NCBI RefSeq assembly: GCF_024684275.1 | Contig: NZ_JAIKXF010000090.1 | Coordinates: 62,001-126,000, forward strand | Length of the DNA: 64,000 nt | Direction of reading: 5' to 3' | Source of the DNA: Ruminococcus sp. | GTDB lineage: Bacteria > Bacillota_A > Clostridia > Oscillospirales > Ruminococcaceae | Part shown: in pieces, positions 1 to 64,000 of the stretch | Layout: each line of letters starts with the position of its first letter | Position numbering within the stretch: position 1 is the first letter of the stretch | The notes under the pieces: generated by a model | What the model was told of the DNA's origin: nothing | The model's database searches: none | What the model saw: only the letters and a program-made list of their open reading frames with translations | Translations under genes and position numbers: made by a program

Positions 1-745
1 TAATTCCCATAGCTATAGACATAGAGTAGAAAAGCTGTCCGCAGGCAGCAGCGATAGTCCGCATGAGCTTTGAAAATGTGAAATCCTTTGTGTTGGGGAG
101 AAGGTAATATTTCAGTCCTTCACCTGCGCCGTCAAGAGTAAGTGTATATATTGCGATACCAACGATAAGTATCAGAAGAACAGGCATCAGGAACTTGCTT
201 ACCAGCTCTATGCCCTTTTCAACTCCGATAAATACGGCAACAGAGGTCAGCAGTACGAATATGATGAAGAAAACAGAGGGCTGTACCAGCTGACCAATGA
301 AGTGCTCAAAGAAGCTTAGCTTCACATCGGGGGAAGCTCCTGCGTATTCGGCTTTGGCAGCTTCTGCACCGCTGTTTGTGATGAATACCGTCATATATTT
401 CAGTACCCAGCCGCCAATAACGCAGTAATAGGGGAGTATCAGTGCAGGGATAGCGGCAGCAAGAACACCCAGAAATGAGAAGCGTTTGTCCACGGCTTTG
501 TATGCGCCGATAACGCTTTTTCCCGTGCTTCTGCCAATGGCTATTTCGGTCAGCATTAGGGTAAAGCCGAATGTGACCGCAAATATGATATATATCAGCA
601 GGAAAACACCGCCGCCGTATTTGGCGGCAAGATATGGGAAGCGCCATATATTGCCAAGTCCTACAGCAGAGCCTGCTGCGGCAAGTATAAAACCGAGCTT
701 TGAGCCAAATCCGCCTCGTTCGGAGGCTTTTTTAGTATCATTCAT
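1..745 (-). CDS. Sodium-dependent (SNF/NSS family) amino-acid symporter, 3' end cut by the window
   Basis: Reading the minus strand from ATG at 745 gives an open frame to the window edge (248 codons seen). It starts MNDTKKASERGGFGSKLGF and continues with AAAGSAVGLGNIWRFPYL, the diagnostic first-helix motif of neurotransmitter:sodium symporters, where Na+ and substrate bind the unwound helix. At least five hydrophobic segments follow. Family members carry amino acids such as tryptophan, tyrosine or leucine with Na+ across the plasma membrane. An AAAGGA site sits about 9 nt before the start, and a promoter lies at 792-820. The C-terminal part is outside the window. The family is certain; the substrate is not. 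Confidence 0.9.
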   Translation of the reverse strand, partial: MNDTKKASERGGFGSKLGFILAAAGSAVGLGNIWRFPYLAAKYGGGVFLLIYIIFAVTFGFTLMLTEIAIGRSTGKSVIGAYKAVDKRFSFLGVLAAAIPALILPYYCVIGGWVLKYMTVFITNSGAEAAKAEYAGASPDVKLSFFEHFIGQLVQPSVFFIIFVLLTSVAVFIGVEKGIELVSKFLMPVLLILIVGIAIYTLTLDGAGEGLKYYLLPNTKDFTFSKLMRTIAAACGQLFYSMSIAMGI

Positions 746-791
746 GTGAATATGTCCTTTCATTTTGTCTTAATAATGCAATACAAATATA

Positions 792-820
792 ATTATAGCA
801 TTAGTAATAGGAAAAATCAA
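792..820 (-). promoter_or_regulatory. Sigma-A promoter for the symporter gene
   Basis: On the minus strand TTGATT (815-820) is followed after 17 nt by a perfect TATAAT (792-797), about 47 nt before the symporter start codon. Confidence 0.65.
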
Positions 821-841
821 TATCAAGTCATGCATAACATC

Positions 842-876
842 AAAAAAAGAAAAAGGAACGGCGAAACGCCGTTCCT
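842..876 (-). terminator. Rho-independent terminator after folD
   Basis: A perfect 10-bp stem (854-863 with 867-876, loop of 3) is followed on the minus strand by a U-rich run (TTTTCTTTTTTT). It ends the ymfF-ymfH-lgt-folD transcript. Confidence 0.85.
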
Positions 877-880
877 AAAC

Positions 881-960
881 GGGGCGATGTGGGTGACTCC
901 CTGCTGTGCAGGGAGATGTCCGCAGGACAGAGGGTACGGGTGCCTGTTAGGCATCGCCCC
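881..960. repeat. Imperfect inverted-repeat element in the folD 3' region
   Basis: GGGGCGATG (881-889) is mirrored by CATCGCCCC (952-960). Inside is a second small stem, CTCCCTGctgtGCAGGGAG (897-914 region). Then comes a low-complexity tract built on TACTACTTA. It has no coding potential and resembles a small dispersed palindromic repeat. Only one copy is seen here, so the repeat status is an inference. Confidence 0.4.
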
Positions 961-988
961 CTACTACTTACTACTCTCTACTTACTAC

Positions 989-1852
989 TCACTCGATCCC
1001 TGCCTGCTGTTTAGCAGCTGTGAGGGTATTCTTCATGAGCATTGCAATTGTCATAGGACCTACGCCGCCGGGTACGGGAGTTATGAACGAAGCCTTCTTT
1101 TCAGCGGACTCAAACTCAACATCTCCGCAGAGCTTGCCGTTGTCGAGGCGGTTCATGCCGACGTCGATGACTACAGCGCCTTCCTTTATCATGTCGCCTG
1201 TAACGAAGTTAGCGCGTCCGATAGCAACTACGAGTATATCAGCGCCGAGGCATATCTCCTTGAGGTTCTTTGTCTTTGAGTGGCAGATAGTAACAGTGCC
1301 GTTCTTCTGGAGAAGGAGCATAGCCTGCGGCTTGCCAACGATATTGCTTCTGCCGATAACTACGCACTGCTTGCCTGTTATATCTGTGCCTGTGCTCTCG
1401 ATAAGGCGCATAACGCCTGCGGGAGTACATGGAAGGAATGAATATTCGCCTATCATTATCTTGCCTACATTGATAGGGTGGAATGCGTCAACGTCCTTAT
1501 CAGGTGAAATAGCGTTGATAACAGCCTTTTCGTCGATGTGCTTAGGCAGAGGGAGCTGAACAAGTATTCCGTTCACTCTGTCGTCGCGGTTGAGTACATT
1601 TACAAGGTCAAGAAGCTGCTCCTGAGTTGTGTTTTCGTCAAGAGCATACTCATATGACTGGAAGCCTACAGCTTCACAAGCCTTTTTCTTGTTGTTTACG
1701 TAAACTCTCGAAGCAGGATCATTGCCTACTATAACAACTGCAAGACCTACCTTGAGTCCCTTTTCTTCCCTGAGCTTAGCTGTTTCCTCTGCGACCTCAG
1801 CCTTTACTGCTGCTGAAACTGCTTTTCCGTCGATTATCTGTGCCATGATCAT
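989..1852 (-). CDS. folD: Bifunctional methylenetetrahydrofolate dehydrogenase / methenyl-THF cyclohydrolase
   Basis: FolD interconverts 5,10-methylene-THF, 5,10-methenyl-THF and 10-formyl-THF in the cytosol, with NADP+. The 287-aa length is typical. Visible signatures: YVNNKKKAC around residue 52 with the catalytic lysine, [15 protein letters not shown], the Rossmann segment [12 protein letters not shown] and the C-terminal [14 protein letters not shown]. The start overlaps the lgt stop (ATGA). An AGGAGG lies 4 nt before the first ATG and 10 nt before a second one (MAQIIDGK), so either may be used. It is the last gene of the ymfF-ymfH-lgt-folD operon. Confidence 0.97.
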
Positions 1853-3027
1853 TTATCCTCCTTGTTTTCAGCGGACTTCTCGTCCTCTGTGTCAGTAGCT
1901 TTATTTTCAGAAGTCTCTGCTGGCTTTGCAGGAGCTTCATCATCATCGTCATCGAATTCGTCGTCATCGTCATTGAGCGCGTCAAGCTCGGACTCGTCGA
2001 AATCATCGTCGTCATCGTTAAGTATATCCAGCTCGTCATCGTCGATGCCGTCTATTTTTGCGTCTTCATGCGAGATACCCATTTTCTTGCGGCGTGATTC
2101 CTCGATGAGGTGGTGTGATTCCTCGGTACTTGCATAGAGCACCATGCTCTCGGGATCACGTTTTTTCTTTGAGAAAAGCACTATCTGGAGTATTACTGAG
2201 GCTACGAAGATAACTGCTGAAAGAGCCTGTGAGATACGGATATTGCCCAGCATAAGGCTGTCTGTGCGGAGCCCCTCTACTACAAAGCGCTCAGCGCCGT
2301 ACCATGCGAGGTACATGAGGAATATCTGTCCGTCGTACTTTCTGCGCTTAGACCAGAATGAAAGTATCACAAATCCCAGCAGACACCATACTGATTCATA
2401 GAAGAAGCAGGGGTGAACAGGCTTTTCCCATAGCATTTCAAGACCGTTATTGTACATATCTCCGCCCATCTGCATACCGTCGCTGATAGTGCGCTGGATA
2501 GTACCGCCTGTCATACCGAGGAAGGAGTCGGTGTTTGTGCCGAAGGCTTCCTGATTGAAGAAGTTGCCCCAGCGTCCCACGCCCTGTCCGATAAGGAAGC
2601 CGAGAGCCGTAATATCCAGCATGGGGAGCATTTTTACCTTGCGTATCTTACATATTATCAGTCCGACTAAAAGAGCGCCTATGATACCGCCGTAAATGGC
2701 GAGACCGCCCTGACGGGTGTTGATTATGGCTTTCCAGTCGCCTTTGTACTCGTCCCAGCGCATGAGCACATAGTAGATTCGTGCGCCGATAAGACCGCCG
2801 ATAACTCCGCCGATAATTGCGTCAACAGTTCTGTCTGAGTCAAGTCCGAAGCGCTTCATTTTTGGGAGAGCGTAGACAAGTGCAAGGATAAGTCCGAGAG
2901 TGATGATAATGCCGTACCACTGGATATTGAAGCCGAATACCGTGAATGCGGTAGGATCAATATTGAATTTCCAGCCAAGCTCGGGAAATTGTATTTCGTG
3001 TGGTTCTAAAAGTGTATCTGTAGACAT
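1849..3027 (-). CDS. lgt: Prolipoprotein diacylglyceryl transferase with an acidic C-terminal tail
   Basis: Lgt transfers diacylglycerol from phosphatidylglycerol to the lipobox cysteine of prelipoproteins at the membrane. The protein is multi-spanning and carries the Lgt signature [17 protein letters not shown] near residue 160, plus [10 protein letters not shown]. At 392 aa it is about 100 aa longer than the family norm. The excess is a cytoplasmic tail after about residue 320 that is mostly Asp/Glu, with runs such as [25 protein letters not shown] precedes the ATG by 8 nt, inside the end of ymfH. Enzyme identity is firm; the tail's role is unknown. Confidence 0.95.
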
Positions 3028-3030
3028 TGG

Positions 3031-4308
3031 TTAAGCCTCCGTTTCAATTACTGACAGAACACATCTGCCGCGGCGCAGCTGACTGCGCATAAATTCGATA
3101 ACATCGCCGCAGGTCAGTTCTGACATTATGCTGATAGAGTCATAAGGTGAGACATTTTCCATATAGGCGTTGAGCATAAGGCTTGCAACAGCCTCGACGT
3201 TATTGAGCTCCCTGACCATTACGCCGTAGGCGGACTTCTTTACGCGCTGGAAGTCCTTTTCGTTAATGCCCTCGGCAATAAGGCGGTCTATCTCAGAGAA
3301 TACAGCCTCGCGGATAAGCTCGGGCTTTTCTGCTTCGCCTGAGAATATCAGTGTAAAATAGCCGTCACCGTAGAATACCTCACAGTTGAAGGTGGAATTT
3401 ATCACCTCGTCTTTGAGAAGCTTCTCGCACATAGGCAGTGCAGGATCGGTGAGCAGTGACGAGACTATGGAAGCCGCAGAGACCGCCTTCAGGCGGTCGA
3501 TACCGTTCTGTGGGGGGCATTTGTATCCGAGATGGAATATAGAGGTGCCGATAGGCTGTTTTTCATGTACCTCAGCCTCGACTATCTCATCGGGCTCAGG
3601 AGGGAATACTGATTCAAGCCCCTTGTCTGCGCAGGGGTTAAGATACTCATCGCATATCTCAAGGACCTTGTCCGCACTGATGTTTCCTGCAATGGAAAGC
3701 ACCATGTTATTGAGGTTATAGAAGGTATCATAGCACTTGTACAGAAGGTCAGCGTCTATCTTGGCTATACTCTCGACAGTGCCTGCGATGTCTATCTTTA
3801 CGGGGTGGGTATGGTACATGGCTCTAAGCATATTGAAGAATACGCGCCATTCGGGGTTATCATTGGTCATTTTTATCTCCTGACCGATGATGCCGAGCTC
3901 CTTTTCAACAGTTTCCTGCGTAAAGTAAGGCTTCTGGACGAAATCCAGCAGTATTTTAAGATTTTCCTCATAATTTCTTGAACAGTTGAAAAGGTATACT
4001 GTCTTGTCGAATGAGGTATAGGCATTTCCCGAAGCTCCTGTCTGGGCATAGAGCTCAAAAACTCCGCAGTCCTCGTTCTCAAAGAGCTTGTGTTCCAGAA
4101 AATGAGCGATACCCTCGGGAACAGTGGTATAATCGCTGTCTGCGGCAGTTTTGAACATAGTGTTCACAGAGCCGTATTTTGTGCCGAAGAGGGCTTCGAT
4201 ACCGCTGAATCCGGGCATTTCGCAGATGTAGATGTCAAGTCCGCTGCTGTGCTTTACGTGGATACAGCTGTCGCCTGTACGGGCACTGGTGAGGATCTCC
4301 TTCTTCAT
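3031..4308 (-). CDS. ymfH: M16-family zinc protease, YmfH/YfmH type
   Basis: A 425-aa pitrilysin-like (M16) peptidase subunit. The zinc motif HFLEH (HxxEH) lies near residue 68, followed by KLFENED and GASGNAYTSFDKT. It is paired with ymfF, which lacks the motif, as in heterodimeric M16C proteases. Public databases often link the pair to EF-P 5-aminopentanol modification, but the substrate here is unknown. Its start overlaps the ymfF stop (TAATG), suggesting translational coupling. The stop lies 4 nt before lgt. Confidence 0.9.
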   Translation of the reverse strand: MKKEILTSARTGDSCIHVKHSSGLDIYICEMPGFSGIEALFGTKYGSVNTMFKTAADSDYTTVPEGIAHFLEHKLFENEDCGVFELYAQTGASGNAYTSFDKTVYLFNCSRNYEENLKILLDFVQKPYFTQETVEKELGIIGQEIKMTNDNPEWRVFFNMLRAMYHTHPVKIDIAGTVESIAKIDADLLYKCYDTFYNLNNMVLSIAGNISADKVLEICDEYLNPCADKGLESVFPPEPDEIVEAEVHEKQPIGTSIFHLGYKCPPQNGIDRLKAVSAASIVSSLLTDPALPMCEKLLKDEVINSTFNCEVFYGDGYFTLIFSGEAEKPELIREAVFSEIDRLIAEGINEKDFQRVKKSAYGVMVRELNNVEAVASLMLNAYMENVSPYDSISIMSELTCGDVIEFMRSQLRRGRCVLSVIETEA

Positions 4309-5573
4309 TATTCCTGCACCTCCTTGTTGAGCATAAGGTAAATACTGTCAAGCTTCAAAGACTTTGCGGCTTCGACCATTCTTTCCTTTGTCACGCCGCA
4401 GAATCTTTTGTAGTGTTCCTCGGGGGTGTAGTAGTCGTTCTCAAAGAAGCAGTCCGCATACCATGTGATATACGATGTGGGGGTATCGCCGACCTGCGAT
4501 ACCGCGTTATCCAGAGCCATAAGTGAACCCTGTATCTCCATATCAGAGATATTGCCCTTCTTTATCTCATCAAGCTGAGCAAGTATCTCAGCCTTAGCCT
4601 TTTCGATGTTTTTTCTCTCTACGCCGCAGTCTATGAAGAATGCTCCCTTTATTGAGATAGAGCGGCTGGTGCAGTAATAGCACAGGCTCAGCTTTTCGCG
4701 CACATTGAGGAAAAGCTTTGAGAATGGCAGCTCGCCTAAGATTATGCTGACCATTTTCAGGGCGTATCTGTCGTCGGAATCAGTCTTGAAATTCAGCACA
4801 GCCTTGCACTGGTTGACGTCATATTCCTCAGAAACGGTCTCGACTTCGGCTTTGAGAGGGCTGTGGCTGCGTATGCTGACCTCTTTTGGTGCTCTTTCTA
4901 TCTTTGCGAAGCTTTCGCGGAACATATCCGCAAACTTGCTGTCCTCGTCCGGGGATACCAGATATATCTCGATTTTTGCGGTTTTAAGAAGCTCCTGATA
5001 TGCTTTATATGCTTCTTCGGCAGTTGAGGAGAGCACAGCCTCCCTTGAGCCGTATTCCATGATTGCCGCAGGCTCGCCGCGGTAGGCTGTCTGAACAGCC
5101 CTTGTTATAGCGTATCCGCGCTTCTGGTTGAACTCTGCGTTTATATTGTCAAGCAGGTCCTTTTTTACCATAGCGAATGATTCGCTGTCGTATGCTCTGT
5201 CCTTGATATTTGGGGCAAAGAGGCAGTCGTGAACGACAGATACCATTTCTCCGCTGATGTCCTCGCCGTCAATGGCGTATTTGTCGTCAAGCCACGAAGC
5301 ATTGAGACCGAGGACCTGTGCGTCACCCTTTTTTCGGGCAATAGAGCCCACGGAAGCACCGTAAAGCTCAGAAAGCTTTTCACTCAGGGCTGCATAGGTG
5401 GGGTATCTGCTGTTTGATACCGCCAGAACGCCTGTGCCGAGGTTGTTGAGAGCGGCGGTTTTTTCGTCCGACTCTGTCAGAAAGTATATTGCAAGGACAC
5501 AGGATTTGAATTTGCTGTCAACCATTGAGGTGAAGCCTATGCCCTCGCCCAGCTCTGACCTTTTGTATATCAT
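4308..5573 (-). CDS. ymfF: M16-family non-catalytic partner, YmfF/YfmF type
   Basis: This 421-aa protein shares the M16 fold (for example NVREKLSLCYYC, seen in the C-terminal half of M16 proteins) but has no HxxEH zinc motif. It is therefore presumably the substrate-binding half of the YmfF-YmfH pair. It is the first gene of the operon. GGAG lies 10 nt before the ATG and a TATAAT-like -10 element (5635-5640, minus strand) lies about 65 nt upstream, without a clear -35. Confidence 0.87.
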   Translation of the reverse strand: MIYKRSELGEGIGFTSMVDSKFKSCVLAIYFLTESDEKTAALNNLGTGVLAVSNSRYPTYAALSEKLSELYGASVGSIARKKGDAQVLGLNASWLDDKYAIDGEDISGEMVSVVHDCLFAPNIKDRAYDSESFAMVKKDLLDNINAEFNQKRGYAITRAVQTAYRGEPAAIMEYGSREAVLSSTAEEAYKAYQELLKTAKIEIYLVSPDEDSKFADMFRESFAKIERAPKEVSIRSHSPLKAEVETVSEEYDVNQCKAVLNFKTDSDDRYALKMVSIILGELPFSKLFLNVREKLSLCYYCTSRSISIKGAFFIDCGVERKNIEKAKAEILAQLDEIKKGNISDMEIQGSLMALDNAVSQVGDTPTSYITWYADCFFENDYYTPEEHYKRFCGVTKERMVEAAKSLKLDSIYLMLNKEVQE

Positions 5574-5753
5574 AAGGCTTTTACTCCGATCATAAAATTG
5601 CTGTATGACCTTTGTCAGGTATTACATACACATTATTATATCACAGTTGAGAAAGAATTACCATAGTATTTTGAAATTTTTTATTTTTTGCGTCTTTGCT
5701 AAGGGCTTTTATCCTGTTCGATGCCATAATTCTTAATTTAATCTAAAAATTAC

Positions 5754-5783
5754 TTGATTTTTACAGAGGAAAAGTGGTATAAT
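5754..5783 (+). promoter_or_regulatory. Sigma-A promoter for the zinc-ribbon membrane protein
   Basis: TTGATT (5754-5759), an 18-nt spacer, then TATAAT (5778-5783), 42 nt before the ATG at 5825. Confidence 0.7.
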
Positions 5784-5824
5784 ATACTTTAAGATTTGTA
5801 ATCATTAAAAAAGGGGGCTGAGAA

Positions 5825-6793
5825 ATGGATTATATCGGAGAGATATGTCCCGTATGCAGCAAAAGCTTTACTGCTGATGATGATATAGTTGTGTGCCCTG
5901 ACTGCGGTACTCCGCATCACAGGGAATGCTATAAGATAGAAAACAGATGTGCGAATATAGCTTTGCACGGAACAGGTGAAAAATGGAAGCGCAGCAGGCA
6001 TGACGAGAAGCTGTACAAGATATGTCCTGTATGCAGATTCCCGAACAGGGCTTCGGACGAGACCTGTCAGCGCTGCGGCAGCACTCTTGCTGAGGCTACA
6101 AGCGATCCATTTGAGAAAGCAGGGGAGAACGGCGAGCAGCCGCGTGATCCGTTTTCGGCATATAGCCGCGAGGAACTGTTTGATCCTATAAAGTATCTTG
6201 GCTATGATCCCAATGAGGATATGGGCGGAGTTACCATGAAGGACGTTTCGGACTTTGTTGGTCCGAGCACGATATACTACGTCCCGAAATTCAAACAGAT
6301 GAAGGAGAGCGGTGCAAGACCGTCATTCAATCTGTTCAGCCTGATATTCCCGTCGCTGTTTTTCGCGAACAGAAAGATGTGGGGCTGGGCTATAATTGCT
6401 GCCGTACTTGGCATAATATTCAACCTTCCTGCGAATATCCTTCTTTATATAGAGGAGTATCCCAGTGATATAGCAGGCTTTATCACTGAAAACAAGCATA
6501 TTATACAGACTATGAACGAGGTCTTTATGATAGCCGATATGGGAATAAGAGCATTGTCATGCCTATTTGCCAACTGGCTGTATTTCAGGTTCGCAATGCG
6601 GTCAGTGAAAAAGCTCAAGCACAATGGCGCCGAAAGTACAAGGATAAAGTCAGTAGGCGGCGTAAAGCCTATGAATATGGTGCTTATACTGCTGATAAAG
6701 TACGGTATCGGCGTGGTTGCGGTAATGTCGCTGTATGTTTTATTTACAATGGTGACTACAATAAACAATTTCAGCACTCTTTGTCTGCGGTAA
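5825..6793 (+). CDS. RING-like zinc-finger membrane protein
   Basis: 322 aa. The N-terminus has a Cys/His cluster of the prokaryotic RING type (CPVCSKSF...CPDCGTPHHRECY...C). A second zinc ribbon at about residues 68-90 (CPVCRFPN...CQRCGS) follows. After a polar linker come about four membrane segments (from about residue 185). Such proteins occur widely in Firmicutes without an assigned function. AAGGGGGCTGAGAAATG gives a good ribosome site. Probably a membrane protein with a cytoplasmic zinc-binding head. Confidence 0.8.
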   Translation: MDYIGEICPVCSKSFTADDDIVVCPDCGTPHHRECYKIENRCANIALHGTGEKWKRSRHDEKLYKICPVCRFPNRASDETCQRCGSTLAEATSDPFEKAGENGEQPRDPFSAYSREELFDPIKYLGYDPNEDMGGVTMKDVSDFVGPSTIYYVPKFKQMKESGARPSFNLFSLIFPSLFFANRKMWGWAIIAAVLGIIFNLPANILLYIEEYPSDIAGFITENKHIIQTMNEVFMIADMGIRALSCLFANWLYFRFAMRSVKKLKHNGAESTRIKSVGGVKPMNMVLILLIKYGIGVVAVMSLYVLFTMVTTINNFSTLCLR

Positions 6794-6887
6794 AGCCGCG
6801 GTATAGCGGTAGGTCCGGTATTTTAAGGGGGAAATCCGGCATTACTGCGGAAAGATATGTGCTGCTGTGTAACAGGGGGGATCGAGA

Positions 6888-7421
6888 TTGAAGCTCAGAA
6901 GGGCATTGCTTCTGATAATGCCGTTTTTGCTGTTGTTGCTTTTCAGCTGCGGTATACAGGACTATCCCACGTATACCTATGAGCTCAGCAACGGGCTCGG
7001 CGAAAAATATCTGGTGAATTACTGCGAACAGACAAATTATCCTGATAATACCACCAGAATAAAGGTCTTTAAGGAAAAACACAAGATAAGCGATTTCGAG
7101 GGCGGAGCCTATTCGGGCTGCGATTCCTACATACCGTCACAGGTCATGCTCATTTGCAGCGGTGACGGCGTGGATTATTACTATATCCGCTCTCAGTTCG
7201 GAGAATACATTGCAGCAGACGGTCTTGCTGACCTGAAGATGAATTTCAACATGATGTCTATAAGCCGCGATGTTTCAGAGCTGAAGGATACCGAGAAGCA
7301 TACGTATTCAAAGCTTTCCGGACTTATACGCGGTACAGTTTCGGCTGATGCTGCAAAAAAGCGGTTTGCAGACTGCGGCTACAGCTCCGAGCGATTTATG
7401 GCGTTTTACAATTATGAATGA
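6888..7421 (+). CDS. Putative lipoprotein of unknown function
   Basis: 177 aa with a leader of basic residues and a Leu-rich core ending in a lipobox-like LFSC at residues 18-21, so it is probably lipid-anchored (a substrate of the lgt product). The start is TTG, chosen because GGGGGG lies 7 nt upstream and no in-frame ATG fits. The rest (YTYELSNGLGEKYLV...) is not recognised. It follows the zinc-finger gene by 94 nt and ends at a strong terminator. Confidence 0.7.
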   Translation: MKLRRALLLIMPFLLLLLFSCGIQDYPTYTYELSNGLGEKYLVNYCEQTNYPDNTTRIKVFKEKHKISDFEGGAYSGCDSYIPSQVMLICSGDGVDYYYIRSQFGEYIAADGLADLKMNFNMMSISRDVSELKDTEKHTYSKLSGLIRGTVSADAAKKRFADCGYSSERFMAFYNYE

Positions 7422-7448
7422 AAAAGCTCCTCGCAAGAGGAGCTTTTT
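7421..7448 (+). terminator. Rho-independent terminator
   Basis: A 12-bp stem AAAAAGCTCCTC / GAGGAGCTTTTT with a GCAA loop and a T run. It is symmetric, so it may act in both directions. Confidence 0.85.
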
Positions 7449-7462
7449 GTTTGCCCAAATAT

Positions 7463-7499
7463 TATAAAAAACAGAGCCCTGCAAGGGGAGCCCCCTCTG
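7463..7499 (-). terminator. Possible terminator after the pilin-like gene
   Basis: On the minus strand CAGAG pairs with CTCTG around a G/C-rich loop, followed by TTTTTTAT. The stem is weaker than the neighbouring terminator. Confidence 0.4.
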
Positions 7500-7594
7500 G
7501 CGGAACGCAGGTTACATTTACGAGACTGTAATTTTAGGCTCGGTAACCATATTTTTCCGCTAAGAGAGGGCGACTAATTGCAGAGCTCAATGTT

Positions 7595-8158
7595 TTATTC
7601 ATAATCGGATTGAGTATCAGGCCACATTCTGAACATAGGTTCATCATTGCTGCCGTCGCCTACCCATATCTCAACTGTTTCGTAGTTATTGTTTTTTGCA
7701 CAAATGAACCAGCGATTGAGTTTTTTGCCTTTGGCAGATGTGGTGTACTTTACAGGAGTACTTTCACTGCCGAAGAAGCTGTTGACAGCGTCCTCAAATG
7801 GCTTAGAATCAGCACTTCCATTTGACCATAACGGCTGGTGGCTTCCTGTATTCTTAGCACCGTCCTTTGAGCAGACAACATAGAGATCATATGTCTCTCC
7901 TGTGCCTCCGTTAGGGATAGTTTTCTGACCTTTGTTATCATTGTTTTTTACAAAGGCTTCCTGAAGTTCGTCATTGTCGGCGAGAACAGTCATTACACCG
8001 GTATAGATAGTGTGTGCCGTTGAAATATCAGATCTGCGCTTTGACTTTCTGACGTATCCGATAAGAGATGGAACAAGTATAGCTGCGAGAACGCCGATGA
8101 TAGCGATAACAACTATAAGTTCGATCAAGGTAAAACCTCGTTTTCTGTTTCTTTTCAT
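7595..8158 (-). CDS. Type IV pilin-like / pseudopilin protein
   Basis: 187 aa. The N-terminus MKRNRKRG|FTLIELIVVIA is a canonical prepilin leader: cleavage would follow Gly8, with Glu at +5 and a hydrophobic helix to about residue 35. The remainder is a polar globular domain. An ATG 21 nt further upstream exists, but AGGGGGG lies 7 nt before the chosen ATG, which decides the start. No prepilin peptidase, assembly ATPase or other pilin is nearby. It could be a surface pilin or a pseudopilin. A perfect promoter lies upstream. Confidence 0.88.
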   Translation of the reverse strand: MKRNRKRGFTLIELIVVIAIIGVLAAILVPSLIGYVRKSKRRSDISTAHTIYTGVMTVLADNDELQEAFVKNNDNKGQKTIPNGGTGETYDLYVVCSKDGAKNTGSHQPLWSNGSADSKPFEDAVNSFFGSESTPVKYTTSAKGKKLNRWFICAKNNNYETVEIWVGDGSNDEPMFRMWPDTQSDYE

Positions 8159-8205
8159 AAAAAAGCCCCCCTTTATCATGATGAAGAAAACTAAGATTTT
8201 CCTAT

Positions 8206-8234
8206 ATTATACGTTGTTTTTTTTGATTTGTCAA
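8206..8234 (-). promoter_or_regulatory. Perfect-consensus sigma-A promoter for the pilin-like gene
   Basis: TTGACA (8229-8234), exactly 17 nt, TATAAT (8206-8211) on the minus strand, 47 nt before the start codon. Confidence 0.9.
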
Positions 8235-8304
8235 TAGCTTATTCAAGGAAAAATATATAAATAATTATTTTTTTTGATTAATTTATACTTGTCGTAAAAT
8301 GCAC

Positions 8305-9522
8305 TTATTTTATAACTATTTTCTTAAATGCTTTCTTTCCTTTGCGGACGATCGTCTCTCCCTCAAGGGCTATCATTTCCTTAGGATCAGTCTTCTTTTC
8401 ATCATTGACTGTGATGCCGCCCTGCTGTACAAGACGTCTTGCTTCAGATACTGAAGGAGCAAGCTCAGCCTTTACAAGAAGGTTGAGAAGACCTATAGCG
8501 CCGTCTGTAAGGTCAGCAGAGTCTATCTCAGCAACAGGCATATTCTCGTTTGAGCCATTACCGCCAAAGAGAGCCTTTGCAGCAGACTTAGCCTTTTCAG
8601 CCTCTTCCTCGCCGTGAACAAGCTTTGTGAGCTCATATGCGAGAAGCTCCTTAGCTGCGTTGAACTGAGCGCCTTCCATAGTCTTTTCCATTTCCTCGAT
8701 CTGCTCAACAGGAACGAAAGTGAGCATTTTCAGGCACTTGATAACGTCGGCATCTGCAACGTTTCTCCAGTACTGGAAAAATTCGTAAGGAGATGTCTTT
8801 TCGGGATCAAGCCATACTGCACCCTTTTCGGTCTTGCCCATTTTCTTGCCCTCTGAGTTTAGGAGAAGGGTGATCGTCATAGCGTAAGCGTCCTTGCCAA
8901 GCTTGCGGCGGATAAGCTCTGTGCCGCCAAGCATATTGGCCCACTGGTCATCGCCGCCGAACTGCATATTACAGCCGTATTTCTGGAAGAGCTCAAGGAA
9001 GTCGTAGCTCTGCATTATCATGTAGTTGAATTCGAGGAATGTAAGGCCGCGCTCCATACGCTGCTTGTAGCATTCGTGGGAGAGCATACGGTTTACGCTG
9101 AAATGAGCTCCCACGTCGCGGAGAAGCTCTATATAGTTCAGCTTCATGAGCCAGTCAGCGTTGTTCACGATGATAGCCTTGTCCTCGGAGAAGTCGATGA
9201 ATCGGCTCATCTGCTTCTTGAAGCAGTCAACATTGTGCTGGATAGTCTCGGGAGTCATCATCTTACGCATATCGGTCTTGCCCGAAGGATCGCCGATCAT
9301 GGCTGTACCGCCGCCGATGAGGACGATAGGCTTGTTGCCTGCCATTTGCAGTCTCTTCATAAGGCATAGTGCCATGAAGTGACCAACGTGGAGAGAATCG
9401 GCTGTAGGATCGAAGCCGATGTAGAAGGTAGCCTTGCCTGCATTAACAAGCTCCTCTATCTCCTTTTCGTCTGTGAGCTGCGCGAGGAGACCTCTGCGCT
9501 TGAGTTCTTCAAAAGTAGTCAT
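8305..9522 (-). CDS. tyrS: Tyrosyl-tRNA synthetase
   Basis: 405-aa class I synthetase that charges tRNA-Tyr. The HIGH-type motif HVGH is at residues 45-48 and the KMSKS-type motif KMGKT at 227-231. Other signatures are GDPSGK, NADW, the tyrosine-site segment QSYDFLELF and [12 protein letters not shown]-terminal S4 RNA-binding domain begins near residue 345. GGAG precedes the ATG. It lies 29 nt after the kinase gene and may be the last member of the T-box-led transcript from 13.7 kb. Confidence 0.98.
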
Positions 9523-9551
9523 GATTTATTTCTCCTTTATATTATAATTCA

Positions 9552-10112
9552 TTAATTATCAATAACAGATTTCAGCTCATTGAGCCATTGCGGCGGTTCA
9601 TTGCCGTATATTACAAGACTGCCGTTTTTATATTCGCCAACATTAACGAAGCCGTTTTCGTTGTCCCAGAATTCTGCTTCACTGCAATATGGAAGAATGG
9701 CGGAAAGGTCGCTGAAACGCTTTTCATATCTGCGCTGTACGTCCTCAGACGGGATATCGTGACCGCCCTTGCGTACTCTGTTAGCGATGCGTAGCAGGCT
9801 TTCCTCGCAGGAATTAACGCCGATATAGTACAGCCTGATATGATAATCAAGCTCTATTGCACGGCGTATGGTTTTCAGCGTTCTTACGCCAGAAAGAGTA
9901 GTTTCCTGCGTAAAGCAGAGTCCTTTTTCAAGGCAGTCCTCCATAAGAGCTATGGCTTTTTTGCCGCCCTGTATGCGGTCACCGTCAAACTCTGCATTGA
10001 GCTTGTCGGTATCTATTATGATACCGAGGTCATCGGTCTTGCGGACGAGAACGCCAGTGAAGCTGCTCTTGCCAACACCGTTGACTCCGCCGATTATGGT
10101 ATATGTTTTCAT
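9552..10112 (-). CDS. P-loop kinase, zeta-toxin-like
   Basis: 186 aa with a Walker A motif GGVNGVGKSS at residues 8-17 and IIDTDKLNAEF after it, the layout of zeta-toxin-like and uridine-kinase-like small P-loop kinases. A zeta toxin phosphorylates UDP-N-acetylamino sugars, but no epsilon-type antitoxin is adjacent, so the toxin role is not supported. It sits 12 nt after uvrA and 29 nt before tyrS on the same strand, which suggests co-transcription. Confidence 0.75.
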   Translation of the reverse strand: MKTYTIIGGVNGVGKSSFTGVLVRKTDDLGIIIDTDKLNAEFDGDRIQGGKKAIALMEDCLEKGLCFTQETTLSGVRTLKTIRRAIELDYHIRLYYIGVNSCEESLLRIANRVRKGGHDIPSEDVQRRYEKRFSDLSAILPYCSEAEFWDNENGFVNVGEYKNGSLVIYGNEPPQWLNELKSVIDN

Positions 10113-10124
10113 ATTTCACCGCCT

Positions 10125-12947
10125 TTACTTCAGATAGCTTTTCAGATACTGTCCCGTATAGGACTTTTCGCACTGAGCCACCTCCTCGGGAGTGCCCTGT
10201 GCTACAATAGTGCCGCCGCCGTCGCCGCCTTCGGGACCGAGATCGATGATGTGGTCTGCGACCTTTATGACATTGAGGTTGTGCTCGATGACAAGGACTG
10301 TATTTCCCTGATCTGTCAGCCTTTGCAGCACCTCTATGAGCTTGTGTACATCGGCTGTGTGGAGACCTGTTGTAGGTTCGTCGAGAATATAGATAGTATT
10401 GCCTGTTGAGCGCTTGGAAAGCTCTGTTGACAGCTTTACACGCTGAGCCTCGCCTCCTGAAAGAGTGGTAGCAGGCTGACCTATCTTGATGTAGCCCAGT
10501 CCTACCTCCTGCAGGGTTTTCAGCTTCTTGGCTATCTTTGGGATATGCTCGAAGAATTCCACGCCCTCGTCCACGGTCATTTCAAGCACGTCGTATATTG
10601 ACTTGCCCTTGTAGTGTATATCGAGAGTCTCGCGGTTGTAGCGCTTGCCCTTGCAGACCTCGCATGGCACGTATATATCGGGCAGGAAGTGCATCTCGAT
10701 CTTGATGATACCGTCGCCTTCGCAGGCTTCACAGCGTCCGCCCTTGACATTGAAGGAGAATCTTCCGCTGGAATAGCCATGAGCCTTAGCATCGGGAGTT
10801 TTTGCGAAAAGGTCACGTATATCGTTGAATACGCCCGTATATGTGGCTGGGTTTGAACGTGGAGTACGTCCTATAGGGGACTGGTCAATGCAGATGACCT
10901 TGTCAAGATGTTCAAGTCCCTCCATTTCGCGGAACTGTCCGCATTTAGTCTTGGCGTGGTTCAGCTTTGCAGCAAGGTGCTTGTAGATTATCTCGTTGAC
11001 CAGAGAGGATTTTCCTGAGCCCGAAACTCCCGTAACGCATACCAGCTCGCCAAGAGGAATGGAAATGTCGATATTTTGCAGATTATGCTCGGAAGCACCG
11101 CGGACTGTAAGGAAATTACCGTTTCCGCTCCTGCGCTTCTTTGGTATCTCTATTTTCTTTTTGCCGCTGAGGTACTGACCTGTTATGGAGTTCTTGCATT
11201 TCAGCAGCTTATCAACGGTTCCTGCGAATATCACCTCGCCGCCGTGTATTCCGGCTCCCGGACCTATGTCCACAATATAATCAGCGGCAAGCATAGTGTC
11301 GTCGTCATGCTCGACTACAATGAGTGTATTTCCTAAGTCGCGGAGCTTTTTCAGTGTAGCAATGAGCTTGTCATTATCACGCTGGTGGAGTCCGATGCTT
11401 GGCTCGTCAAGGATATATAGTACGCCCACAAGGGATGAGCCTATCTGCGTAGCAAGGCGGATACGCTGGCTTTCTCCGCCTGAGAGAGTTCCAGATGAAC
11501 GGGAAAGCGTCAGGTATTCAAGTCCAACGCTTTTGAGGAAGCCCAGACGCTCCTTTATTTCCTTGATAATGCGCTCTCCAACGAATCTGTCATGCTCTGA
11601 GAGCTTCAAGCCGCTGAAGAAGCCAAGACCGTCCTTGACGGAGAAATCTGTGAGGTCGCTGATGTTCTTGTCGCCGACAGTGACTGCAAGGTATTCGTCG
11701 CGCAGGCGCTTGCCCTTGCAGACAGGGCACTTGACCTCGCTCATGTACTCCTCTATCTCGTTCTTGGACCACTCGCTGGAGGTCTCCTTGTAGCGGCGTT
11801 CAAGATTGTTGACAACGCCCTCGAACGGTGAGCTGTAGCTTCCGCCCCCCAGAGAATCAGGGCGTTTAAGCTCTAATGTCTCGTCACCTGTGCCGTAGAG
11901 AAAGAGGTCAAGCTGTTCCTTTTTCAGTTCCTTGACGGGAACAGTGATAGGAACGCCGTATTTCTTGGATATAGCGCGGTAATACATGGTAGCGACAGAT
12001 GTCTCGTCGAGACTGTTCCAGCCAGAGGCATTTATAGCACCGTCCTCTATAGACAGGTCTTTGTTCGGGATAATGAGGTCGGGATCAATGTGTCTGAAAA
12101 CTCCCAGACCTGTACATTTGGGGCAGGCTCCCACAGGATTGTTGAATGAGAACATAACGGGTTCAAGCTCGCCTATGCTGATATTATGCTCGGGACAGGC
12201 GTAATTCTGAGAGAATAGTATCTCCTCGCCGTCGATGACATCGGCAATGGCAAGACCGCCCGTGAGGTTGAACACAGTTTCAAGGCTGTCGGTGATTCGG
12301 GATTCTATGCCCTCTTTTATGACGATACGGTCAACGATTATCTCAATATTATGCTTTTTGTTCTTGTCAAGCTTGATCTCTTCTGCAAGCTCGTACATGA
12401 TGCCGTCAACTCTTGCACGGACAAAGCCTGATTTTCTGGCGCTTTCAAGCTCTTTTGAGTACTGTCCCTTGCGGTTGCGCACGATAGGGGCAAGGAGCTG
12501 GAGCTTAGTGCCGACAGGGAGCTCCATAAGGGTATCCACCATCTGGTCAATAGTCTGCTGTGAGATCTCCCTGCCGCAGACAGGACAGTGTGGAACGCCT
12601 ATCCTTGCGTAGAGCAGACGGAGATAGTCATATATCTCGGTAACAGTTCCCACAGTTGAGCGCGGGTTCTTGGAGGTGGTCTTCTGGTCAATTGAGATAG
12701 CAGGGGAAAGTCCCTCAATGCTGTCAACATCGGGCTTTTCCATTTGCCCGAGGAACATTCTCGCATATGAGGAAAGGCTCTCTACGTAGCGGCGCTGACC
12801 GTCGGCGTAAATGGTATCGAAGGCAAGAGATGACTTGCCCGAGCCCGAAAGTCCCGTCATGACGATGAGTCGGTCACGGGGAAGCTCTAAGTCGATATTT
12901 TTAAGGTTATTGGTCCGTGCACCTTTGATAATGATTTTATTTGTCAT
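10125..12947 (-). CDS. uvrA: Excinuclease ABC subunit A
   Basis: 940-aa UvrA, the DNA-damage-recognising ATPase dimer of nucleotide-excision repair. The first Walker A is GLSGSGKSS (residues 32-40) and the second is GVSGSGKSS in the C-terminal half. ABC signatures include [15 protein letters not shown] and [14 protein letters not shown]. Zinc modules CPEH...CPKC and CEAC...CEVC and the UvrB-binding region are visible. Start ATG with AAAGGAG 5-6 nt upstream. Full length, no damage. Confidence 0.98.
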
Positions 12948-12964
12948 AAAAACTCCTTTGGGGA

Positions 12965-13426
12965 TCAGTCACAGTGCTTGATTATGGTCTTGATCAGACC
13001 GAGGAATGCCGAGTGGATAAAGGTGCGGACTGCAATGAGAGCCTGTCCGCCCATGAATACATATTTACAATAGGTGTAGAAATATTCTCCCGCGCCGCCT
13101 TTGTATCTGGCTGCAAGGGCTGTGTAGTATGGCTCGAGAGTAGTATTCCCGAAGCTGACATATTCGGTAAATAATGCGAGGGCTATGGCTATGGTGAAGC
13201 CGAGGTTGAGATGTGCGCTGTCAAGTCCTGCAAGCCCTGTTATTAAATGTATATAGCGTGTGGATAAGCTGATGACTATAATGCACAGCAGGGTGCATAT
13301 TATCATGCGTATGAAAGGGGAGTCGGCAGCGTTTTTGGCTGGGCTTATGAAGCCGATATACATGAAAAGCAGCGATATGAGAAATACTGCCGCTGAAATA
13401 CTTAGATATGCAATGGCTCTTTTCAT
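12965..13426 (-). CDS. Small membrane protein behind a T-box leader
   Basis: 153 aa with about four hydrophobic helices. I do not recognise the family. The start is ATG at 13426 ([10 protein letters not shown]), preceded by AAGGGGGA at 6 nt; the longer open frame upstream is the RNA leader, not protein. It lies between a T-box and uvrA (17-nt gap). The leader implies that its expression responds to an uncharged tRNA, which would suit an amino-acid-related transport role, but nothing in the sequence proves this. Confidence 0.7.
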
Positions 13427-13461
13427 ATTTTCCCCCTTACTTATTATATAATACGGAAATA

Positions 13462-13495
13462 TAAAAGCCCCCGAGCAGAGATACTGCTCAGGGGC
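13462..13495 (-). terminator. T-box-controlled attenuator terminator
   Basis: Stem GCCCCTGAGCAG / CTGCTCGGGGGC followed by TTTTAT on the minus strand. It would form when the tRNA is charged. Confidence 0.85.
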
Positions 13496-13690
13496 GAAGC
13501 TACTCGCGGTACCACCCTGATTTATCCGTTTTGGACGGAACTCGAAAAGCTGTAACGGGCACACCCGTCCGCACCTACTTGCTTTCAATGCGGCAACTCC
13601 CGAATGTAGGTCACTGTGCGCCGTCGTTTCCTTACACCACACGGAAACTCTCTGTATCGGGCTCTGCACAGGTTTTATTCGTTCACGGTT
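13462..13690 (-). promoter_or_regulatory. T-box riboswitch leader
   Basis: On the minus strand the conserved AGGGTGGTACCGCG (13505-13518) is the T-box that pairs with the tRNA acceptor end. Upstream are the AGAGAG element and a GGTG distal loop of Stem I, whose base is CTGTGC/GCACAG, then further stems. Downstream a G/C-rich hairpin (13467-13495) with a TTTTAT tail is the competing terminator. TGGT in the T-box predicts a discriminator A, which fits tRNA-Tyr, but the Stem I specifier codon could not be assigned; GAC and AAC are possible readings. Confidence 0.9.
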
Positions 13691-13701
13691 TTTGCCTTTA
13701 T

Positions 13702-13730
13702 ATCATAGCATATCTTTCAGCCGTTGTCAA
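13702..13730 (-). promoter_or_regulatory. Sigma-A promoter of the T-box transcript
   Basis: TTGACA (13725-13730), 17 nt, TATGAT (13702-13707) on the minus strand, immediately before the T-box leader. Confidence 0.85.
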
Positions 13731-13803
13731 GACCTTGTCGACAGCTGTGTACCGTGCTTAAAAATGCCATTAAAGTTAATAAAAGATTTTTTCGGTGCAG
13801 TAC

Positions 13804-13832
13804 TTGAAATTTGTCGGGCTTTGGTATATAAT
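13804..13832 (+). promoter_or_regulatory. Sigma-A promoter for the DUF1846 gene
   Basis: TTGAAA (13804-13809), 17 nt, TATAAT (13827-13832), 33 nt before the start codon. Confidence 0.8.
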
Positions 13833-13865
13833 AAATTATTATAATGTTTACGGGAGGAAGAGAAA

Positions 13866-15335
13866 ATGAGTTCCAAAATTGGTTTTGACAATGAAAAATA
13901 TCTAAAAATGCAGTCTGAGCATATCAGACAGCGTATCGCAGAGTTCGGCGATAAGCTTTATCTGGAGTTCGGCGGAAAGCTCTTTGACGATTTCCACGCT
14001 TCGAGAGTACTTCCCGGCTTCAAGCCTGACAGCAAGCTCCAGATGTTATTGCAGCTCAAGGACGAGGCTGAAATAGTTATCGTCATCAACTCCGACGATA
14101 TTGAGAAAAACAAGGTGAGAGGCGATCTGGGCATTACATATGACGTTGATGTTATCCGCCTTTTAAATGTATTCACCAAGATAGGGCTCTACGTCAGCAG
14201 TGTTGTCCTCACAAGATATGACAATCAGCCGACAGCCGATGCTTTTCAGAAGCGTCTTGAAGCACTCGGCGTAAAGGTCTACCACCATTACAGCATAAAG
14301 GGCTATCCTTCCAACCTTAAATATATCATCAGCGATGAGGGCTATGGCAAAAACGAATATATCGAGACCTCACGCAAGCTCGTTGTCATTACAGCTCCCG
14401 GTCCCGGAAGCGGAAAAATGGCTACCTGTCTCTCTCAGCTCTACCATGAGCACAAGAGAGGGCTAAACGCAGGCTATGCCAAGTTCGAGACCTTCCCGAT
14501 ATGGAACCTTCCTCTCCGTCACCCCGTTAATATCGCATATGAGGCTGCTACCTCCGACCTCAACGATGTGAACATGATAGACCCGTTCCACCTTGAGGCA
14601 TACGGAAAGACTACCGTAAACTATAACCGCGATGTTGAGATATTCCCCGTGCTCAACGCTATGTTCGAGACTATCCTCGGTGAATCGCCTTACAAGTCGC
14701 CTACGGATATGGGCGTTAATATGGCAGGCAACTGCATAATCGATGACGAGGCTGTCTGTGAGGCTGCAAAGCAGGAGATAATCCGCCGCTACTATACAGG
14801 TATGTGCGAGTACCGCAAGGGACTTATCTCTGAGGACGAGGTAATGAAGCTGGAGCTTCTTATGAAGCAGGCAAGCGTTACCGTTGAGGACAGAAAGGTG
14901 GTATCTGCGGCACTTGAAAAGGAAAAGGCTACAGACGGACCTGCGGCGGCTATGGAGCTTCCCGACGGAACTATCCTAACAGGACGTACATCAAATCTTC
15001 TCGGTGCAGTATCGGCTCTGCTGCTGAATGCGCTTAAGCATTTCGCAAATATTGATGACGAGATACTTCTCATGTCTCCCCACGTAATCGAGCCTATTAT
15101 GGCACTGAAGGTAAATCACCTCGGCAACAACAATCCGAGAATGCATACCGATGAGACTCTTATAGCTCTCTCTATCTGTGCAAACACCGATGATAACGCT
15201 AAAAAGGCTATGGAGCAGATATCAAAGCTCCGCGGCTGTGAGGTCCATTCTACAGTTATACTTTCCTCGATCGATGAACGTATCGCAAAGAGACTGGGTA
15301 TAAATCTTACCTGCGAGCCTAAGTACGAGGCATAA
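13866..15335 (+). CDS. DUF1846 family protein
   Basis: 489 aa, the usual length for this conserved Firmicutes/Actinobacteria family, beginning MSSKIGFDNEKYLKMQSEHI. It contains a P-loop-like stretch TAPGPGSGKMATC near residue 180 and long conserved blocks, with no signal peptide or membrane helix. It is cytosolic and its biochemical role is unassigned. GGGAGG is 7-8 nt upstream of the ATG. It has its own promoter and terminator, so it is monocistronic, and it marks the left host flank of the element. Confidence 0.88.
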   Translation: MSSKIGFDNEKYLKMQSEHIRQRIAEFGDKLYLEFGGKLFDDFHASRVLPGFKPDSKLQMLLQLKDEAEIVIVINSDDIEKNKVRGDLGITYDVDVIRLLNVFTKIGLYVSSVVLTRYDNQPTADAFQKRLEALGVKVYHHYSIKGYPSNLKYIISDEGYGKNEYIETSRKLVVITAPGPGSGKMATCLSQLYHEHKRGLNAGYAKFETFPIWNLPLRHPVNIAYEAATSDLNDVNMIDPFHLEAYGKTTVNYNRDVEIFPVLNAMFETILGESPYKSPTDMGVNMAGNCIIDDEAVCEAAKQEIIRRYYTGMCEYRKGLISEDEVMKLELLMKQASVTVEDRKVVSAALEKEKATDGPAAAMELPDGTILTGRTSNLLGAVSALLLNALKHFANIDDEILLMSPHVIEPIMALKVNHLGNNNPRMHTDETLIALSICANTDDNAKKAMEQISKLRGCEVHSTVILSSIDERIAKRLGINLTCEPKYEA

Positions 15336-15345
15336 TTGATAGTTT

Positions 15346-15373
15346 AAAAGGCACTCATTTGAGTGCCTTTTTT
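15346..15373 (+). terminator. Rho-independent terminator after the DUF1846 gene
   Basis: AAAAGGCACTC / GAGTGCCTTTTTT with a 4-nt loop and T run. Confidence 0.9.
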
Positions 15374-15395
15374 GCTGTATATGAGGAGATAATAC

Positions 15396-15414
15396 GGGCG
15401 CACACTGTGCGCCC
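15396..15414. repeat. Short GC palindrome
   Basis: GGGCGCAC act GTGCGCCC, a perfect 8-bp stem with no T run, in the gap before the spoVT 3' end. It resembles small dispersed palindromes of these genomes. Confidence 0.4.
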
Positions 15415-15469
15415 CTACATAATTATTAGCTCTAAGCTCTTAGTTCTAAAGCTAACGGATAAAGGCTAA

Positions 15470-15913
15470 CTATCCCTCTATCTGTCTTGCAAGGAACTGT
15501 GCGGCGGCGTTGATAAGGCTTTTTTGCAGGTCCGTTACCTCATTGCATTTTTCACTGGTGAGGAATGCTACAGCTCCCGAAACATCGCCTGCTGTGATTA
15601 TAGGCAAAGCGGCAATGGCTGTTCGGTCTACGCCCTCGGCAGGAAAGAAATTATTGGTGCTTCCGTCGGGGCAAAAGAACTGTCCGCGGTTTTCCATGAG
15701 TTCCTCAAGCTGTCCTGTGACGCGGCGCTCAGCGAACTCCTTGCGCGGCACACCTGCTGAGGCTACTACGTGGTCCTTATCAAATATGACAACGGGACAG
15801 CCTGCTATCTTATGCATTATATCCGCTACGTATCCTGCGTTCTCGCTCATTTCGCTGACCGCGGAATACTTCTTGAAAATGACTTCGCCCTCGCTGTTTG
15901 TGTATATTTCGAG
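15470..15913 (-). pseudogene. spoVT: spoVT 3' portion (host gene fragment)
   Basis: These 147 codons plus stop continue the SpoVT frame that begins at 61633. Joined after GDP they give a 180-residue protein, matching the family size of about 178. The segment holds the end of the AbrB-type DNA-binding hairpin (LEIYTNSEGEVIFKKYS) and the whole GAF-like domain with ISELGDF-equivalent EMSENAGY and the conserved end AAAQFLARQIEG. In the integrated state it is expressed only as the tail of the recombinase. Confidence 0.9.
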
Positions 15914-17653
15914 GGGGTCACCGTCACTGAAAACATTGACACTAAGAATTTCGCCCTTTCTTTTTTGAATATGGGCGAATAGTGACGAAAAATCGGTTAT
16001 CTTAGTGCCTTGCTTAAAATTTGCGCCTGCTCCTATGGTTTCGGTCTGAAGCTCGGCAGGCATACCTGTTCTCAGCAGTGCATCTATGTCTGAGCGGAGC
16101 TTTACGTCGATGTGGTCCTCAAATACGTCGATGCGCTCAACGATGAAGTCAACATCGACCTTTGCAAGCTTTTCTTTATTAATTATGGCGTCAAATATCT
16201 CCATTACCGTCTTTGCAGTTCGGTTTACGGAGATAATGGCGTTATGCTTATCAGCCGAAAGCTGTATCTGACTGCGGAAGCCCTCTATCTGCTTCATCAG
16301 CTCTGTTACCTGCTCCTGATATACTTCTTCAAGCATATCCTCCTGCTCGGGGTGCCTTGCAATATCCTTGATGTGCTGACGGCTGAGGAATTTCATTTCC
16401 GTCTTGGCGTCCTCCATTCTCTGTATAAGGACTTCAACTACATCTTTACCCGAAGAAGTCTCTTTCTGCTCCCTGTCGATAGATTTCTGGAGCTGAGTCA
16501 GCATTTCCTCTGAGTTTTCCTTAACTTTTCTGATGAATGACCTCAGTGTCTCGTCAAGTGTGTCAACTCTGATGTGGTGCGAGGTGCAGCCCTTGATACC
16601 GCGCTTGTGGTATGTTCCGCAGCGGTATGCCTGCGGTATATCGGCTCTGCTCATGGCAAACATGGGACTTCCGCAGTCGCCGCAGAAAAGGTGCCCCGTG
16701 TATACATTGTCGAACTTCTTTATTCCCCGATAGCCGTTGTGAGAGCGGAGCTTCATCTGCTCCTGTACAGCCGCAAACAGCCTGTAATCCACGATAGGCT
16801 CATGGTTGTTTTCGAGTACGATATGGTCGGTCTCATGGAGCTTCATATCTCCGCCGTTTATTTTTTTCCGGTGGTATTTTCGCTGTCGGAGAGTGCCGAT
16901 GTAGAAGTCGTTGCTGAGTATTGTACTGATAGTGACGATACTCCATGAATCCTTAGAGCGGACGGTGAATTCTTCGCCCTCGGCTTCCTTACGCATTTCT
17001 TCAGCCTTGCGCGGAGTGGGAATATGCTGGTCGGTGAGATAATTGGCTATCTTCTTATACCCCCAGCCCTCTGAGTAAAGCTGAAATATCTTTCTCACTA
17101 CCTCTGCTGAGGGCTCATCGATGCTGAACTTCATAGTCTTGCTGTTGGTCATAACATAGCCATAGGGGACAGCGCATATCCACTTGCCCTCTTTCTGGCG
17201 GTTGTTGATAACTGCCCTGACCTTTTTGGAGGTATCCGTAACGGGCATTTCGTTTACAAGAAAGCGGAACTGTATCGCCATCCAGTCGTCAGAGGTGGGG
17301 AAGTCTATACCGTCGCCGATAGAGATTATCCGCATACCTGCGTCGCGGAGGTCCTCAAGCTCCACAAGTCCGCGGCTGGTGCGCCGTGAGAAGCGAGAGA
17401 AATCCTTTATGACCAGTATGTCATACTCATGGCAGAACAGCTTTTTGCGGAGCTCCTGATAGTTCTCACGCTGCTCAAAGGTATAGCCTGAGCGGTCACG
17501 GTCGGTATAGAAGTCAAGCTGAGCGTCGGGAAATGTCCGTGTTACGTAGTCTGCGATGAGCGCCTTCTGGTTCTCAATCGAGGTATTGTCACGGTCAAGC
17601 TCCTCGTCTACAGAGATACGGCAGTAGCCTGCTATTCTGAGTGCGCTGCCCAT
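15470..17653 (-). CDS. Large serine recombinase fused in frame to the C-terminal part of SpoVT
   Basis: 727 aa as it stands. Residues 1-140 are the resolvase catalytic domain (RIAGYCRIS, nucleophile Ser14; FSRFSRRTSRG). Then come the recombinase domain (to about 290), a zinc ribbon with cysteines near 324, 327, 345 and 356, and a coiled-coil region. Residues 581-727 (LEIYTNSEGEVIFKKYSA...LINAAAQFLARQIEG) are not recombinase: they match SpoVT from just after its REGDP motif through its GAF-like sensor domain. The junction GDP codons form the shared att core. In an excised circle the protein would instead end in 27 residues encoded at 61451-61534 (607 aa). Start ATG 17653 is chosen over 17683 because AAGGAG lies 6 nt before it. 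Confidence 0.95.
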   Translation of the reverse strand: MGSALRIAGYCRISVDEELDRDNTSIENQKALIADYVTRTFPDAQLDFYTDRDRSGYTFEQRENYQELRKKLFCHEYDILVIKDFSRFSRRTSRGLVELEDLRDAGMRIISIGDGIDFPTSDDWMAIQFRFLVNEMPVTDTSKKVRAVINNRQKEGKWICAVPYGYVMTNSKTMKFSIDEPSAEVVRKIFQLYSEGWGYKKIANYLTDQHIPTPRKAEEMRKEAEGEEFTVRSKDSWSIVTISTILSNDFYIGTLRQRKYHRKKINGGDMKLHETDHIVLENNHEPIVDYRLFAAVQEQMKLRSHNGYRGIKKFDNVYTGHLFCGDCGSPMFAMSRADIPQAYRCGTYHKRGIKGCTSHHIRVDTLDETLRSFIRKVKENSEEMLTQLQKSIDREQKETSSGKDVVEVLIQRMEDAKTEMKFLSRQHIKDIARHPEQEDMLEEVYQEQVTELMKQIEGFRSQIQLSADKHNAIISVNRTAKTVMEIFDAIINKEKLAKVDVDFIVERIDVFEDHIDVKLRSDIDALLRTGMPAELQTETIGAGANFKQGTKITDFSSLFAHIQKRKGEILSVNVFSDGDPLEIYTNSEGEVIFKKYSAVSEMSENAGYVADIMHKIAGCPVVIFDKDHVVASAGVPRKEFAERRVTGQLEELMENRGQFFCPDGSTNNFFPAEGVDRTAIAALPIITAGDVSGAVAFLTSEKCNEVTDLQKSLINAAAQFLARQIEG
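15914..15940. other. Left attachment junction of the integrative element
   Basis: Core GGGGTCACC at 15914-15922 is shared with the right junction. Left of it is spoVT host sequence. To the right lies the element arm TCACTGAAAACATTGAC (15924-15940), which is inverted relative to the right arm at 61518-61534 (15 of 17 matches). Confidence 0.85.
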
Positions 17654-17706
17654 AAGATTCTCCTTTCTGTCAATGTTATTCATATTAATTTTGAATTGCT
17701 ATTATC

Positions 17707-17735
17707 ATTGTAACGTATGTGACTGCTTCTGTCAA
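17707..17735 (-). promoter_or_regulatory. Sigma-A promoter of the recombinase gene
   Basis: TTGACA (17730-17735), 17 nt, TACAAT (17707-17712) on the minus strand, 53 nt before the recombinase start. Confidence 0.85.
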
Positions 17736-17755
17736 GTGAAAAAATGAGGTGCGCA

Positions 17756-17965
17756 TCATACGCACCTCATATTCTGTAACAGTAATCTCTCTGTGTTTGC
17801 GAACAGATCCTCGCTTCCAGACAATAGGTAGATCACACTGCATTTTTTTACCGTAGCTTTGGAAAGGAGCAGCTTTGTCAGTTCCTTGCGATCGTATATC
17901 TCCTGTTCTTCATTTGTAAGCCAGACTTCGATTAAGCCTTTATCCTGTTTATTATATATTTCCAC
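17756..17965 (-). CDS. Small protein upstream of the recombinase, possible recombination partner
   Basis: 69 aa beginning at GTG (MEIYNKQDKGLIEVWLTN), with GGAGGG about 10 nt upstream. It is charged, without signal peptide or membrane helix. It resembles, by memory only, short conserved proteins that sit next to serine recombinases in Firmicutes mobile elements (pattern 'Y-[NE]-[KR]-x-D-K-x-L-[IV]-E-V-W-L-T'). A role as a directionality factor or regulator is speculative. It shares strand with the recombinase, whose own promoter lies in the gap. Confidence 0.65.
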   Translation of the reverse strand: MEIYNKQDKGLIEVWLTNEEQEIYDRKELTKLLLSKATVKKCSVIYLLSGSEDLFANTERLLLQNMRCV

Positions 17966-18328
17966 GTAAGCAGCTCCCTCCTCTCAATTTGATTATGCCC
18001 GTTTCATGAGAATAAATACTGTTATTTCATGATAGGTACCATTCAGTCCGTTTTTCTTCTTCATCATTGCTAAAAATGTTATTAAAGATTGTCCATAATA
18101 CGAAAGCAAGCACTCTGCATTATAATGCAGAGTGCTTGCTTGGTTAATAACCGAAAACTAAAAGTTTTGAATTTAATATATATTATAGCTTTTTATGAGA
18201 CATATTCAAGATGTCGGATTTTTAGGTGTTCTACACATGATTCTCAATTATTCAAAACAGTAGCCGCTTGTTCTGTTTTCAATCTGAATGTCAATCTGCA
18301 TACCTTAATTAACACAGGTTTATCAAAA
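17966..18328. other. Non-coding gap with a 38-bp perfect palindrome
   Basis: 363 nt between the small accessory gene and the SDR gene. Apart from the palindrome at 18104-18141 I see no gene, promoter of good quality or repeat. The region is AT-rich. Confidence 0.6.
18104..18141. repeat. 38-bp perfect palindrome
   Basis: AAGCAAGCACTCTGCATTA (18104-18122) is followed directly by its exact reverse complement (to 18141). No T run follows on either strand, so an ordinary terminator is unlikely. It could be a protein-binding site, a cruciform or a decayed repeat end. Confidence 0.75.
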
Positions 18329-19030
18329 TCACTTCAGCTCCCAGCCGTTATCACCGTGGTATATCATCAGCTTTGTCATACCGCCGTCGATGCAGATATT
18401 CTCGCCTGTGATGAAGCCAGCCTTGTCAGAGCAGAGAAACATGACCATATTGGCAATATCCAGCGGATTCCCCACACGTCCACAGGGCTGCTGATATGCG
18501 TCGGGACCCTCATAGACCTTGTATGACGTATCTATCAAGCCGGGAGAAATGGAGTTCACACGCACCTTTCCTGCAAAGCTCACCGCAAGTGCGTGAGTGA
18601 GGGCAGCTATACCGCCCTTTGCGGCAGTATAGCTCTCGGTCTGAGGTTGGCTCATACGGTCACGGGAGGACGAAATATTGATGATACTGCCGCCCTTATT
18701 GAAGTTTGGAGCGAACAGCTTCGACAGGTAAAACGGTGCAGTCACTCCCACTGCGAGAGCGTACTGAAACTCCTCATAGCTGCACTCGTCAATGCCCTTC
18801 ATCAGCGGCAGAGCGTTGTTGACGAGATAGTCGATGTGTCCGTGCTTTGCAATGACTTCCGCCGCAAACCTTTCAAGCACAGTCTTGTCGGAAATATCGC
18901 CGACGAAGTGATCTCCCTCAGCCTTGTCGATAACGCAAACCGTCGCTCCGTTTCTGCGGAATTCCTCGGCTATACACTTTCCGATACCATTTGCGCCGCC
19001 TGTTACTATGGCTACTTTGTTTTTGAACAT
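18329..19030 (-). CDS. SDR-family NAD(P)-dependent oxidoreductase
   Basis: 233-aa classical short-chain dehydrogenase. Cofactor motif TGGANGIG near residue 10, NNA (residues about 70-72), the catalytic Ser in ISSSRD, and the Tyr-Lys pair in YTAAK. Its C-terminus GGMTKLMIYHGDNGWELK recurs in many Clostridia homologues. Substrate unknown. It starts one base after the GyrI-like gene stop (TGATATG). A GTG 9 nt upstream is possible but less likely. The two genes form an operon. Confidence 0.88.
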   Translation of the reverse strand: MFKNKVAIVTGGANGIGKCIAEEFRRNGATVCVIDKAEGDHFVGDISDKTVLERFAAEVIAKHGHIDYLVNNALPLMKGIDECSYEEFQYALAVGVTAPFYLSKLFAPNFNKGGSIINISSSRDRMSQPQTESYTAAKGGIAALTHALAVSFAGKVRVNSISPGLIDTSYKVYEGPDAYQQPCGRVGNPLDIANMVMFLCSDKAGFITGENICIDGGMTKLMIYHGDNGWELK

Positions 19031-19031
19031 A

Positions 19032-19667
19032 TCAATCACTCTTTCTTATCGGGTGGCGGATAATCGTCTTCCACTTCTCAGGAGGCGTTTTTCTCGGATC
19101 TGAGAGGTATATCTCATGGTGCAGACGACCACTGCTGATGTCGTTCTGACAGCCATTTTCAGCGATAAACTTGTCCATCAACTCGACTGTTGCAGGCTCG
19201 TCATTGTAGGAGCCATAGTGCATTATCTGAACGCAAAGTCCCTCATTTATCGTAAGAAACTCTGCTGATGAGCAGTCCAGTTTTTTCTTCTTTGAAGCTG
19301 TTTCAATTGCCCACTGAAAGTCCTTCTCCGTGACAAAATCGGGAAGTCTGATAACAGATATCCACCTGAGCTGAGACTTGTCTGCGTAGTCGAAAGCTCC
19401 AACCTTATTGCTCCACCAGAAGCCCTCCAGAGGCGGTACGACATATTCGAAAAAACCGTCGATCTTATAGTCTGTCTTGTAACTCATTTTCAGTGTATAG
19501 GCAACGGCATAGAGCACTTCTATTGCCCGTTTGTATTCGCCGTTTTCATCATTAGGGTCACCTTTTCCGCGGACAGCGATATAGTTCATAGTCGGTATCT
19601 TAACGATCTGCGGCTTATTCTTTGGCATATAGTATTCCTTGTATTCTTTCTTGAAATCAAATGGCAT
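19032..19667 (-). CDS. GyrI-like small-molecule-binding domain protein
   Basis: 211 aa, starting MPFDFKKEYKEYYMPKN and containing the GyrI/SOUL-like fold features (KIPTMNYIAVRGKGDPN, then GFFEYVVPPLEGFWW and the C-terminal LHHEIYLSDPRKTPPEKWKT typical of stand-alone GyrI-like proteins). Such proteins bind or hydrolyse small hydrophobic molecules. AGGAGG lies 5 nt before the ATG. Upstream of the SDR gene in one transcription unit. Confidence 0.85.
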   Translation of the reverse strand: MPFDFKKEYKEYYMPKNKPQIVKIPTMNYIAVRGKGDPNDENGEYKRAIEVLYAVAYTLKMSYKTDYKIDGFFEYVVPPLEGFWWSNKVGAFDYADKSQLRWISVIRLPDFVTEKDFQWAIETASKKKKLDCSSAEFLTINEGLCVQIMHYGSYNDEPATVELMDKFIAENGCQNDISSGRLHHEIYLSDPRKTPPEKWKTIIRHPIRKSD

Positions 19668-19966
19668 GGTTACCTCCTGTTTTATTCAGAATTTGTAACA
19701 CCTCTCCGGTCGATAATTCCTGATAACTATATTCTATCATTTTATCTGAAAAAAATCAATGCTCAATCCTTTGCATTCTATTTTTTGAAATAGAGCCAAC
19801 AAGAAAAAATTCAAAAAAATTTTTGTGTGCCATGTAACACTTGTGATTTTTGCTTCGATTGTTCTTTATGAAAGGTCGACCAAGAACAAAAGTCCATACG
19901 GACATATCAATACACATAAGGAAAAATCTAAAGCCTTATGTGACAGAAATATCGGAGGAAAATATT

Positions 19967-20941
19967 ATGAAAAATCTCGTTGCTATTATAGCCGCTTTCG
20001 GCATCATGTTTTCAGCATTTCCCACAGTTTCTGCTTATGCAGCAGATACAGCATCCGCTTCAGTTTCATCTGAGACTTCAGTAGAAACAACCGACATGGA
20101 GCACCTTGCAGGTGAATGGAAGTATCAGTACACCAATACTACTATGCCTGTATATGTAAGCCCTTCAGACGGCGGTACAGTAGTTATCAATAAAGACGGA
20201 ACATATAAGTTCAGCCGCACAGACGGAACGGTCTCATCAGGAAAAGTTGAATTAGGATTGTATACCATTGGCGGTCAGGTATTTCAGAGTATAAGCCTAT
20301 ACGAAGGTCAGGAGCGTATGTTCGGAGGCTATTATCACAGCGATGATCCCGACATTATCTATCACGGAAACAATGTTGCTTCACGCCTTATCCGCAAGAG
20401 CTCGGCAGTGGTAAGCATTAAAGACTTCGTAGGAAGCTGGAAGGAACAGACAGCTGACACCAATGCTGATATAGAGGTATCTTTCAAGGAAACAGGCAGC
20501 TGCGAGATAAAGGCTGACGGCACATATGTATACACAGATGCCAGCGGCAAGACATCATCAGGTATAGTTTATGTCGGAGATGAAACAATAGGCGGTACAG
20601 TTATACCTGCACTCAGATTCTATAACGGCAATACACTGGAACGTGCATCTTCCTATCACCCTTCAAGAGCTGACCAGATATATTTTGGCAACGGTGCAAG
20701 AGTACGCTTTGTACGCGATCCAAAGGTGATGCTAAGTGGTGACGCTAACTGCGACGGCACAGTAGATATGTCAGATGTGGTTCTGGTTATGCAGGCTCTT
20801 ACAAACCCTAACAAATACGGTATAAATGGTTTATCTGACAAGCACCTTACACCCCAGGGAAGAATCAACGCTGATATGGACGGCAGCGGTCTGACAGTGG
20901 GCGATGCTAATGCTATCCAGAATAAACTCCTTAACAAGTAA
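19967..20941 (+). CDS. Secreted dockerin protein with a duplicated unknown domain
   Basis: 324 aa. A signal peptide ends near SAYA|AD. Two related segments of about 100 aa follow (HLAGEWKYQYTN... and DFVGSWKEQTAD..., each with a KADGTY/NKDGTY turn and an IGG.V motif), of unrecognised family and beta-rich lipocalin-like appearance. The C-terminus is a type I dockerin with two Ca-binding repeats (GDANCDGTVDMSDVVLVMQA and INADMDGSGLTVGDANAIQN). The protein would dock onto a cohesin of a cell-surface or cellulosomal scaffoldin. Start ATG 19967 has GGAGG at 8 nt; the frame is open further upstream but that part has no leader. Confidence 0.85.
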   Translation: MKNLVAIIAAFGIMFSAFPTVSAYAADTASASVSSETSVETTDMEHLAGEWKYQYTNTTMPVYVSPSDGGTVVINKDGTYKFSRTDGTVSSGKVELGLYTIGGQVFQSISLYEGQERMFGGYYHSDDPDIIYHGNNVASRLIRKSSAVVSIKDFVGSWKEQTADTNADIEVSFKETGSCEIKADGTYVYTDASGKTSSGIVYVGDETIGGTVIPALRFYNGNTLERASSYHPSRADQIYFGNGARVRFVRDPKVMLSGDANCDGTVDMSDVVLVMQALTNPNKYGINGLSDKHLTPQGRINADMDGSGLTVGDANAIQNKLLNK

Positions 20942-20960
20942 TTAGCCTTGACGAAAAAAC

Positions 20961-20998
20961 AAATGCCATAGAGTTAAAAACTCTATGGCATTTTTATA
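20961..20998. terminator. Bidirectional terminator between convergent dockerin genes
   Basis: 15-bp stem (20961-20975 with 20979-20993), AAATGCCATAGAGTT / AACTCTATGGCATTT, with T-rich tails on both strands. Confidence 0.85.
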
Positions 20999-20999
20999 T

Positions 21000-22085
21000 T
21001 TATGGAGAATTATGAGCCTGTTTTTCCATAAATTCTTCCATTGATATTATTTCTTCCTTTTCAGTTGAGGTATAGGCATAATAGGAAAGAATATTTGAAG
21101 CGTCTACGGCGTTGATACTGCCGTTACGGTCGACGTCTGCGGCAAGCTTCTGATTCGCATCGAGGTCGCCGTTCTTATTGGTGGAGGTCATGGCGTAGTA
21201 TGTCAGGACCTCAGAAGCGTCCACAGCATTTATCAGCCTGTCATTATTTACGTCGCCAAGCTTATACTCAGCAGTTTCATCAGGGTTAGCAGTTGTTGTG
21301 ACAGTAGTTGTAGTGGTTGTAGTTGTTGTCGTAGTTTTTTTCTCGCCGAGTATCTTGATGTAGCCGTTGTATATACCCTTGGTGAATACATAGGTCATCT
21401 GAAGCTTTCCTGCCTCGTCCTTTTGACTGTTTATAAAGGTATCAGCTACTATGCCGTCGTCTGTATACGCCAAGCCTATGGGGTAGACTTCGCCCTGCTC
21501 AGCATTTTCGGGAACTATAAAATCAATGGTGAATAAACAGCTGTGATCCAGCAGAGTATCCTCGGCATATGCGTAGAATGCCAGCTGTCCGTCTTCGATC
21601 TTTGCTGAACCCGTAGTGAAGCCGTTTAATCCTTTGCCTGGTGTTATGAACTTACCTGCTGAATTTTCTTTGACAGTGAGACGAGTGTCATAGAAAATAT
21701 GGAACTTGATGTAGCTGACAGGTTCAGTTGCGCCTGTAATGCTGAAATATACACGCTGTACCTTGCCCTTTGCATATTCGGGTTCAAGTCCTATTTTATC
21801 GAAATAGAGCATAATGCCGCCATTATAATCCCTGGGATCTATCTTCGGAGTATTCCAATCATTCGGCTGTACCCAGCGAGTTCTGTCGTAGGGGACTTCC
21901 ATGTCGTCCTGTTTGTCAAAGGGATTATCTGATATCGTATCAGACGTATCAGCGACACTTTCGGCTTCGGTAAGAGCATTTGAATTTGTCCTTATTATGC
22001 TGTCGGGAAAGCAATAATAAAGCGATAAGACCAGTGCAAGACTTGTTATTAATGATATAAAGCGAGTCAAAAGTCTATTTTTCAT
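21000..22085 (-). CDS. Cohesin-like plus dockerin secreted protein (scaffoldin/adaptor type)
   Basis: 361 aa. An N-terminal hydrophobic signal segment is followed by a domain (about 85-240) with cohesin-like features: VQRVYFSITGATEPVSYIKF, DTRLTV, GKGLNGFTTG and CLFTIDFIVPENAEQGEVYPI. Then comes a Thr-rich linker (a run of 12 Thr) and a dockerin with two INAVDAS repeats ending LTYYAMTST and LSYYAYTST. Cohesin plus dockerin in one protein fits an adaptor scaffoldin of a Ruminococcus cellulosome, but the cohesin call is from pattern only. Start ATG 22085 is set by AGGAGG 6 nt upstream. Confidence 0.75.
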   Translation of the reverse strand: MKNRLLTRFISLITSLALVLSLYYCFPDSIIRTNSNALTEAESVADTSDTISDNPFDKQDDMEVPYDRTRWVQPNDWNTPKIDPRDYNGGIMLYFDKIGLEPEYAKGKVQRVYFSITGATEPVSYIKFHIFYDTRLTVKENSAGKFITPGKGLNGFTTGSAKIEDGQLAFYAYAEDTLLDHSCLFTIDFIVPENAEQGEVYPIGLAYTDDGIVADTFINSQKDEAGKLQMTYVFTKGIYNGYIKILGEKKTTTTTTTTTTTVTTTANPDETAEYKLGDVNNDRLINAVDASEVLTYYAMTSTNKNGDLDANQKLAADVDRNGSINAVDASNILSYYAYTSTEKEEIISMEEFMEKQAHNSP

Positions 22086-22121
22086 AATGGGCCTCCTGTT
22101 ACACAGCAATTCAGTAATAAC

Positions 22122-22150
22122 AGATTATCATAATTTCTGCAATGTGTCAA
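22122..22150 (-). promoter_or_regulatory. Sigma-A promoter of the cohesin-dockerin gene
   Basis: TTGACA (22145-22150), 17 nt, TAATCT (22122-22127) on the minus strand, 37 nt before the start. Confidence 0.75.
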
Positions 22151-22180
22151 TACCTTTCTTGGAAGAATATATGCATAGAA

Positions 22181-22312
22181 TAAGGCAGTCCAACGGACTG
22201 CCTTGTTGTAATGCTAAAATACGTTTTTTTGTTCTGATTTGTCCCTTACAATTTATTTTAGAAATTATATCAATCTGTGCAGTGCTATGTGCAGATGCAC
22301 TGCACAGATCAA
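22181..22312. repeat. Two hairpins downstream of the esterase gene
   Basis: AAGGCAGTCC aac GGACTGCCTT (about 22182-22204) and a longer stem built on CTGTGCAGTGC / GCACTGCACAG (about 22276-22308). Neither is followed by a clear T run. They may still end transcription or stabilise mRNA ends of the flanking minus-strand genes. Confidence 0.5.
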
Positions 22313-22354
22313 CATCGGAAAAGAATTATAACATCAGCTATTGATGTGTATGGA

Positions 22355-24661
22355 TCAGTAAAGCCACTTTGAAGCAAATGTATCTGCAAATGAATCTTTA
22401 TTCTTTGGAAGAGCAAATACAGATGTCTGAAGCTCATCAAGGTTCATTTTCGGCTGTATTCCGTATACATGATAATCGAAATACTGCACCATTTTCTCGA
22501 CGTCCTCTGCTATGACTGCGTGGCCTGATTTGTGGATATTTATAGCCAGATGATCGCTGAGTCCCACATAATCCCATACGTGCTTCATACCGAGGTAAGC
22601 CATCCATACTGACGGAGCATTTACCCAGTCCTCACTTTCGCATGAGCCGATTATGAACAGATACCTGTCAGGATCACAGCAGAGAGAGCCAAGCATATGC
22701 TGATCCATCGGGAACTGTTCAGCGCTTCTGAACTCCATGAATCTGCCGTTGAACCAGCCCTGCTCGCCGGAAGCCTGTAGGCTTCCGAGAGGCTCGTTTT
22801 CCTTATATGTATAAGATGAAGAACCACCCTTGCTGGAGAAGTCATAGGTCTTTCCCACTGAGCTGTAGCGATACAGTGCAAGACCGCCTGCACCCGAGCA
22901 TGAGGGCGCACACATTTTGATGCGTGTATCAAATGCTCCGCATACAGAAGCTGCCTTGCCGTATCTTGAAACACCTGTAACGATAGAGCTGTCAGGATTG
23001 ATGTTCAGCTCCTTTGCGGCTCCGTTGTAAAGTGCGTCGAGTATCCTGCTGATTCCCCATGACCACGCCATAAGGTCACCTGTCTGCTCGTCCCAGTTCC
23101 TTCCGTAAGGATAGAGATCATAGAAAGCGCCTTTGTGCTGGTTGTTATCCTGTGCAGTTCCCGGAGCACTGAACATTCCGTCGCTGTCGTAGGTTATAAC
23201 TGCATAGCCGTTGGAGGTAGCTGTGCTCTCGGAAATGCCCTTGTGCATACCAAGTATAACAGGAGCTCCGCCCTCATGGCGAACAGTCTTTGGAAGATTT
23301 ATAACTGCCTTGAAAGAAGCGGTCTTGCCTGTGCTCTTGCGCTTAACATTAACAGTCATGGTGTTTCCGCTTATGCTGTAGGTAGTTTCGTCATCAGAGC
23401 CGTCTATCCACTTGCCGTACATATAGTACTCATACATACAGCTTATCTCGCTCTGACGCTTCCACCATTCATCGGTGGACTCCACCTTTGAGCCGTCCAT
23501 GAATATAAACGGATCGGGAATATCCTTTGAGCTTTTCAGCTGATTTACAGCAGGGAAGTTGTAGCTCTTTTCAAAAACAGGCTTTTCTGTGACAGTTTTT
23601 TCAGCCACGGTGAACTCTTTTATCTTACCGACTATAAAGCTCTGGAGCTGGACAAGGTCTGCTGTCTCTGCCTTGCCGTTCTGATCTATATCAGCGGCTT
23701 TCTTTACGTTGTTATCCTTGAAGTCGTTTATGAGTCCCTTTCGCATGATAACAGCGTCAAATGAGGTTATCAGCTTATCTCCGTCGAGGTCGCCGTAAAT
23801 AAGATCGGGACCGTTATTGCCCTGTGACGGCTGAGTTGGCTGTGTCTGCTGCGGATCATCAGATTTCTTTAAATAGCCCTCGATCTGTTCGAGCCAGTAT
23901 TTGCCCATTTTCTCATAGCCGCCTGCGTTGGGGTGAACTCCGTCCGCAAGGTCCTTTGAAGCATCTATTACGCTGTGGATATCGGCGTAAATAACGTTTT
24001 TGCTGCTGTAGTCATTTGCAACTTTTTTTATGAGCTCATTGTATTTTGCAATATCGTCGTTTGAATTGCCGCCCCAGCCTGAATTGCCCAGGTCTGGGAT
24101 AGTAGTCAGGAAAATCTTTCCGTCTGACGGCATATTTTCTCTAAGATAGTCGAGGAGCTTGTGCAGACGTTCCTCAGAGCCGTCAAGATGACCGTTTGAA
24201 ACATCGTTTGTACCTATCTGAAGAAGTATTATATCGGGAGAGTACTTTTTTATATAATCTCCGCCCTGCATTGTCTCAAGGATACCGTTGAGCTGACCGA
24301 ACCAACCGCCCGGCAGGTTGGTTATGGTATAGCCGCTGTAGCCTGCATGGTTGTCGTCGTACTTGACATTCTGACCGTTGTAATTGAAGGAAGCGCTGTC
24401 CTTTCCCTCAGGTCCTACGAGATCAACGTTTGTGTAGTCCTTTTGCTGCAAAAAGCAGCTGAGATACTTTCTGTAGCCGCCCTCGTCAGCCATACCATAT
24501 GTAATGGAATCGCCCAGAGGCATAATCTTGATGGTGTCGGCTGCTGAACTCTGCCTCGGTGCAGAAGGAAGCAGGCTGAGTGTAGAGATAGAAAGTGCAA
24601 GAGATGTGCTGATCCTGAGAAAACGTTTTATTGTTTCCCCGACAATAAAGTGCTTTTTCAT
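22355..24661 (-). CDS. Multidomain carbohydrate esterase: SGNH (CE3-type) - dockerin - CE15-type glucuronoyl esterase
   Basis: 768 aa, secreted. After a signal peptide (about residues 1-41) comes an SGNH hydrolase with GDSITYG, GTND and the C-terminal DGVHPN block, as in CE3 acetylxylan esterases. Next are a short Gln/Pro/Thr linker and a dockerin (GDLDGDKLITSFDAVIM and ADIDQNGKAETADLVQL). The C-terminal half carries GVSRYGKAA with the Ser nucleophile and a downstream SGHAV histidine, typical of CE15 4-O-methyl-glucuronoyl esterases that cut lignin-xylan ester links. The layout parallels known Ruminococcus bimodular esterases. It would act extracellularly on xylan in a cellulosome. It is single, intact and divergent from the 25.3-kb genes. 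Confidence 0.9.
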   Translation of the reverse strand: MKKHFIVGETIKRFLRISTSLALSISTLSLLPSAPRQSSAADTIKIMPLGDSITYGMADEGGYRKYLSCFLQQKDYTNVDLVGPEGKDSASFNYNGQNVKYDDNHAGYSGYTITNLPGGWFGQLNGILETMQGGDYIKKYSPDIILLQIGTNDVSNGHLDGSEERLHKLLDYLRENMPSDGKIFLTTIPDLGNSGWGGNSNDDIAKYNELIKKVANDYSSKNVIYADIHSVIDASKDLADGVHPNAGGYEKMGKYWLEQIEGYLKKSDDPQQTQPTQPSQGNNGPDLIYGDLDGDKLITSFDAVIMRKGLINDFKDNNVKKAADIDQNGKAETADLVQLQSFIVGKIKEFTVAEKTVTEKPVFEKSYNFPAVNQLKSSKDIPDPFIFMDGSKVESTDEWWKRQSEISCMYEYYMYGKWIDGSDDETTYSISGNTMTVNVKRKSTGKTASFKAVINLPKTVRHEGGAPVILGMHKGISESTATSNGYAVITYDSDGMFSAPGTAQDNNQHKGAFYDLYPYGRNWDEQTGDLMAWSWGISRILDALYNGAAKELNINPDSSIVTGVSRYGKAASVCGAFDTRIKMCAPSCSGAGGLALYRYSSVGKTYDFSSKGGSSSYTYKENEPLGSLQASGEQGWFNGRFMEFRSAEQFPMDQHMLGSLCCDPDRYLFIIGSCESEDWVNAPSVWMAYLGMKHVWDYVGLSDHLAINIHKSGHAVIAEDVEKMVQYFDYHVYGIQPKMNLDELQTSVFALPKNKDSFADTFASKWLY

Positions 24662-25283
24662 AAGTACCTCCCAAATAAAATTAATTAAATGAATGTGTGC
24701 TTTTTGTTTCCCCGTCTTTTGTTTTTATCAAGGCAGAATGCATAATTTTATTATATTAAATATAACATAATTGTGAATTGCCTTTGACAACAATATACAC
24801 TAATCAACCGCAAATTGTAAAGAGTTTGTGAACGGAAGAGCAATTTTTGGTCAACAAACAGCAATAATTGGCGATAAAAAGGTAATATATTGATGTTATA
24901 TGCAAAAATATATCAAAATTGTTACTGCATAAGCTGGATTCGTAACAAAAAATCCATATTCAAATCGTGCTAACAATATCATTTTCGGGTCAGATTGGTA
25001 TAGTTATATTTATTTCTTAACTGCTCGTAACTTCTGAAAAAAGGCTGGCTATTAGTGCGCTTAATTTAATTAATACACATTGGGTGGATAATATCAATTA
25101 AGAAGATAATGTATTTGATCAACATAATCTGACAGGCTGAATTAAAAAACATATTGGCAAATCTGAATATGTGTGCTATAATAAACGTAAACTCAATTTT
25201 GTCAAGTATCATATCCAAGATTTTATTGGTACATCAATATTCATGAAATAGGAAATTTACTCGTAATTCGGGAGGATAACATT
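24662..25283. other. Long AT-rich non-coding gap
   Basis: 622 nt without a supported gene. It holds a promoter at its right end (25154-25182), and a possible minus-strand promoter for the esterase gene (TTGTCA 24785-24790, 17 nt, TGTTAT 24762-24767). I see no RNA gene or repeat in the rest. Confidence 0.6.
25154..25182 (+). promoter_or_regulatory. Sigma-A promoter for the GCAxxG-type protein gene
   Basis: TTGGCA (25154-25159), 17 nt, TATAAT (25177-25182), about 100 nt before the start at 25284. Confidence 0.75.
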
Positions 25284-25727
25284 ATGGATAACGTTTCAAA
25301 AGCAGTGGAGCTGTTCGGTAAAGGATTTAAGTGTTCACAGGCAGTATTTGCCGCTTTTTCGGAGGAGTTCGGCATCAGCGAAAAACAGGCTTTGCAGATC
25401 GGTGCCTGTTTTGGCGGCGGAATGAGCAAGGCGGAGGTCTGCGGTGCCTGCACGGGGGCACTTATGGTTCTCGGTATGAAGTATGGGCAGTACGATATTG
25501 ATGACCTTGAAAGCCGTGCTGCCGAGAGCGAAAAGGCGTTGCAGTTACTTGAGAGATTCAAGAAACGTAATGGTTCATATATCTGCCGTGAGATACTCGG
25601 CTGTGATATTTCTACCGATGAAGGCAGAAATTTTGCGAGGGCAAATGGACTGTACGTAAAATACTGCACCGAAATGGTACGCACTGCAGCAGAGATAACA
25701 GCTGAAATGCTGGAAGAAGATAAGTGA
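25284..25727 (+). CDS. C_GCAxxG_C_C family protein
   Basis: 147 aa. It has the family's cysteine layout: GFKCSQAVFAAF, then GACFGGGMSKAEVCGACTGA near residues 46-65 and later cysteines (YICREILGCD, KYCTEM). Family members are small, probably redox-active or metal-binding helical proteins of unknown function, found mostly in anaerobes. GGGAGG lies upstream of the ATG. It is followed closely by the HAD gene, with which it may be co-transcribed. Confidence 0.88.
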   Translation: MDNVSKAVELFGKGFKCSQAVFAAFSEEFGISEKQALQIGACFGGGMSKAEVCGACTGALMVLGMKYGQYDIDDLESRAAESEKALQLLERFKKRNGSYICREILGCDISTDEGRNFARANGLYVKYCTEMVRTAAEITAEMLEEDK

Positions 25728-25786
25728 TTCTTGCGGTATGCACGGCTTTGAAAGCTTACCGCGGCTATCCGTTCACGGAGGTAAAA

Positions 25787-26353
25787 ATGAAGGTATTTGA
25801 TTTCGATAACACGCTATATCACGGAGAGAGCGCGGTAGACCTTGCTATTTTTATGATAAAAAATAACAAGAAGATCATATTGTATCTCCCTAAGATATTC
25901 ATAAATCTCATAAAGTACAAGCTTTGCATTGTCAGGAAAGAGAAAATGGTCCGAGCTATCAATGACTTTATGAGAAATGTCCTTCGTGATAAAAATGAGA
26001 TATATGAAGCAGTAGAGGGATTCTGGGAGAAAAACAGTCATAAGCTGGACAGAAAAATGCTTGCAAAAATCAGTCATGACGATGTTATTATTACTGCCGG
26101 ACCCGATTTCCTGATAAATGGAATACGCGATATAATTAATACCGATCACATCATCAGCAGCAGGATAGACTCTGAAAAAATGAAGGTCAGATATCTCAAT
26201 TTCGGTGAAAACAAGGTCAAAGGGTATAAGGCGTTATATGGGGATAAGCGGATAGAATGCTTCTATACCGATTCCTATAACGACAAGGCGCTTATGGAAA
26301 TATCAGACAGGGTATTTATTGTAAAAAAAGGCAGACTCACCAGAATAAAATAA
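25787..26353 (+). CDS. HAD-superfamily hydrolase
   Basis: 188 aa. The N-terminal motif I DFDNTLYHGES holds the nucleophile Asp. The acid motif near the end (YTDSYNDKALMEISD) and FIVKKG place it near the phosphoserine-phosphatase-like (IB) class. It lacks a signal peptide, so it is a cytosolic phosphatase of unknown substrate. ATG 25787 follows CGGAGG by 5 nt; the frame is open 63 nt further upstream, overlapping the previous gene, but without a ribosome site. Confidence 0.82.
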   Translation: MKVFDFDNTLYHGESAVDLAIFMIKNNKKIILYLPKIFINLIKYKLCIVRKEKMVRAINDFMRNVLRDKNEIYEAVEGFWEKNSHKLDRKMLAKISHDDVIITAGPDFLINGIRDIINTDHIISSRIDSEKMKVRYLNFGENKVKGYKALYGDKRIECFYTDSYNDKALMEISDRVFIVKKGRLTRIK

Positions 26354-26368
26354 GTTCGTGAAATAGAA

Positions 26369-26398
26369 TGAAGGCGGCTTTCGAGCCGCCTTCATATT
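26369..26398 (+). terminator. Rho-independent terminator after the HAD gene
   Basis: ATGAAGGCGGCT ttcg AGCCGCCTTCAT followed by ATTTT. Confidence 0.8.
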
Positions 26399-26459
26399 TT
26401 ATGTGAGCTTGTCTTTTTGTTTTTACAGTGATAGTGATTGCCGCATAAAACTGAGGCTA

Positions 26460-27269
26460 TCAGTTTGCAGCTTCAAGTCTGCTTTCAAAATTGTCATTGG
26501 TAAAGCCTGATGTTCTTATCGCCATTATGTAATCATCATTTATTCTTCTGACATAGTTTACGTGAGCCTGATCAAAGACTGTGTAGCTTGCTTTGATGTA
26601 GCTTTTGCCGCAGAGTTCAACCGTTTCGGGAGCACTTATATCAGTTGCCTCAATATCAGGCGAGAAGCTCAGTTCATTGCGCTGCATGAATTCTTCGGCG
26701 GTAATATCGGGATCATCAGGGTATCTGAGCTTTGTATTGAAGAACCATACATCGACATATTTTACATTTTCCAAATCCTCGCCATAGCAGGCAGATGCGT
26801 CCAATGTGCTTGTGAAGTATGTCTCTTTTTCCGCCGCGCTCATGAATCTTGTAGGCATGATATAGTGAGTATCAAGATCGGCACTGTTCAGAAAACCTGC
26901 ATTTTCGGGTAAAGTGATCTTTATGCCTGCAAAATCAGAGGTATATACGTTTCCGTTTGATACTCCTGCGGAAAAAGTATTATCCTCAGCAGGTTTGTTT
27001 TCAAGCTGAGCGGTATTTGTGTCTGATACCTGAACTTCTTCATTATTTGTCTCAGCAGATACAGCAGCAGTATCATTTGTCTCACTTGTGACAGTAGTTT
27101 CAGACGGCTTAGCAGTAGCAGCTTCTGTTGTTACATCTGCGGAAATAGCCACAGCATTGGGCTTATCAGCTGGTGAAGCGGCGGTTTCGGGGAAAGAGTA
27201 ATTTTCCTTTCCGCATGATGTGAGTGCGCAAAGTGCGGCTGCAAGTGTGATAATAATTGACTTTTTCAT
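26460..27269 (-). CDS. Putative surface lipoprotein
   Basis: 269 aa. The leader ends in the lipobox ALTSC (Cys19). A Thr/Ala/Glu-rich low-complexity linker spans about residues 30-95, and a folded domain of about 160 aa follows (YTSDFAGIKITLPENAGF...). It would be a lipid-anchored extracellular protein; I do not recognise the domain. AAAGGAG is 8 nt before the ATG. Monocistronic. Confidence 0.8.
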   Translation of the reverse strand: MKKSIIITLAAALCALTSCGKENYSFPETAASPADKPNAVAISADVTTEAATAKPSETTVTSETNDTAAVSAETNNEEVQVSDTNTAQLENKPAEDNTFSAGVSNGNVYTSDFAGIKITLPENAGFLNSADLDTHYIMPTRFMSAAEKETYFTSTLDASACYGEDLENVKYVDVWFFNTKLRYPDDPDITAEEFMQRNELSFSPDIEATDISAPETVELCGKSYIKASYTVFDQAHVNYVRRINDDYIMAIRTSGFTNDNFESRLEAAN

Positions 27270-27564
27270 AATTGTACTCCTTTATTTGTATAGGTTTCAA
27301 AATTAAATTGAACGTTCATAAATACTAATCGGAGCCAAAAAATGAAATGTGACATAAACTTCTGAAATTAAAAAATTATTTCTGAAAACGTCATGAGCCG
27401 CCGTTTACAGCGGCTCAGTGTGTAAAAAAGTCAGAGCAGAGCAGACAACAGCGCAGCTGCGATAATTTGTCCATGAACCTTTTTCGCACCAATGCAGTAT
27501 TATGTAAACAGGCGGTTGTTTTACAGCCCATTTTACTGCAATTGGCGGGAAAGGAAACATATAC

Positions 27565-28347
27565 ATGATAACAAATGTGGTCATTGGGATACTTGTCCCT
27601 TTTATTGGCACAGCAGCAGGTGCTGCCTGTGTATTTTTTACGAAGCATGAGCTGGGAAGGGGAGTACAGCGCGCCCTTCTTGGCTTTGCAGGCGGTGTAA
27701 TGGCAGCAGCCTCTGTATGGAGCCTCATTATCCCGGCTATAGAACAATCTGAGCAAATGGGGAGATTGTCGTTCTTTCCTGCTGTGGCAGGATTCTGGGG
27801 CGGAATATTGTTCCTCATGATGCTGGACCATATCATTCCGCGATTAAACAACAATGCTGCCAAAACTGACGCAGGCTCAGGCAAGCTTTCAAAGACCGCA
27901 ATGCTGGTGCTTGCGGTGACACTCCACAATATTCCCGAGGGAATGGCTGTGGGAGCTATATATGCAGGCTATCTTTCGGGCTCGGCAGACATAACCGCAG
28001 GAGCTGCCTTTGCACTTGCAATGGGTATAGCAATACAGAATTTCCCTGAGGGTGCGATCATTTCCATGCCCCTTCACGCAGAGAACAAGAGCAAGTGCAG
28101 AGCCTTTGCTGACGGTGTGCTTTCAGGTGTTGTCGAGCCCATAGCCGCAGTCATCACGGTGTTCCTTGCAGGAGTTATAATACCTGCAATGCCTTATATT
28201 CTGAGCTTTGCGGCTGGTGCAATGATTTATGTTGTTATTGAGGAGCTTATACCCGAGATGAATGAGGGCGAGCGTTCAAACATGGGAGTCGTTATGTTTG
28301 CTGTCGGATTCACGATAATGATGGCACTTGATGTTGCGCTGGGGTGA
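27565..28347 (+). CDS. ZIP-family metal transporter
   Basis: 260 aa with about eight membrane helices. Helix IV carries LHNIPEGMAVG and helix V QNFPEGAIIS, the paired metal-binding motifs of bacterial ZIP transporters (ZupT/GufA type), which move Zn2+ or other divalent metals into the cytosol. Start ATG with GAAAGGA about 9 nt upstream. No metal-responsive regulator is adjacent. Confidence 0.93.
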   Translation: MITNVVIGILVPFIGTAAGAACVFFTKHELGRGVQRALLGFAGGVMAAASVWSLIIPAIEQSEQMGRLSFFPAVAGFWGGILFLMMLDHIIPRLNNNAAKTDAGSGKLSKTAMLVLAVTLHNIPEGMAVGAIYAGYLSGSADITAGAAFALAMGIAIQNFPEGAIISMPLHAENKSKCRAFADGVLSGVVEPIAAVITVFLAGVIIPAMPYILSFAAGAMIYVVIEELIPEMNEGERSNMGVVMFAVGFTIMMALDVALG

Positions 28348-28372
28348 AAAATGTGTTAAATGCTATATAAGT

Positions 28373-28567
28373 TCACTTTATATTGAAAGCGCGGTTGAGC
28401 TTTGCAGCAAGGTCGGTGGCAAGCAAGCCGTTTTCTATCATCTGCCTGTACATTGATTTCATCTCAGGCGGCATAGTTCTGAGCTCTTCCATTGATAAGC
28501 TGCCGGGCTCAACGTTTTCGCTGATATCGTTCATCTGGTTTGCTATGTCATATCTATGCTTATACAT
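28373..28567 (-). CDS. Short hypothetical protein
   Basis: 64 aa from ATG 28567 (MYKHRYDIANQMNDISENV...), soluble and charged, convergent with the ZIP gene. The open frame reaches 28630, but that extension reads like translated non-coding sequence. No clear ribosome site precedes the ATG, so this may be a remnant. Function unknown. Confidence 0.35.
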   Translation of the reverse strand: MYKHRYDIANQMNDISENVEPGSLSMEELRTMPPEMKSMYRQMIENGLLATDLAAKLNRAFNIK

Positions 28568-28753
28568 CTGTAAAACTTTTTGTAAAAAACCTTGAATATG
28601 ACATTTTAAAATGATATAATACAAATACATTGATATATGTATGCAAATTATAAATCTCAGGAGGCATTAATCATAATACGGTGTTGCACTTGATGTTTAC
28701 ATATATCGGGTGATAAAATATATACAACTATTAATATTACAGGAGTGAACTAT

Positions 28754-31700
28754 ATGAAAAACAGACTATTAGCAATAGCGATGTCAGCGGCAGTTTTCTC
28801 TGAGTGCTTTGCTTCTATGCCGGATGTTTTTTCAGCGCAGGCTATATCCAGCTGGGGATTAGAGGGTGACTACGTTGAATACAGAGACGGTGCTGACGGA
28901 GAATTAGGCTTGACATATTATATTTATTCAGATCATGCTGTTCTGACTAATGTTGACTGGGATTTGTCCGGAGTAACTATCCCTGATACAGTTAAGGGTG
29001 TTCCTGTAACATCAATTACTGATGAGGCATTCATGGGTGAGCAGACCACAAATATAAGTATTCCGTCCACAGTCACGGATATAGGAAGCTCTCTCGGTTA
29101 TCTGGATACGGAGTTTACTGTAGTATTCGATGTTGAGAATCAGAGCTTTAAAGATGTAGACGGGATCATTTACAACTCGGATATGACTGAGCTTATCAGA
29201 TGTATTCCTACAGCTGACCTGAAAGAAGTTACTATACCTGACACTGTAAAAAAGATAGATGAAAAGGCGTTTAACAACTGCGAAAAAATAAAAAATGTGA
29301 ATCTTCCTGCTTCTGTGCAGGATATCGGTGATGACGCTTTTAATAATTGCAGTAGTCTTGAAAGTATTGACGTAAACGGAGATAACAAAGAATATTGCAG
29401 TATAGACGGCGTTTTGTTCGACAAAAATATGGAAATACTGTATCAATATCCTATAGGAAGCTCTGAAAGCAGTTATACCATCCCTGACAATGTGAGCTTG
29501 ATAAACAGCGGTGCCTTTCTTAACAGTGATAACCTTGAATCGGTTAGGTTTAATAAAGAAGTTCAAACTATTGGAAGCTATGCTTTTTTTAATTGCGATA
29601 AGCTGAATAATGTTGTGCTTCCTGACAGTGTGGCAGAGATCGGATATTATGCATTTGCGCAGTGTGAGAGTCTGAAAGATATTGTTTTTTCTGAGAACAT
29701 TATAAAGGCTGACGGTGATATCATAACGGATTCTCCGTGGTTTGATGAACAGCCCGACGGCATCGTTTACATAGGAAAGGTTCTGTATAAGGTAAAGGGC
29801 AGACTGCCTGAAAACTCTGATGTGACCGTGAAAGAGGGGACTGTTTCCATATGCAATAGTGCTTTTTGTACTGAGGACGGTGAATACGGAAAAAATACGG
29901 AAGGTGATAAAAAACTCATATCTGTAAAGCTGCCTGAAAGCATCAGGTATATAAACAGAGAAGCTTTTAAAGGCTGCATCAATCTGAAAGAGATAAATCT
30001 TCCAGACAGTATTTCTGAAATAGGAATAAGTGCTTTTGAGGGATGTTCTGCACTTAAAGAGGTGCATATACCAACGTCGCTGGTTTCTGTGGATTATTCG
30101 GCGTTTGCTTTGTGCAGTTCTCTTGAAGAAGTTGTGCTGCCTGAAAATGTTGAGACTGTTAATTCAAGTGCATTCGCTGATTGAACTTCTCTTAAAGCTT
30201 TGACAATAGAAAACAAATATTGCTATATCGACGATCCTTTTGGTATGGAGAAGCCTGAATATCTGAGAGCTTCTGCAGATTTCAGCGGAACTATATATGG
30301 TTATGATGATTCAAATGCTCAGGCATACGCAAATGTATATGAATATAAGTTTTCTTCTCTTGGCAAAAAGGAAGAGCCGTCGTGGTCATATCCCGAAAAT
30401 AGTGATATGTTTAATTCCGATGGTGTATGGGACTGGTATGAGTTCGGAGATCATGCTGAAATATGCGGCTACAGCGGTGAGTCCGAGACTATGGAGATAC
30501 CTGATACACTAAACGGTCTGCCTGTTACCAAAGCATATAGCTATTTTTCTATTTATAATGGAGAGAATCATAACAACGAGATTAAGAAGGTAAAAATTCC
30601 TGCCGGCTTTACAGATATTTACTCTATGCTGAATGCCATTAATGGAGTCTCAGATATAGAAGTTGATAAGGATAATAAGTCATTTGCAGTTGAAGACGGG
30701 GTGTTATACAGTGCAGATAAGACACAGCTCCTGAAATGTCTGAAAGGAAAGGTCAAGGGCGAGTTTTCTATTCCGAATACAGTAACTAATGTTGCTAATG
30801 CTGCATTTAGTAATTGTTCTGAGGTGACAGTGATCAACGTACCTGCATCGGTTGAGAGTATTGAATATTCATTAAATGACTGCACTTCACTTGAAGCGAT
30901 CAATGTTTCTAAACTCAATGTCAATTATTCGAGTATTGACGGTGTTCTGTTTGATAAAGGAAAGAATATGCTTTATCTCTATCCTCAGCAGCACGCAGGG
31001 ACAAGCTACACTGTCCCTGAAACAGTAACCTGGATAGGCGATAATGCGTTTGAAAACTGTGACAAGCTTGAAAGTGTAAAGCTTCATGATAAATTGACAT
31101 TGATCATGACAGGCGCATTCAGAAACTGCGGCAAACTTGATAATGTAGTTATCCCTGACAGTATAAACAGAATAGAAGCAGAAACATTTGAGAACTGTTC
31201 AAGCCTGAAAAATATTGAATTCACAGATAATATTATTGAAATTGGTTCAGATGCTTTGTATGGAACACAGTGGTTGAATGATCAGCCTGACGGTCTGATC
31301 TACTGCGGTTCAGCTTTATATATGCTAAAAGATGAAAAGACGGGATTTACAGAGATAACCGTAAAAGAAGGCACAAGATCAATATCTTCTCATGCATTCT
31401 GTAAATATACGATCGATAATGATAATATAAAACGTCTTAAAGAGAATACAAGCCTGAAAAAAATAGTGCTTCCTGAAAGTGTCGAACAAATAGGAAGCAG
31501 AGCTTTTGGCGGCTGTACTGCTCTTACAACTGTAAATATCCCTTCAAATGCGGAGAAATCGGGCTTTAATACATTCAGTGGCTGCACCTCTCTGAAAGAC
31601 ATTATTTTAGCTGATACGGATACTGAGATAGGTTCGGGAGAATACGAAAACTGCGGCTCGTTAGAAAATGTTGTTATCCCTGAGAGGATCACCACTATTG

Positions 31701-32185
31701 ATAGTTACGCTTTTTGCGATTGTTCTTCACTTGATTCGATAACAATAAAGAATCCGGAATGTGAAATAAACGGCGGTTCTGAAACTATCAACAACTCTTT
31801 GATATATCCAGAAGATAGTGATGAAGTTATTGTTGCTTTCAATGGAACAATATGTGGCTATGACGGTTCTACAGCCGAAAAGTATGCTAAGGACTGTGGA
31901 TATAAGTTCAAGTCACTGGGAAAAGCTCCGAATAAGCTGGGCGATGTCAATGATGACGGAAGTATAAATGCCGTTGACGCTTCTTCTGTACTTTCATATT
32001 ATGCGATGATCTCAACTAAAAAGGACGGCGGATTCACAGATGAACAGAAAAAGGCAGCAGATGTAAACCATGACGGAGCAATAAACGCCGTTGACGCATC
32101 GTGTATCCTTTCATACTATGCTTATACCTCTACTACAAAGGAAACGGTTGTGCCGCTGGAAGAGTATTTGGAGAAAGAGGCATAA
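28754..32185 (+). pseudogene. BspA-like leucine-rich-repeat dockerin protein, interrupted by one in-frame TGA
   Basis: A continuous frame of 1144 codons has a single stop, TGA at 30182-30184 (codon 477). The upstream part has a signal peptide and many LRR_5 repeats (for example VDYSAFALCSSLEEVVLPEN). The downstream part continues the repeats and ends in a dockerin (GDVNDDGSINAVDASSVL...AAD VNHDGAINAVDASCIL). The TGA replaces the Cys of the repeat consensus 'FADCTSLKAL', so TGC or TGT to TGA is the simplest cause. It was probably a secreted, cellulosome-docked adhesin. Start ATG 28754 follows AGGAG by 8 nt. Without readthrough the product is 476 aa and lacks the dockerin. Confidence 0.85.
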
Positions 32186-32210
32186 AAATAAAGAAACATA
32201 TTAACTAAAT

Positions 32211-32243
32211 AATCCCCGAGCCATTAGGCTCGGGGATTATGTT
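32211..32243. terminator. Bidirectional terminator between the LRR gene and rfbD
   Basis: AATCCCCGAGCC atta GGCTCGGGGATT, 12-bp stem, followed by ATGTTTT on the plus strand and ATTTAGTT on the minus strand. Confidence 0.85.
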
Positions 32244-32248
32244 TTGGT

Positions 32249-33136
32249 TTATTTGATTTCATTTAAATAACGTGAAAGTGCGTCCTGCCATGTTGGTAAG
32301 GGCTTGAAGCCGTTTTCAACAAGCTTAGACTTATCAAGTCTGCTGTTGAATGGTCTTGCAGCTTTGGAAAGTCCGTACTCAGCCGTTGTCACGGGAGTAA
32401 CCTTTGTGGACAATCCTGCCTGTTTGTATATCTCTACTGTGAAGTCGTACCATGAAATATAGCCGCCCTCATTTGTAGCGTGATAGTAGCCGTACTTCTC
32501 GGTCTCTGCCATATCAACAAGAAGTCTTGAAAGATCAAGAGTATATGTGGGAGTTCCTATCTGGTCGCTTACAACGCGAACTTCGTCGTGTGTCTTGCCT
32601 ACATTTATCATAGTCTTGATGAAGTTCTTGCCGTTTACACCGAATACCCATGCGATACGAACGATAAAATACTTATCGAGAGTATTTGCAACTGCAAGCT
32701 CACCGTCAAGCTTTGACTGACCGTATACGTTCTGCGGAGCGTAGTCCTTGCAGTCGGGCTGCCACGGCTCAGTACCCTGTCCGTTGAAAACGTAATCGGT
32801 GGAAATGTATATCATTTTGCAGCCAAGCTTCTTACATACGTTTGCGATATTCTTAGTACCGTCAACATTTATCGCCTTTACCTTCGGACGATTCTTCTTT
32901 TCCTCGGCAGCGTCAACTGCCGTCCATGCTGCACAGTGAACCACAACATCAGGCTTTACATCTGATATTGCCTTATCAACTGCTTCAGCGTTGGTTATAT
33001 CAAGCTGTACATAAGGATACTTTGTATCAACTGATTCAAGTATATCGGAGCCTACACCCTCATATCCGCGCTTTGCCAGTTCGTCCATTACATCATGTCC
33101 CAGCTGTCCGCCTACACCTGTTACAAATGCTTTCAT
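32249..33136 (-). CDS. rfbD: dTDP-4-dehydrorhamnose reductase
   Basis: 295-aa RmlD, the last step to dTDP-L-rhamnose. NAD(P) motif GVGGQLGHD at the N-terminus, STDYVFNG, and the catalytic YGQSK near residue 138. Last gene of the rfbA-rfbC-rfbB-rfbD operon, starting 3 nt after rfbB ends. The C-terminal RPFNSRLDKSKL block is typical. Cytosolic. Confidence 0.97.
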   Translation of the reverse strand: MKAFVTGVGGQLGHDVMDELAKRGYEGVGSDILESVDTKYPYVQLDITNAEAVDKAISDVKPDVVVHCAAWTAVDAAEEKKNRPKVKAINVDGTKNIANVCKKLGCKMIYISTDYVFNGQGTEPWQPDCKDYAPQNVYGQSKLDGELAVANTLDKYFIVRIAWVFGVNGKNFIKTMINVGKTHDEVRVVSDQIGTPTYTLDLSRLLVDMAETEKYGYYHATNEGGYISWYDFTVEIYKQAGLSTKVTPVTTAEYGLSKAARPFNSRLDKSKLVENGFKPLPTWQDALSRYLNEIK

Positions 33137-33139
33137 CTA

Positions 33140-34168
33140 TTATACTTCTGCACGGTTGCCGTACATCTTCTCGTAGTAGTTCTGATACTCGCCGCTGATG
33201 ATAGTCTCCCACCACTCACGATTCTCAAGATACCACTTGATAGTCTTCTTGATACCGTCCTCAAACTTTGTCTCAGGAAGCCAGCCAAGCTCGTTGTGGA
33301 TCTTAGTAGGGTCAATTGCATAACGCATATCGTGTCCCTTTCTGTCCTCAACGTGAGTGATAAGGCTCTCGGGTTTGCCAAGCTCCTTACAGATGAGCTT
33401 TACGATGTCGATGTTCTTCATCTCGTTGTGACCGCCAACGTTGTAGACCTCGCCAACTCTGCCCTTATGGATAATGAGGTCGATTGCACGGCAGTGGTCC
33501 TCAACATAGAGCCAGTCGCGGACATTAAGACCTTCACCGTAAACAGGGAGAGGCTTGTCTGCGAGAGCATTAGCTATCATAAGAGGAATAAGCTTCTCAG
33601 GGAAGTGATAAGGTCCGTAATTGTTTGAGCATCTTGAAATAGTCACAGGCAGACCGTAAGTTCTGTTGTATGCCATAACAAGAAGGTCAGCGCCTGCCTT
33701 TGAAGAGCTGTACGGGCTGCTTGTATGGATAGGTGTAGTCTCTGTGAAGAAGAGATCAGGTCTGTCCAGCGGAAGGTCTCCGTAAACCTCGTCTGTGGAT
33801 ACCTGATGATAACGCTGGATACCATACTTGCGGCAAGCGTCCATAAGAACCTGTGTACCGAGAATATTTGTTTGGAGGAATATCTCAGGATTCTCGATGC
33901 TGCGGTCAACGTGTGACTCAGCCGCAAAGTTTACAACGATATCAGGCTTTTCTTCCTCGAAAAGCTTGTAGATAGCTTCACGGTCACAGATATCTATCTT
34001 CACAAAACGGAAGTTAGGATTCTTCATAACAGGCTCCAGTGTTGAAAGGTTGCCTGCGTATGTGAGCTTGTCCAGACATACTATTCTGTAGTCAGGATAT
34101 GTGTCAAGCATATGGAATACGAAATTTGAGCCTATAAAGCCGGCTCCACCGGTTACGAAAATTGTCAT
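33140..34168 (-). CDS. rfbB: dTDP-glucose 4,6-dehydratase
   Basis: 342-aa RmlB, makes dTDP-4-keto-6-deoxyglucose. GGAGFIGSNFV at the N-terminus, STDEVYGDLP and the catalytic YSSSKAGADLLV, then RCSNNYGPYHFPEKLIP and RDWLYVEDHC, all diagnostic. Start ATG 34168 has AAGGGTG upstream; a GTG 9 nt earlier is less likely. Confidence 0.98.
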   Translation of the reverse strand: MTIFVTGGAGFIGSNFVFHMLDTYPDYRIVCLDKLTYAGNLSTLEPVMKNPNFRFVKIDICDREAIYKLFEEEKPDIVVNFAAESHVDRSIENPEIFLQTNILGTQVLMDACRKYGIQRYHQVSTDEVYGDLPLDRPDLFFTETTPIHTSSPYSSSKAGADLLVMAYNRTYGLPVTISRCSNNYGPYHFPEKLIPLMIANALADKPLPVYGEGLNVRDWLYVEDHCRAIDLIIHKGRVGEVYNVGGHNEMKNIDIVKLICKELGKPESLITHVEDRKGHDMRYAIDPTKIHNELGWLPETKFEDGIKKTIKWYLENREWWETIISGEYQNYYEKMYGNRAEV

Positions 34169-34179
34169 AGTTTTCACCC

Positions 34180-34731
34180 TTAAAATTCTATTTTTATATC
34201 TGCAAGAAGCGGCTGTATCTTATCTTTTTCACTCAGAATTATTTCGCCGGCTTCTGGCCATTCTATACCGATCGTGGGATCGTTCCAAATTATACCGCCC
34301 TCGTCCTCGGGGTGGTAAACGTCATCACATTTATAAGCGAATTCTGCATAGTCACTGAGTACAAGGAAGCCATGTGCAAATCCTCGCGGTATCAGGAACT
34401 GCTTCTTGTTTTCTTCGGAAAGGACAGCTCCTATCCATTGTCCATATGTTGGACTGCCCTTGCGAAGGTCAACAGCAACATCGAATACTTCTCCCTTCAT
34501 AACACGGACAAGCTTAGCCTGTGGGTGCTTCTTCTGGAAATGCAGACCTCTCAGAACGCCTTTTCTTGAACTGGATTGATTATCCTGAACGAAGTTGTAG
34601 TTCAAGCCTGCTTCCTTGAAATCGGAATCCTTATAGGTCTCCATAAAATATCCGCGATTGTCACCGTATACTTTGACGTCTATTATGTATACGCCTTTTA
34701 TTTTAGTTTTGTTGAAGGTAAAGTTACCCAT
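34180..34731 (-). CDS. rfbC: dTDP-4-dehydrorhamnose 3,5-epimerase
   Basis: 183-aa RmlC cupin. DNRGYFMETY, QDNQSSSRKGVLRGLHFQ and PRGFAHGFLVLSD are diagnostic, including the catalytic His. Start ATG 34731 follows AGGAAG by 8 nt; a GTG 9 nt further up is in frame. Lies between rfbA and rfbB in the operon. Confidence 0.97.
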   Translation of the reverse strand: MGNFTFNKTKIKGVYIIDVKVYGDNRGYFMETYKDSDFKEAGLNYNFVQDNQSSSRKGVLRGLHFQKKHPQAKLVRVMKGEVFDVAVDLRKGSPTYGQWIGAVLSEENKKQFLIPRGFAHGFLVLSDYAEFAYKCDDVYHPEDEGGIIWNDPTIGIEWPEAGEIILSEKDKIQPLLADIKIEF

Positions 34732-34743
34732 ATTAAACACTTC

Positions 34744-35631
34744 CTAATATTTAATATTGCCTTCGGCAATTTTCAGGAGATGTTCGCCGTATGGAGATTT
34801 TCCATATTTCTTGGCGGATCTGATAAGCGCGTCATTATCTATCCAGCCATTGATGAAGGCTATTTCCTCAGGAGCTGAGATCTCTATACCCTGACGCTTC
34901 TGAACGATCTGAACAAAGGTAGTTGCATCTACAAGACTATCCATCGTACCTGTATCGAGCCATGCAAATCCACGGCCGAGAAGCTTGACATCAAGCAGCT
35001 TATCATCGAGATACATTTCATTGAGTGTGGTTATTTCGAGCTCACCGCGGGCTGAAGGTTTGATCTGCTCTGCTCTGTCACTGACTCCGGCAGGGTAGAA
35101 GTATAAACCTGTAACAGCATAATTGCTTTTAGGCTCTTGGGGTTTTTCTTCAATAGAAATAGCCTGACCGTTGTCATTGAACTCTACAACGCCAAAGCGC
35201 TCGGGATCGGAAACGTAGTAACCGAAAACAGTTGCCCTGCTGTTAGTTTCTGCATTTTCTTTTGCTGAACGCAGAAGTGTTCCGAATCCGTTGCCGTAGA
35301 AAATATTGTCACCGAGTACCATTGCACAAGCGTCATCACCAATGAACTCCTTGCCGAGAATGAATGCCTGTGCAAGACCATCGGGGCTGGGCTGAACCTT
35401 ATAGCTCAGACTGATACCATATTGTGAACCATCACCGAGAAGCCTTTCAAAATTCGGAAGATCAGTTGGTGTTGAGATGATAAGAATATCCCTTATTCCT
35501 GCAAGCATTAATGTGGAAAGAGGATAGTATATCATAGGTTTGTCGTATACGGGAAGCAGCTGCTTGGACGTTACCATAGTCAGCGGATAGAGTCTTGTGC
35601 CGGAGCCACCAGCGAGAATTATACCTTTCAT
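34744..35631 (-). CDS. rfbA: Glucose-1-phosphate thymidylyltransferase
   Basis: 295-aa RmlA, makes dTDP-glucose. N-terminal [20 protein letters not shown], then GDNIFYG and [19 protein letters not shown]. First gene of the rhamnose operon; AAGGAG lies 8 nt upstream of the ATG. The operon has no rhamnosyltransferase in view. Confidence 0.98.
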
Positions 35632-35738
35632 AAATATTTCTCCTTAACCATTCTTCATTGCATGAACACAAATTAAATGGTATAATCTACTTTTCATTTT
35701 ACAACTGAACAGCAGTTCTCAAAATGCCGCTACTTTTT

Positions 35739-35767
35739 ATTATACATCATTAATAGAAAAAAAGCAA
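35739..35767 (-). promoter_or_regulatory. Sigma-A promoter of the rhamnose operon
   Basis: TTGCTT (35762-35767), 17 nt, TATAAT (35739-35744) on the minus strand, about 108 nt before rfbA. Confidence 0.75.
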
Positions 35768-36164
35768 TGGCATTAAGCAGATTTTATGCTATTAATATTA
35801 TATAGGGGCGATTGTATGGTGTATTTTAGTTGTTATGCCAAGTAAAAAATGAAAAGAGTAAATGAGCTTGATAAATCAGACCAGTCTTTTTTTACACAGA
35901 GTTATATAATTATATGTTATATCATTCTATAGACTTATATTTTACAAAATATGTTGAAATTAGAAAGATAAATTTGCTATTTAGGAATAATCGGCAAGAA
36001 GATAAGATGTAATGAGCAGTATATGCCGATATACAAATCTTAAATAAGCCCTGTATTTTGACTTTAAGTATATTTTTTCGTGCTATTTTAACAGTTGACT
36101 ATGCAATATTTTTGTTTAATATGCCAAAAATCTTTGTGGGTTTAGAATTCCCTAATTTTTACGC

Positions 36165-36193
36165 TTGCTTTTTTTTATGCCAAAGGGTATAAT
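36165..36193 (+). promoter_or_regulatory. Sigma-A promoter of the surface-glycan locus
   Basis: TTGCTT (36165-36170), 17 nt, TATAAT (36188-36193). The hexamers are the same as those of the divergent rhamnose promoter. A leader of about 245 nt separates it from the first gene. Confidence 0.75.
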
Positions 36194-36446
36194 TGAAACG
36201 TACAGCCTTTGCTATACTATATTATTTATGTTTCTCTCAGTATCATTGATGCGGTGCGGAAATATGGCAGGGTGGTACATCATACTTTTATAAAACAGCA
36301 AATGAAAAATAATTTATTGCCCCACGATGGGCGAGGAAAATGATAAATATAGGCTTGTTGGTTCAGTCTGTGTCGTGAAGACAGAGTAGATCCCGTGATT
36401 ACAGAATGAATCAATAACGCTTGGTGGATAGGAGTAGAAACAACAG

Positions 36447-37733
36447 ATGTTTGTAAACAAGAGCAACATTAAACCCTTTGAAAAGAAAGTATGGCTTTCA
36501 TCGCCAACTATGCACGGTGACGAGCAGAAATGGGTAAACGATGCATTTGAGAAAAACTGGATAACAACAGCAGGAGAGAACATCAACGAGGTCGAGAAGC
36601 TCGTTGCAGAGTACGCCGGAGTAAAGTACGCCGTAGCTCTTTCCTGCGGAACAGCTTCACTTCATCTTGCAATAAAGCTTGCAGGCGAAAGACTTTATGG
36701 TCAGCCTAAGCCGAATTGCGGCACACTTCAGGGACACAAGGTATTCTGTTCGGATATGACATTCGACGCTACCGTAAACCCTGTGGCTTATGAGGATGGT
36801 GAAGCCGTTTTTATTGATACAGAGGCGGATACATGGAATATGTGTCCAGATGCTCTTGAAAAGGCATTTGAGATATATCCAGATGTTAAGCTTGTAGTTG
36901 TTGCACATCTTTACGGTGTTCCCGGAAAGATCGACGCTATCAGAAGAATATGCGACAGACACGGCGCACTTATAGTTGAAGATGCTGCCGAGTCCTTCGG
37001 TGCTACATATAAGGGTAAAGAAACAGGCGGTTTCGGTGATTATAGCGCTATAAGCTTCAACGGAAACAAGATCATCACGGGTTCGTCAGGCGGTATGTTC
37101 CTTACAAACAGCATTGATGACGCTGACAAGGTTCGTAAATGGTCAACTCAGAGCCGTGAGGCTGCTCCTTGGTATCAGCATGAGGAAATTGGCTATAACT
37201 ACCGTATGTCTAATATCATCGCAGGTGTTGTTCGCGGACAGATGAACTATCTTGACGAGCATATTGCTCAGAAAAAAGCTATATATGAGCGTTACAAGGA
37301 AGGCTTCAAGGGACTTCCTGTAACTATGAATCCTTTTGATGCAGTTGATAGCGAGCCTAACTACTGGCTCAGCTGTATGCTCATTGATAAAGAAGCGATG
37401 TGTAAGCAGGTTCGCGGCGAAAATCAGCCGATGTATATTTCTGAGCAGGGTAAGACCTGTCCTACTGAGATACTTGAGACTCTTGCAAAGTTCAATGCTG
37501 AGGGGCGTCCGATATGGAAGCCTATGCATATGCAGCCTATCTACCGTATGAACGGTTTCGTTACTGCAAAGGGCAACGGCAGAGGACAGTCCAATGCATA
37601 TATTGACCGCGGTGATGTTCTTGACGTTGGTGCAGACATCTTCGAGAGAGGGCTTTGCCTCCCAAGCGATAATAAGATGACACCCGAACAGCAGGATATT
37701 ATAATCGAACTTATCAGGAGTTGTTTTGAATAA
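36447..37733 (+). CDS. DegT/DnrJ/EryC1-type PLP-dependent sugar aminotransferase
   Basis: 428 aa. Residues 61-80 (ALSCGTASLHLA) and EDAAESFG near 180, with the PLP lysine in SFNGNK (Lys208), define the family, which transfers an amino group to 4-keto sugar nucleotides. It is first in the locus and overlaps the PglC-like gene by one base. The pairing suggests that it makes the amino sugar (bacillosamine-like) which PglC loads onto the lipid. The start's ribosome site (AGGAG) is 12 nt away, slightly far. No 4,6-dehydratase is directly adjacent. Confidence 0.88.
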   Translation: MFVNKSNIKPFEKKVWLSSPTMHGDEQKWVNDAFEKNWITTAGENINEVEKLVAEYAGVKYAVALSCGTASLHLAIKLAGERLYGQPKPNCGTLQGHKVFCSDMTFDATVNPVAYEDGEAVFIDTEADTWNMCPDALEKAFEIYPDVKLVVVAHLYGVPGKIDAIRRICDRHGALIVEDAAESFGATYKGKETGGFGDYSAISFNGNKIITGSSGGMFLTNSIDDADKVRKWSTQSREAAPWYQHEEIGYNYRMSNIIAGVVRGQMNYLDEHIAQKKAIYERYKEGFKGLPVTMNPFDAVDSEPNYWLSCMLIDKEAMCKQVRGENQPMYISEQGKTCPTEILETLAKFNAEGRPIWKPMHMQPIYRMNGFVTAKGNGRGQSNAYIDRGDVLDVGADIFERGLCLPSDNKMTPEQQDIIIELIRSCFE

Positions 37734-38356
37734 TGTATGCAAAGTATTTTAAGCGTATGCTTGATTTTACTCTTTCACTCGGAGCAATAATCGTTCTTTC
37801 ACCAATACTTCTGGTTCTGACTATTGTAGGAACAGTCGCAATGGGCGGTAATCCGTTCTTTACACAGGATCGCCCCGGTAAGAACGAGAAGATATTCAAG
37901 CTTGTAAAGTTCAGAACTATGAACAACAAAAAGGACAAGAAAGGAAACCTTCTTCCGGATGAGAAGAGACTTACTTCTTATGGAAGGTTGCTCAGAAGTA
38001 CAAGTCTTGATGAGCTTCCTGAATTGTTCAATATTCTGAAAGGCGATATGGCTATTATTGGTCCAAGACCTTTGTTAGTTCAATACCTGCCTTATTACAA
38101 AAAAAATGAAAGGAAAAGACATAGTGTACGCCCGGGACTTACCGGTTTAGCACAAGTAAGCGGAAGAAATTTTTTGAATTGGGATGATAGACTTGCTTGT
38201 GATGTGAAGTATGTTGATAATATATCTTTAAAGGAAGATGTAAAAATAATACTAATGACTATAAAAATAGTTTTCAAAAAAGAAGGTATTTCAGTAGATT
38301 CAACAAGTGTTGAAAGCTATCTTGATGAAGAAAGAGCAGTAATGTATACTAAATAG
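37733..38356 (+). CDS. Initiating sugar-phosphate transferase, PglC-like
   Basis: 207-aa monotopic phosphoglycosyl transferase. A re-entrant hydrophobic segment (about 10-35), FFTQDRPGKNEKIFKLVKFR, the catalytic Asp-Glu in LDELPEL (residues 93-94) and GPRPLLVQYLPYY, RPGLTGLAQVSGRN. It transfers a sugar phosphate to undecaprenyl phosphate at the inner leaflet and begins repeat-unit assembly. Starts inside the previous gene's stop (TAATG). Confidence 0.93.
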   Translation: MYAKYFKRMLDFTLSLGAIIVLSPILLVLTIVGTVAMGGNPFFTQDRPGKNEKIFKLVKFRTMNNKKDKKGNLLPDEKRLTSYGRLLRSTSLDELPELFNILKGDMAIIGPRPLLVQYLPYYKKNERKRHSVRPGLTGLAQVSGRNFLNWDDRLACDVKYVDNISLKEDVKIILMTIKIVFKKEGISVDSTSVESYLDEERAVMYTK

Positions 38357-38387
38357 TGTAATGTAAAGTTGCTCGTAGGAGAAAAAA

Positions 38388-39566
38388 ATGGATGAAAAGT
38401 ATAAGATGCAAACTCCGTTTTATCTTATTGATAAACAGGAGTTGGATAGTAGTCTTGCAGCATTTAAATCAGCTTTAAATAAATATTGGAATAATTATAT
38501 AATTGGCTATTCGTATAAAACAAATTCTTTGCCATGGATTATTGAGTATTTTAAAGCTAATGGATGCTTTGCTGAGGTAGTTTCTGATAATGAATATGAA
38601 CTCGCTAAGTCGATTGGCATTGAAAATAATAAGATAGTTTACAATGGTATTATAAAATCAAAAGAAACATTTTTAGAGGCTGTTCATAATAAAGCGATTG
38701 TTAATATTGACTCTAATTACGAGATTGAATGGCTTGACGAGCTTAAAGGCGGTTCGGGTCATGAAATTGGTATAAGAGTTAACTTTGAACTGGAAAAGTA
38801 TTGTCCTGGTCAGACACAGTGCGGAGAAGATGGGGGAAGATTTGGATTCTGTTATGAGAACGGTTCCCTTGAAAAGGCTATAAAGCGCATAGAAGAAAAA
38901 GGTGTTAAAGTAGTTGGACTTCATCTTCATGTAAGTTCAAAGACTCGATCACTGGATATTTACAGAGCAATTGCAAATATGGCGGTTGAAATAGCAAAGA
39001 AGTATTGTCTTGAACTTAAATACGTTGACGTTGGAGGAGGGTTTTTCGGAGGTTTACCGAATAAACCAAGTTATGCGGATTATATCGAATTGATTAGCAC
39101 AATTCTTTCAGAGACATTTACTCCTGATAAGACAAAGCTTATTGTTGAACCTGGAATGTCGCTTATTGGGGCGCCTATAAGTTATGTTACCTCTGTCATA
39201 GACATAAAAGATACAACAGCTAATCGTTTTGTTGTAACAGACGGTTCAAGAACTAATATTGATCCGTTAATGTCAAAGAAAAGTTATTTTTATGGTATAA
39301 TTAAAAATGACGAAAGTAATAATAGGCATTATTATAATAAGCAGATAATATCAGGGTTTACATGCATGGAACATGATCGTTTGTTTGAACTTAATGATCA
39401 TGAGGAGTTGATGTGCGGCGATAAGATCGTGTATGATAAGGTTGGTGCATATACTATGTGTTTGACACCTTTATTTATAAAATACTTTCCTGATGTATAT
39501 GTTACAGATGGTGAGAAGATTACTAAGGTCAGAAACAGATGGACACATATAGAATATAAAGCGTGA
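38388..39566 (+). CDS. PLP-dependent amino-acid decarboxylase family (LysA/ODC fold III)
   Basis: 392 aa. PLP lysine in YSYKTN (Lys44), HLHVSSKT, VGGGFFGG and VEPGMSL are the diaminopimelate/ornithine decarboxylase signatures. The active-site cysteine block appears as ISGFTCMEHDRLF. It is not a normal lysA context; next to an ATP-grasp gene inside a glycan locus it may supply an amine that decorates the polymer. The stretch is markedly AT-rich compared with the flanking genes. Confidence 0.82.
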   Translation: MDEKYKMQTPFYLIDKQELDSSLAAFKSALNKYWNNYIIGYSYKTNSLPWIIEYFKANGCFAEVVSDNEYELAKSIGIENNKIVYNGIIKSKETFLEAVHNKAIVNIDSNYEIEWLDELKGGSGHEIGIRVNFELEKYCPGQTQCGEDGGRFGFCYENGSLEKAIKRIEEKGVKVVGLHLHVSSKTRSLDIYRAIANMAVEIAKKYCLELKYVDVGGGFFGGLPNKPSYADYIELISTILSETFTPDKTKLIVEPGMSLIGAPISYVTSVIDIKDTTANRFVVTDGSRTNIDPLMSKKSYFYGIIKNDESNNRHYYNKQIISGFTCMEHDRLFELNDHEELMCGDKIVYDKVGAYTMCLTPLFIKYFPDVYVTDGEKITKVRNRWTHIEYKA

Positions 39567-39579
39567 GAGTGATTTTTTG

Positions 39580-40548
39580 ATGAATATTTTGATTTTAAGT
39601 GCAGGAACTCGTAATAAAATTGTTCAGTACTTTAAAAAGGCGATTAATGGAAAAGGAAATGTTATTGCTACAGATTGCAGTAATCTGGCTCCTGCTATAT
39701 ACGATGCTGATAAATACTATATAGTGCCAAGAATGACAGATAATGGTTATATTGATGTGATATTTGATATATGCAAAAAGGAAAGCATTGATGGAGTACT
39801 TAGCCTTATAGATCCGGAGCTTAGTTTATTAGCTGAAAATGAAAGTAAGTTTAATGAGTTAGGAGTTAAGGTAATCGGATCTTCTTATGAATTGTGTGAA
39901 ATGTCGCTTGATAAGATTGAGATGTTTAAATGGCTGACATCACATAACTACAACTGTGCAAAGAGCTATATGGATAAAGAAGAGTTTTACAATGATCTTG
40001 AAAATGGAAACATTTCATTTCCTGTGTTTGTAAAGCCAGCTAGAGGATCGGCAAGCATATCTATTTCAAAGGTGTATGATAAGGAAACGGTTGAGATATT
40101 GTTTGCTCATGATGATGGATTGATGATACAGGAATTTCTTGATGGACAAGAGATAGGCGCTGATGTATATATTGATATGATATCACATGAGGTAGTATCT
40201 ATCTTTACCAAAAAGAAGATAAAAATGAGAGCTGGTGAGACCGATAAGGCAGTATCTTTCAAGGAAGCAAAGCTTTTCGATCTAATTGAGAGATTTGTTA
40301 AGGAATCGGGGTTTAACGCTCAGATAGATATTGATATATTTGAAATTAATGGTGAGTATTATATTTCTGAAGTGAATCCAAGATTTGGTGGTGGGTACCC
40401 TCACGCTTATGAATCCGGTTCAGATCATATGTCATTAATAGTGAATAATATATTAGGTAATGCGAATAATAAGCAAATTGGTAATTATCGTGAAAATACA
40501 TACATGATGAAATACAATGAATTAAAGGTTATTGATGGTACAAAGTGA
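39580..40548 (+). CDS. ATP-grasp ligase-like protein
   Basis: 322 aa. N-terminal Rossmann-like pre-ATP-grasp domain (ILILSAGTRNKIV), then FPVFVKPARGSASISISKV and MIQEFLDGQEIGADVYID, and the metal-binding SEVNPRFGGGYPHAYESG. It resembles the carB-like ATP-grasp enzymes of polysaccharide loci that ligate amino acids or amines to a carboxyl group. It follows the decarboxylase by 13 nt. ATG 39580 is preferred over the TTG three bases earlier. Confidence 0.82.
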   Translation: MNILILSAGTRNKIVQYFKKAINGKGNVIATDCSNLAPAIYDADKYYIVPRMTDNGYIDVIFDICKKESIDGVLSLIDPELSLLAENESKFNELGVKVIGSSYELCEMSLDKIEMFKWLTSHNYNCAKSYMDKEEFYNDLENGNISFPVFVKPARGSASISISKVYDKETVEILFAHDDGLMIQEFLDGQEIGADVYIDMISHEVVSIFTKKKIKMRAGETDKAVSFKEAKLFDLIERFVKESGFNAQIDIDIFEINGEYYISEVNPRFGGGYPHAYESGSDHMSLIVNNILGNANNKQIGNYRENTYMMKYNELKVIDGTK

Positions 40549-40567
40549 GCTTTTTTGAGGTGGAGTT

Positions 40568-41479
40568 ATGAAAAAGGAAGAAAAGGAATATTATGAAATC
40601 TCTCAGGATACATTCAAGAAAATGCAGAATAAGATGCTGGAAATGCTCTTATATTTTGATGATTTTTGTAAAAAACATGAGTTGATGTATTATATTCAGG
40701 GAGGCGCAGCTATAGGTGCTATCAGAGAGCACGGCTTTGTTCCGTGGGACGATGATATCGATGTTCTTATGCCGCGTCCTGATTATGAGAGATTTATCAA
40801 GCTGTGGAAGCAGTACGGTGATGAAAAAAGGTATGTTTTCTGTAAAACTGATCGTAAGGTAAATTACCATCACTCATGTGCATCACTGAGAGACCCTAAT
40901 ACAACATTTATCTGTTCTTATAATCAGAATCTTGATATATGCCACGGTCTTGCTTTTGAGATAGGCCCTATCGATGGTTGCCCAAATTCGAAAATTGCAA
41001 GAGCAATCCAGTTATTTCATGCATTCAATTATGCATTATTCAATACTCAGCGTCTTCCTAATAATAAGGGCAAGTTTTTCAGAGCACTGACAAAGGTAAT
41101 ACTGACAGTAATATCCTCTGAAAAATTGAGATATGTGTTCTGGAAGCATGCTGAAAGAGAGATGTCAAAGTATTCATGGAATGACTGTGAGTATGCAACA
41201 GAGCTTATTGGAAGCATTAAGGGTATGCTTAATGTGTATCCGAAGAAATGGTTCGATTCACAGGTATATGTTGATTTTGAAGGACATAAAGTTCCTGTTA
41301 TGGCTGGTTATGACCATTATCTTAGAATGGTATTCGGTGATTATATGAAGAGACCGCCAGAGTCAGAGCAGCATGCTAAGCATAAGCTTGAATTCGTTGA
41401 TATGGATCATCCATATACTTATTATAAAAACAAGAAATACTTCCCAGGACGTAAGGGAAAAACAGGAGGGGCGATTTAA
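40568..41479 (+). CDS. LicD-family phosphotransferase
   Basis: 303 aa. YYIQGGAAIGAIREHGFVPW followed by DDDIDVLMPRPDYERF is the LicD nucleotidyltransferase-fold signature with metal-binding Asp residues. LicD enzymes move phosphocholine, ribitol phosphate or similar groups from a CDP donor to a glycan. The next gene encodes a CDP-donor synthetase, so the two probably act together. Followed by that gene with no gap. Confidence 0.92.
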   Translation: MKKEEKEYYEISQDTFKKMQNKMLEMLLYFDDFCKKHELMYYIQGGAAIGAIREHGFVPWDDDIDVLMPRPDYERFIKLWKQYGDEKRYVFCKTDRKVNYHHSCASLRDPNTTFICSYNQNLDICHGLAFEIGPIDGCPNSKIARAIQLFHAFNYALFNTQRLPNNKGKFFRALTKVILTVISSEKLRYVFWKHAEREMSKYSWNDCEYATELIGSIKGMLNVYPKKWFDSQVYVDFEGHKVPVMAGYDHYLRMVFGDYMKRPPESEQHAKHKLEFVDMDHPYTYYKNKKYFPGRKGKTGGAI

Positions 41480-42202
41480 ATGGCTAATGTAGCAGTCATT
41501 TTTGCGGGCGGTACTGGTCAAAGAATGAATTCCAAAACCAAGCCTAAGCAGTTTTTGGAACTTCATGGAAAGCCTATCTTGGTATATACAATTGAGCATT
41601 TTCAAAAGCATAAGGACATTGATGGAGTAGTTTTAGTCATTTTGGAAAGCTGGATAGATTATTGCAAAGAACTTATTGAGCAATATCGTCTTACAAAGGT
41701 GAAGGCAGTTATTGCAGGTGGTGATACAGGACAAAGTTCTATTTATAATGGCCTTTCAAAGACGGCGGAGTTATTTGGGGATGATAGCGTTGTTCTTATT
41801 CATGACGGCGTCAGACCGCTTATTGATGAAAGCACAATAACTAATGCACTTGAATGTGTTAGAAAAAATGGAAATGCAATAACTGTAACTCCGGCTATCG
41901 AAACAGTTTCGATGATAGACGAAAACTGTAAAATAGTTGATGTAGTGGATAGATCAAAGTGCTTTATGGCACGAGCACCGCAGTGTTTCAGGCTTAAGGA
42001 TATTCTTTCTGTTCATCACAAGGCAAAAGCTGAGGGTAATAAGCAGTTTATTGATTCCGCAAGTATGATGAGATACTATGGATATGATCTATATACTGTT
42101 GAAGGGGCTATTGAGAATATAAAAATAACAACCCCTTCGGACTACTATATATTCCGTGCTATAGTCGACGCGAGAGAGGATTCGCAGATATTTGGATTAT
42201 GA
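41480..42202 (+). CDS. IspD/TarI-family cytidylyltransferase
   Basis: 240 aa. AGGTGQRMNSKTKPKQFLEL at the N-terminus, HDGVRPLI, and ARAPQCFR near residue 155 are family signatures. In this context (LicD before it, an NAD-dependent reductase-like protein after it) it more likely makes CDP-ribitol or a similar CDP-polyol than CDP-methylerythritol. GGAGG lies upstream of the ATG. Confidence 0.88.
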   Translation: MANVAVIFAGGTGQRMNSKTKPKQFLELHGKPILVYTIEHFQKHKDIDGVVLVILESWIDYCKELIEQYRLTKVKAVIAGGDTGQSSIYNGLSKTAELFGDDSVVLIHDGVRPLIDESTITNALECVRKNGNAITVTPAIETVSMIDENCKIVDVVDRSKCFMARAPQCFRLKDILSVHHKAKAEGNKQFIDSASMMRYYGYDLYTVEGAIENIKITTPSDYYIFRAIVDAREDSQIFGL

Positions 42203-42220
42203 TACAGGAGTTGCTGAGAT

Positions 42221-43258
42221 ATGGATAATAAAATCATTAATGAAGATATTGATTATATATTGAATTCATCATGCATTGAATGGGAAAAATTAAAAAATAC
42301 AAATATTTTGGTAACAGGTGCTACAGGCCTTATTTGTTCGCTTGTGGTAAAAGCTTTGGTAGCTGCAAGCGAAAGATATAACCTTGATTTGAAGGTGTAT
42401 TGTTCGGTACGTAATATTTCCAAGGCTGAAAGTGTTTATTCCGACGTTCAGAATAAAAAAGCAATCAGATTTATAAAGTATAAAGCTGAAACAGATGTTT
42501 CAGATAAGTGCATTTTTGATTATATTATTCATGGCGCAGCACCGACGTCAAGTAAGTTCTTTATTGAGTACCCAGTTGAAACAATTCATTCAATGGTAAA
42601 TGATACAATGCATTTTCTTGATATTGCAAAAATTAATAATTCAAAAGGATTTGTCTATCTTTCAAGCATGGAAGCATATGGACAGGTTAACAATGAAGAA
42701 TTGCTGACGGAAGATAAACTTGGATTTATCGATTTATCAAATGTAAGAAGTTCTTATCCCGAAAGTAAAAGAATAAGTGAACTTTTATGCAAATCTTATG
42801 CCAATGAACACAATATTCGTATAATGAGTATTAGATTAGCTCAGACATTTGGCGCAGGAATATCTGCTGATGATAATCGTGTTTTTGCAATGATGGCAAG
42901 AAGCGTCATTAATAAAGAAAATATCGTTCTGCTTACAAAAGGTGAGAGTAAACATCCATATCTTTATACTGCTCAGGCTGCAGAAGCAATACTTTGCGTA
43001 TTGATAAAGGGTGAAAAAGGTGAAGTATATAATGCAGCTAATCCATGTACTTATTGTTCAATTTATGAGATGGGATTAATGGTTGCTGAAAAGCTGGCAA
43101 ACGGTGAGATCAATGTTGTGATTAATGAAACAAGTGAAAACAAGAAGTATCCGCCAGCAAGTTATTTAAATCTTGATATAGGTAAAATAATGAGTATAGG
43201 TTGGAAGCCATCAGGTTCACTTGTTGATATATACAGTAGGATGATGGCGGCAATGTAA
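42221..43258 (+). CDS. NAD-dependent epimerase/dehydratase (extended SDR)
   Basis: 345 aa. GATGLICSLV (cofactor loop, near residue 33), LSSMEAYGQ, and the catalytic YPESKR. It ends in a substrate domain with AQTFGAG and EVYNAANP. Its neighbours (LicD, TarI-like) suggest a role in the same CDP-activated residue. CAGGAG precedes the ATG. Confidence 0.85.
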   Translation: MDNKIINEDIDYILNSSCIEWEKLKNTNILVTGATGLICSLVVKALVAASERYNLDLKVYCSVRNISKAESVYSDVQNKKAIRFIKYKAETDVSDKCIFDYIIHGAAPTSSKFFIEYPVETIHSMVNDTMHFLDIAKINNSKGFVYLSSMEAYGQVNNEELLTEDKLGFIDLSNVRSSYPESKRISELLCKSYANEHNIRIMSIRLAQTFGAGISADDNRVFAMMARSVINKENIVLLTKGESKHPYLYTAQAAEAILCVLIKGEKGEVYNAANPCTYCSIYEMGLMVAEKLANGEINVVINETSENKKYPPASYLNLDIGKIMSIGWKPSGSLVDIYSRMMAAM

Positions 43259-43280
43259 TTTTATGTGGTGATTAATAATA

Positions 43281-44498
43281 ATGCGTATCAAATCAAAAAT
43301 CATAATATCAAAAATGACAGGATGTATGGCTGTCTTTTTGACTTTTTTTTTGACAGGTGTCATATTTTTGTATAATGATTCTCATTTGTTCTTTTTACTT
43401 AGACTTGGCGTTATGTTTTTAGGAGCGGTTTGCGGCTATTATATATGCCTAAATAAGAAAAAGTGCAGGAATATTTTTATTATATCTTTAGCTTTTGTCT
43501 GTAGTTGGATTTGTTGTTTTGTTACACAGAATGTGCCGAATTCATCTCCTGTTGATTTAATATATACGCTTTTTTATATTGGAATATCTATCGTTATGCT
43601 ATTTAATATAAGGCATTTAAAAATATGTAGTTTGATTATGTCTTTAATTGTAATGCTTTATATTTTATATAAATTGTTTATAGGAGTACATTTTACTAAT
43701 ATTTTGACAGCTACTTCACAGAATTATATTTCAGTTTTGATATTATTCTTTCTTCTTTTATATTATTCATCATGTTATGAAGCTAATGATACTTTTTTTG
43801 TTTTCCCAAGTTATTTGTTTTTTGTATGTTGTTTAATGGCCCAGGGCAGAAGCGGTATTGTTCTTTCTGCTATTTTTTCGATTGTAATTACATTTTTTAA
43901 AATAAAAAATATAGAAAATAAACTTTTTAGAAAATTTTTGAAAGTGATAATTGTCGTATTATTAGTCTTTATGGTTTTTTATTTGTTTTCAACTATAAAA
44001 AGACTAAAAGGCGATTTAAATGGAACATATTTAGCGAGATTTACAAATAAAGGAACCGTAGATTCGGCAAGAATTGTTATTTGGAAGGATTATTTTGCCA
44101 ATAATTTTGCTTCATTAAATAATTTTTTATTTAGCTCTGAGACAGTGTTGATACGTGATGATGGTAATCTTCATAATTCGTTTTTTATGTGTTATGCTGG
44201 TTATGGATTCTTTATGTTCGTTTTTATGATGTCGTTGATAATTTATGCGGTTTTTTGCGGCATTAAGAAAAAGAATTATTTTATGGTTTTTCTTTTCATT
44301 ACGTTACTTTTGAGGGCACTTACAGATAAAATATTTTTTCAAGGATACTGTGAGGTATTTCTTTATTATTATATTTTTTATTTTATTATTAATAGAAGTA
44401 ATAGAATAAAGAAAGGAAAAAATGATGCAAATAATAGAATCTTGTTATATTTGTACAACTCCATTTCAAATAATAACAGCAACTGTGATGGCGTGTGA
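43281..44498 (+). CDS. wzy: O-antigen/capsule polymerase, Wzy-type
   Basis: 405 aa, very hydrophobic with about 10-12 helices and the Wzy-like ligase segment FLMAQGRSGIVLSAIF before a periplasmic-type loop (residues about 245-300, containing ARFTNKGTVDSARI and NLHNSF). It would polymerise lipid-linked repeat units at the outer face of the membrane. The sequence is low in conservation, as is usual. It overlaps the next gene by 77 nt. Confidence 0.8.
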   Translation: MRIKSKIIISKMTGCMAVFLTFFLTGVIFLYNDSHLFFLLRLGVMFLGAVCGYYICLNKKKCRNIFIISLAFVCSWICCFVTQNVPNSSPVDLIYTLFYIGISIVMLFNIRHLKICSLIMSLIVMLYILYKLFIGVHFTNILTATSQNYISVLILFFLLLYYSSCYEANDTFFVFPSYLFFVCCLMAQGRSGIVLSAIFSIVITFFKIKNIENKLFRKFLKVIIVVLLVFMVFYLFSTIKRLKGDLNGTYLARFTNKGTVDSARIVIWKDYFANNFASLNNFLFSSETVLIRDDGNLHNSFFMCYAGYGFFMFVFMMSLIIYAVFCGIKKKNYFMVFLFITLLLRALTDKIFFQGYCEVFLYYYIFYFIINRSNRIKKGKNDANNRILLYLYNSISNNNSNCDGV

Positions 44499-45570
44499 AA
44501 AAAAGGAAGTTGCTGATGTATATATAGTTCCTCAATTTATTGGAGCAGATAATTATTGTAACAGACTAAAAAAATTAAATGTTTTCAGAAAAGTCGTTCT
44601 TGTCGATTCTGATCAATTTGAAAAATATAAACGTTTTAAGAATGGTTTTTTTAGGGCTGCCGGTATAGTAGTTAATTATATTAGAATTAATAAAGTGGTT
44701 AGAAGCATTTTGCTGAAAGATACTTTATATGATAATATATATATATCTTCAAAAGCAAATATTGGACGTTTGATATGTTTATATCATTTAAAGCACAGAC
44801 CTAAGACTATAATTTCTTATTTTGATGACGGTGAAGGAAGTTATAATAATGAAAGATTATATACTCCAAAGACGGGAGATTATATTATTCGTAGAGTAAT
44901 ATTTGGGAAAAGAAGTATTGATCTTAGTAAAACGATATACTTATATTCACCTGAGCTATTTAAAACTATTCATACACAAAGTGGAATGATAATAAAAAAA
45001 ATAAAAACATGGCACAATGATTCCGAAATGCTTTCAAAAATAAATACTCTTTGCGATTATGATGAAAAAAAGGGGATCGAAGAGGACGTTATTTTTTTAG
45101 ATACTCTGGCTGAAGATGTTTTTAATAAGGATTATGTTTCAAAATATTATAGAATACAAGATCAAATTAATGATTTGTTTCGGGGTAATATAGTTTATAA
45201 AAAGCATCCAAGAGATAATAAAAAAAGTGATCCTGACAAGCGAATATATTGCTATGATTCGATTCCTTTTGAAGTTATTTGTGCTAACTGTGATATGTCT
45301 AAAAAGATAATTATAACAACATCTTCGACAGCAGTAGCAACACCTAAAATACTATTTGATGCTGAACCTGTAATTGTGATGATGTTTAATTTTGTTCATT
45401 GGAAGAATAAAGATACTGGTGATAAAGAAAAATATTATTCAGCTTTAATGCGGGTTTATAATGATAAAAATAAGTTTTATTCTCCACATAATAAAAAAGA
45501 GTTCTTTAAGTGTTTGACTGAATTAAAAAATCGTATAATTAATTATACGGAGGATACAAATGAACAATGA
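44422..45570 (+). CDS. Sialyltransferase-like glycosyltransferase (GT52/GT38 type)
   Basis: 382 aa. It shows the three motifs of CMP-nonulosonate transferases: DDGEG (residues 135-139, the [DE][DE]G motif), HP in YKKHPRD (262-263) and the Ser-Ser motif in TTSSTAVA (301-302). The start CYICTTPFQIIT is typical of GT52/polysialyltransferase N-termini. The CMP-legionaminate genes downstream supply the expected donor. It starts 77 nt before the wzy stop, with AAAGGA upstream of an ATGATG. Confidence 0.78.
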   Translation: MMQIIESCYICTTPFQIITATVMACEKKEVADVYIVPQFIGADNYCNRLKKLNVFRKVVLVDSDQFEKYKRFKNGFFRAAGIVVNYIRINKVVRSILLKDTLYDNIYISSKANIGRLICLYHLKHRPKTIISYFDDGEGSYNNERLYTPKTGDYIIRRVIFGKRSIDLSKTIYLYSPELFKTIHTQSGMIIKKIKTWHNDSEMLSKINTLCDYDEKKGIEEDVIFLDTLAEDVFNKDYVSKYYRIQDQINDLFRGNIVYKKHPRDNKKSDPDKRIYCYDSIPFEVICANCDMSKKIIITTSSTAVATPKILFDAEPVIVMMFNFVHWKNKDTGDKEKYYSALMRVYNDKNKFYSPHNKKEFFKCLTELKNRIINYTEDTNEQ

Positions 45571-46978
45571 TAGAAAAGCATTAAAATCAGGTATATGGTA
45601 TACAGTAGCAAATTTTTTGACAAAGAGCATAGGTATTCTTACGATCCCTATATTTACAGATTTGTTATCAGAAGCTGAATATGGTGCATATGGAAATTAT
45701 GTTGCATATCTTCAGGTTTTGACAATTTTGATAACATTAAATCTGGAAAGCACATTTATTAGTGCTAAAAAAGATTTTGAAAAAGATTTTGATTCTTATG
45801 CAAGTACTATGTTTTTATTTAGTGGTTTATTTTCAGTAATATGGTGGATTTCTTTAAATGTGTTTTCTGGATTTGTTGTTTCTAAAACGCATATTAATAT
45901 AGAATATATAAATTGTATGTGTGTATATCTATTCTTTTTGCCGGCAGTAAATTTGTATCAGGCAAAAGAAAGGTATAGATTTGGATATAAGAAATCAGTA
46001 CTGATAAGTTGTCTCATTGCTGTAGGAACTGCTTTGGTGTCTGTTTTACTTGTTCTGTTTATGTCAGATCGTCTTGCCGGCAGAATATGGGGAAGTGCAC
46101 TTCCAACTGTTTTGATTGGTGTAATACTGTTGCTATTATTGTTCAGAGCAGGACACAATTTTAAAATTGAATATATAAAATATGCTTTACCGATCTGTCT
46201 GCCGTTTATACCGCATTTGTTATCTATGACAGTGCTTAATGCACTTGATAAGATGATGATCACTGATATAAGAGGTGACAGGGAAAATGCTTTGTATACA
46301 TTGGCTTATCAATGCGGAACAGTTGTAACTATCCTTGTAACGTCCTTGAATACTGCTTTTGCACCATGGTTAGGTGAAAAGCTTAATGATCATGCATTTT
46401 CGGAAGTACGTGAATTTGCAAAGAAGTATGTGCTTATTTTCATGTATTTTACCGTTGGCATCATGCTTATTTCTCCTGATATTATGATGATAATGGGACG
46501 AAAGGCATCATACATGGAGGCTCAGTACGTAATGCCGCCTGTAATGCTTGGATGTGTATGTCAGTTTGTGTATACAATGTATGTTAATGTTGAACAGTTT
46601 ACAAAGCATACTGTGGGGATGGCAATAGCAAGTGTTTCTGCTGCAGGAATTAATTATGTTTTGAATTACTTATTGATTCCAAAACATGGATATATTGCAG
46701 CTGCATATACTACACTCATAAGTTTTGTTTGGCTGGTGTTGGCTCATATAGTGTTAGTTTATATATTAGGTTACAGTAAAACATACCCGAACAAATTTAT
46801 TTTAGGAATGTTGGGAGTTGCAGCCGCTATAACTGTTGGCGTTAATTTTCTATACAAGGTGCCGATTTGTAGATATATAATTGTGGCGATATACGGTTGC
46901 ATTTTTATTTTTGCAATAGTTAAGTACAAAGATCAGATAATTAATCTGTTTAGAAAAAAAGCTTCAAAAACAAATTAG
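45560..46978 (+). CDS. wzx: Oligosaccharide flippase, Wzx-type
   Basis: 472 aa with about 12-14 helices. N-terminal TVANFLTKSIGILTIPIFTD and EAEYGAYGNY are typical of Wzx/MATE-like polysaccharide transporters. It flips undecaprenyl-linked repeats across the membrane. It overlaps the preceding gene by 11 nt and has CGGAGG before its ATG. Confidence 0.93.
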   Translation: MNNDRKALKSGIWYTVANFLTKSIGILTIPIFTDLLSEAEYGAYGNYVAYLQVLTILITLNLESTFISAKKDFEKDFDSYASTMFLFSGLFSVIWWISLNVFSGFVVSKTHINIEYINCMCVYLFFLPAVNLYQAKERYRFGYKKSVLISCLIAVGTALVSVLLVLFMSDRLAGRIWGSALPTVLIGVILLLLLFRAGHNFKIEYIKYALPICLPFIPHLLSMTVLNALDKMMITDIRGDRENALYTLAYQCGTVVTILVTSLNTAFAPWLGEKLNDHAFSEVREFAKKYVLIFMYFTVGIMLISPDIMMIMGRKASYMEAQYVMPPVMLGCVCQFVYTMYVNVEQFTKHTVGMAIASVSAAGINYVLNYLLIPKHGYIAAAYTTLISFVWLVLAHIVLVYILGYSKTYPNKFILGMLGVAAAITVGVNFLYKVPICRYIIVAIYGCIFIFAIVKYKDQIINLFRKKASKTN

Positions 46979-46989
46979 GAGGTCAAAAT

Positions 46990-48198
46990 ATGTTTGAACT
47001 TTCGTCATTTATTTCAAAATACGTAACCAAGAGACCAGAGTCAATGTTTCTTGGCGATATAGAGGGAAACAGGTCAAGACTTACTGAAAAGATCAAGGAT
47101 AAGAGTGTTCTTGTTATTGGCGGTGCAGGAAGTATTGGAAGCTCATACATAAAGGCAATTCTTCCATTCAAGCCAAAGACTCTTGTTGTTGTTGATATCA
47201 ATGAAAACGCACTTGCTGAACTCACAAGAGATCTGAGAAGTACAGAAGGTATGTTTGTACCTGATGATTATATTCCTTATCCTATGGATTTTGCTTCCAG
47301 TGTATTCCGTAAGATGTTTATTGCCCGCGGAGGATTTGACATTGTTGCTAATTTCTCAGCTCACAAACACGTAAGAAGCGAGAAGGATATATACTCTGTT
47401 GAAGCTCTTATCCGTAACAATGTTCTGAATGCTAAGATATTGCTTGATCTTCTTGAACAGTATCCGCCCGAGGAGTATTTCTGTGTATCGACCGATAAAG
47501 CTGCAAATCCTGTGAATATCATGGGAGCGAGTAAGAGAATAATGGAGGATCTTATCTTCTCGTATTCAGATAAGTTCCCTGTAAAGACTGCAAGATTTGC
47601 AAATGTTGCTTTTTCAAACGGTTCATTGCCAGCAGGTTTCCTTGCAAGAATATCGAAGCTCCAGCCTCTCAGCGCTCCGTCTGATGTAAAGAGATATTTT
47701 GTATCTCCTGAGGAGAGCGGACAGATCTGTATGCTTTCATGTATGCTTGGAAACAACAGAGAGATCTTCTTCCCCAAGCTTGAAGAGTCGCAGATGATGA
47801 CATTTGATTCTATTGCAACCAATCTTCTGCATGAATACGGATATGAAGTGTTACACTGTTCTTCGGATGAAGAAGCAATAAAGAAAGCAAAGAACCTTAG
47901 AAACGGCAGTATGGAGTATCCAGTACATTATGCAGTATCAAACACATCGGGTGAAAAGTCATTTGAAGAGTTTTATACAGAGAATGAAAGCCTTGATATG
48001 GACAGACTTTCTGCGCTTGGCATTATAACTGATAAGGAGATACCAAGCAGAAAGGACATTGAGATACTGTTTAACAAGCTTACAGATGTTTTTGCAAAGG
48101 ATACAACCTCAAAGGAAGAGGTCGTTGATATAATCAAGTCATACTTACCTAATTTCGAACATATTGAAAAAGGCAAGTCGCTTGACAGCAAAATGTGA
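46990..48198 (+). CDS. legB: Sugar-nucleotide 4,6-dehydratase of the CapD type (LegB-like)
   Basis: 402 aa. Cofactor motif GGAGSIGSSYI near residue 44, DINENALAEL, SAHKHV, STDKAANPVNIMGASKR (catalytic Lys) and FANVAFSNGSLPAGFL. This is the LegB type: it converts GDP- or UDP-N-acetylglucosamine to the 4-keto-6-deoxy sugar. The neighbours legC, ptmE, legH and legI make the legionaminate assignment firm. AGGAGG precedes the ATG. Confidence 0.88.
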   Translation: MFELSSFISKYVTKRPESMFLGDIEGNRSRLTEKIKDKSVLVIGGAGSIGSSYIKAILPFKPKTLVVVDINENALAELTRDLRSTEGMFVPDDYIPYPMDFASSVFRKMFIARGGFDIVANFSAHKHVRSEKDIYSVEALIRNNVLNAKILLDLLEQYPPEEYFCVSTDKAANPVNIMGASKRIMEDLIFSYSDKFPVKTARFANVAFSNGSLPAGFLARISKLQPLSAPSDVKRYFVSPEESGQICMLSCMLGNNREIFFPKLEESQMMTFDSIATNLLHEYGYEVLHCSSDEEAIKKAKNLRNGSMEYPVHYAVSNTSGEKSFEEFYTENESLDMDRLSALGIITDKEIPSRKDIEILFNKLTDVFAKDTTSKEEVVDIIKSYLPNFEHIEKGKSLDSKM

Positions 48199-48220
48199 TC
48201 ATTGAAAGAAGGATATAATT

Positions 48221-49411
48221 ATGGGACGTTTTATACCTCTGTCTATTCCTAATTTTGAGGGAAATGAAAGAAAATATGTTGATGATGCAATTGATCAGGG
48301 ATGGGTGTCTACCGGCGGTGCATATATAACTAAGCTTGAAGAAGAAATGGCAAAGTTCCTGCATACGGATAATGTATCTGCTTGTCAGAGCGGTACTTCA
48401 GCGCTTCATCTTTCTTTAGTTGAAAGCGGCGTTAAGCCTGGAGATATTGTTCTCGTGCCTCCGCTTACTTTTATTGCAGCAGTAAATCCGGTAAAGTATC
48501 AGTTTGCACAGCCTATATTTATAGACTGTGATGACAGCTTCTGCCTCGATCCTGTAAAGCTTCGCGAGTTTTGTGAGAACGAGTGTGATTTTGCTGACGG
48601 AAAGCTTACATATAAAGCTAACGGATGTCAGGTCAAAGCAATTGTTGTTGTTCATGTATTCGGAAATATGGCTGATATGGAAGCTATAATGGACATCGCT
48701 CATAAATATGGACTTAAGGTCGTTGAGGATTCAACAGAAGCGCTTGGAACACACTATACTTCCGGTAAGTTTGCAGGCAAATACGCTGGTACTATTGGTG
48801 ATTTCGGTGCATATTCCTTTAATGGAAACAAGATAATTACAACCGGAGGCGGCGGAGCTGTTACTTCAAATAAGTCTGAGACAGTTGACCATATTCGTTT
48901 CCTTTCAACACAGGCTAAGACAGATCCTCATTACTATATCCACGATGAAGTTGGCTATAACTACCGTATGACAAATTTACAGGCTGCTTTGGGTGTAGCT
49001 CAGATGGAAGAGCTTCCAGAGTTTATTCGCCGTAAGCAGGTAAATTATGATAAGTATGCAAAGCTTTTTGAAAACTATGAGCTTGCTAAACTTATTCCAT
49101 TCCGTGAAGGAACATCATCTAACAAATGGTTTTATTCTCTTGAAATAAACAGAGAGCGTATAACTGTTGAGATGAGAGAAATCATTACAAAGCTTCAGGA
49201 CAAGGGAATCCAGACCAGAGCTATCTGGGGACTTATTAACGAACAGAAGCCATATCTTAATGAAATAACATATAAGCTTGAAAAGGCTCCGTATTACGCA
49301 GAAAGAATACTGAATATACCTTCAAGTACACAGATTACTGATGAAGAGATAGAGTATGTTGCTTCGGAGATAAAGAAACTATTTGAGGAATTGGACAATG
49401 GTAAAAAGTGA
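48221..49411 (+). CDS. legC: LegC-family sugar aminotransferase
   Basis: 396 aa. SIPNFEGNERKYVDDAID, the PLP lysine in SFNGNK (Lys204), and GTIGDFGAYS. It transfers an amino group to C4 of the 4-keto product of LegB. The end overlaps ptmE by 14 nt. Next to legB, as in known legionaminate loci. Confidence 0.9.
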   Translation: MGRFIPLSIPNFEGNERKYVDDAIDQGWVSTGGAYITKLEEEMAKFLHTDNVSACQSGTSALHLSLVESGVKPGDIVLVPPLTFIAAVNPVKYQFAQPIFIDCDDSFCLDPVKLREFCENECDFADGKLTYKANGCQVKAIVVVHVFGNMADMEAIMDIAHKYGLKVVEDSTEALGTHYTSGKFAGKYAGTIGDFGAYSFNGNKIITTGGGGAVTSNKSETVDHIRFLSTQAKTDPHYYIHDEVGYNYRMTNLQAALGVAQMEELPEFIRRKQVNYDKYAKLFENYELAKLIPFREGTSSNKWFYSLEINRERITVEMREIITKLQDKGIQTRAIWGLINEQKPYLNEITYKLEKAPYYAERILNIPSSTQITDEEIEYVASEIKKLFEELDNGKK

Positions 49412-50471
49412 TATAGCTAAATTTGTAGCCTCCAAGAATGTTACTGCCGTTGAGGCAATGCAGCTTATTGATAATAATACACGCGGAATTCTTTTTATTG
49501 TCAATGATGATGACAAGTTGATCGGTAGTTTATCTGATGGTGATATACGCAGATGGATAATTAAAACAGGAGATCTTAATGGTGCTGCTGATAAAATGAT
49601 GAATAAGAATCCCAAAATGCTTCTTGAAAATGAGAAGGAAACTGGATACGAGTTAATGAAAAACAAGCATATTGATTCTGTTCCGATTGTTAATGCTGAA
49701 AAGAAAATAGTTGATATTCTCTTTGAAAGTGATAAAGAATCTGCAAACGAAAACACTGATGGACTTAATGGAACACCGGTAATCATTATGGCAGGCGGAA
49801 AGGGAACAAGGCTTTATCCTTATACAAAGATACTTCCAAAGCCTCTTATCCCAATTGGAGATATTCCGATTCTTGAAAGAATCATTAATCGTTTCTATAA
49901 TTGTGGAGCAGATGATTTCTATCTGACTGTCAATTATAAAAAAGAAATGATAAAATCGTATTTCAAAGAGCTTGCTCCGGATTACAACATTACATATGTT
50001 GAGGAGAATAAGCCTCTTGGAACAGCTGGAAGTATAAAGCTTATTGAAAAGAAGTTTGACAGACCTGTTATCATTACTAACTGTGATATATTGATTCAGG
50101 CTGATTATGAAAAAGTTCTTAATTATCATAAGGAATCAGGAAACGCATTAACTATTGTGTCTTCTCTAAAAAATGTTACTATCCCCTATGGTGTTCTTCA
50201 TTCTACAGAGAATGGTGTAATTACTTCAATGGAAGAAAAGCCACAACTTTCGTATTTTATAAATACAGGAATGTATGTTATTGATCCAAAGTATATTGAA
50301 AAAATACCTGATGATACTTTCTATCACATGACACATCTTGCAGATCAGCTTATGAGTGATGGTTTGAAGGTCGGAATGTACCCTATAAGCGAGAATTCTT
50401 TCCTTGATATGGGAGAATTTGAAGAGATGAAGAAGATGGAAGATCGTATTAATAGTGGTTCTGTATCATAA
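49398..50471 (+). CDS. ptmE: PtmE-type nucleotidyltransferase with CBS domains (GlcN-1-phosphate guanylyltransferase)
   Basis: 357 aa. Residues 1-115 are a CBS pair (SLSDGDIRRWII, HIDSVPIVN). From about 133 an NTP-transferase begins with AGGKGTRLYPYTKILPKPL, and GTAGSI, NCDILIQADY follow. This architecture defines PtmE/LegX, which activates glucosamine-1-phosphate with GTP and so commits to GDP-linked intermediates. ATG 49398 follows GAGGA by 8 nt; an in-frame TTG 15 nt upstream is ignored. Confidence 0.87.
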   Translation: MVKSDIAKFVASKNVTAVEAMQLIDNNTRGILFIVNDDDKLIGSLSDGDIRRWIIKTGDLNGAADKMMNKNPKMLLENEKETGYELMKNKHIDSVPIVNAEKKIVDILFESDKESANENTDGLNGTPVIIMAGGKGTRLYPYTKILPKPLIPIGDIPILERIINRFYNCGADDFYLTVNYKKEMIKSYFKELAPDYNITYVEENKPLGTAGSIKLIEKKFDRPVIITNCDILIQADYEKVLNYHKESGNALTIVSSLKNVTIPYGVLHSTENGVITSMEEKPQLSYFINTGMYVIDPKYIEKIPDDTFYHMTHLADQLMSDGLKVGMYPISENSFLDMGEFEEMKKMEDRINSGSVS

Positions 50472-50483
50472 ACGGAGTTAAGT

Positions 50484-51110
50484 ATGGGCAAAAAAATAGT
50501 TCTTATAGGCGGTGGAGGACATTGTAAATCAGTTCTCGATACGTTATTAAGAAATAATGAGTATGATGAGATAGTTATTACTGATAATGATATTCCAGTT
50601 GATTCTACAATAATGGGGTGTAGAGTAGCAGGTAATGATGATGTTCTTTCAGATTTGCTTGTTTCTGGATTTACTGATGCATTTATAACTGTTGGCAGTA
50701 TTAAATCAACCAAGGTAAGACATATACTTTTTGAAAAAGCAGAAACAATTGGTTTTAATATGATCAATATAATTGATAAATCAGCAACTGTTTCTGAATA
50801 TGCTAAATTGGGAAAAGGTATATTTATTGGTAAATGTACGATTGTAAATGCTGATGCAGCTATTGGTGATGCAGCTATAATCAATACCAATTCAGTTATT
50901 GAGCATGAATGTGTCGTTGGCAACTTTACACATATTTCTGTAGGCGCAAAACTGTGTGGAAATGTGAAAATAGGTAATGATACATTTATAGGCGCAGGCT
51001 CTGTGGTTATACAAGGCGTAAGAATAGGAAATAATGTTATTATTGGGGCAGGAAGTACCGTAATTGATAATGTGAATGACAACGCCACCAAGGTTGGATT
51101 AGTCAAGTAG
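50484..51110 (+). CDS. legH: PglD/NeuD-like acetyltransferase (LegH role)
   Basis: 208 aa. An N-terminal Rossmann-like domain (VLIGGGGHCKSVLDTL) is followed by left-handed beta-helix hexapeptides from about residue 100 with IEHECVVGNFTHISVGAKL (catalytic His). It N-acetylates the 4-amino sugar. It lies between ptmE and legI, 8-17 nt from each. Confidence 0.88.
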   Translation: MGKKIVLIGGGGHCKSVLDTLLRNNEYDEIVITDNDIPVDSTIMGCRVAGNDDVLSDLLVSGFTDAFITVGSIKSTKVRHILFEKAETIGFNMINIIDKSATVSEYAKLGKGIFIGKCTIVNADAAIGDAAIINTNSVIEHECVVGNFTHISVGAKLCGNVKIGNDTFIGAGSVVIQGVRIGNNVIIGAGSTVIDNVNDNATKVGLVK

Positions 51111-51127
51111 TTTTTGAGGTGATAGAT

Positions 51128-52123
51128 TTGGGCAAAACATTAATAATTGCTGAAGCTGGAGTTAATCATAACGGCAGTCTTGAGATAGCCAAGAAACTTG
51201 TCAGAACTGCTAAGGAATGTGGAGCTGATATTGTTAAATTCCAGACTGCAAAGCTTGATTCATTGGTTTCAAAGTACGCTGAGATGGCTGATTATCAGAA
51301 AAAAAATATTGGTAAAGAAGAGTCTCAGAAGGAGATGCTTAGTAAGCTTTTACTTAGTTATGATGATTTTGTTGAATTAGCTGAGTATTGTAATGAAGTT
51401 GGGATAATGTTTTTGTCTACACCTTTTGACATTGATAGTATTCGTTTTCTTGATCCAATGCAGGATATCTGGAAAGTACCATCTGGTGAAATAACGAATT
51501 ATCCATATCTTGTCGAGATTGCTAAGACGGGTAAGAGAGTAATTATTTCCACAGGAATGTGCGAAATGAACGAAATTGAAGATGCATTGAAGGTTTTAAA
51601 AGACAATGGAACTAACGATATAACTGTTCTGCATTGTACAACTGAATATCCTGCTCCTTTTGATGAAGTCAATCTTAATGTAATGAGTACATTAAAAAAA
51701 GAATTTGGATATCCCGTTGGATATTCGGATCATACAAAAGGCATAGAAGTGCCTATTGCTGCTGTTGCTCTCGGAGCTGAAGTGATAGAAAAACACTTTA
51801 CTCTTGACAGAAATATGGAAGGCCCCGATCATAAGGCAAGCCTCGAACCTTCAGAGCTTAAAGCAATGGTAGAAGGAATAAGGAATATTGAGAAGGCTCT
51901 CGGTAACGGCGATAAGAAGCCTTCTGATATAGAAATGAAAAACCGTCTTGTTGCAAGAAAGAGCATCGTTGCTCTTAAAGACATCAAGGTAGGAGATAAA
52001 TTTACAGCTGATAATCTGACAACTAAACGACCAGGCAATGGTATTTCACCTATGAAATGGAATGATGTCATAGGTCAGACTGCAAAACGTGATTTTTCGG
52101 AAGATGAGTTGATAGAAATATGA
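51128..52123 (+). CDS. legI: N-acetylneuraminate/legionaminate synthase family (LegI)
   Basis: 331-aa NeuB-type enzyme that condenses PEP with the 6-deoxy-diacetamido-mannose. IIAEAGVNHNGSLEIAKKLV at the start, STPFD, HCTTEYPAP, GYSDHTKG, and a C-terminal SAF (antifreeze-like) domain from about 275 (ARKSIVALKDIKVGDKFTAD). The likely start is TTG 51128, six bases after GAGGTG; the GTG at 51119 lies inside that ribosome site. It overlaps legG by 4 nt. Confidence 0.93.
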   Translation: MGKTLIIAEAGVNHNGSLEIAKKLVRTAKECGADIVKFQTAKLDSLVSKYAEMADYQKKNIGKEESQKEMLSKLLLSYDDFVELAEYCNEVGIMFLSTPFDIDSIRFLDPMQDIWKVPSGEITNYPYLVEIAKTGKRVIISTGMCEMNEIEDALKVLKDNGTNDITVLHCTTEYPAPFDEVNLNVMSTLKKEFGYPVGYSDHTKGIEVPIAAVALGAEVIEKHFTLDRNMEGPDHKASLEPSELKAMVEGIRNIEKALGNGDKKPSDIEMKNRLVARKSIVALKDIKVGDKFTADNLTTKRPGNGISPMKWNDVIGQTAKRDFSEDELIEI

Positions 52124-53283
52124 AAAAAATCGCTGTTGTTACAGCTACAAGAGCAGAGTATGGTATTCTTACTCCGCTTATAAAAGCTATAGATGATGAT
52201 AACGAACTTGAACTTGATCTTATAGTTACAGGTACTCATTTGTCTGAAAAGCATGGCTATACCAAGAAATTTATTGAGATAGACGGTTTCCATATATCTC
52301 ATGAGATACCGATCTTAGAGGACGGAAATACTCCATTTGATATTTCGATAACTATGGCGAATGCAATTACAGGATTTGCTGAATGCTTTAGAGATGACAA
52401 ACCTGATATGGTTGTCCTTCTCGGAGACAGAACCGAGATGCTTGGAATTGCAGCTGCGGCAATGAATGAACGTATTCCTATCGCTCATTTACATGGTGGT
52501 GAGGTTACAGAAGGTGCTGTTGATGACTGTGTTCGTCATGCTTTGTCAAAGATGAGTTATCTGCATTTTACTTCAACAGAGGCATATCGAAACAGAGTTA
52601 TCCAACTCGGGGAATCACCTGAAAGAGTATTTTTTGTAGGTGCATTGAGTACCGAAAATATATTAAAAGCTCCGCTGCTGAATGAAAGTGATATCAGATT
52701 AGAGGTCGGTATTCCCGAAAACATACCATACTCTGTTGTTACTTTTCATCCTGTTACTCTTGAAGCTGATTCTGCAAAGCAGCAGACACTTGAATTGTGC
52801 AAAGCAATGGAGGAGTGTAGTGCTTATTATTATCTCATTACAATGGCAAATGCCGATGCTGGCGGAGATATGGTTAACAAGCTCATCGGCGAATTTGCTG
52901 ACAGGCATGAGAATGTCCGGCTTGTTTCTTCTCTGGGAATGACAAGGTACCTAAGTGCAGTCAAGTATTGCAGATTTGTACTTGGTAATTCTTCGAGCGG
53001 TATCATAGAAGCTCCTGTTCTGGGAGCTCCTACAGTAAATATCGGTGATCGCCAGAAAGGCAGGCTAATGGCTGAAACTATAATCAACTGTGAGCCTGAC
53101 TGCAAAGATATTGTTGAGGCAATACATAATGCTGAATCAATGGAGCATACTTCAACCCTGATGTATGGTGATGGTAATACATCAGAAAAGATTGTAAAAA
53201 TCATAAAAGATGTATTAATGAATGATAAAGTTAATCTTAAGAAAAGGTTTTATGATATAAAGGGTGATGATTTTGAGAATTGA
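52120..53283 (+). CDS. legG: Hydrolysing UDP/GDP-sugar 2-epimerase (LegG/NeuC type)
   Basis: 387 aa. TATRAEYGILTPLIKAID, VTGTHLSEKHGYT, LLGDRTEMLGIAAAA, HLHGGEVTEGAVDD and the end GNSSSGIIEAP are NeuC/LegG signatures. It releases the mannose-configured sugar needed by LegI. The start ATG overlaps the legI stop (ATGA). Confidence 0.93.
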   Translation: MKKIAVVTATRAEYGILTPLIKAIDDDNELELDLIVTGTHLSEKHGYTKKFIEIDGFHISHEIPILEDGNTPFDISITMANAITGFAECFRDDKPDMVVLLGDRTEMLGIAAAAMNERIPIAHLHGGEVTEGAVDDCVRHALSKMSYLHFTSTEAYRNRVIQLGESPERVFFVGALSTENILKAPLLNESDIRLEVGIPENIPYSVVTFHPVTLEADSAKQQTLELCKAMEECSAYYYLITMANADAGGDMVNKLIGEFADRHENVRLVSSLGMTRYLSAVKYCRFVLGNSSSGIIEAPVLGAPTVNIGDRQKGRLMAETIINCEPDCKDIVEAIHNAESMEHTSTLMYGDGNTSEKIVKIIKDVLMNDKVNLKKRFYDIKGDDFEN

Positions 53284-53875
53284 GGAAATGGCAATCCATC
53301 AGCTAAAAAATATTTTTGCACTTACTGAGTATGAAGAAAAAGAAATTATATCAGTAAGTGATATAGCTGAGAAAAAAGCAAAAAAAGCATTGTCAGGGTT
53401 TAATAATAAGTATCTGAGGGCTGATCTCAGTCCTTTTAATAGTGTGATAAACTGTAATTATTTGTATTGGCTCAGCAGAGAATTGTATCAAATTCACAGC
53501 GGAGCGGCTGACAAAGTGTATTATTTGAATAAAATGCTCAATTCTGTTGACCTCTTTTATGCTATAGAATTGCCAGAGGAATGGTCGTGTGAGCATCCGC
53601 TCGGAACTGTCATGGGCAGAGCAAAGTACGGCAACCATTTTTTCTTCTATCAGGGCTGTACGGTCGGAGGTAATTATAACAATGGCGTTCTGCAATATCC
53701 TGTCATAGGCAATAATGTTATCATGTATTCAGATTCAAAGATAATAGGGAACAGTGTTATCGGAGATAATGTACTGATTGCGGCAAATACTTACATAAAA
53801 AATGAAACAATCCCCGATAATAGCATTGTTTTTGGACAGAGTCCGAATTTAATAATAAAACAAAGAAAAGACTGA
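53267..53875 (+). CDS. Serine-acetyltransferase-like O-acetyltransferase
   Basis: 202 aa. The C-terminal 90 residues form a left-handed beta-helix (GCTVGG, VIGNNVIMYSDSKIIGNSVI) like CysE. N-terminal helices (YWLSRELYQIHSG) also match that family. In this setting it may O-acetylate the nonulosonic acid. The start is uncertain: ATG 53267 or TTG 53273, with AAAGGGTG just upstream. It overlaps legG by 17 nt. Confidence 0.78.
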   Translation: MILRIEEMAIHQLKNIFALTEYEEKEIISVSDIAEKKAKKALSGFNNKYLRADLSPFNSVINCNYLYWLSRELYQIHSGAADKVYYLNKMLNSVDLFYAIELPEEWSCEHPLGTVMGRAKYGNHFFFYQGCTVGGNYNNGVLQYPVIGNNVIMYSDSKIIGNSVIGDNVLIAANTYIKNETIPDNSIVFGQSPNLIIKQRKD

Positions 53876-53884
53876 GGTGTGTTT

Positions 53885-54859
53885 ATGAAAGCATTGATCG
53901 TAGGTTATGGTTCAATGGGAAGAAGAAGGATTAGGCTCCTGCAAAAACTTGTAAATGATGTTGATATCATAACTGTTGACAGTAATCCCGAAAGAGTCAA
54001 GCAGGCTGAAGAGGCAGGTATAAAACCGTTTGTTGATCTTCAGAAGGCGATGGAGGAAAAGCCTGATATTGCTTTCGTATGTACATCTCCTGGACATCAT
54101 GCAGAAATAATCATCAAGCTTCTTGAAAACAATATTCATGTTTTTACTGAGCTTAATCTTGTTGATAACGATTATGACAGGATTATTTCGACTGCAAATG
54201 AAAAAAAGCGTGTTGTTTTCATGTCAAGTACGATGCTTTATAACAAAATGATTGAAAAGATAGACGAATATGTTAAGAAAACCACTAAGCCGTTAACGTA
54301 TATCTATCATATAGGGCAGTATCTTCCGGACTGGCATCCTTGGGAAAGCTATAAGGACTTCTTTATCGGAAAAAAAGAGACCAATGGTGTTAGGGAAATA
54401 TTTGCTATTCAGCTTCCCTGGGTAATAAATACATTCGGAAAAGTGAGCAGCGTTACATCAAATGCACAGAGATGTACAGGGCTTGATATCGAATTTAATG
54501 ACAGCATTATCGCTGATATGAGACATGAAAACGGTAATATAGGTGTCTTTTTAGCTGATACTGTTTCTCGTAAGGCAATAACCAGCCTTGAGATTGTTGG
54601 TGAAGAATTACATTTATTCTGGCATGGTCACAACGATGATCTTGAAGTATATGATATTGAGAAAAAGGAAATGAAAAAGATATCTGTATATGATAATGTA
54701 GAACATACTGACGGCTATGCGGATAATATCATTGAAAATCAGTATACTGATGAGATAAATGATTTCCTGAGTGCTGTTTTTAATGGGACAGAGCCTAAAT
54801 ATTCAATTGAAAAGGACAAGTATACCTTATCAATAATTGATCAGATTGAAGGAAGATAA
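53885..54859 (+). CDS. Gfo/Idh/MocA-family oxidoreductase 1
   Basis: 324 aa. GYGSMGRRRIRLL at the N-terminus, CTSPGHHAEIIIKLL and TELNLV (position of the usual EKP), YHIGQYLPDWHPWESYKDFF. NAD(P)-dependent sugar dehydrogenase fold; substrate unknown. Paired with a homologue directly after it, as in several nonulosonate loci where they tailor the sugar. Start ATG 53885 after GAGGTG. Confidence 0.82.
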   Translation: MKALIVGYGSMGRRRIRLLQKLVNDVDIITVDSNPERVKQAEEAGIKPFVDLQKAMEEKPDIAFVCTSPGHHAEIIIKLLENNIHVFTELNLVDNDYDRIISTANEKKRVVFMSSTMLYNKMIEKIDEYVKKTTKPLTYIYHIGQYLPDWHPWESYKDFFIGKKETNGVREIFAIQLPWVINTFGKVSSVTSNAQRCTGLDIEFNDSIIADMRHENGNIGVFLADTVSRKAITSLEIVGEELHLFWHGHNDDLEVYDIEKKEMKKISVYDNVEHTDGYADNIIENQYTDEINDFLSAVFNGTEPKYSIEKDKYTLSIIDQIEGR

Positions 54860-54860
54860 T

Positions 54861-55781
54861 ATGAAAGTTTGCTTTATTGGGTTGGGTTCAATAGCACGCA
54901 GGCATATACTTAACCTGAAAAAAATTCTTGACACTGAGATAAGCATTGATGTATTGCGTAGTGGCAATGGAAACAAACTTGATGATGAATTTTTACGTAA
55001 TTTATCAAATGTATATTTTTCGTATGATGAGCTCAGAGAAAAATATGATGCTGTATTTATAACAAATCCTACCAGTAAGCACTATGAAACGCTCAAGAAA
55101 TGCATAGATAAAAGTGATAATTTTTTCATCGAAAAGCCTGTTTTTGAAACAGGAGAAGAAGATATCAGCGGATTTATCAACTCCGGTAAAGTGTTTTATG
55201 TTGCTTGCCCGTTGAGATATACCAATGTTATTCAGTATCTGAAAGAAAATATTGATTTCTCAAAAGTATATTCAATGCGCTGCATTTCTTCAAGTTATCT
55301 TCCGGATTGGCGTCCAGGCACGGATTACAGGAATACCTACAGTGCTCATAAGGAGCTGGGAGGCGGTGTTTCAATAGATTTGATCCATGAATGGGATTAC
55401 ATTCATTATCTTATTGGAGCGCCGGAATGCGTAAAAAGCATAATAAGCAGGAAATCAGATCTGGAGATAGATTCTGATGATATTGCAGTGTATATTGCTG
55501 AATATTCAGATAAGATTGTAGAGTTGCATCTTGACTATTTTGGCAGACAGACAATTCGTAAGGTTGAATTGTATATGAAAGATGATACGATCATCGCGGA
55601 TCTTGTTAATCAGCAAATACAATTTTTAAAAGCAGGAAAAATAATTGATCTTTCTCAGGAAAGAAATGAATTTCAAATACGCGAGCTTCAGCATTTTATT
55701 GATATTATTAGTGGAAAAATGATTTGTGACAATAATTTGGATGAAGCTTGCAGAATACTAAAGATAACGAGGGGCTATTGA
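54861..55781 (+). CDS. Gfo/Idh/MocA-family oxidoreductase 2
   Basis: 306 aa. GLGSIARRHILNLK, TNPTSKHYETL and the canonical EKPVFE, then SYLPDWRPGTDYRNTYSA and GGGVSIDLIHEWDYI. Related to the preceding gene but clearly divergent. One base separates it from that gene, and it overlaps legF by one base. ATG 54861 follows GGAAG by 5 nt. Confidence 0.85.
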   Translation: MKVCFIGLGSIARRHILNLKKILDTEISIDVLRSGNGNKLDDEFLRNLSNVYFSYDELREKYDAVFITNPTSKHYETLKKCIDKSDNFFIEKPVFETGEEDISGFINSGKVFYVACPLRYTNVIQYLKENIDFSKVYSMRCISSSYLPDWRPGTDYRNTYSAHKELGGGVSIDLIHEWDYIHYLIGAPECVKSIISRKSDLEIDSDDIAVYIAEYSDKIVELHLDYFGRQTIRKVELYMKDDTIIADLVNQQIQFLKAGKIIDLSQERNEFQIRELQHFIDIISGKMICDNNLDEACRILKITRGY

Positions 55782-56545
55782 TGAACATATTATTTACTAT
55801 CTGCGGACGTGCAGGCTCTAAGGGGTTCAAGAATAAGAATCTAAAGGAAATGAATGGTGTTCCGCTTGTTTATTATACATTGGCTTCAATAAAGGCATAT
55901 ACAGATGTACATTCCGAAAACAATGTTACCGTTGCAGTTAATACCGACAGCTATGAACTGGTTGAATGCATAAAGAAACAAAAGACTGTAAGCAATATAG
56001 TTTTTGTTGAAAGAAAAGAAAGCCTTGCAGGAGATACTGCACCTAAGGTGGATGTTATAAAAGACACATTTCTTTCCCTGTCAAAAGAAAAAAGATTTGA
56101 TGTGATTATTGACTTGGATATTACATCACCATATAGACGATTAAAAGATATAGAGAATATTGTATCCGAGTTTAACAAGAAGGAATATGACATTGTTTTC
56201 AGTGTTGTTAAAGCAAGAAGAAGTCCGTATTTTAATATGGTTGAAAAGAAAAATAATGGATATTTCAGAAAGATTTGTGAATCAAATTATACTGCGCGAC
56301 AGCAAGCACCTCAGTCCTATGAGATGAATGCAAGTATTTATGCGTATAATCCCAATTTCTTAAGTTCACAAATCAGCAAAACTATTCTTGATTACAATTG
56401 TGGAATTATAGAAATGCCTGATTTCTTAGTGTTGGATATTGATTCAGAAGATGATTTTGAGATGATGCAGATGCTGCATTCATATTATTGTAAGTTAGAC
56501 GATCAGCTTAATAATATTTATGAAACAGCAAAGAGACTTAGCTGA
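55781..56545 (+). CDS. legF: CMP-nonulosonate (CMP-legionaminate) synthetase
   Basis: 254 aa. TICGRAGSKGFKNKNLKEMN is the CTP-binding signature of NeuA/LegF; DLDITSPYRR and FSVVKARRSPYFN follow, and TARQQAPQSYEMNASIYAY is typical. It activates the acid with CTP to give the donor for the 44.4-kb transferase. ATG 55781 (TATTGATG overlap with the previous stop) has GAGGGG upstream; the longer open frame inside the previous gene is not used. Confidence 0.92.
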   Translation: MNILFTICGRAGSKGFKNKNLKEMNGVPLVYYTLASIKAYTDVHSENNVTVAVNTDSYELVECIKKQKTVSNIVFVERKESLAGDTAPKVDVIKDTFLSLSKEKRFDVIIDLDITSPYRRLKDIENIVSEFNKKEYDIVFSVVKARRSPYFNMVEKKNNGYFRKICESNYTARQQAPQSYEMNASIYAYNPNFLSSQISKTILDYNCGIIEMPDFLVLDIDSEDDFEMMQMLHSYYCKLDDQLNNIYETAKRLS

Positions 56546-56608
56546 TTATTGCTGTTGCTTATTAAATTAAAAAATAAAATAAATATCAGCTTGAAAAGAA
56601 GTGAGTTT

Positions 56609-57049
56609 ATGAGTGAAAATCAAGAATTAATTCGGAAAATTAATAATGCTATAGAATTTGTAAAAAAACAAGACTTAACAAATATATCAATTGGGAAATA
56701 TATTATTGATAGATACTCGTATTTCACGGTTCAGGAGTATATTACCAGAAAAGAAGAAAATTCAAAGTATGAGACTCATAAAAAGTATATCGATGTTCAT
56801 TTTATGATAAACGGTATAGAAAAAATCAAAGTAAGTTCCTGTGATAACCTTACTCTCGATTCAGCTTATGATGAGGATTCTGATGCGGCTTTATGGACGG
56901 CTTCCGAAATTACATTGAATGTGATGGAAATGGTTCTTGGAAGTGGTAGTTATGTTGTCTTATATCCTGAACATGCTCATATGCCTGGTTTAATAGTTAA
57001 CAATGAAATGAAAATTAAAAAGGTAGTATTGAAAATTAGAATAGATTGA
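56609..57049 (+). CDS. YhcH/YjgK/YiaL family (NanQ-type anomerase) protein
   Basis: 146-aa DUF386 beta-sandwich protein (EYITRKEENSKYETHKKYID, VHFMINGIEKI, and HMPGLIVNN near the end). E. coli NanQ of this family speeds the anomer exchange of sialic acid, so its place after legF fits nonulosonate metabolism. ATG 56609 follows AGAAGTGAG. It ends the leg gene run; 230 nt separate it from glmS. Confidence 0.82.
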   Translation: MSENQELIRKINNAIEFVKKQDLTNISIGKYIIDRYSYFTVQEYITRKEENSKYETHKKYIDVHFMINGIEKIKVSSCDNLTLDSAYDEDSDAALWTASEITLNVMEMVLGSGSYVVLYPEHAHMPGLIVNNEMKIKKVVLKIRID

Positions 57050-57278
57050 TCTATTGAAGAAATGATTTGTGTATAAAACGCATTGTTTTTTATAAACGAT
57101 ATTATTATAGTCTAAATTTAATTATTAAAGGAATTATGTTAACAGTATTGATTTGGATTGCAGAAGGAAAAGATATATAGTAACATAAATGCCTTGCTAT
57201 AATTATACTGGGAAGTTAAAAGGATTAAGCACGGATAATAAATCTTGTTTTTGTGGCGTTTTGGAAAGGAAATAAATT

Positions 57279-59117
57279 ATGTGCGGAATAGTTGGATTTA
57301 CAGGCAAGAGACAGGCAGCACCCATACTGCTTGACGGACTTTCAAAGCTTGAATACAGAGGTTATGACTCAGCAGGTATCGCAGTTCGTTTAGGTGATAA
57401 GGATACCGAGATAATAAAAGAAAAAGGCAAGCTTAAAAAGCTTGCTGATAAGACGGACAACGGCAAAGCTGTAAAAGGCTGCTGCGGTATCGGTCATACT
57501 CGTTGGGCTACACACGGCGAGCCTTCTGCGCTGAACGCTCATCCTCATGCAAGTGATGATGAGAACGTCATCGCTGTTCACAATGGTATCATTGAGAACT
57601 ATCAGGAGCTCAAAGAAAAGCTTGTAAAGTCAGGTTATGAGTTCAATTCACAGACAGATACAGAGGTAGCTGTCAAGCTCGTTGACTATTACTACAAGAA
57701 ATATAGCGAAGGTCCCGTAGACGCAATCGCCCGTGCAATGACGCGTATCCGCGGCTCGTATGCACTCTGCGTAATGTTCAAGGACTATGCAGGAGAGATC
57801 TATACAGCCCGTAAGGATAGTCCTATGATAATCGGTATTGCAGACGGCGAAACATATGTTGCTTCAGACGTTCCTGCAATTCTCAAGTACACACGCAATG
57901 TTTATTACATTGGCAATATGGAGATTGCGCGTCTTGAAAAGGGCAAAGTAACTTTCTATAATATTGACCGCGAGGAGATAACAAAGGAGCTTACTGAGAT
58001 CAAGTGGGATGCAGAGTCTGCTGAAAAGGGCGGATATGAGCATTTCATGATGAAGGAGATCCACGAGCAGCCTAAGGTCATCAAAGATACTATCAATTCT
58101 GTTGTAACTAACGGCAAGGTTCATTTCGACAGTGTAAACCTTACTGACGAGGAAATGCAGCAGATACAGCAGATATACATTGTTGCCTGCGGCAGTGCTT
58201 ACCACGTTGGTGTAGCTGCTCAGTATGTTATCGAGGAGCTCACAAGCTTACAGGTTAGAGTAGAGCTTGCTTCTGAGTTCCGTTACAGAAAGATGAAGCT
58301 CAACAAGAACAGCCTTGTTATCGTAATAAGCCAGTCCGGTGAGACGGCTGATACACTTGCCGCTCTGCGTGAAGCAAAGGAGCAGGGGGTAAAGACTCTC
58401 GCTATTGTAAATGTTGTCGGCTCATCTATTGCAAGAGAGGCAGACAATGTGTTCTATACTCTTGCAGGTCCTGAGATATCAGTTGCAACAACAAAGGCAT
58501 ACAGCACACAGCTTATTGCAGGGTACCTTCTTGCACTTCAGTTCGCTAAGGCAAGAAATGAGATAGAGGAAAAGCGCTATAAGACTCTGCTCGCTGAGAT
58601 AAACACTATTCCCGAAAAGGTTGAGAAGATATTACAGGATAAGGAGCGTATCCAGTGGTTCGCTAACAAGCTTATCAATATCAAGGATGCTTTCTTTATT
58701 GGTCGTGGTATCGACTATGCTATCGGCATGGAGGGCAGCCTCAAGCTCAAGGAGATAAGCTATATCCATTCTGAGGCTTATGCTGCTGGCGAACTCAAGC
58801 ATGGTCCTATCAGTCTTATTGAGGACGGTACAATAGTTATCAGCGTTGTAACTCAGGAGAATCTTACTGAAAAGACTATCAGCAATATGGTAGAGGTAAA
58901 GAGCCGAGGAGCTCATCTCATGGCTGTTACAACAGCAGGAAATTATTTTATCGAAGATACTGCTGAGTTTGTATCATATGTTCCGAAGATCGATCCGCTG
59001 TTTGCAGGAAGTCTGTCGGTAGTACCGCTCCAGCTTCTTGGTTACTATGTTTCTATCGGCAAGGGTTTTGATGTGGACAAGCCGAGAAATCTGGCTAAGA
59101 GTGTTACGGTTGAATAA
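57279..59117 (+). CDS. glmS: Glutamine-fructose-6-phosphate aminotransferase
   Basis: 612-aa GlmS, making glucosamine-6-phosphate, the entry to cell-wall amino sugars and to the GDP-route for legionaminate. N-terminal nucleophile Cys2 in MCGIVGFTG, CGIGHTRWATHGEPS, HNGIIENYQELK, and two SIS domains from about 290 (SQSGETADT; C-terminal end PRNLAKSVTVE). AAAGGAAATAAATT precedes the ATG. No glmS ribozyme is visible in the 229-nt upstream gap. Whether this is the only glmS in the cell is unknown. Confidence 0.97.
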   Translation: MCGIVGFTGKRQAAPILLDGLSKLEYRGYDSAGIAVRLGDKDTEIIKEKGKLKKLADKTDNGKAVKGCCGIGHTRWATHGEPSALNAHPHASDDENVIAVHNGIIENYQELKEKLVKSGYEFNSQTDTEVAVKLVDYYYKKYSEGPVDAIARAMTRIRGSYALCVMFKDYAGEIYTARKDSPMIIGIADGETYVASDVPAILKYTRNVYYIGNMEIARLEKGKVTFYNIDREEITKELTEIKWDAESAEKGGYEHFMMKEIHEQPKVIKDTINSVVTNGKVHFDSVNLTDEEMQQIQQIYIVACGSAYHVGVAAQYVIEELTSLQVRVELASEFRYRKMKLNKNSLVIVISQSGETADTLAALREAKEQGVKTLAIVNVVGSSIAREADNVFYTLAGPEISVATTKAYSTQLIAGYLLALQFAKARNEIEEKRYKTLLAEINTIPEKVEKILQDKERIQWFANKLINIKDAFFIGRGIDYAIGMEGSLKLKEISYIHSEAYAAGELKHGPISLIEDGTIVISVVTQENLTEKTISNMVEVKSRGAHLMAVTTAGNYFIEDTAEFVSYVPKIDPLFAGSLSVVPLQLLGYYVSIGKGFDVDKPRNLAKSVTVE

Positions 59118-59120
59118 GAA

Positions 59121-59148
59121 TCAAAGCTGTCCTTATGGACAGCTTTGA
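59121..59148. terminator. Hairpin after glmS
   Basis: TCAAAGCTGTCC ttat GGACAGCTTTGA, perfect 12-bp stem but no strong T run after it, so termination may be partial. Confidence 0.5.
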
Positions 59149-59187
59149 CGTATAAAACATCTTTTAAAAGAGGAAAGAGGTAATAAA

Positions 59188-60216
59188 ATGGCTACAATTT
59201 TACTCGCAGGCGGAGCAGGCTACATAGGTTCCCACACAGCAGTTGAACTTTTAAATGCAGGCTATGATGTAGTAGTTGCAGACAACTACTCAAACAGCTG
59301 TCCCGAATCAATCAAGAGAGTTGAAAAGATAACAGGCAAGTCGGTTAAGCTTTATGAGCTGGACATCAAGGATAACGCAAAGCTTGCAGAGGTCTTTAAG
59401 GAAAACAAGATAGACGCTGTTATCCACTTTGCAGGACTTAAAGCAGTAGGCGAGTCTGTACAGAAGCCTATTATGTACTATCGCAACAACATTGATACTA
59501 CACTTGCACTTCTTGAAACAATGAAGGAGTTCAACGTAAATAACATCATATTCAGTTCATCTGCAACTGTATATGGTGAAGCTAACCCTGTTCCATATTT
59601 TGAGACAATGCCTCGCGGAGCTTGTACCAATCCCTACGGCTGGACCAAGTCCATGATGGAGCAGATATTCGAGGATGCTGCAAAGGCTGACGAGAAGCTG
59701 TCCGTAATACTTCTCCGTTACTTCAATCCTATCGGAGCTCATGAGTCCGGTATGATAGGCGAGGATCCACAGGGAATCCCGAATAACCTCATGCCTTATG
59801 TATCACAGGTGGCAGTAGGAAAGCGCGAGTGCCTTACTATTTTCGGCAACGATTACCCAACAGCTGATGGTACCTGCACCCGTGACTATATCCATGTTGT
59901 TGATCTTGCAAAGGGACACGTTAAGGCTATCGACTATATTCTCAAGAACGACAAGTGCTGCGAGATATTCAATCTCGGAACAGGTACTCCATACAGCGTA
60001 ACCGAGATAGTTGACACCTTTGAGAAGGTAAACAATATCAAGGTAAACCATGTATACGGACCAAGACGTGCGGGCGATCTTGCTGAATGCTATGCTAATG
60101 CTGACAAGGCATTAAAGGTTCTTGGCTGGAAGACCGAGAAGTCTCTGGAAGATATGTGCCGTGATTCATGGAACTGGCAGAAGAACAATCCTAACGGCTA
60201 TAATAAGGCGAAGTAA
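59188..60216 (+). CDS. galE: UDP-glucose 4-epimerase
   Basis: 342 aa. GGAGYIGSHTAVELL, AGLKAVGESVQKP, SSSATVYG, the catalytic Tyr-Lys in YGWTKSMMEQI and RYFNPIGAH. Interconverts UDP-glucose and UDP-galactose, or the N-acetyl forms, for glycan synthesis. GAAAGAGGTAATAAAATG gives the ribosome site. Length is normal. Confidence 0.97.
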   Translation: MATILLAGGAGYIGSHTAVELLNAGYDVVVADNYSNSCPESIKRVEKITGKSVKLYELDIKDNAKLAEVFKENKIDAVIHFAGLKAVGESVQKPIMYYRNNIDTTLALLETMKEFNVNNIIFSSSATVYGEANPVPYFETMPRGACTNPYGWTKSMMEQIFEDAAKADEKLSVILLRYFNPIGAHESGMIGEDPQGIPNNLMPYVSQVAVGKRECLTIFGNDYPTADGTCTRDYIHVVDLAKGHVKAIDYILKNDKCCEIFNLGTGTPYSVTEIVDTFEKVNNIKVNHVYGPRRAGDLAECYANADKALKVLGWKTEKSLEDMCRDSWNWQKNNPNGYNKAK

Positions 60217-60294
60217 TACTGATACAGTATAATGTAAGTAATGTATGAATAACTAAAGAGTTATTGACACAGTCAGGATATTGAAGGAGTTTTT

Positions 60295-61326
60295 ATGAAA
60301 TATGTATTAATTTCAAAGTATAGAAACAGTATAATGGGGGTAGCTGCTATCATAATAGTTATCATGCATTATTTTGTAGAATTGTATCCTCACTTATTGC
60401 CATCAGCTGTGGAAACAATTATAAAAAGAGGCAATATCGGTACTGATGTTTTCCTTTTCGTATCAGGAATGGGGTTGTTTTTTTCAATGTCAAAAAACAA
60501 CAGACCAAAAGATTTTTATCTAAAAAGAATCAAGAGGGTTATTCTTCCGACATTATTTATCTCTCTGCCATACTGGTTGATATTAGGAATGGTTATCAAC
60601 GGTGATTCATTTGGTATGTTCTTACTGAACTGGACAGGCATTTCACTTTGGACACATGGCATAAGGGTGGTATGGTATGTTTCTTTGATAGTCGTTCTGT
60701 ATTTTTTCTATCCTTTGATATACAATCTGCAAAAAAAGAATACATATATGTTGTTAGCAGTAATGGCAGTGGTATATTCAGCAATAGTTGTTTTATTTGT
60801 ATGTTTTCCTTCTTATTATAATAAAATCGAGATTGCAGTTACCCGTATACCGATATTCCTTATAGGTTCTATGTTCGGTGAAGCTGTTTTTGGCTATGCT
60901 GAGAAAAAACGTACAATAAACATTATAGTTAGTCTTTATATGCTTATCATGCTTGTGATGATGCTTATTGGTATTGTTTTTCAGTCTAAGGCGCATGATC
61001 TTTCAGTAATGCTGTATCGTATTGGCAGCGGTGGAGCTGCTGTTTTGCTTTGCCTTATAATTCCGGCAGTTTTAGAAAGATTCAAACTCGAAAAGATTAA
61101 TAATCTTTTGGCGAAAGTTGGAGCAATATCATTGGAACTGTATTTAATACACGTATTTATCAAAAATACTATAAGCAAAATGGAATGGGGAAATAACAGT
61201 GGGGCGGCTGTAAAGCTTATGATAATTGCTATTGCTGTGACGCTTGCATTTATACTTAGTTTTGCAGTGTCATATTTAGAGCACGGAGTTATGAATAAAA
61301 AACAGCGTTCAGTGCAAAGCAATTGA
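60295..61326 (+). CDS. Acyltransferase-3 family membrane protein
   Basis: 343 aa with about ten helices. IMGVAAIIIVIMHYFVEL, with the conserved His in helix I, is followed by GNIGTDVFLFVSGMGLFFSM and FYLKRIKRVILPTL, as in OafA/YrhL-type enzymes that O-acetylate surface glycans using cytosolic acyl-CoA. GAAGGAG lies 8 nt before the ATG. It is the last gene inside the element, 208 nt before the right core. Confidence 0.88.
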   Translation: MKYVLISKYRNSIMGVAAIIIVIMHYFVELYPHLLPSAVETIIKRGNIGTDVFLFVSGMGLFFSMSKNNRPKDFYLKRIKRVILPTLFISLPYWLILGMVINGDSFGMFLLNWTGISLWTHGIRVVWYVSLIVVLYFFYPLIYNLQKKNTYMLLAVMAVVYSAIVVLFVCFPSYYNKIEIAVTRIPIFLIGSMFGEAVFGYAEKKRTINIIVSLYMLIMLVMMLIGIVFQSKAHDLSVMLYRIGSGGAAVLLCLIIPAVLERFKLEKINNLLAKVGAISLELYLIHVFIKNTISKMEWGNNSGAAVKLMIIAIAVTLAFILSFAVSYLEHGVMNKKQRSVQSN

Positions 61327-61450
61327 AACTATATAATACCATGACAATTGACCTAATGGCATTAAGCTAACAGAATAAGGAAAGAAATCAGGAGTTAGTT
61401 CGATAATTTGATATAATCCCTGATAAATGTAAGAGCTTATTTTGATGTTA

Positions 61451-61633
61451 TTATTTCTTCGATATATGTAACCTGTCATTTAAATTTTTCATGGCAGTGC
61501 AGAACAGGAGCTCATGTGTCAATGATGTCAGTGAGGGGTCACCCTCACGTATACGCATAGTTCTGCGTATCTCTTTTGGAATGACGACTCGACCGAGGTC
61601 ATCTATTCGTCTGACGATACCTGTTGCTTTCAT
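61451..61633 (-). pseudogene. spoVT: spoVT 5' portion (AbrB-type DNA-binding half), truncated at the element junction
   Basis: 60 codons. Residues 1-33 (MKATGIVRRIDDLGRVVIPK...RTMRIREGDP) are the near-invariant N-terminus of SpoVT, a swapped-hairpin AbrB-like DNA-binding domain. The next 27 residues (SLTSLTHELLF...) come from the element and have no family match. The second hairpin strand needed for the fold is lost, so it is probably inactive. AAGGAG lies 9 nt before the ATG. The missing 147 codons are at 15470-15913. Confidence 0.93.
61518..61543. other. Right attachment junction of the integrative element
   Basis: Arm GTCAATGATGTCAGTGA (61518-61534) then core GGGGTCACC (61535-61543), followed by spoVT 5' sequence. 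The arm is the inverse of the left arm at 15924-15940. In an excised circle the two arms would flank the core as a 44-bp dyad centred on the TC at 61539-61540. Confidence 0.85.
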
Positions 61634-61684
61634 AGGTCAATTCTCCTTGATTCTGCAATTTTTGGCAGTTGTAGGCTGCATGGA

Positions 61685-61713
61685 TAGTATTTGCAAATTA
61701 TTTGAAATTATGC
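61685..61713 (-). promoter_or_regulatory. spoVT: Possible sigma-G-like promoter of spoVT
   Basis: On the minus strand GCATA (61709-61713) is followed after 17 nt by AATACTA (61685-61691), near the sigma-F/G pattern (GHATR ... CATnHTA). In B. subtilis spoVT depends on sigma-G. The match is partial. Confidence 0.3.
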
Positions 61714-61752
61714 TAAAGCTCTGCCATAAGTGCTTGCTTACCTATGTTCAGA

Positions 61753-61781
61753 TTGATAATTTCGATGACAAGTGATATAAT
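61753..61781 (+). promoter_or_regulatory. Sigma-A promoter of the DUF2520 gene
   Basis: TTGATA (61753-61758), 17 nt, TATAAT (61776-61781). A leader stem AATAACCG / CGGTTATT (61793-61820 region) follows before the start at 61882. Confidence 0.8.
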
Positions 61782-61881
61782 TAATGTGAACTCAATAACC
61801 GTCGTAAGGCGGTTATTGTCATGAACCATGTTCGTGGGAGAAAGTGAAAGCTATAAATAAACAAGCTATGAGGTGAATAAT

Positions 61882-62721
61882 ATGAAGATCGGATTTATAG
61901 GTGCAGGCAAGGTAGGCTTTTCGCTTGGGAAATACTTCGCAGAAAACGGATTGGAAATATCGGGATATTACAGCCGCTCGGAGAGCTCAGCCCGTGAAGC
62001 AGCCAATTTCACGGATTCAAAGCTTTTTCAGTCTGTGGAAGAGCTCATTTCTGCAAGTGATGCTGTTTTTCTTACGGTCACCGACGGCGCTATAAAAGAA
62101 ACTTATCTCTCACTTCCAAAGGCACTTCTTTTGGGTAAGCAGCTGTGCCATTGCAGCGGAGCGATGTCTGCTGAGGAGGCATTTCCCGATATAGCTGAGT
62201 ATGGTGCAAAGGGGACTTCAATACACCCTCTTTTTCCTGTAAACAGCAAAAAAGATTCTTACAAGGAGCTGAAAAACTCCTTTTTTTGTATAGAGGGGGA
62301 CTGCGCTGAGGAGTGGAATGATATTTTTTCGTCTTTTGGCAACACAACCCGCATAATTGACAGTAATATCAAGAAACGCTACCATGCTGCCTGCTGTATA
62401 GCAAGCAACCTTGTATGCGGTCTTGTGGAGGAGAGCGCTGAGCTCCTTGAACAGTGCGGTTTCACAGCAGATGAAGCTCTTTCTGCTCTTGAGCCTCTTG
62501 CAATGAGCAATATACGGCGTATCTTTGCAGTTGGACCTACAGACGCGCTGACAGGACCTGTTGAGCGTAATGACGTTTCTACGGTAAAGAAACATATTTC
62601 CTGCATAAGCGGTGAGAACAACTCTGAAATATACAGAGCTGTCACAAAAAAGCTTACAGAAATGGCGCAGAAGCGCCACCCGGAGTCAGATTATACAGAA
62701 ATGAAATCGATTCTTAGGTAA
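61882..62721 (+). CDS. Rossmann-like DUF2520 protein
   Basis: 279 aa. N-terminal NAD(P) motif GFIGAGKVGFSLG, HCSGAMSAEEAF, TSIHPLFPV and C-terminal helices (YHAACCIASNLV, LTGPVERND) match the Rossmann-like plus DUF2520 two-domain family, which looks like ketopantoate or hydroxyacid reductases. Next to panB and panC it may serve pantothenate synthesis, for example ketopantoate reduction; this is inference. ATG 61882 follows GAGGTG. Confidence 0.85.
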   Translation: MKIGFIGAGKVGFSLGKYFAENGLEISGYYSRSESSAREAANFTDSKLFQSVEELISASDAVFLTVTDGAIKETYLSLPKALLLGKQLCHCSGAMSAEEAFPDIAEYGAKGTSIHPLFPVNSKKDSYKELKNSFFCIEGDCAEEWNDIFSSFGNTTRIIDSNIKKRYHAACCIASNLVCGLVEESAELLEQCGFTADEALSALEPLAMSNIRRIFAVGPTDALTGPVERNDVSTVKKHISCISGENNSEIYRAVTKKLTEMAQKRHPESDYTEMKSILR

Positions 62722-62829
62722 TTGTAACCAATACAAAAGCTATTGTTCATGATTTGTTCATATTCGTGTGTTATACTATTCTTGTATCTTATCCGTTTTG
62801 CGGAAAGGTAACATCTAACAAGGAGAAAA

Positions 62830-63675
62830 ATGAATATGAAGAACACTGTTTCAACCCTTCTGAAGCAGAAGCAATCAGGTGACAAGATCACGATGCTTAC
62901 TGCTTACGACTACACGACGGCAAAGATCATTGATGAGTGCGGTGTGAATGCTATTCTTATCGGTGATTCACTGGGAATGGTCATGCTTGGCTATGAGAAC
63001 ACGCTTCCTGTTACTATGGAGGATATGATACATCATACCGCCGCAGTTTCAAGAGGCGCAGAGAATGCTTTTATAGTTGCAGATATGCCTTTCATGTCCT
63101 ATCAGGTCAGCGTACAGGACGCTGTTATCAACGCAGGCAGACTCATTAAAGAGGGCGGCGCTAATGCTGTAAAGCTTGAGGGCGGCGCAGAGGTCTGCGA
63201 GCAGATAAGAGCTATCGTAAATGCGTCTATTCCTGTTGTCGCACACCTGGGACTTACTCCACAGTCGGTAAACGCATTCGGCGGCTTCAAGGTGCAGGGC
63301 AAGAGCCTTGACAAGGCTAAGAAGCTTATCGTGGACGCATTGAAGATACAGGAGGCTGGCGCTTGTGCAGTTGTGCTGGAGGGTATTCCCGCAAGGCTTG
63401 CGGACATCATTACAAAGAAGCTTTTTATCCCGACTATCGGTATCGGCGCAGGAAAAGGCTGCGACGGACAGGTACTGGTATATCAGGATATGCTGGGGCT
63501 TACCACAGGTCATACGCCTAAATTCGTTAAGCGTTTTGCAGATGTGGGTACGGTAATGCGTCAGGGTATCACTGATTATATCAATGAGACCAAAGATGGT
63601 GCATTTCCTGCTGAGGAGCATACCTACGCTATCGAAGATGATGTTATCGAACAGCTTATGAGGGAGGAAAAGTGA
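62830..63675 (+). CDS. panB: 3-methyl-2-oxobutanoate hydroxymethyltransferase
   Basis: 281 aa, first committed step of pantothenate synthesis using 5,10-methylene-THF (supplied by FolD chemistry). [55 protein letters not shown] and [14 protein letters not shown] are family blocks. AAGGAG lies upstream of the ATG. One base separates its stop from panC. Confidence 0.98.
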
Positions 63676-63676
63676 A

Positions 63677-64000
63677 ATGAGAGTTGTAAAGACTATTGAT
63701 GAAGTTCGCGCACAGGTTAAGGAATGGAGAGCACAGGGACTTACGGTTGGTCTCGTTCCTACAATGGGGTATCTCCATGAGGGACACGCAAGCCTTATCG
63801 ACGCTTCTCACCGTGATAACGACAGGACTGTTGTGTCTGATTTCGTTAATCCCATGCAGTTCGGACCAACTGAGGACCTTGAAAGCTATCCTCGTGATAT
63901 AGAGCGTGATGCAAAGCTGGTCGAAGAACACGGCGGCGATATTATCTTCAATCCAGAGCCGTCAGAGATGTACCATGAGGGATTTTCGTCCTTTGTGGAT
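63677..64000 (+). CDS. panC: Pantothenate synthetase, cut by the window end
   Basis: The first 108 codons: VGLVPTMGYLHEGHASLID contains the HIGH-type ATP site, and VSDFVNPMQFGPTEDLESYPRD is diagnostic. Condenses pantoate with beta-alanine. GGGAGG lies 10 nt upstream, at the panB end. The remaining part is outside the window. Confidence 0.97.
   Translation, partial: MRVVKTIDEVRAQVKEWRAQGLTVGLVPTMGYLHEGHASLIDASHRDNDRTVVSDFVNPMQFGPTEDLESYPRDIERDAKLVEEHGGDIIFNPEPSEMYHEGFSSFVD

Follow-up and report, generated by a model that had tools for sequence, protein, structure and literature searches.

A genomic island in spoVT whose serine recombinase is fused in frame to the C-terminal part of the interrupted sporulation regulator

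Results

The window, the whole 64,000-bp stretch of Ruminococcus DNA analysed here, carries an element of 45,621 bp (core to core) that interrupts spoVT at codon 31/32. In agreement with the original prediction, both pieces of the gene lie on the minus strand in the correct order, and att sites bound the element, whose left end carries a large serine recombinase. The locus comprises the following features (evidence in brackets).

13866..15335, plus strand: DUF1846 gene, left host flank (adjoins spoVT in the closest relatives as well)
15470..17683, minus strand: chimeric ORF, 737 aa (Pfam domains, structure model)
15470..15922, minus strand: host part of the chimeric ORF, spoVT from codon 31 (GDPLEIYTN...) to the stop (sequence alignment)
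15914..61543, no strand: integrated element including both 9-bp core copies (core copies, empty site in relatives)
15914..15922, minus strand: attL core GGTGACCCC (two-copy search of the window)
15920..15940, minus strand: putative left attP half GTCAATGTTTTCAGTGACGGT, in the recombinase reading frame (VNVFSDG) (dyad, codon conservation)
17756..17965, minus strand: 69-aa ORF with GTG start and ribosome-binding site, by eye (directly upstream of the recombinase)
21000..24661, minus strand: two dockerin proteins, one with GDSL and glucuronyl-esterase domains (Pfam scan)
28745..32185, plus strand: two BspA-type LRR proteins, the second with a dockerin (Pfam scan)
32249..35631, minus strand: rmlDBCA-type dTDP-rhamnose genes (Pfam scan; 84-96% relatives in locus L103)
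36447..61326, plus strand: polysaccharide cluster (Pfam, NCBIfam)
61451..61633, minus strand: chimeric stub ORF, 60 aa, SpoVT residues 1-33 plus 27 element residues (sequence, stub comparison)
61451..61534, minus strand: element-encoded tail SLTSLTHELLFCTAMKNLNDRLHISKK plus stop (stub comparison)
61518..61538, minus strand: putative right attP half CCCCTCACTGACATCATTGAC (17/21 dyad matches to the left half)
61535..61543, minus strand: attR core GGTGACCCC (two-copy search of the window)
61634..61726, no strand: right host flank, spoVT 5' region (collinear with the empty site of genome G138)

We identified an intact, insert-free spoVT in two relatives with about 90% DNA identity (L156/G100 and L157/G138), in which the equivalent join corresponds to window position 15928 followed by 61536. 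The joined window spoVT differs from these genes by ordinary substitutions, with no base gained or lost at the junction, bearing out the expectation that the pieces form one gene and that relatives hold it without the insert. The alignments show that the element inserted precisely, in a gene that close relatives keep whole. Of the predicted gene order DUF1846-spoVT-DUF2520-panB, the left side held, but DUF2520-panB lies elsewhere in the closest relatives. Synteny of this right flank is not conserved, leaving only the left flank usable, and, judged by eye, spoVT and the DUF2520 gene are at least about 39 kb from each other when on the same contig. The flank proteins had no match in the earlier set of collected loci. 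A local assembly error is an unlikely cause of the split, since other genomes have junctions of this kind around different cargo. The island resembles sporulation gene-intervening elements in that the gene is split on one strand around a short shared core and is intact in relatives, and in that the element carries its own site-specific recombinase.

The C-terminal 147 codons of spoVT had been taken for a separate piece; positions 15470-17683 instead encode a single recombinase-SpoVT_C protein of 737 aa. Its domains are Resolvase (residues 17-168), Recombinase (193-312), a Zn ribbon (328-380), long helices, a linker and SpoVT_C (611-736; PF15714, E 5.5e-32). The structure model (pLDDT 64.5, pTM 0.31) is good for the separate domains alone, and the linker at 544-606 is predicted to be disordered (pLDDT <50). 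The closest solved recombinase, by sequence and by fold, is SP-beta YokA. At the other end, the predicted 33 N-terminal codons are present, but they belong to the 60-aa stub ORF, whose last 27 residues come from the element. The fusion, this reciprocal tail and the family spread described below were missed by the original prediction.

We infer that the tail SLTSLTHELLFCTAMKNLNDRLHISKK is the native C-terminus of the recombinase on an excised circle. Its motif, loosened to its final form once all 46 stubs were known (20 of them fetched after the pattern had been noticed), is in frame in 43 of 46 stubs and occurs in 2 of 92 other frames; it is absent from stubs L118_936, L151 and L152. A stricter version, in a motif series drafted after the first 27 stubs (including L107, which is outside the set of 46), gave 32/38 in frame and 1/76 in other frames. 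The pN/pS of the stub tail is 0.25 (39 close pairs).

The 9-bp core GGTGACCCC is common to both spoVT pieces and occurs in the window only in these two copies; the crossover dinucleotide is probably GA at 15919-15918. Joining the element ends yields a 44-bp attP with a dyad of 17/21, and across 19 elements the dyad averages 16.5/21, compared with 5.5 (sd 2.0) after shuffling. At each of the six codons before GDP, a single codon is used in 95-100% of the loci having the majority residue, so that synonymous codons are frozen, a fixity not confined to the att codons, since codons -10 and -11 (98%) and -25 (17/17) are equally fixed. Because the left half of the dyad lies in the recombinase ORF with frozen synonymous codons, attP appears to lie inside the integrase gene. 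This feature of self-disrupting integrases emerges when the element ends are joined (dyad, frozen codons, in-frame tail). Such integrases are tyrosine recombinases cut into N and C pseudogenes, whereas here a serine recombinase occupies one open ORF.

The 69-aa ORF upstream has no Pfam or NCBIfam match, and its relatives lie within 700 bp of the recombinase in 25 of the 72 fused loci. We speculate that it might be a partner or directionality factor.

An in-frame fusion at the same codon was found by an automatic test in 72 of 80 recombinase loci (the window and 79 others), and is visible by eye in L036 and L041 too. A search with the SpoVT_C stretch, confined to proteins of 405-1290 aa, found 620 matches; among the 120 matches listed, 119 carry PF07508 Recombinase and one partial protein (P0004) has the zinc ribbon only. 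A search of 40 genomes found the C-part without a contiguous spoVT in 36; the four with an unfused recombinase have a contiguous gene. In the FD-1 genus (100 genomes), spoVT is contiguous in 54 (one cut by a contig end), represented by the C-part only in 28 (19 of them in open frames of at least 725) and by the N-part only in one, and absent from 17. In another family (150 genomes), at least 20 are fused, as judged by an open-frame length of at least 718. In one fused genome, G013, the open frame holding the C-part is only 245 long, and the recombinase is probably broken upstream.

Trees of the recombinase and of SpoVT_C disagree strongly. Loci L020 and L022 share 88% identity in the recombinase and 43% in SpoVT_C, and the window and L075 share 58% and 87%, respectively. 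With groups picked after quick trees covering 49 of the 72 fused loci (20 were left out by hand to thin related rows and three for length), AU tests gave p 1.7e-64 and 3.7e-96; a third, placing the clade L012/L013/L059/L075 on the SpoVT_C tree, did not reject it (p 0.167). This strong conflict indicates that insertion into spoVT occurred many times, independently, and the trees also suggest transfer between cells. In G048, attL, attR and an intact spoVT occur together, with host DNA 100% identical over 158 bp and 95 bp, and both the empty and the filled allele are present. The island is probably mobile.

A Pfam scan of 40 island ORFs agrees with the predicted glycan and cellulosome-type (dockerin) cargo. 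The polysaccharide cluster encodes a sugar transferase, a flippase family protein, aminotransferases, LicD, NeuB, NeuC (the last two exceeding NCBIfam cut-offs), a cytidylyltransferase, GlmS-like and GalE-like proteins and an acyltransferase. The Pfam scans of these 40 ORFs detected no phage structural or lysis genes, as a prophage would have, and no relaxase, conjugation or transfer genes, as an integrative conjugative or mobilizable element would have. At a threshold of at least 45% identity and 60% coverage, and with most loci containing only part of their island, cargo relatives occur in L103 (rml and galE genes), L117 (SDR, 90%), L060 (aminotransferase, 73%), and L045 and L073 (rml genes, 46-61%). 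In plasmids, 211 records hold relatives at <60% identity only, and no single place covers 80% of the query. Non-phage cargo alone is not new, because gin, a non-phage element splitting the sporulation gene gerE in Bacillus cereus, has already been described (PMC5595907, available part).

The attP pattern was absent from viral contigs and from 125 genus genomes in a search that needs exact bases. With the joined recombinase-tail protein as query, in searches that need exact words, one gave no match and another gave 13, none a circular form: 12 are fused forms and one, P0130, ends at the core.

Discussion

Given the analyses presented above, we consider it probable that the island in spoVT, with its in-frame recombinase-spoVT fusion, swapped the C-termini of both proteins when it integrated, and that its excision would likely reverse the exchange and give SpoVT back. 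The element would circularise, and the circle would encode a recombinase of about 617 aa with the short tail at its end, the form that would perform integration. Once integrated, the recombinase would bear the GAF-type domain of SpoVT on a flexible linker. We speculate that the exchange might bias direction, or that a SpoVT ligand might gate excision, with the integrated island keeping SpoVT off and its departure turning SpoVT on.

It is quite possible that the fusion is a passive by-product, with attP merely happening to fall within the recombinase ORF and in SpoVT phase, so that the fusion and stub are functionless and the DNA site alone matters. The left attP half is conserved as DNA, the linker is predicted to be disordered, and in the unfused recombinases L011, L030 and L051 the C-terminus is a different, unrelated short tail, so that not every copy requires SpoVT_C and the fusion may be such a by-product. 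This reading accounts less well for the in-frame motif and low pN/pS of the tail beyond the att site, and for the lack of a stop between recombinase and SpoVT_C in all 72 loci passing the fusion test.

We tentatively entertain a second alternative, that the element exits during spore formation, as in skin, SP-beta and gin, and that SpoVT is thereby restored. The Spo0A_C protein and SpoIVA are kept in 14 of 14 genomes tested (12 fused, two with an unfused recombinase), and empty and filled alleles coexist in G048. SpoVT_C has a dN/dS of 0.008-0.114 in the six closest fused pairs (dS <0.6); over 116 pairs with dS <1.2 the median is 0.43, those with dS of at least 0.6 being set aside as they look saturated. 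Sporulation-sigma motifs upstream of the 69-aa ORF were, however, not in excess over shuffles (first-order Markov resampling) at 25 loci. Excision in skin, SP-beta and gin takes place in the throw-away mother cell, and the forespore is the cell line that becomes the spore. In Bacillus, SpoVT is a regulator of the forespore (PMC5061766, available part), so this logic would not carry over simply; excision there would lose the island from the spore.

More doubtful is a self-rewiring switch, in which the integrase would drop its integration tail and gain the ligand-sensing domain of the regulator that it silences, a host sporulation signal would time exit, and exit would restore regulator and tail. 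If true, one crossover would reprogramme two proteins, across several gut Clostridia families.

It is improbable that the island is dead, with spoVT inactivated permanently and its pieces simply undecayed so far. The insertion is absent from close relatives and therefore may be young, and L103-L105 are stretches with a stub and an intact spoVT, without a full recombinase. Both chimeric frames, however, are maintained over deep divergence; Ser24 shows at least 90% conservation across an alignment of 35 fusions, and the strict catalytic-serine pattern is present in 61 of 72, where matches often start late. A chromosomal rearrangement joining two unrelated loci at att sites, with no insertion, would fit the separation of DUF2520-panB from spoVT in the relatives compared, but is highly improbable given a spoVT 5' region collinear with the empty site up to 61726 and the recurrence in other genomes of N and C parts on the same strand of a single contig, separated by 8-81 kb.

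The swap of C-termini that we favour has partial parallels. Like the island, skin in sigK and SP-beta in spsM are site-specific elements within sporulation genes, but these are prophages or prophage-like, their recombinase gene is separate, not fused, and their excision is timed to the mother cell. SCC cassettes (Ccr) and the fdxN element (XisF) are likewise serine-recombinase elements; SCC carries variable cargo without phage genes and targets the 3' end of rlmH; the fdxN element splits a gene and leaves it during development; and the NCBIfam Ccr and XisF models score far below cut-off on the window recombinase. A further parallel is gin, which is non-phage, uses serine recombination and splits a small sporulation regulator gene at a short shared core; it differs in being 28.6 kb, in having three recombinases and in its demonstrated excision in sporulation (PMC5595907). 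The gerE halves encode 66-aa and 42-aa proteins, and the available part of that report describes no recombinase fusion. In archaeal suicidal SSV-type integrases, attP also lies within the integrase gene, but these are tyrosine enzymes whose gene is bisected by integration, whereas the bacterial serine enzyme here keeps all its domains and gains one from the host; a 2021 review, in its available part, regards self-disrupting recombinases as exclusively archaeal (PMC8371274). In the integration-dependent immunity of mycobacteriophages such as BPs (PMC9262239, in part), attP in a coding gene likewise alters a C-terminus on integration and the change acts as a switch. There a repressor is shortened by a tyrosine integrase at a tRNA gene site; in the spoVT island no phage repressor is involved, and the integrase itself is altered, acquiring a domain of the host regulator. 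Engineered integrase-RDF fusions (PMC5737554, in part) and the SP-beta YokA-YotN structures (9dxd) also link a serine integrase to a second domain, which changes its direction; the engineered fusion is man-made, and SpoVT_C is no known RDF.

Overall, spoVT emerges as a common point of entry, in gut and rumen Clostridia, for cargo that includes polysaccharide and surface-protein genes among others. The fusion recurs in scores of other gut-type bacteria, with cargo differing among genomes, and carriage of the island is linked to the gene for this sporulation regulator no longer being contiguous. Att sites within the element's own integrase gene would extend this arrangement from archaeal tyrosine to bacterial serine enzymes, and dozens of natural pairs are available for asking how a C-terminal domain sets serine integrase direction. 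An element that trades C-terminal ends with host proteins each time it inserts would be the natural counterpart of engineered fusions of an integrase to a control domain.

Split spoVT and the two chimeric reading frames

In the window, spoVT is broken by a 45.6-kb element. We found GGTGACCCC at both ends of the break, with a core-to-core distance of 45,621 bp. The features concerned are:

61633-61535, minus strand: spoVT codons 1-33 (sequence)
15922-15470, minus strand: remainder of spoVT (sequence)
15470-17683, minus strand: 737-codon ORF (ORF list) with the Pfam domains Resolvase, Recombinase, zinc ribbon and SpoVT_C

The coordinates and the common GGTGACCCC bear out the original prediction that the spoVT pieces lie on one strand, split by the element. 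The recombinase proposed at the left end is supported by its Pfam domains, but the separate C-terminal spoVT piece proposed beside it is in fact part of one ORF with the recombinase. Given this single 737-codon ORF and its Pfam order, the recombinase frame therefore continues into the host gene with no stop before the spoVT part. At the right end, the frame of the spoVT stub crosses the core and reaches a stop after 27 further codons, all of them from the element. Integration and both chimeric ORFs are established at the level of sequence.

An insert-free spoVT, anticipated in related genomes, is present in G100 and G138, from the genus of R. flavefaciens FD-1. Their DUF1846 has 98% protein identity to the window copy and adjoins an intact spoVT. 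In G100, window 8202-13731 and 13787-15928 align at about 90%, with 61536-61695 (79%) immediately next; in G138 the alignment extends up to 15927 at 88-92%, then resumes at 61536-61726 (89%). The joined window flanks align to both with zero bases gained or lost at the junction. Past 61726 the neighbours differ among all three genomes; this variability of the far right flank has causes outside the present finding. Window 61726-64000 carries DUF2520 and panB upstream of spoVT, where the two closest relatives differ from the window and from each other; judged from these genomes, this is a second variable junction, beside the spoVT promoter.

Distribution of the recombinase-SpoVT_C fusion

A scan of species genomes identified 79 loci with recombinase relatives, or 80 with the window. 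SpoVT_C is fused in frame in 72 of the 80 by an automatic test (a contig end falls inside SpoVT_C in L005 and L058), and the same fusion was recognized by eye in L036 and L041, outside the 72. The remainder comprise a locus cut short (L077), a remote relative (L079) and four unfused recombinases (L011, L030, L051, L063). Our genome search for spoVT parts took in 40 of the 79 loci. Contiguous spoVT was found in all four genomes of unfused loci; the other 36 have the C-part without contiguous spoVT, with the N stub found in some, not all (in one, G013, the open frame with the C-part is only 245). When placed on one contig, the N and C parts share a strand, N upstream of C, with 8 to 81 kb between.

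Among 100 genomes of the FD-1 genus, spoVT is contiguous in 54 (one cut by a contig end), represented by the C-part alone in 28 and the N-part alone in 1, and absent in 17; 19 of the 28 have open frames of at least 725. For another family, open frames of at least 718 indicate the fusion in at least 20 of 150 genomes. A protein search with the SpoVT_C stretch, restricted to 405-1290 aa, gave 620 matches; among the 120 listed, 119 contain PF07508 Recombinase and one partial protein only the zinc ribbon.

The unfused recombinase of L063 (11611-12385) lies directly upstream of an intact spoVT; those of L011, L030 and L051 have unrelated short tails and look as if integrated at other sites. In L118 (genome G010), two SpoVT_N stubs, at 936 and 8462 (~7.5 kb apart), precede one fused recombinase, possibly as tandem elements.

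Reciprocal tail and att site

In most of the first 27 stubs, the frame beyond the core encodes a similar short peptide and then a stop. With 20 further stubs added, a tail motif written from the stubs themselves is in frame in 43 of 46 stubs, compared with 2 of 92 other-frame translations; L118_936, L151 and L152 lack it. The tail pN/pS is 0.25 (39 close pairs, non-independent). In the predicted circle, the recombinase frame would pass through attP, the joined element ends, into this peptide. For this reason the tail is best read as the native C-terminus of the recombinase, stranded on the opposite side by integration.

Joining the left and right ends gives GTCAATGTTTTCAGTGACGGT-GA-CCCCTCACTGACATCATTGAC, a dyad of 17/21 in the window. 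Over 19 elements with both ends from one genome, in some cases on different contigs, the mean is 16.5/21, versus 5.5 (sd 2.0) for shuffled right arms; one more pair, with no left end in the set, was left out, and L003, paired with the odd stub L151, gives 13/21. The left att half encodes recombinase residues VNVISD. Each of the six codons preceding GDP is a single codon in 95-100% of loci carrying the majority residue; farther upstream this share is 33% to 100% (98% at codons -10 and -11). Such frozen synonyms beside the crossover are a DNA constraint within a reading frame, as expected for an att half-site. The IMG/VR contig of L133/L134, which by eye encodes a MobC-like protein, terminates precisely at the crossover GGTGA, the behaviour expected of an assembler at a point where alternative junctions converge.

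Inferred mobility and possible coexisting states

Across 1176 pairs from 49 loci, similarity is higher in the recombinase than in SpoVT_C by 20 points or more in 324 pairs, and higher in SpoVT_C by at least 15 points in 11. Pseudoflavonifractor L020 and Butyricicoccus L022 share 88% in the recombinase and 43% in SpoVT_C; the window and L075 share 58% and 87%, respectively. A SpoVT_C tree constrained to unite six loci with related recombinases was rejected (p 1.7e-64), as was a recombinase tree constrained to unite six loci with related SpoVT_C parts (p 3.7e-96); a third group tested for conflict was not rejected (p 0.167). This disagreement of trees and identities between the chimera halves indicates that the recombinase has moved from host to host, acquiring the local SpoVT_C each time.

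In G048, one contig carrying attL ends in host DNA and another carrying attR begins in host DNA; a third contig has an intact spoVT to which these host stretches are identical, over 158 and 95 bp respectively. Empty and filled alleles side by side produce this pattern; a strain mixture could also do so. In G103 the stub matches an intact spoVT at 99.3% over 142 bp, and in G098 at only 84% over 189 bp. Islands with a stub and attR also occur at L103, L104 and L105 (G108, G065 and G132), with an intact spoVT 4.7-13.2 kb downstream and, in L103 and L104, duplicated upstream DNA; a full recombinase was not found in the stretches examined. These islands have probably been domesticated and their target repaired.

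Cargo

The window island carries rhamnose genes, a large polysaccharide cluster, three dockerin proteins and BspA-type LRR proteins. Two genes of the polysaccharide cluster score above NCBIfam cut-offs and are, by this annotation, sialic-acid-type sugar genes:

51119-53283: N-acetylneuraminate synthase (NeuB) and UDP-GlcNAc 2-epimerase (NeuC)

G+C falls to 27% at 44001-46000, midway through the polysaccharide cluster, versus 45-51% in the flanks, which points to a foreign origin. The 8-kb L092 element encodes Wzz, CpsB/CapC, a PglD-like protein and a dockerin protein. We found no cargo common to all elements. A 69-aa ORF precedes the recombinase by no more than 700 bp in 25 of the 72 fused loci; this length of upstream sequence is available for 61 of the 72.

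Selection, hosts and proposed mechanism

Comparison of 26 distinct split N halves with one another gave averages of 18.7 synonymous changes over 23.7 sites and 5.1 non-synonymous changes over 72.3 sites. SpoVT_C dN/dS is 0.008-0.114 in the six closest fused pairs; its median for the full set of 116 pairs with dS below 1.2 is 0.43. A Spo0A_C protein and SpoIVA were each present in 14/14 genomes tested (12 with fused and 2 with unfused recombinases). In the AlphaFold model of the window chimera, weak as a whole, the SpoVT_C domain is predicted with confidence (block means of 80-91 for residues 611-730) and is preceded by 63 residues under 50 (544-606). Fold and sequence neighbours are the SP-beta integrase YokA and Bacillus SpoVT.

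In open-licence PubMed Central papers, we found no account of a self-disrupting att site in a serine integrase, nor, among the matches listed, of spoVT linked with a serine recombinase. We propose a reversible site-specific integration in which recombinase and SpoVT would exchange C-termini; a circular form, its excision and translated chimeras are predicted on this reading, and there may also be a gating role.
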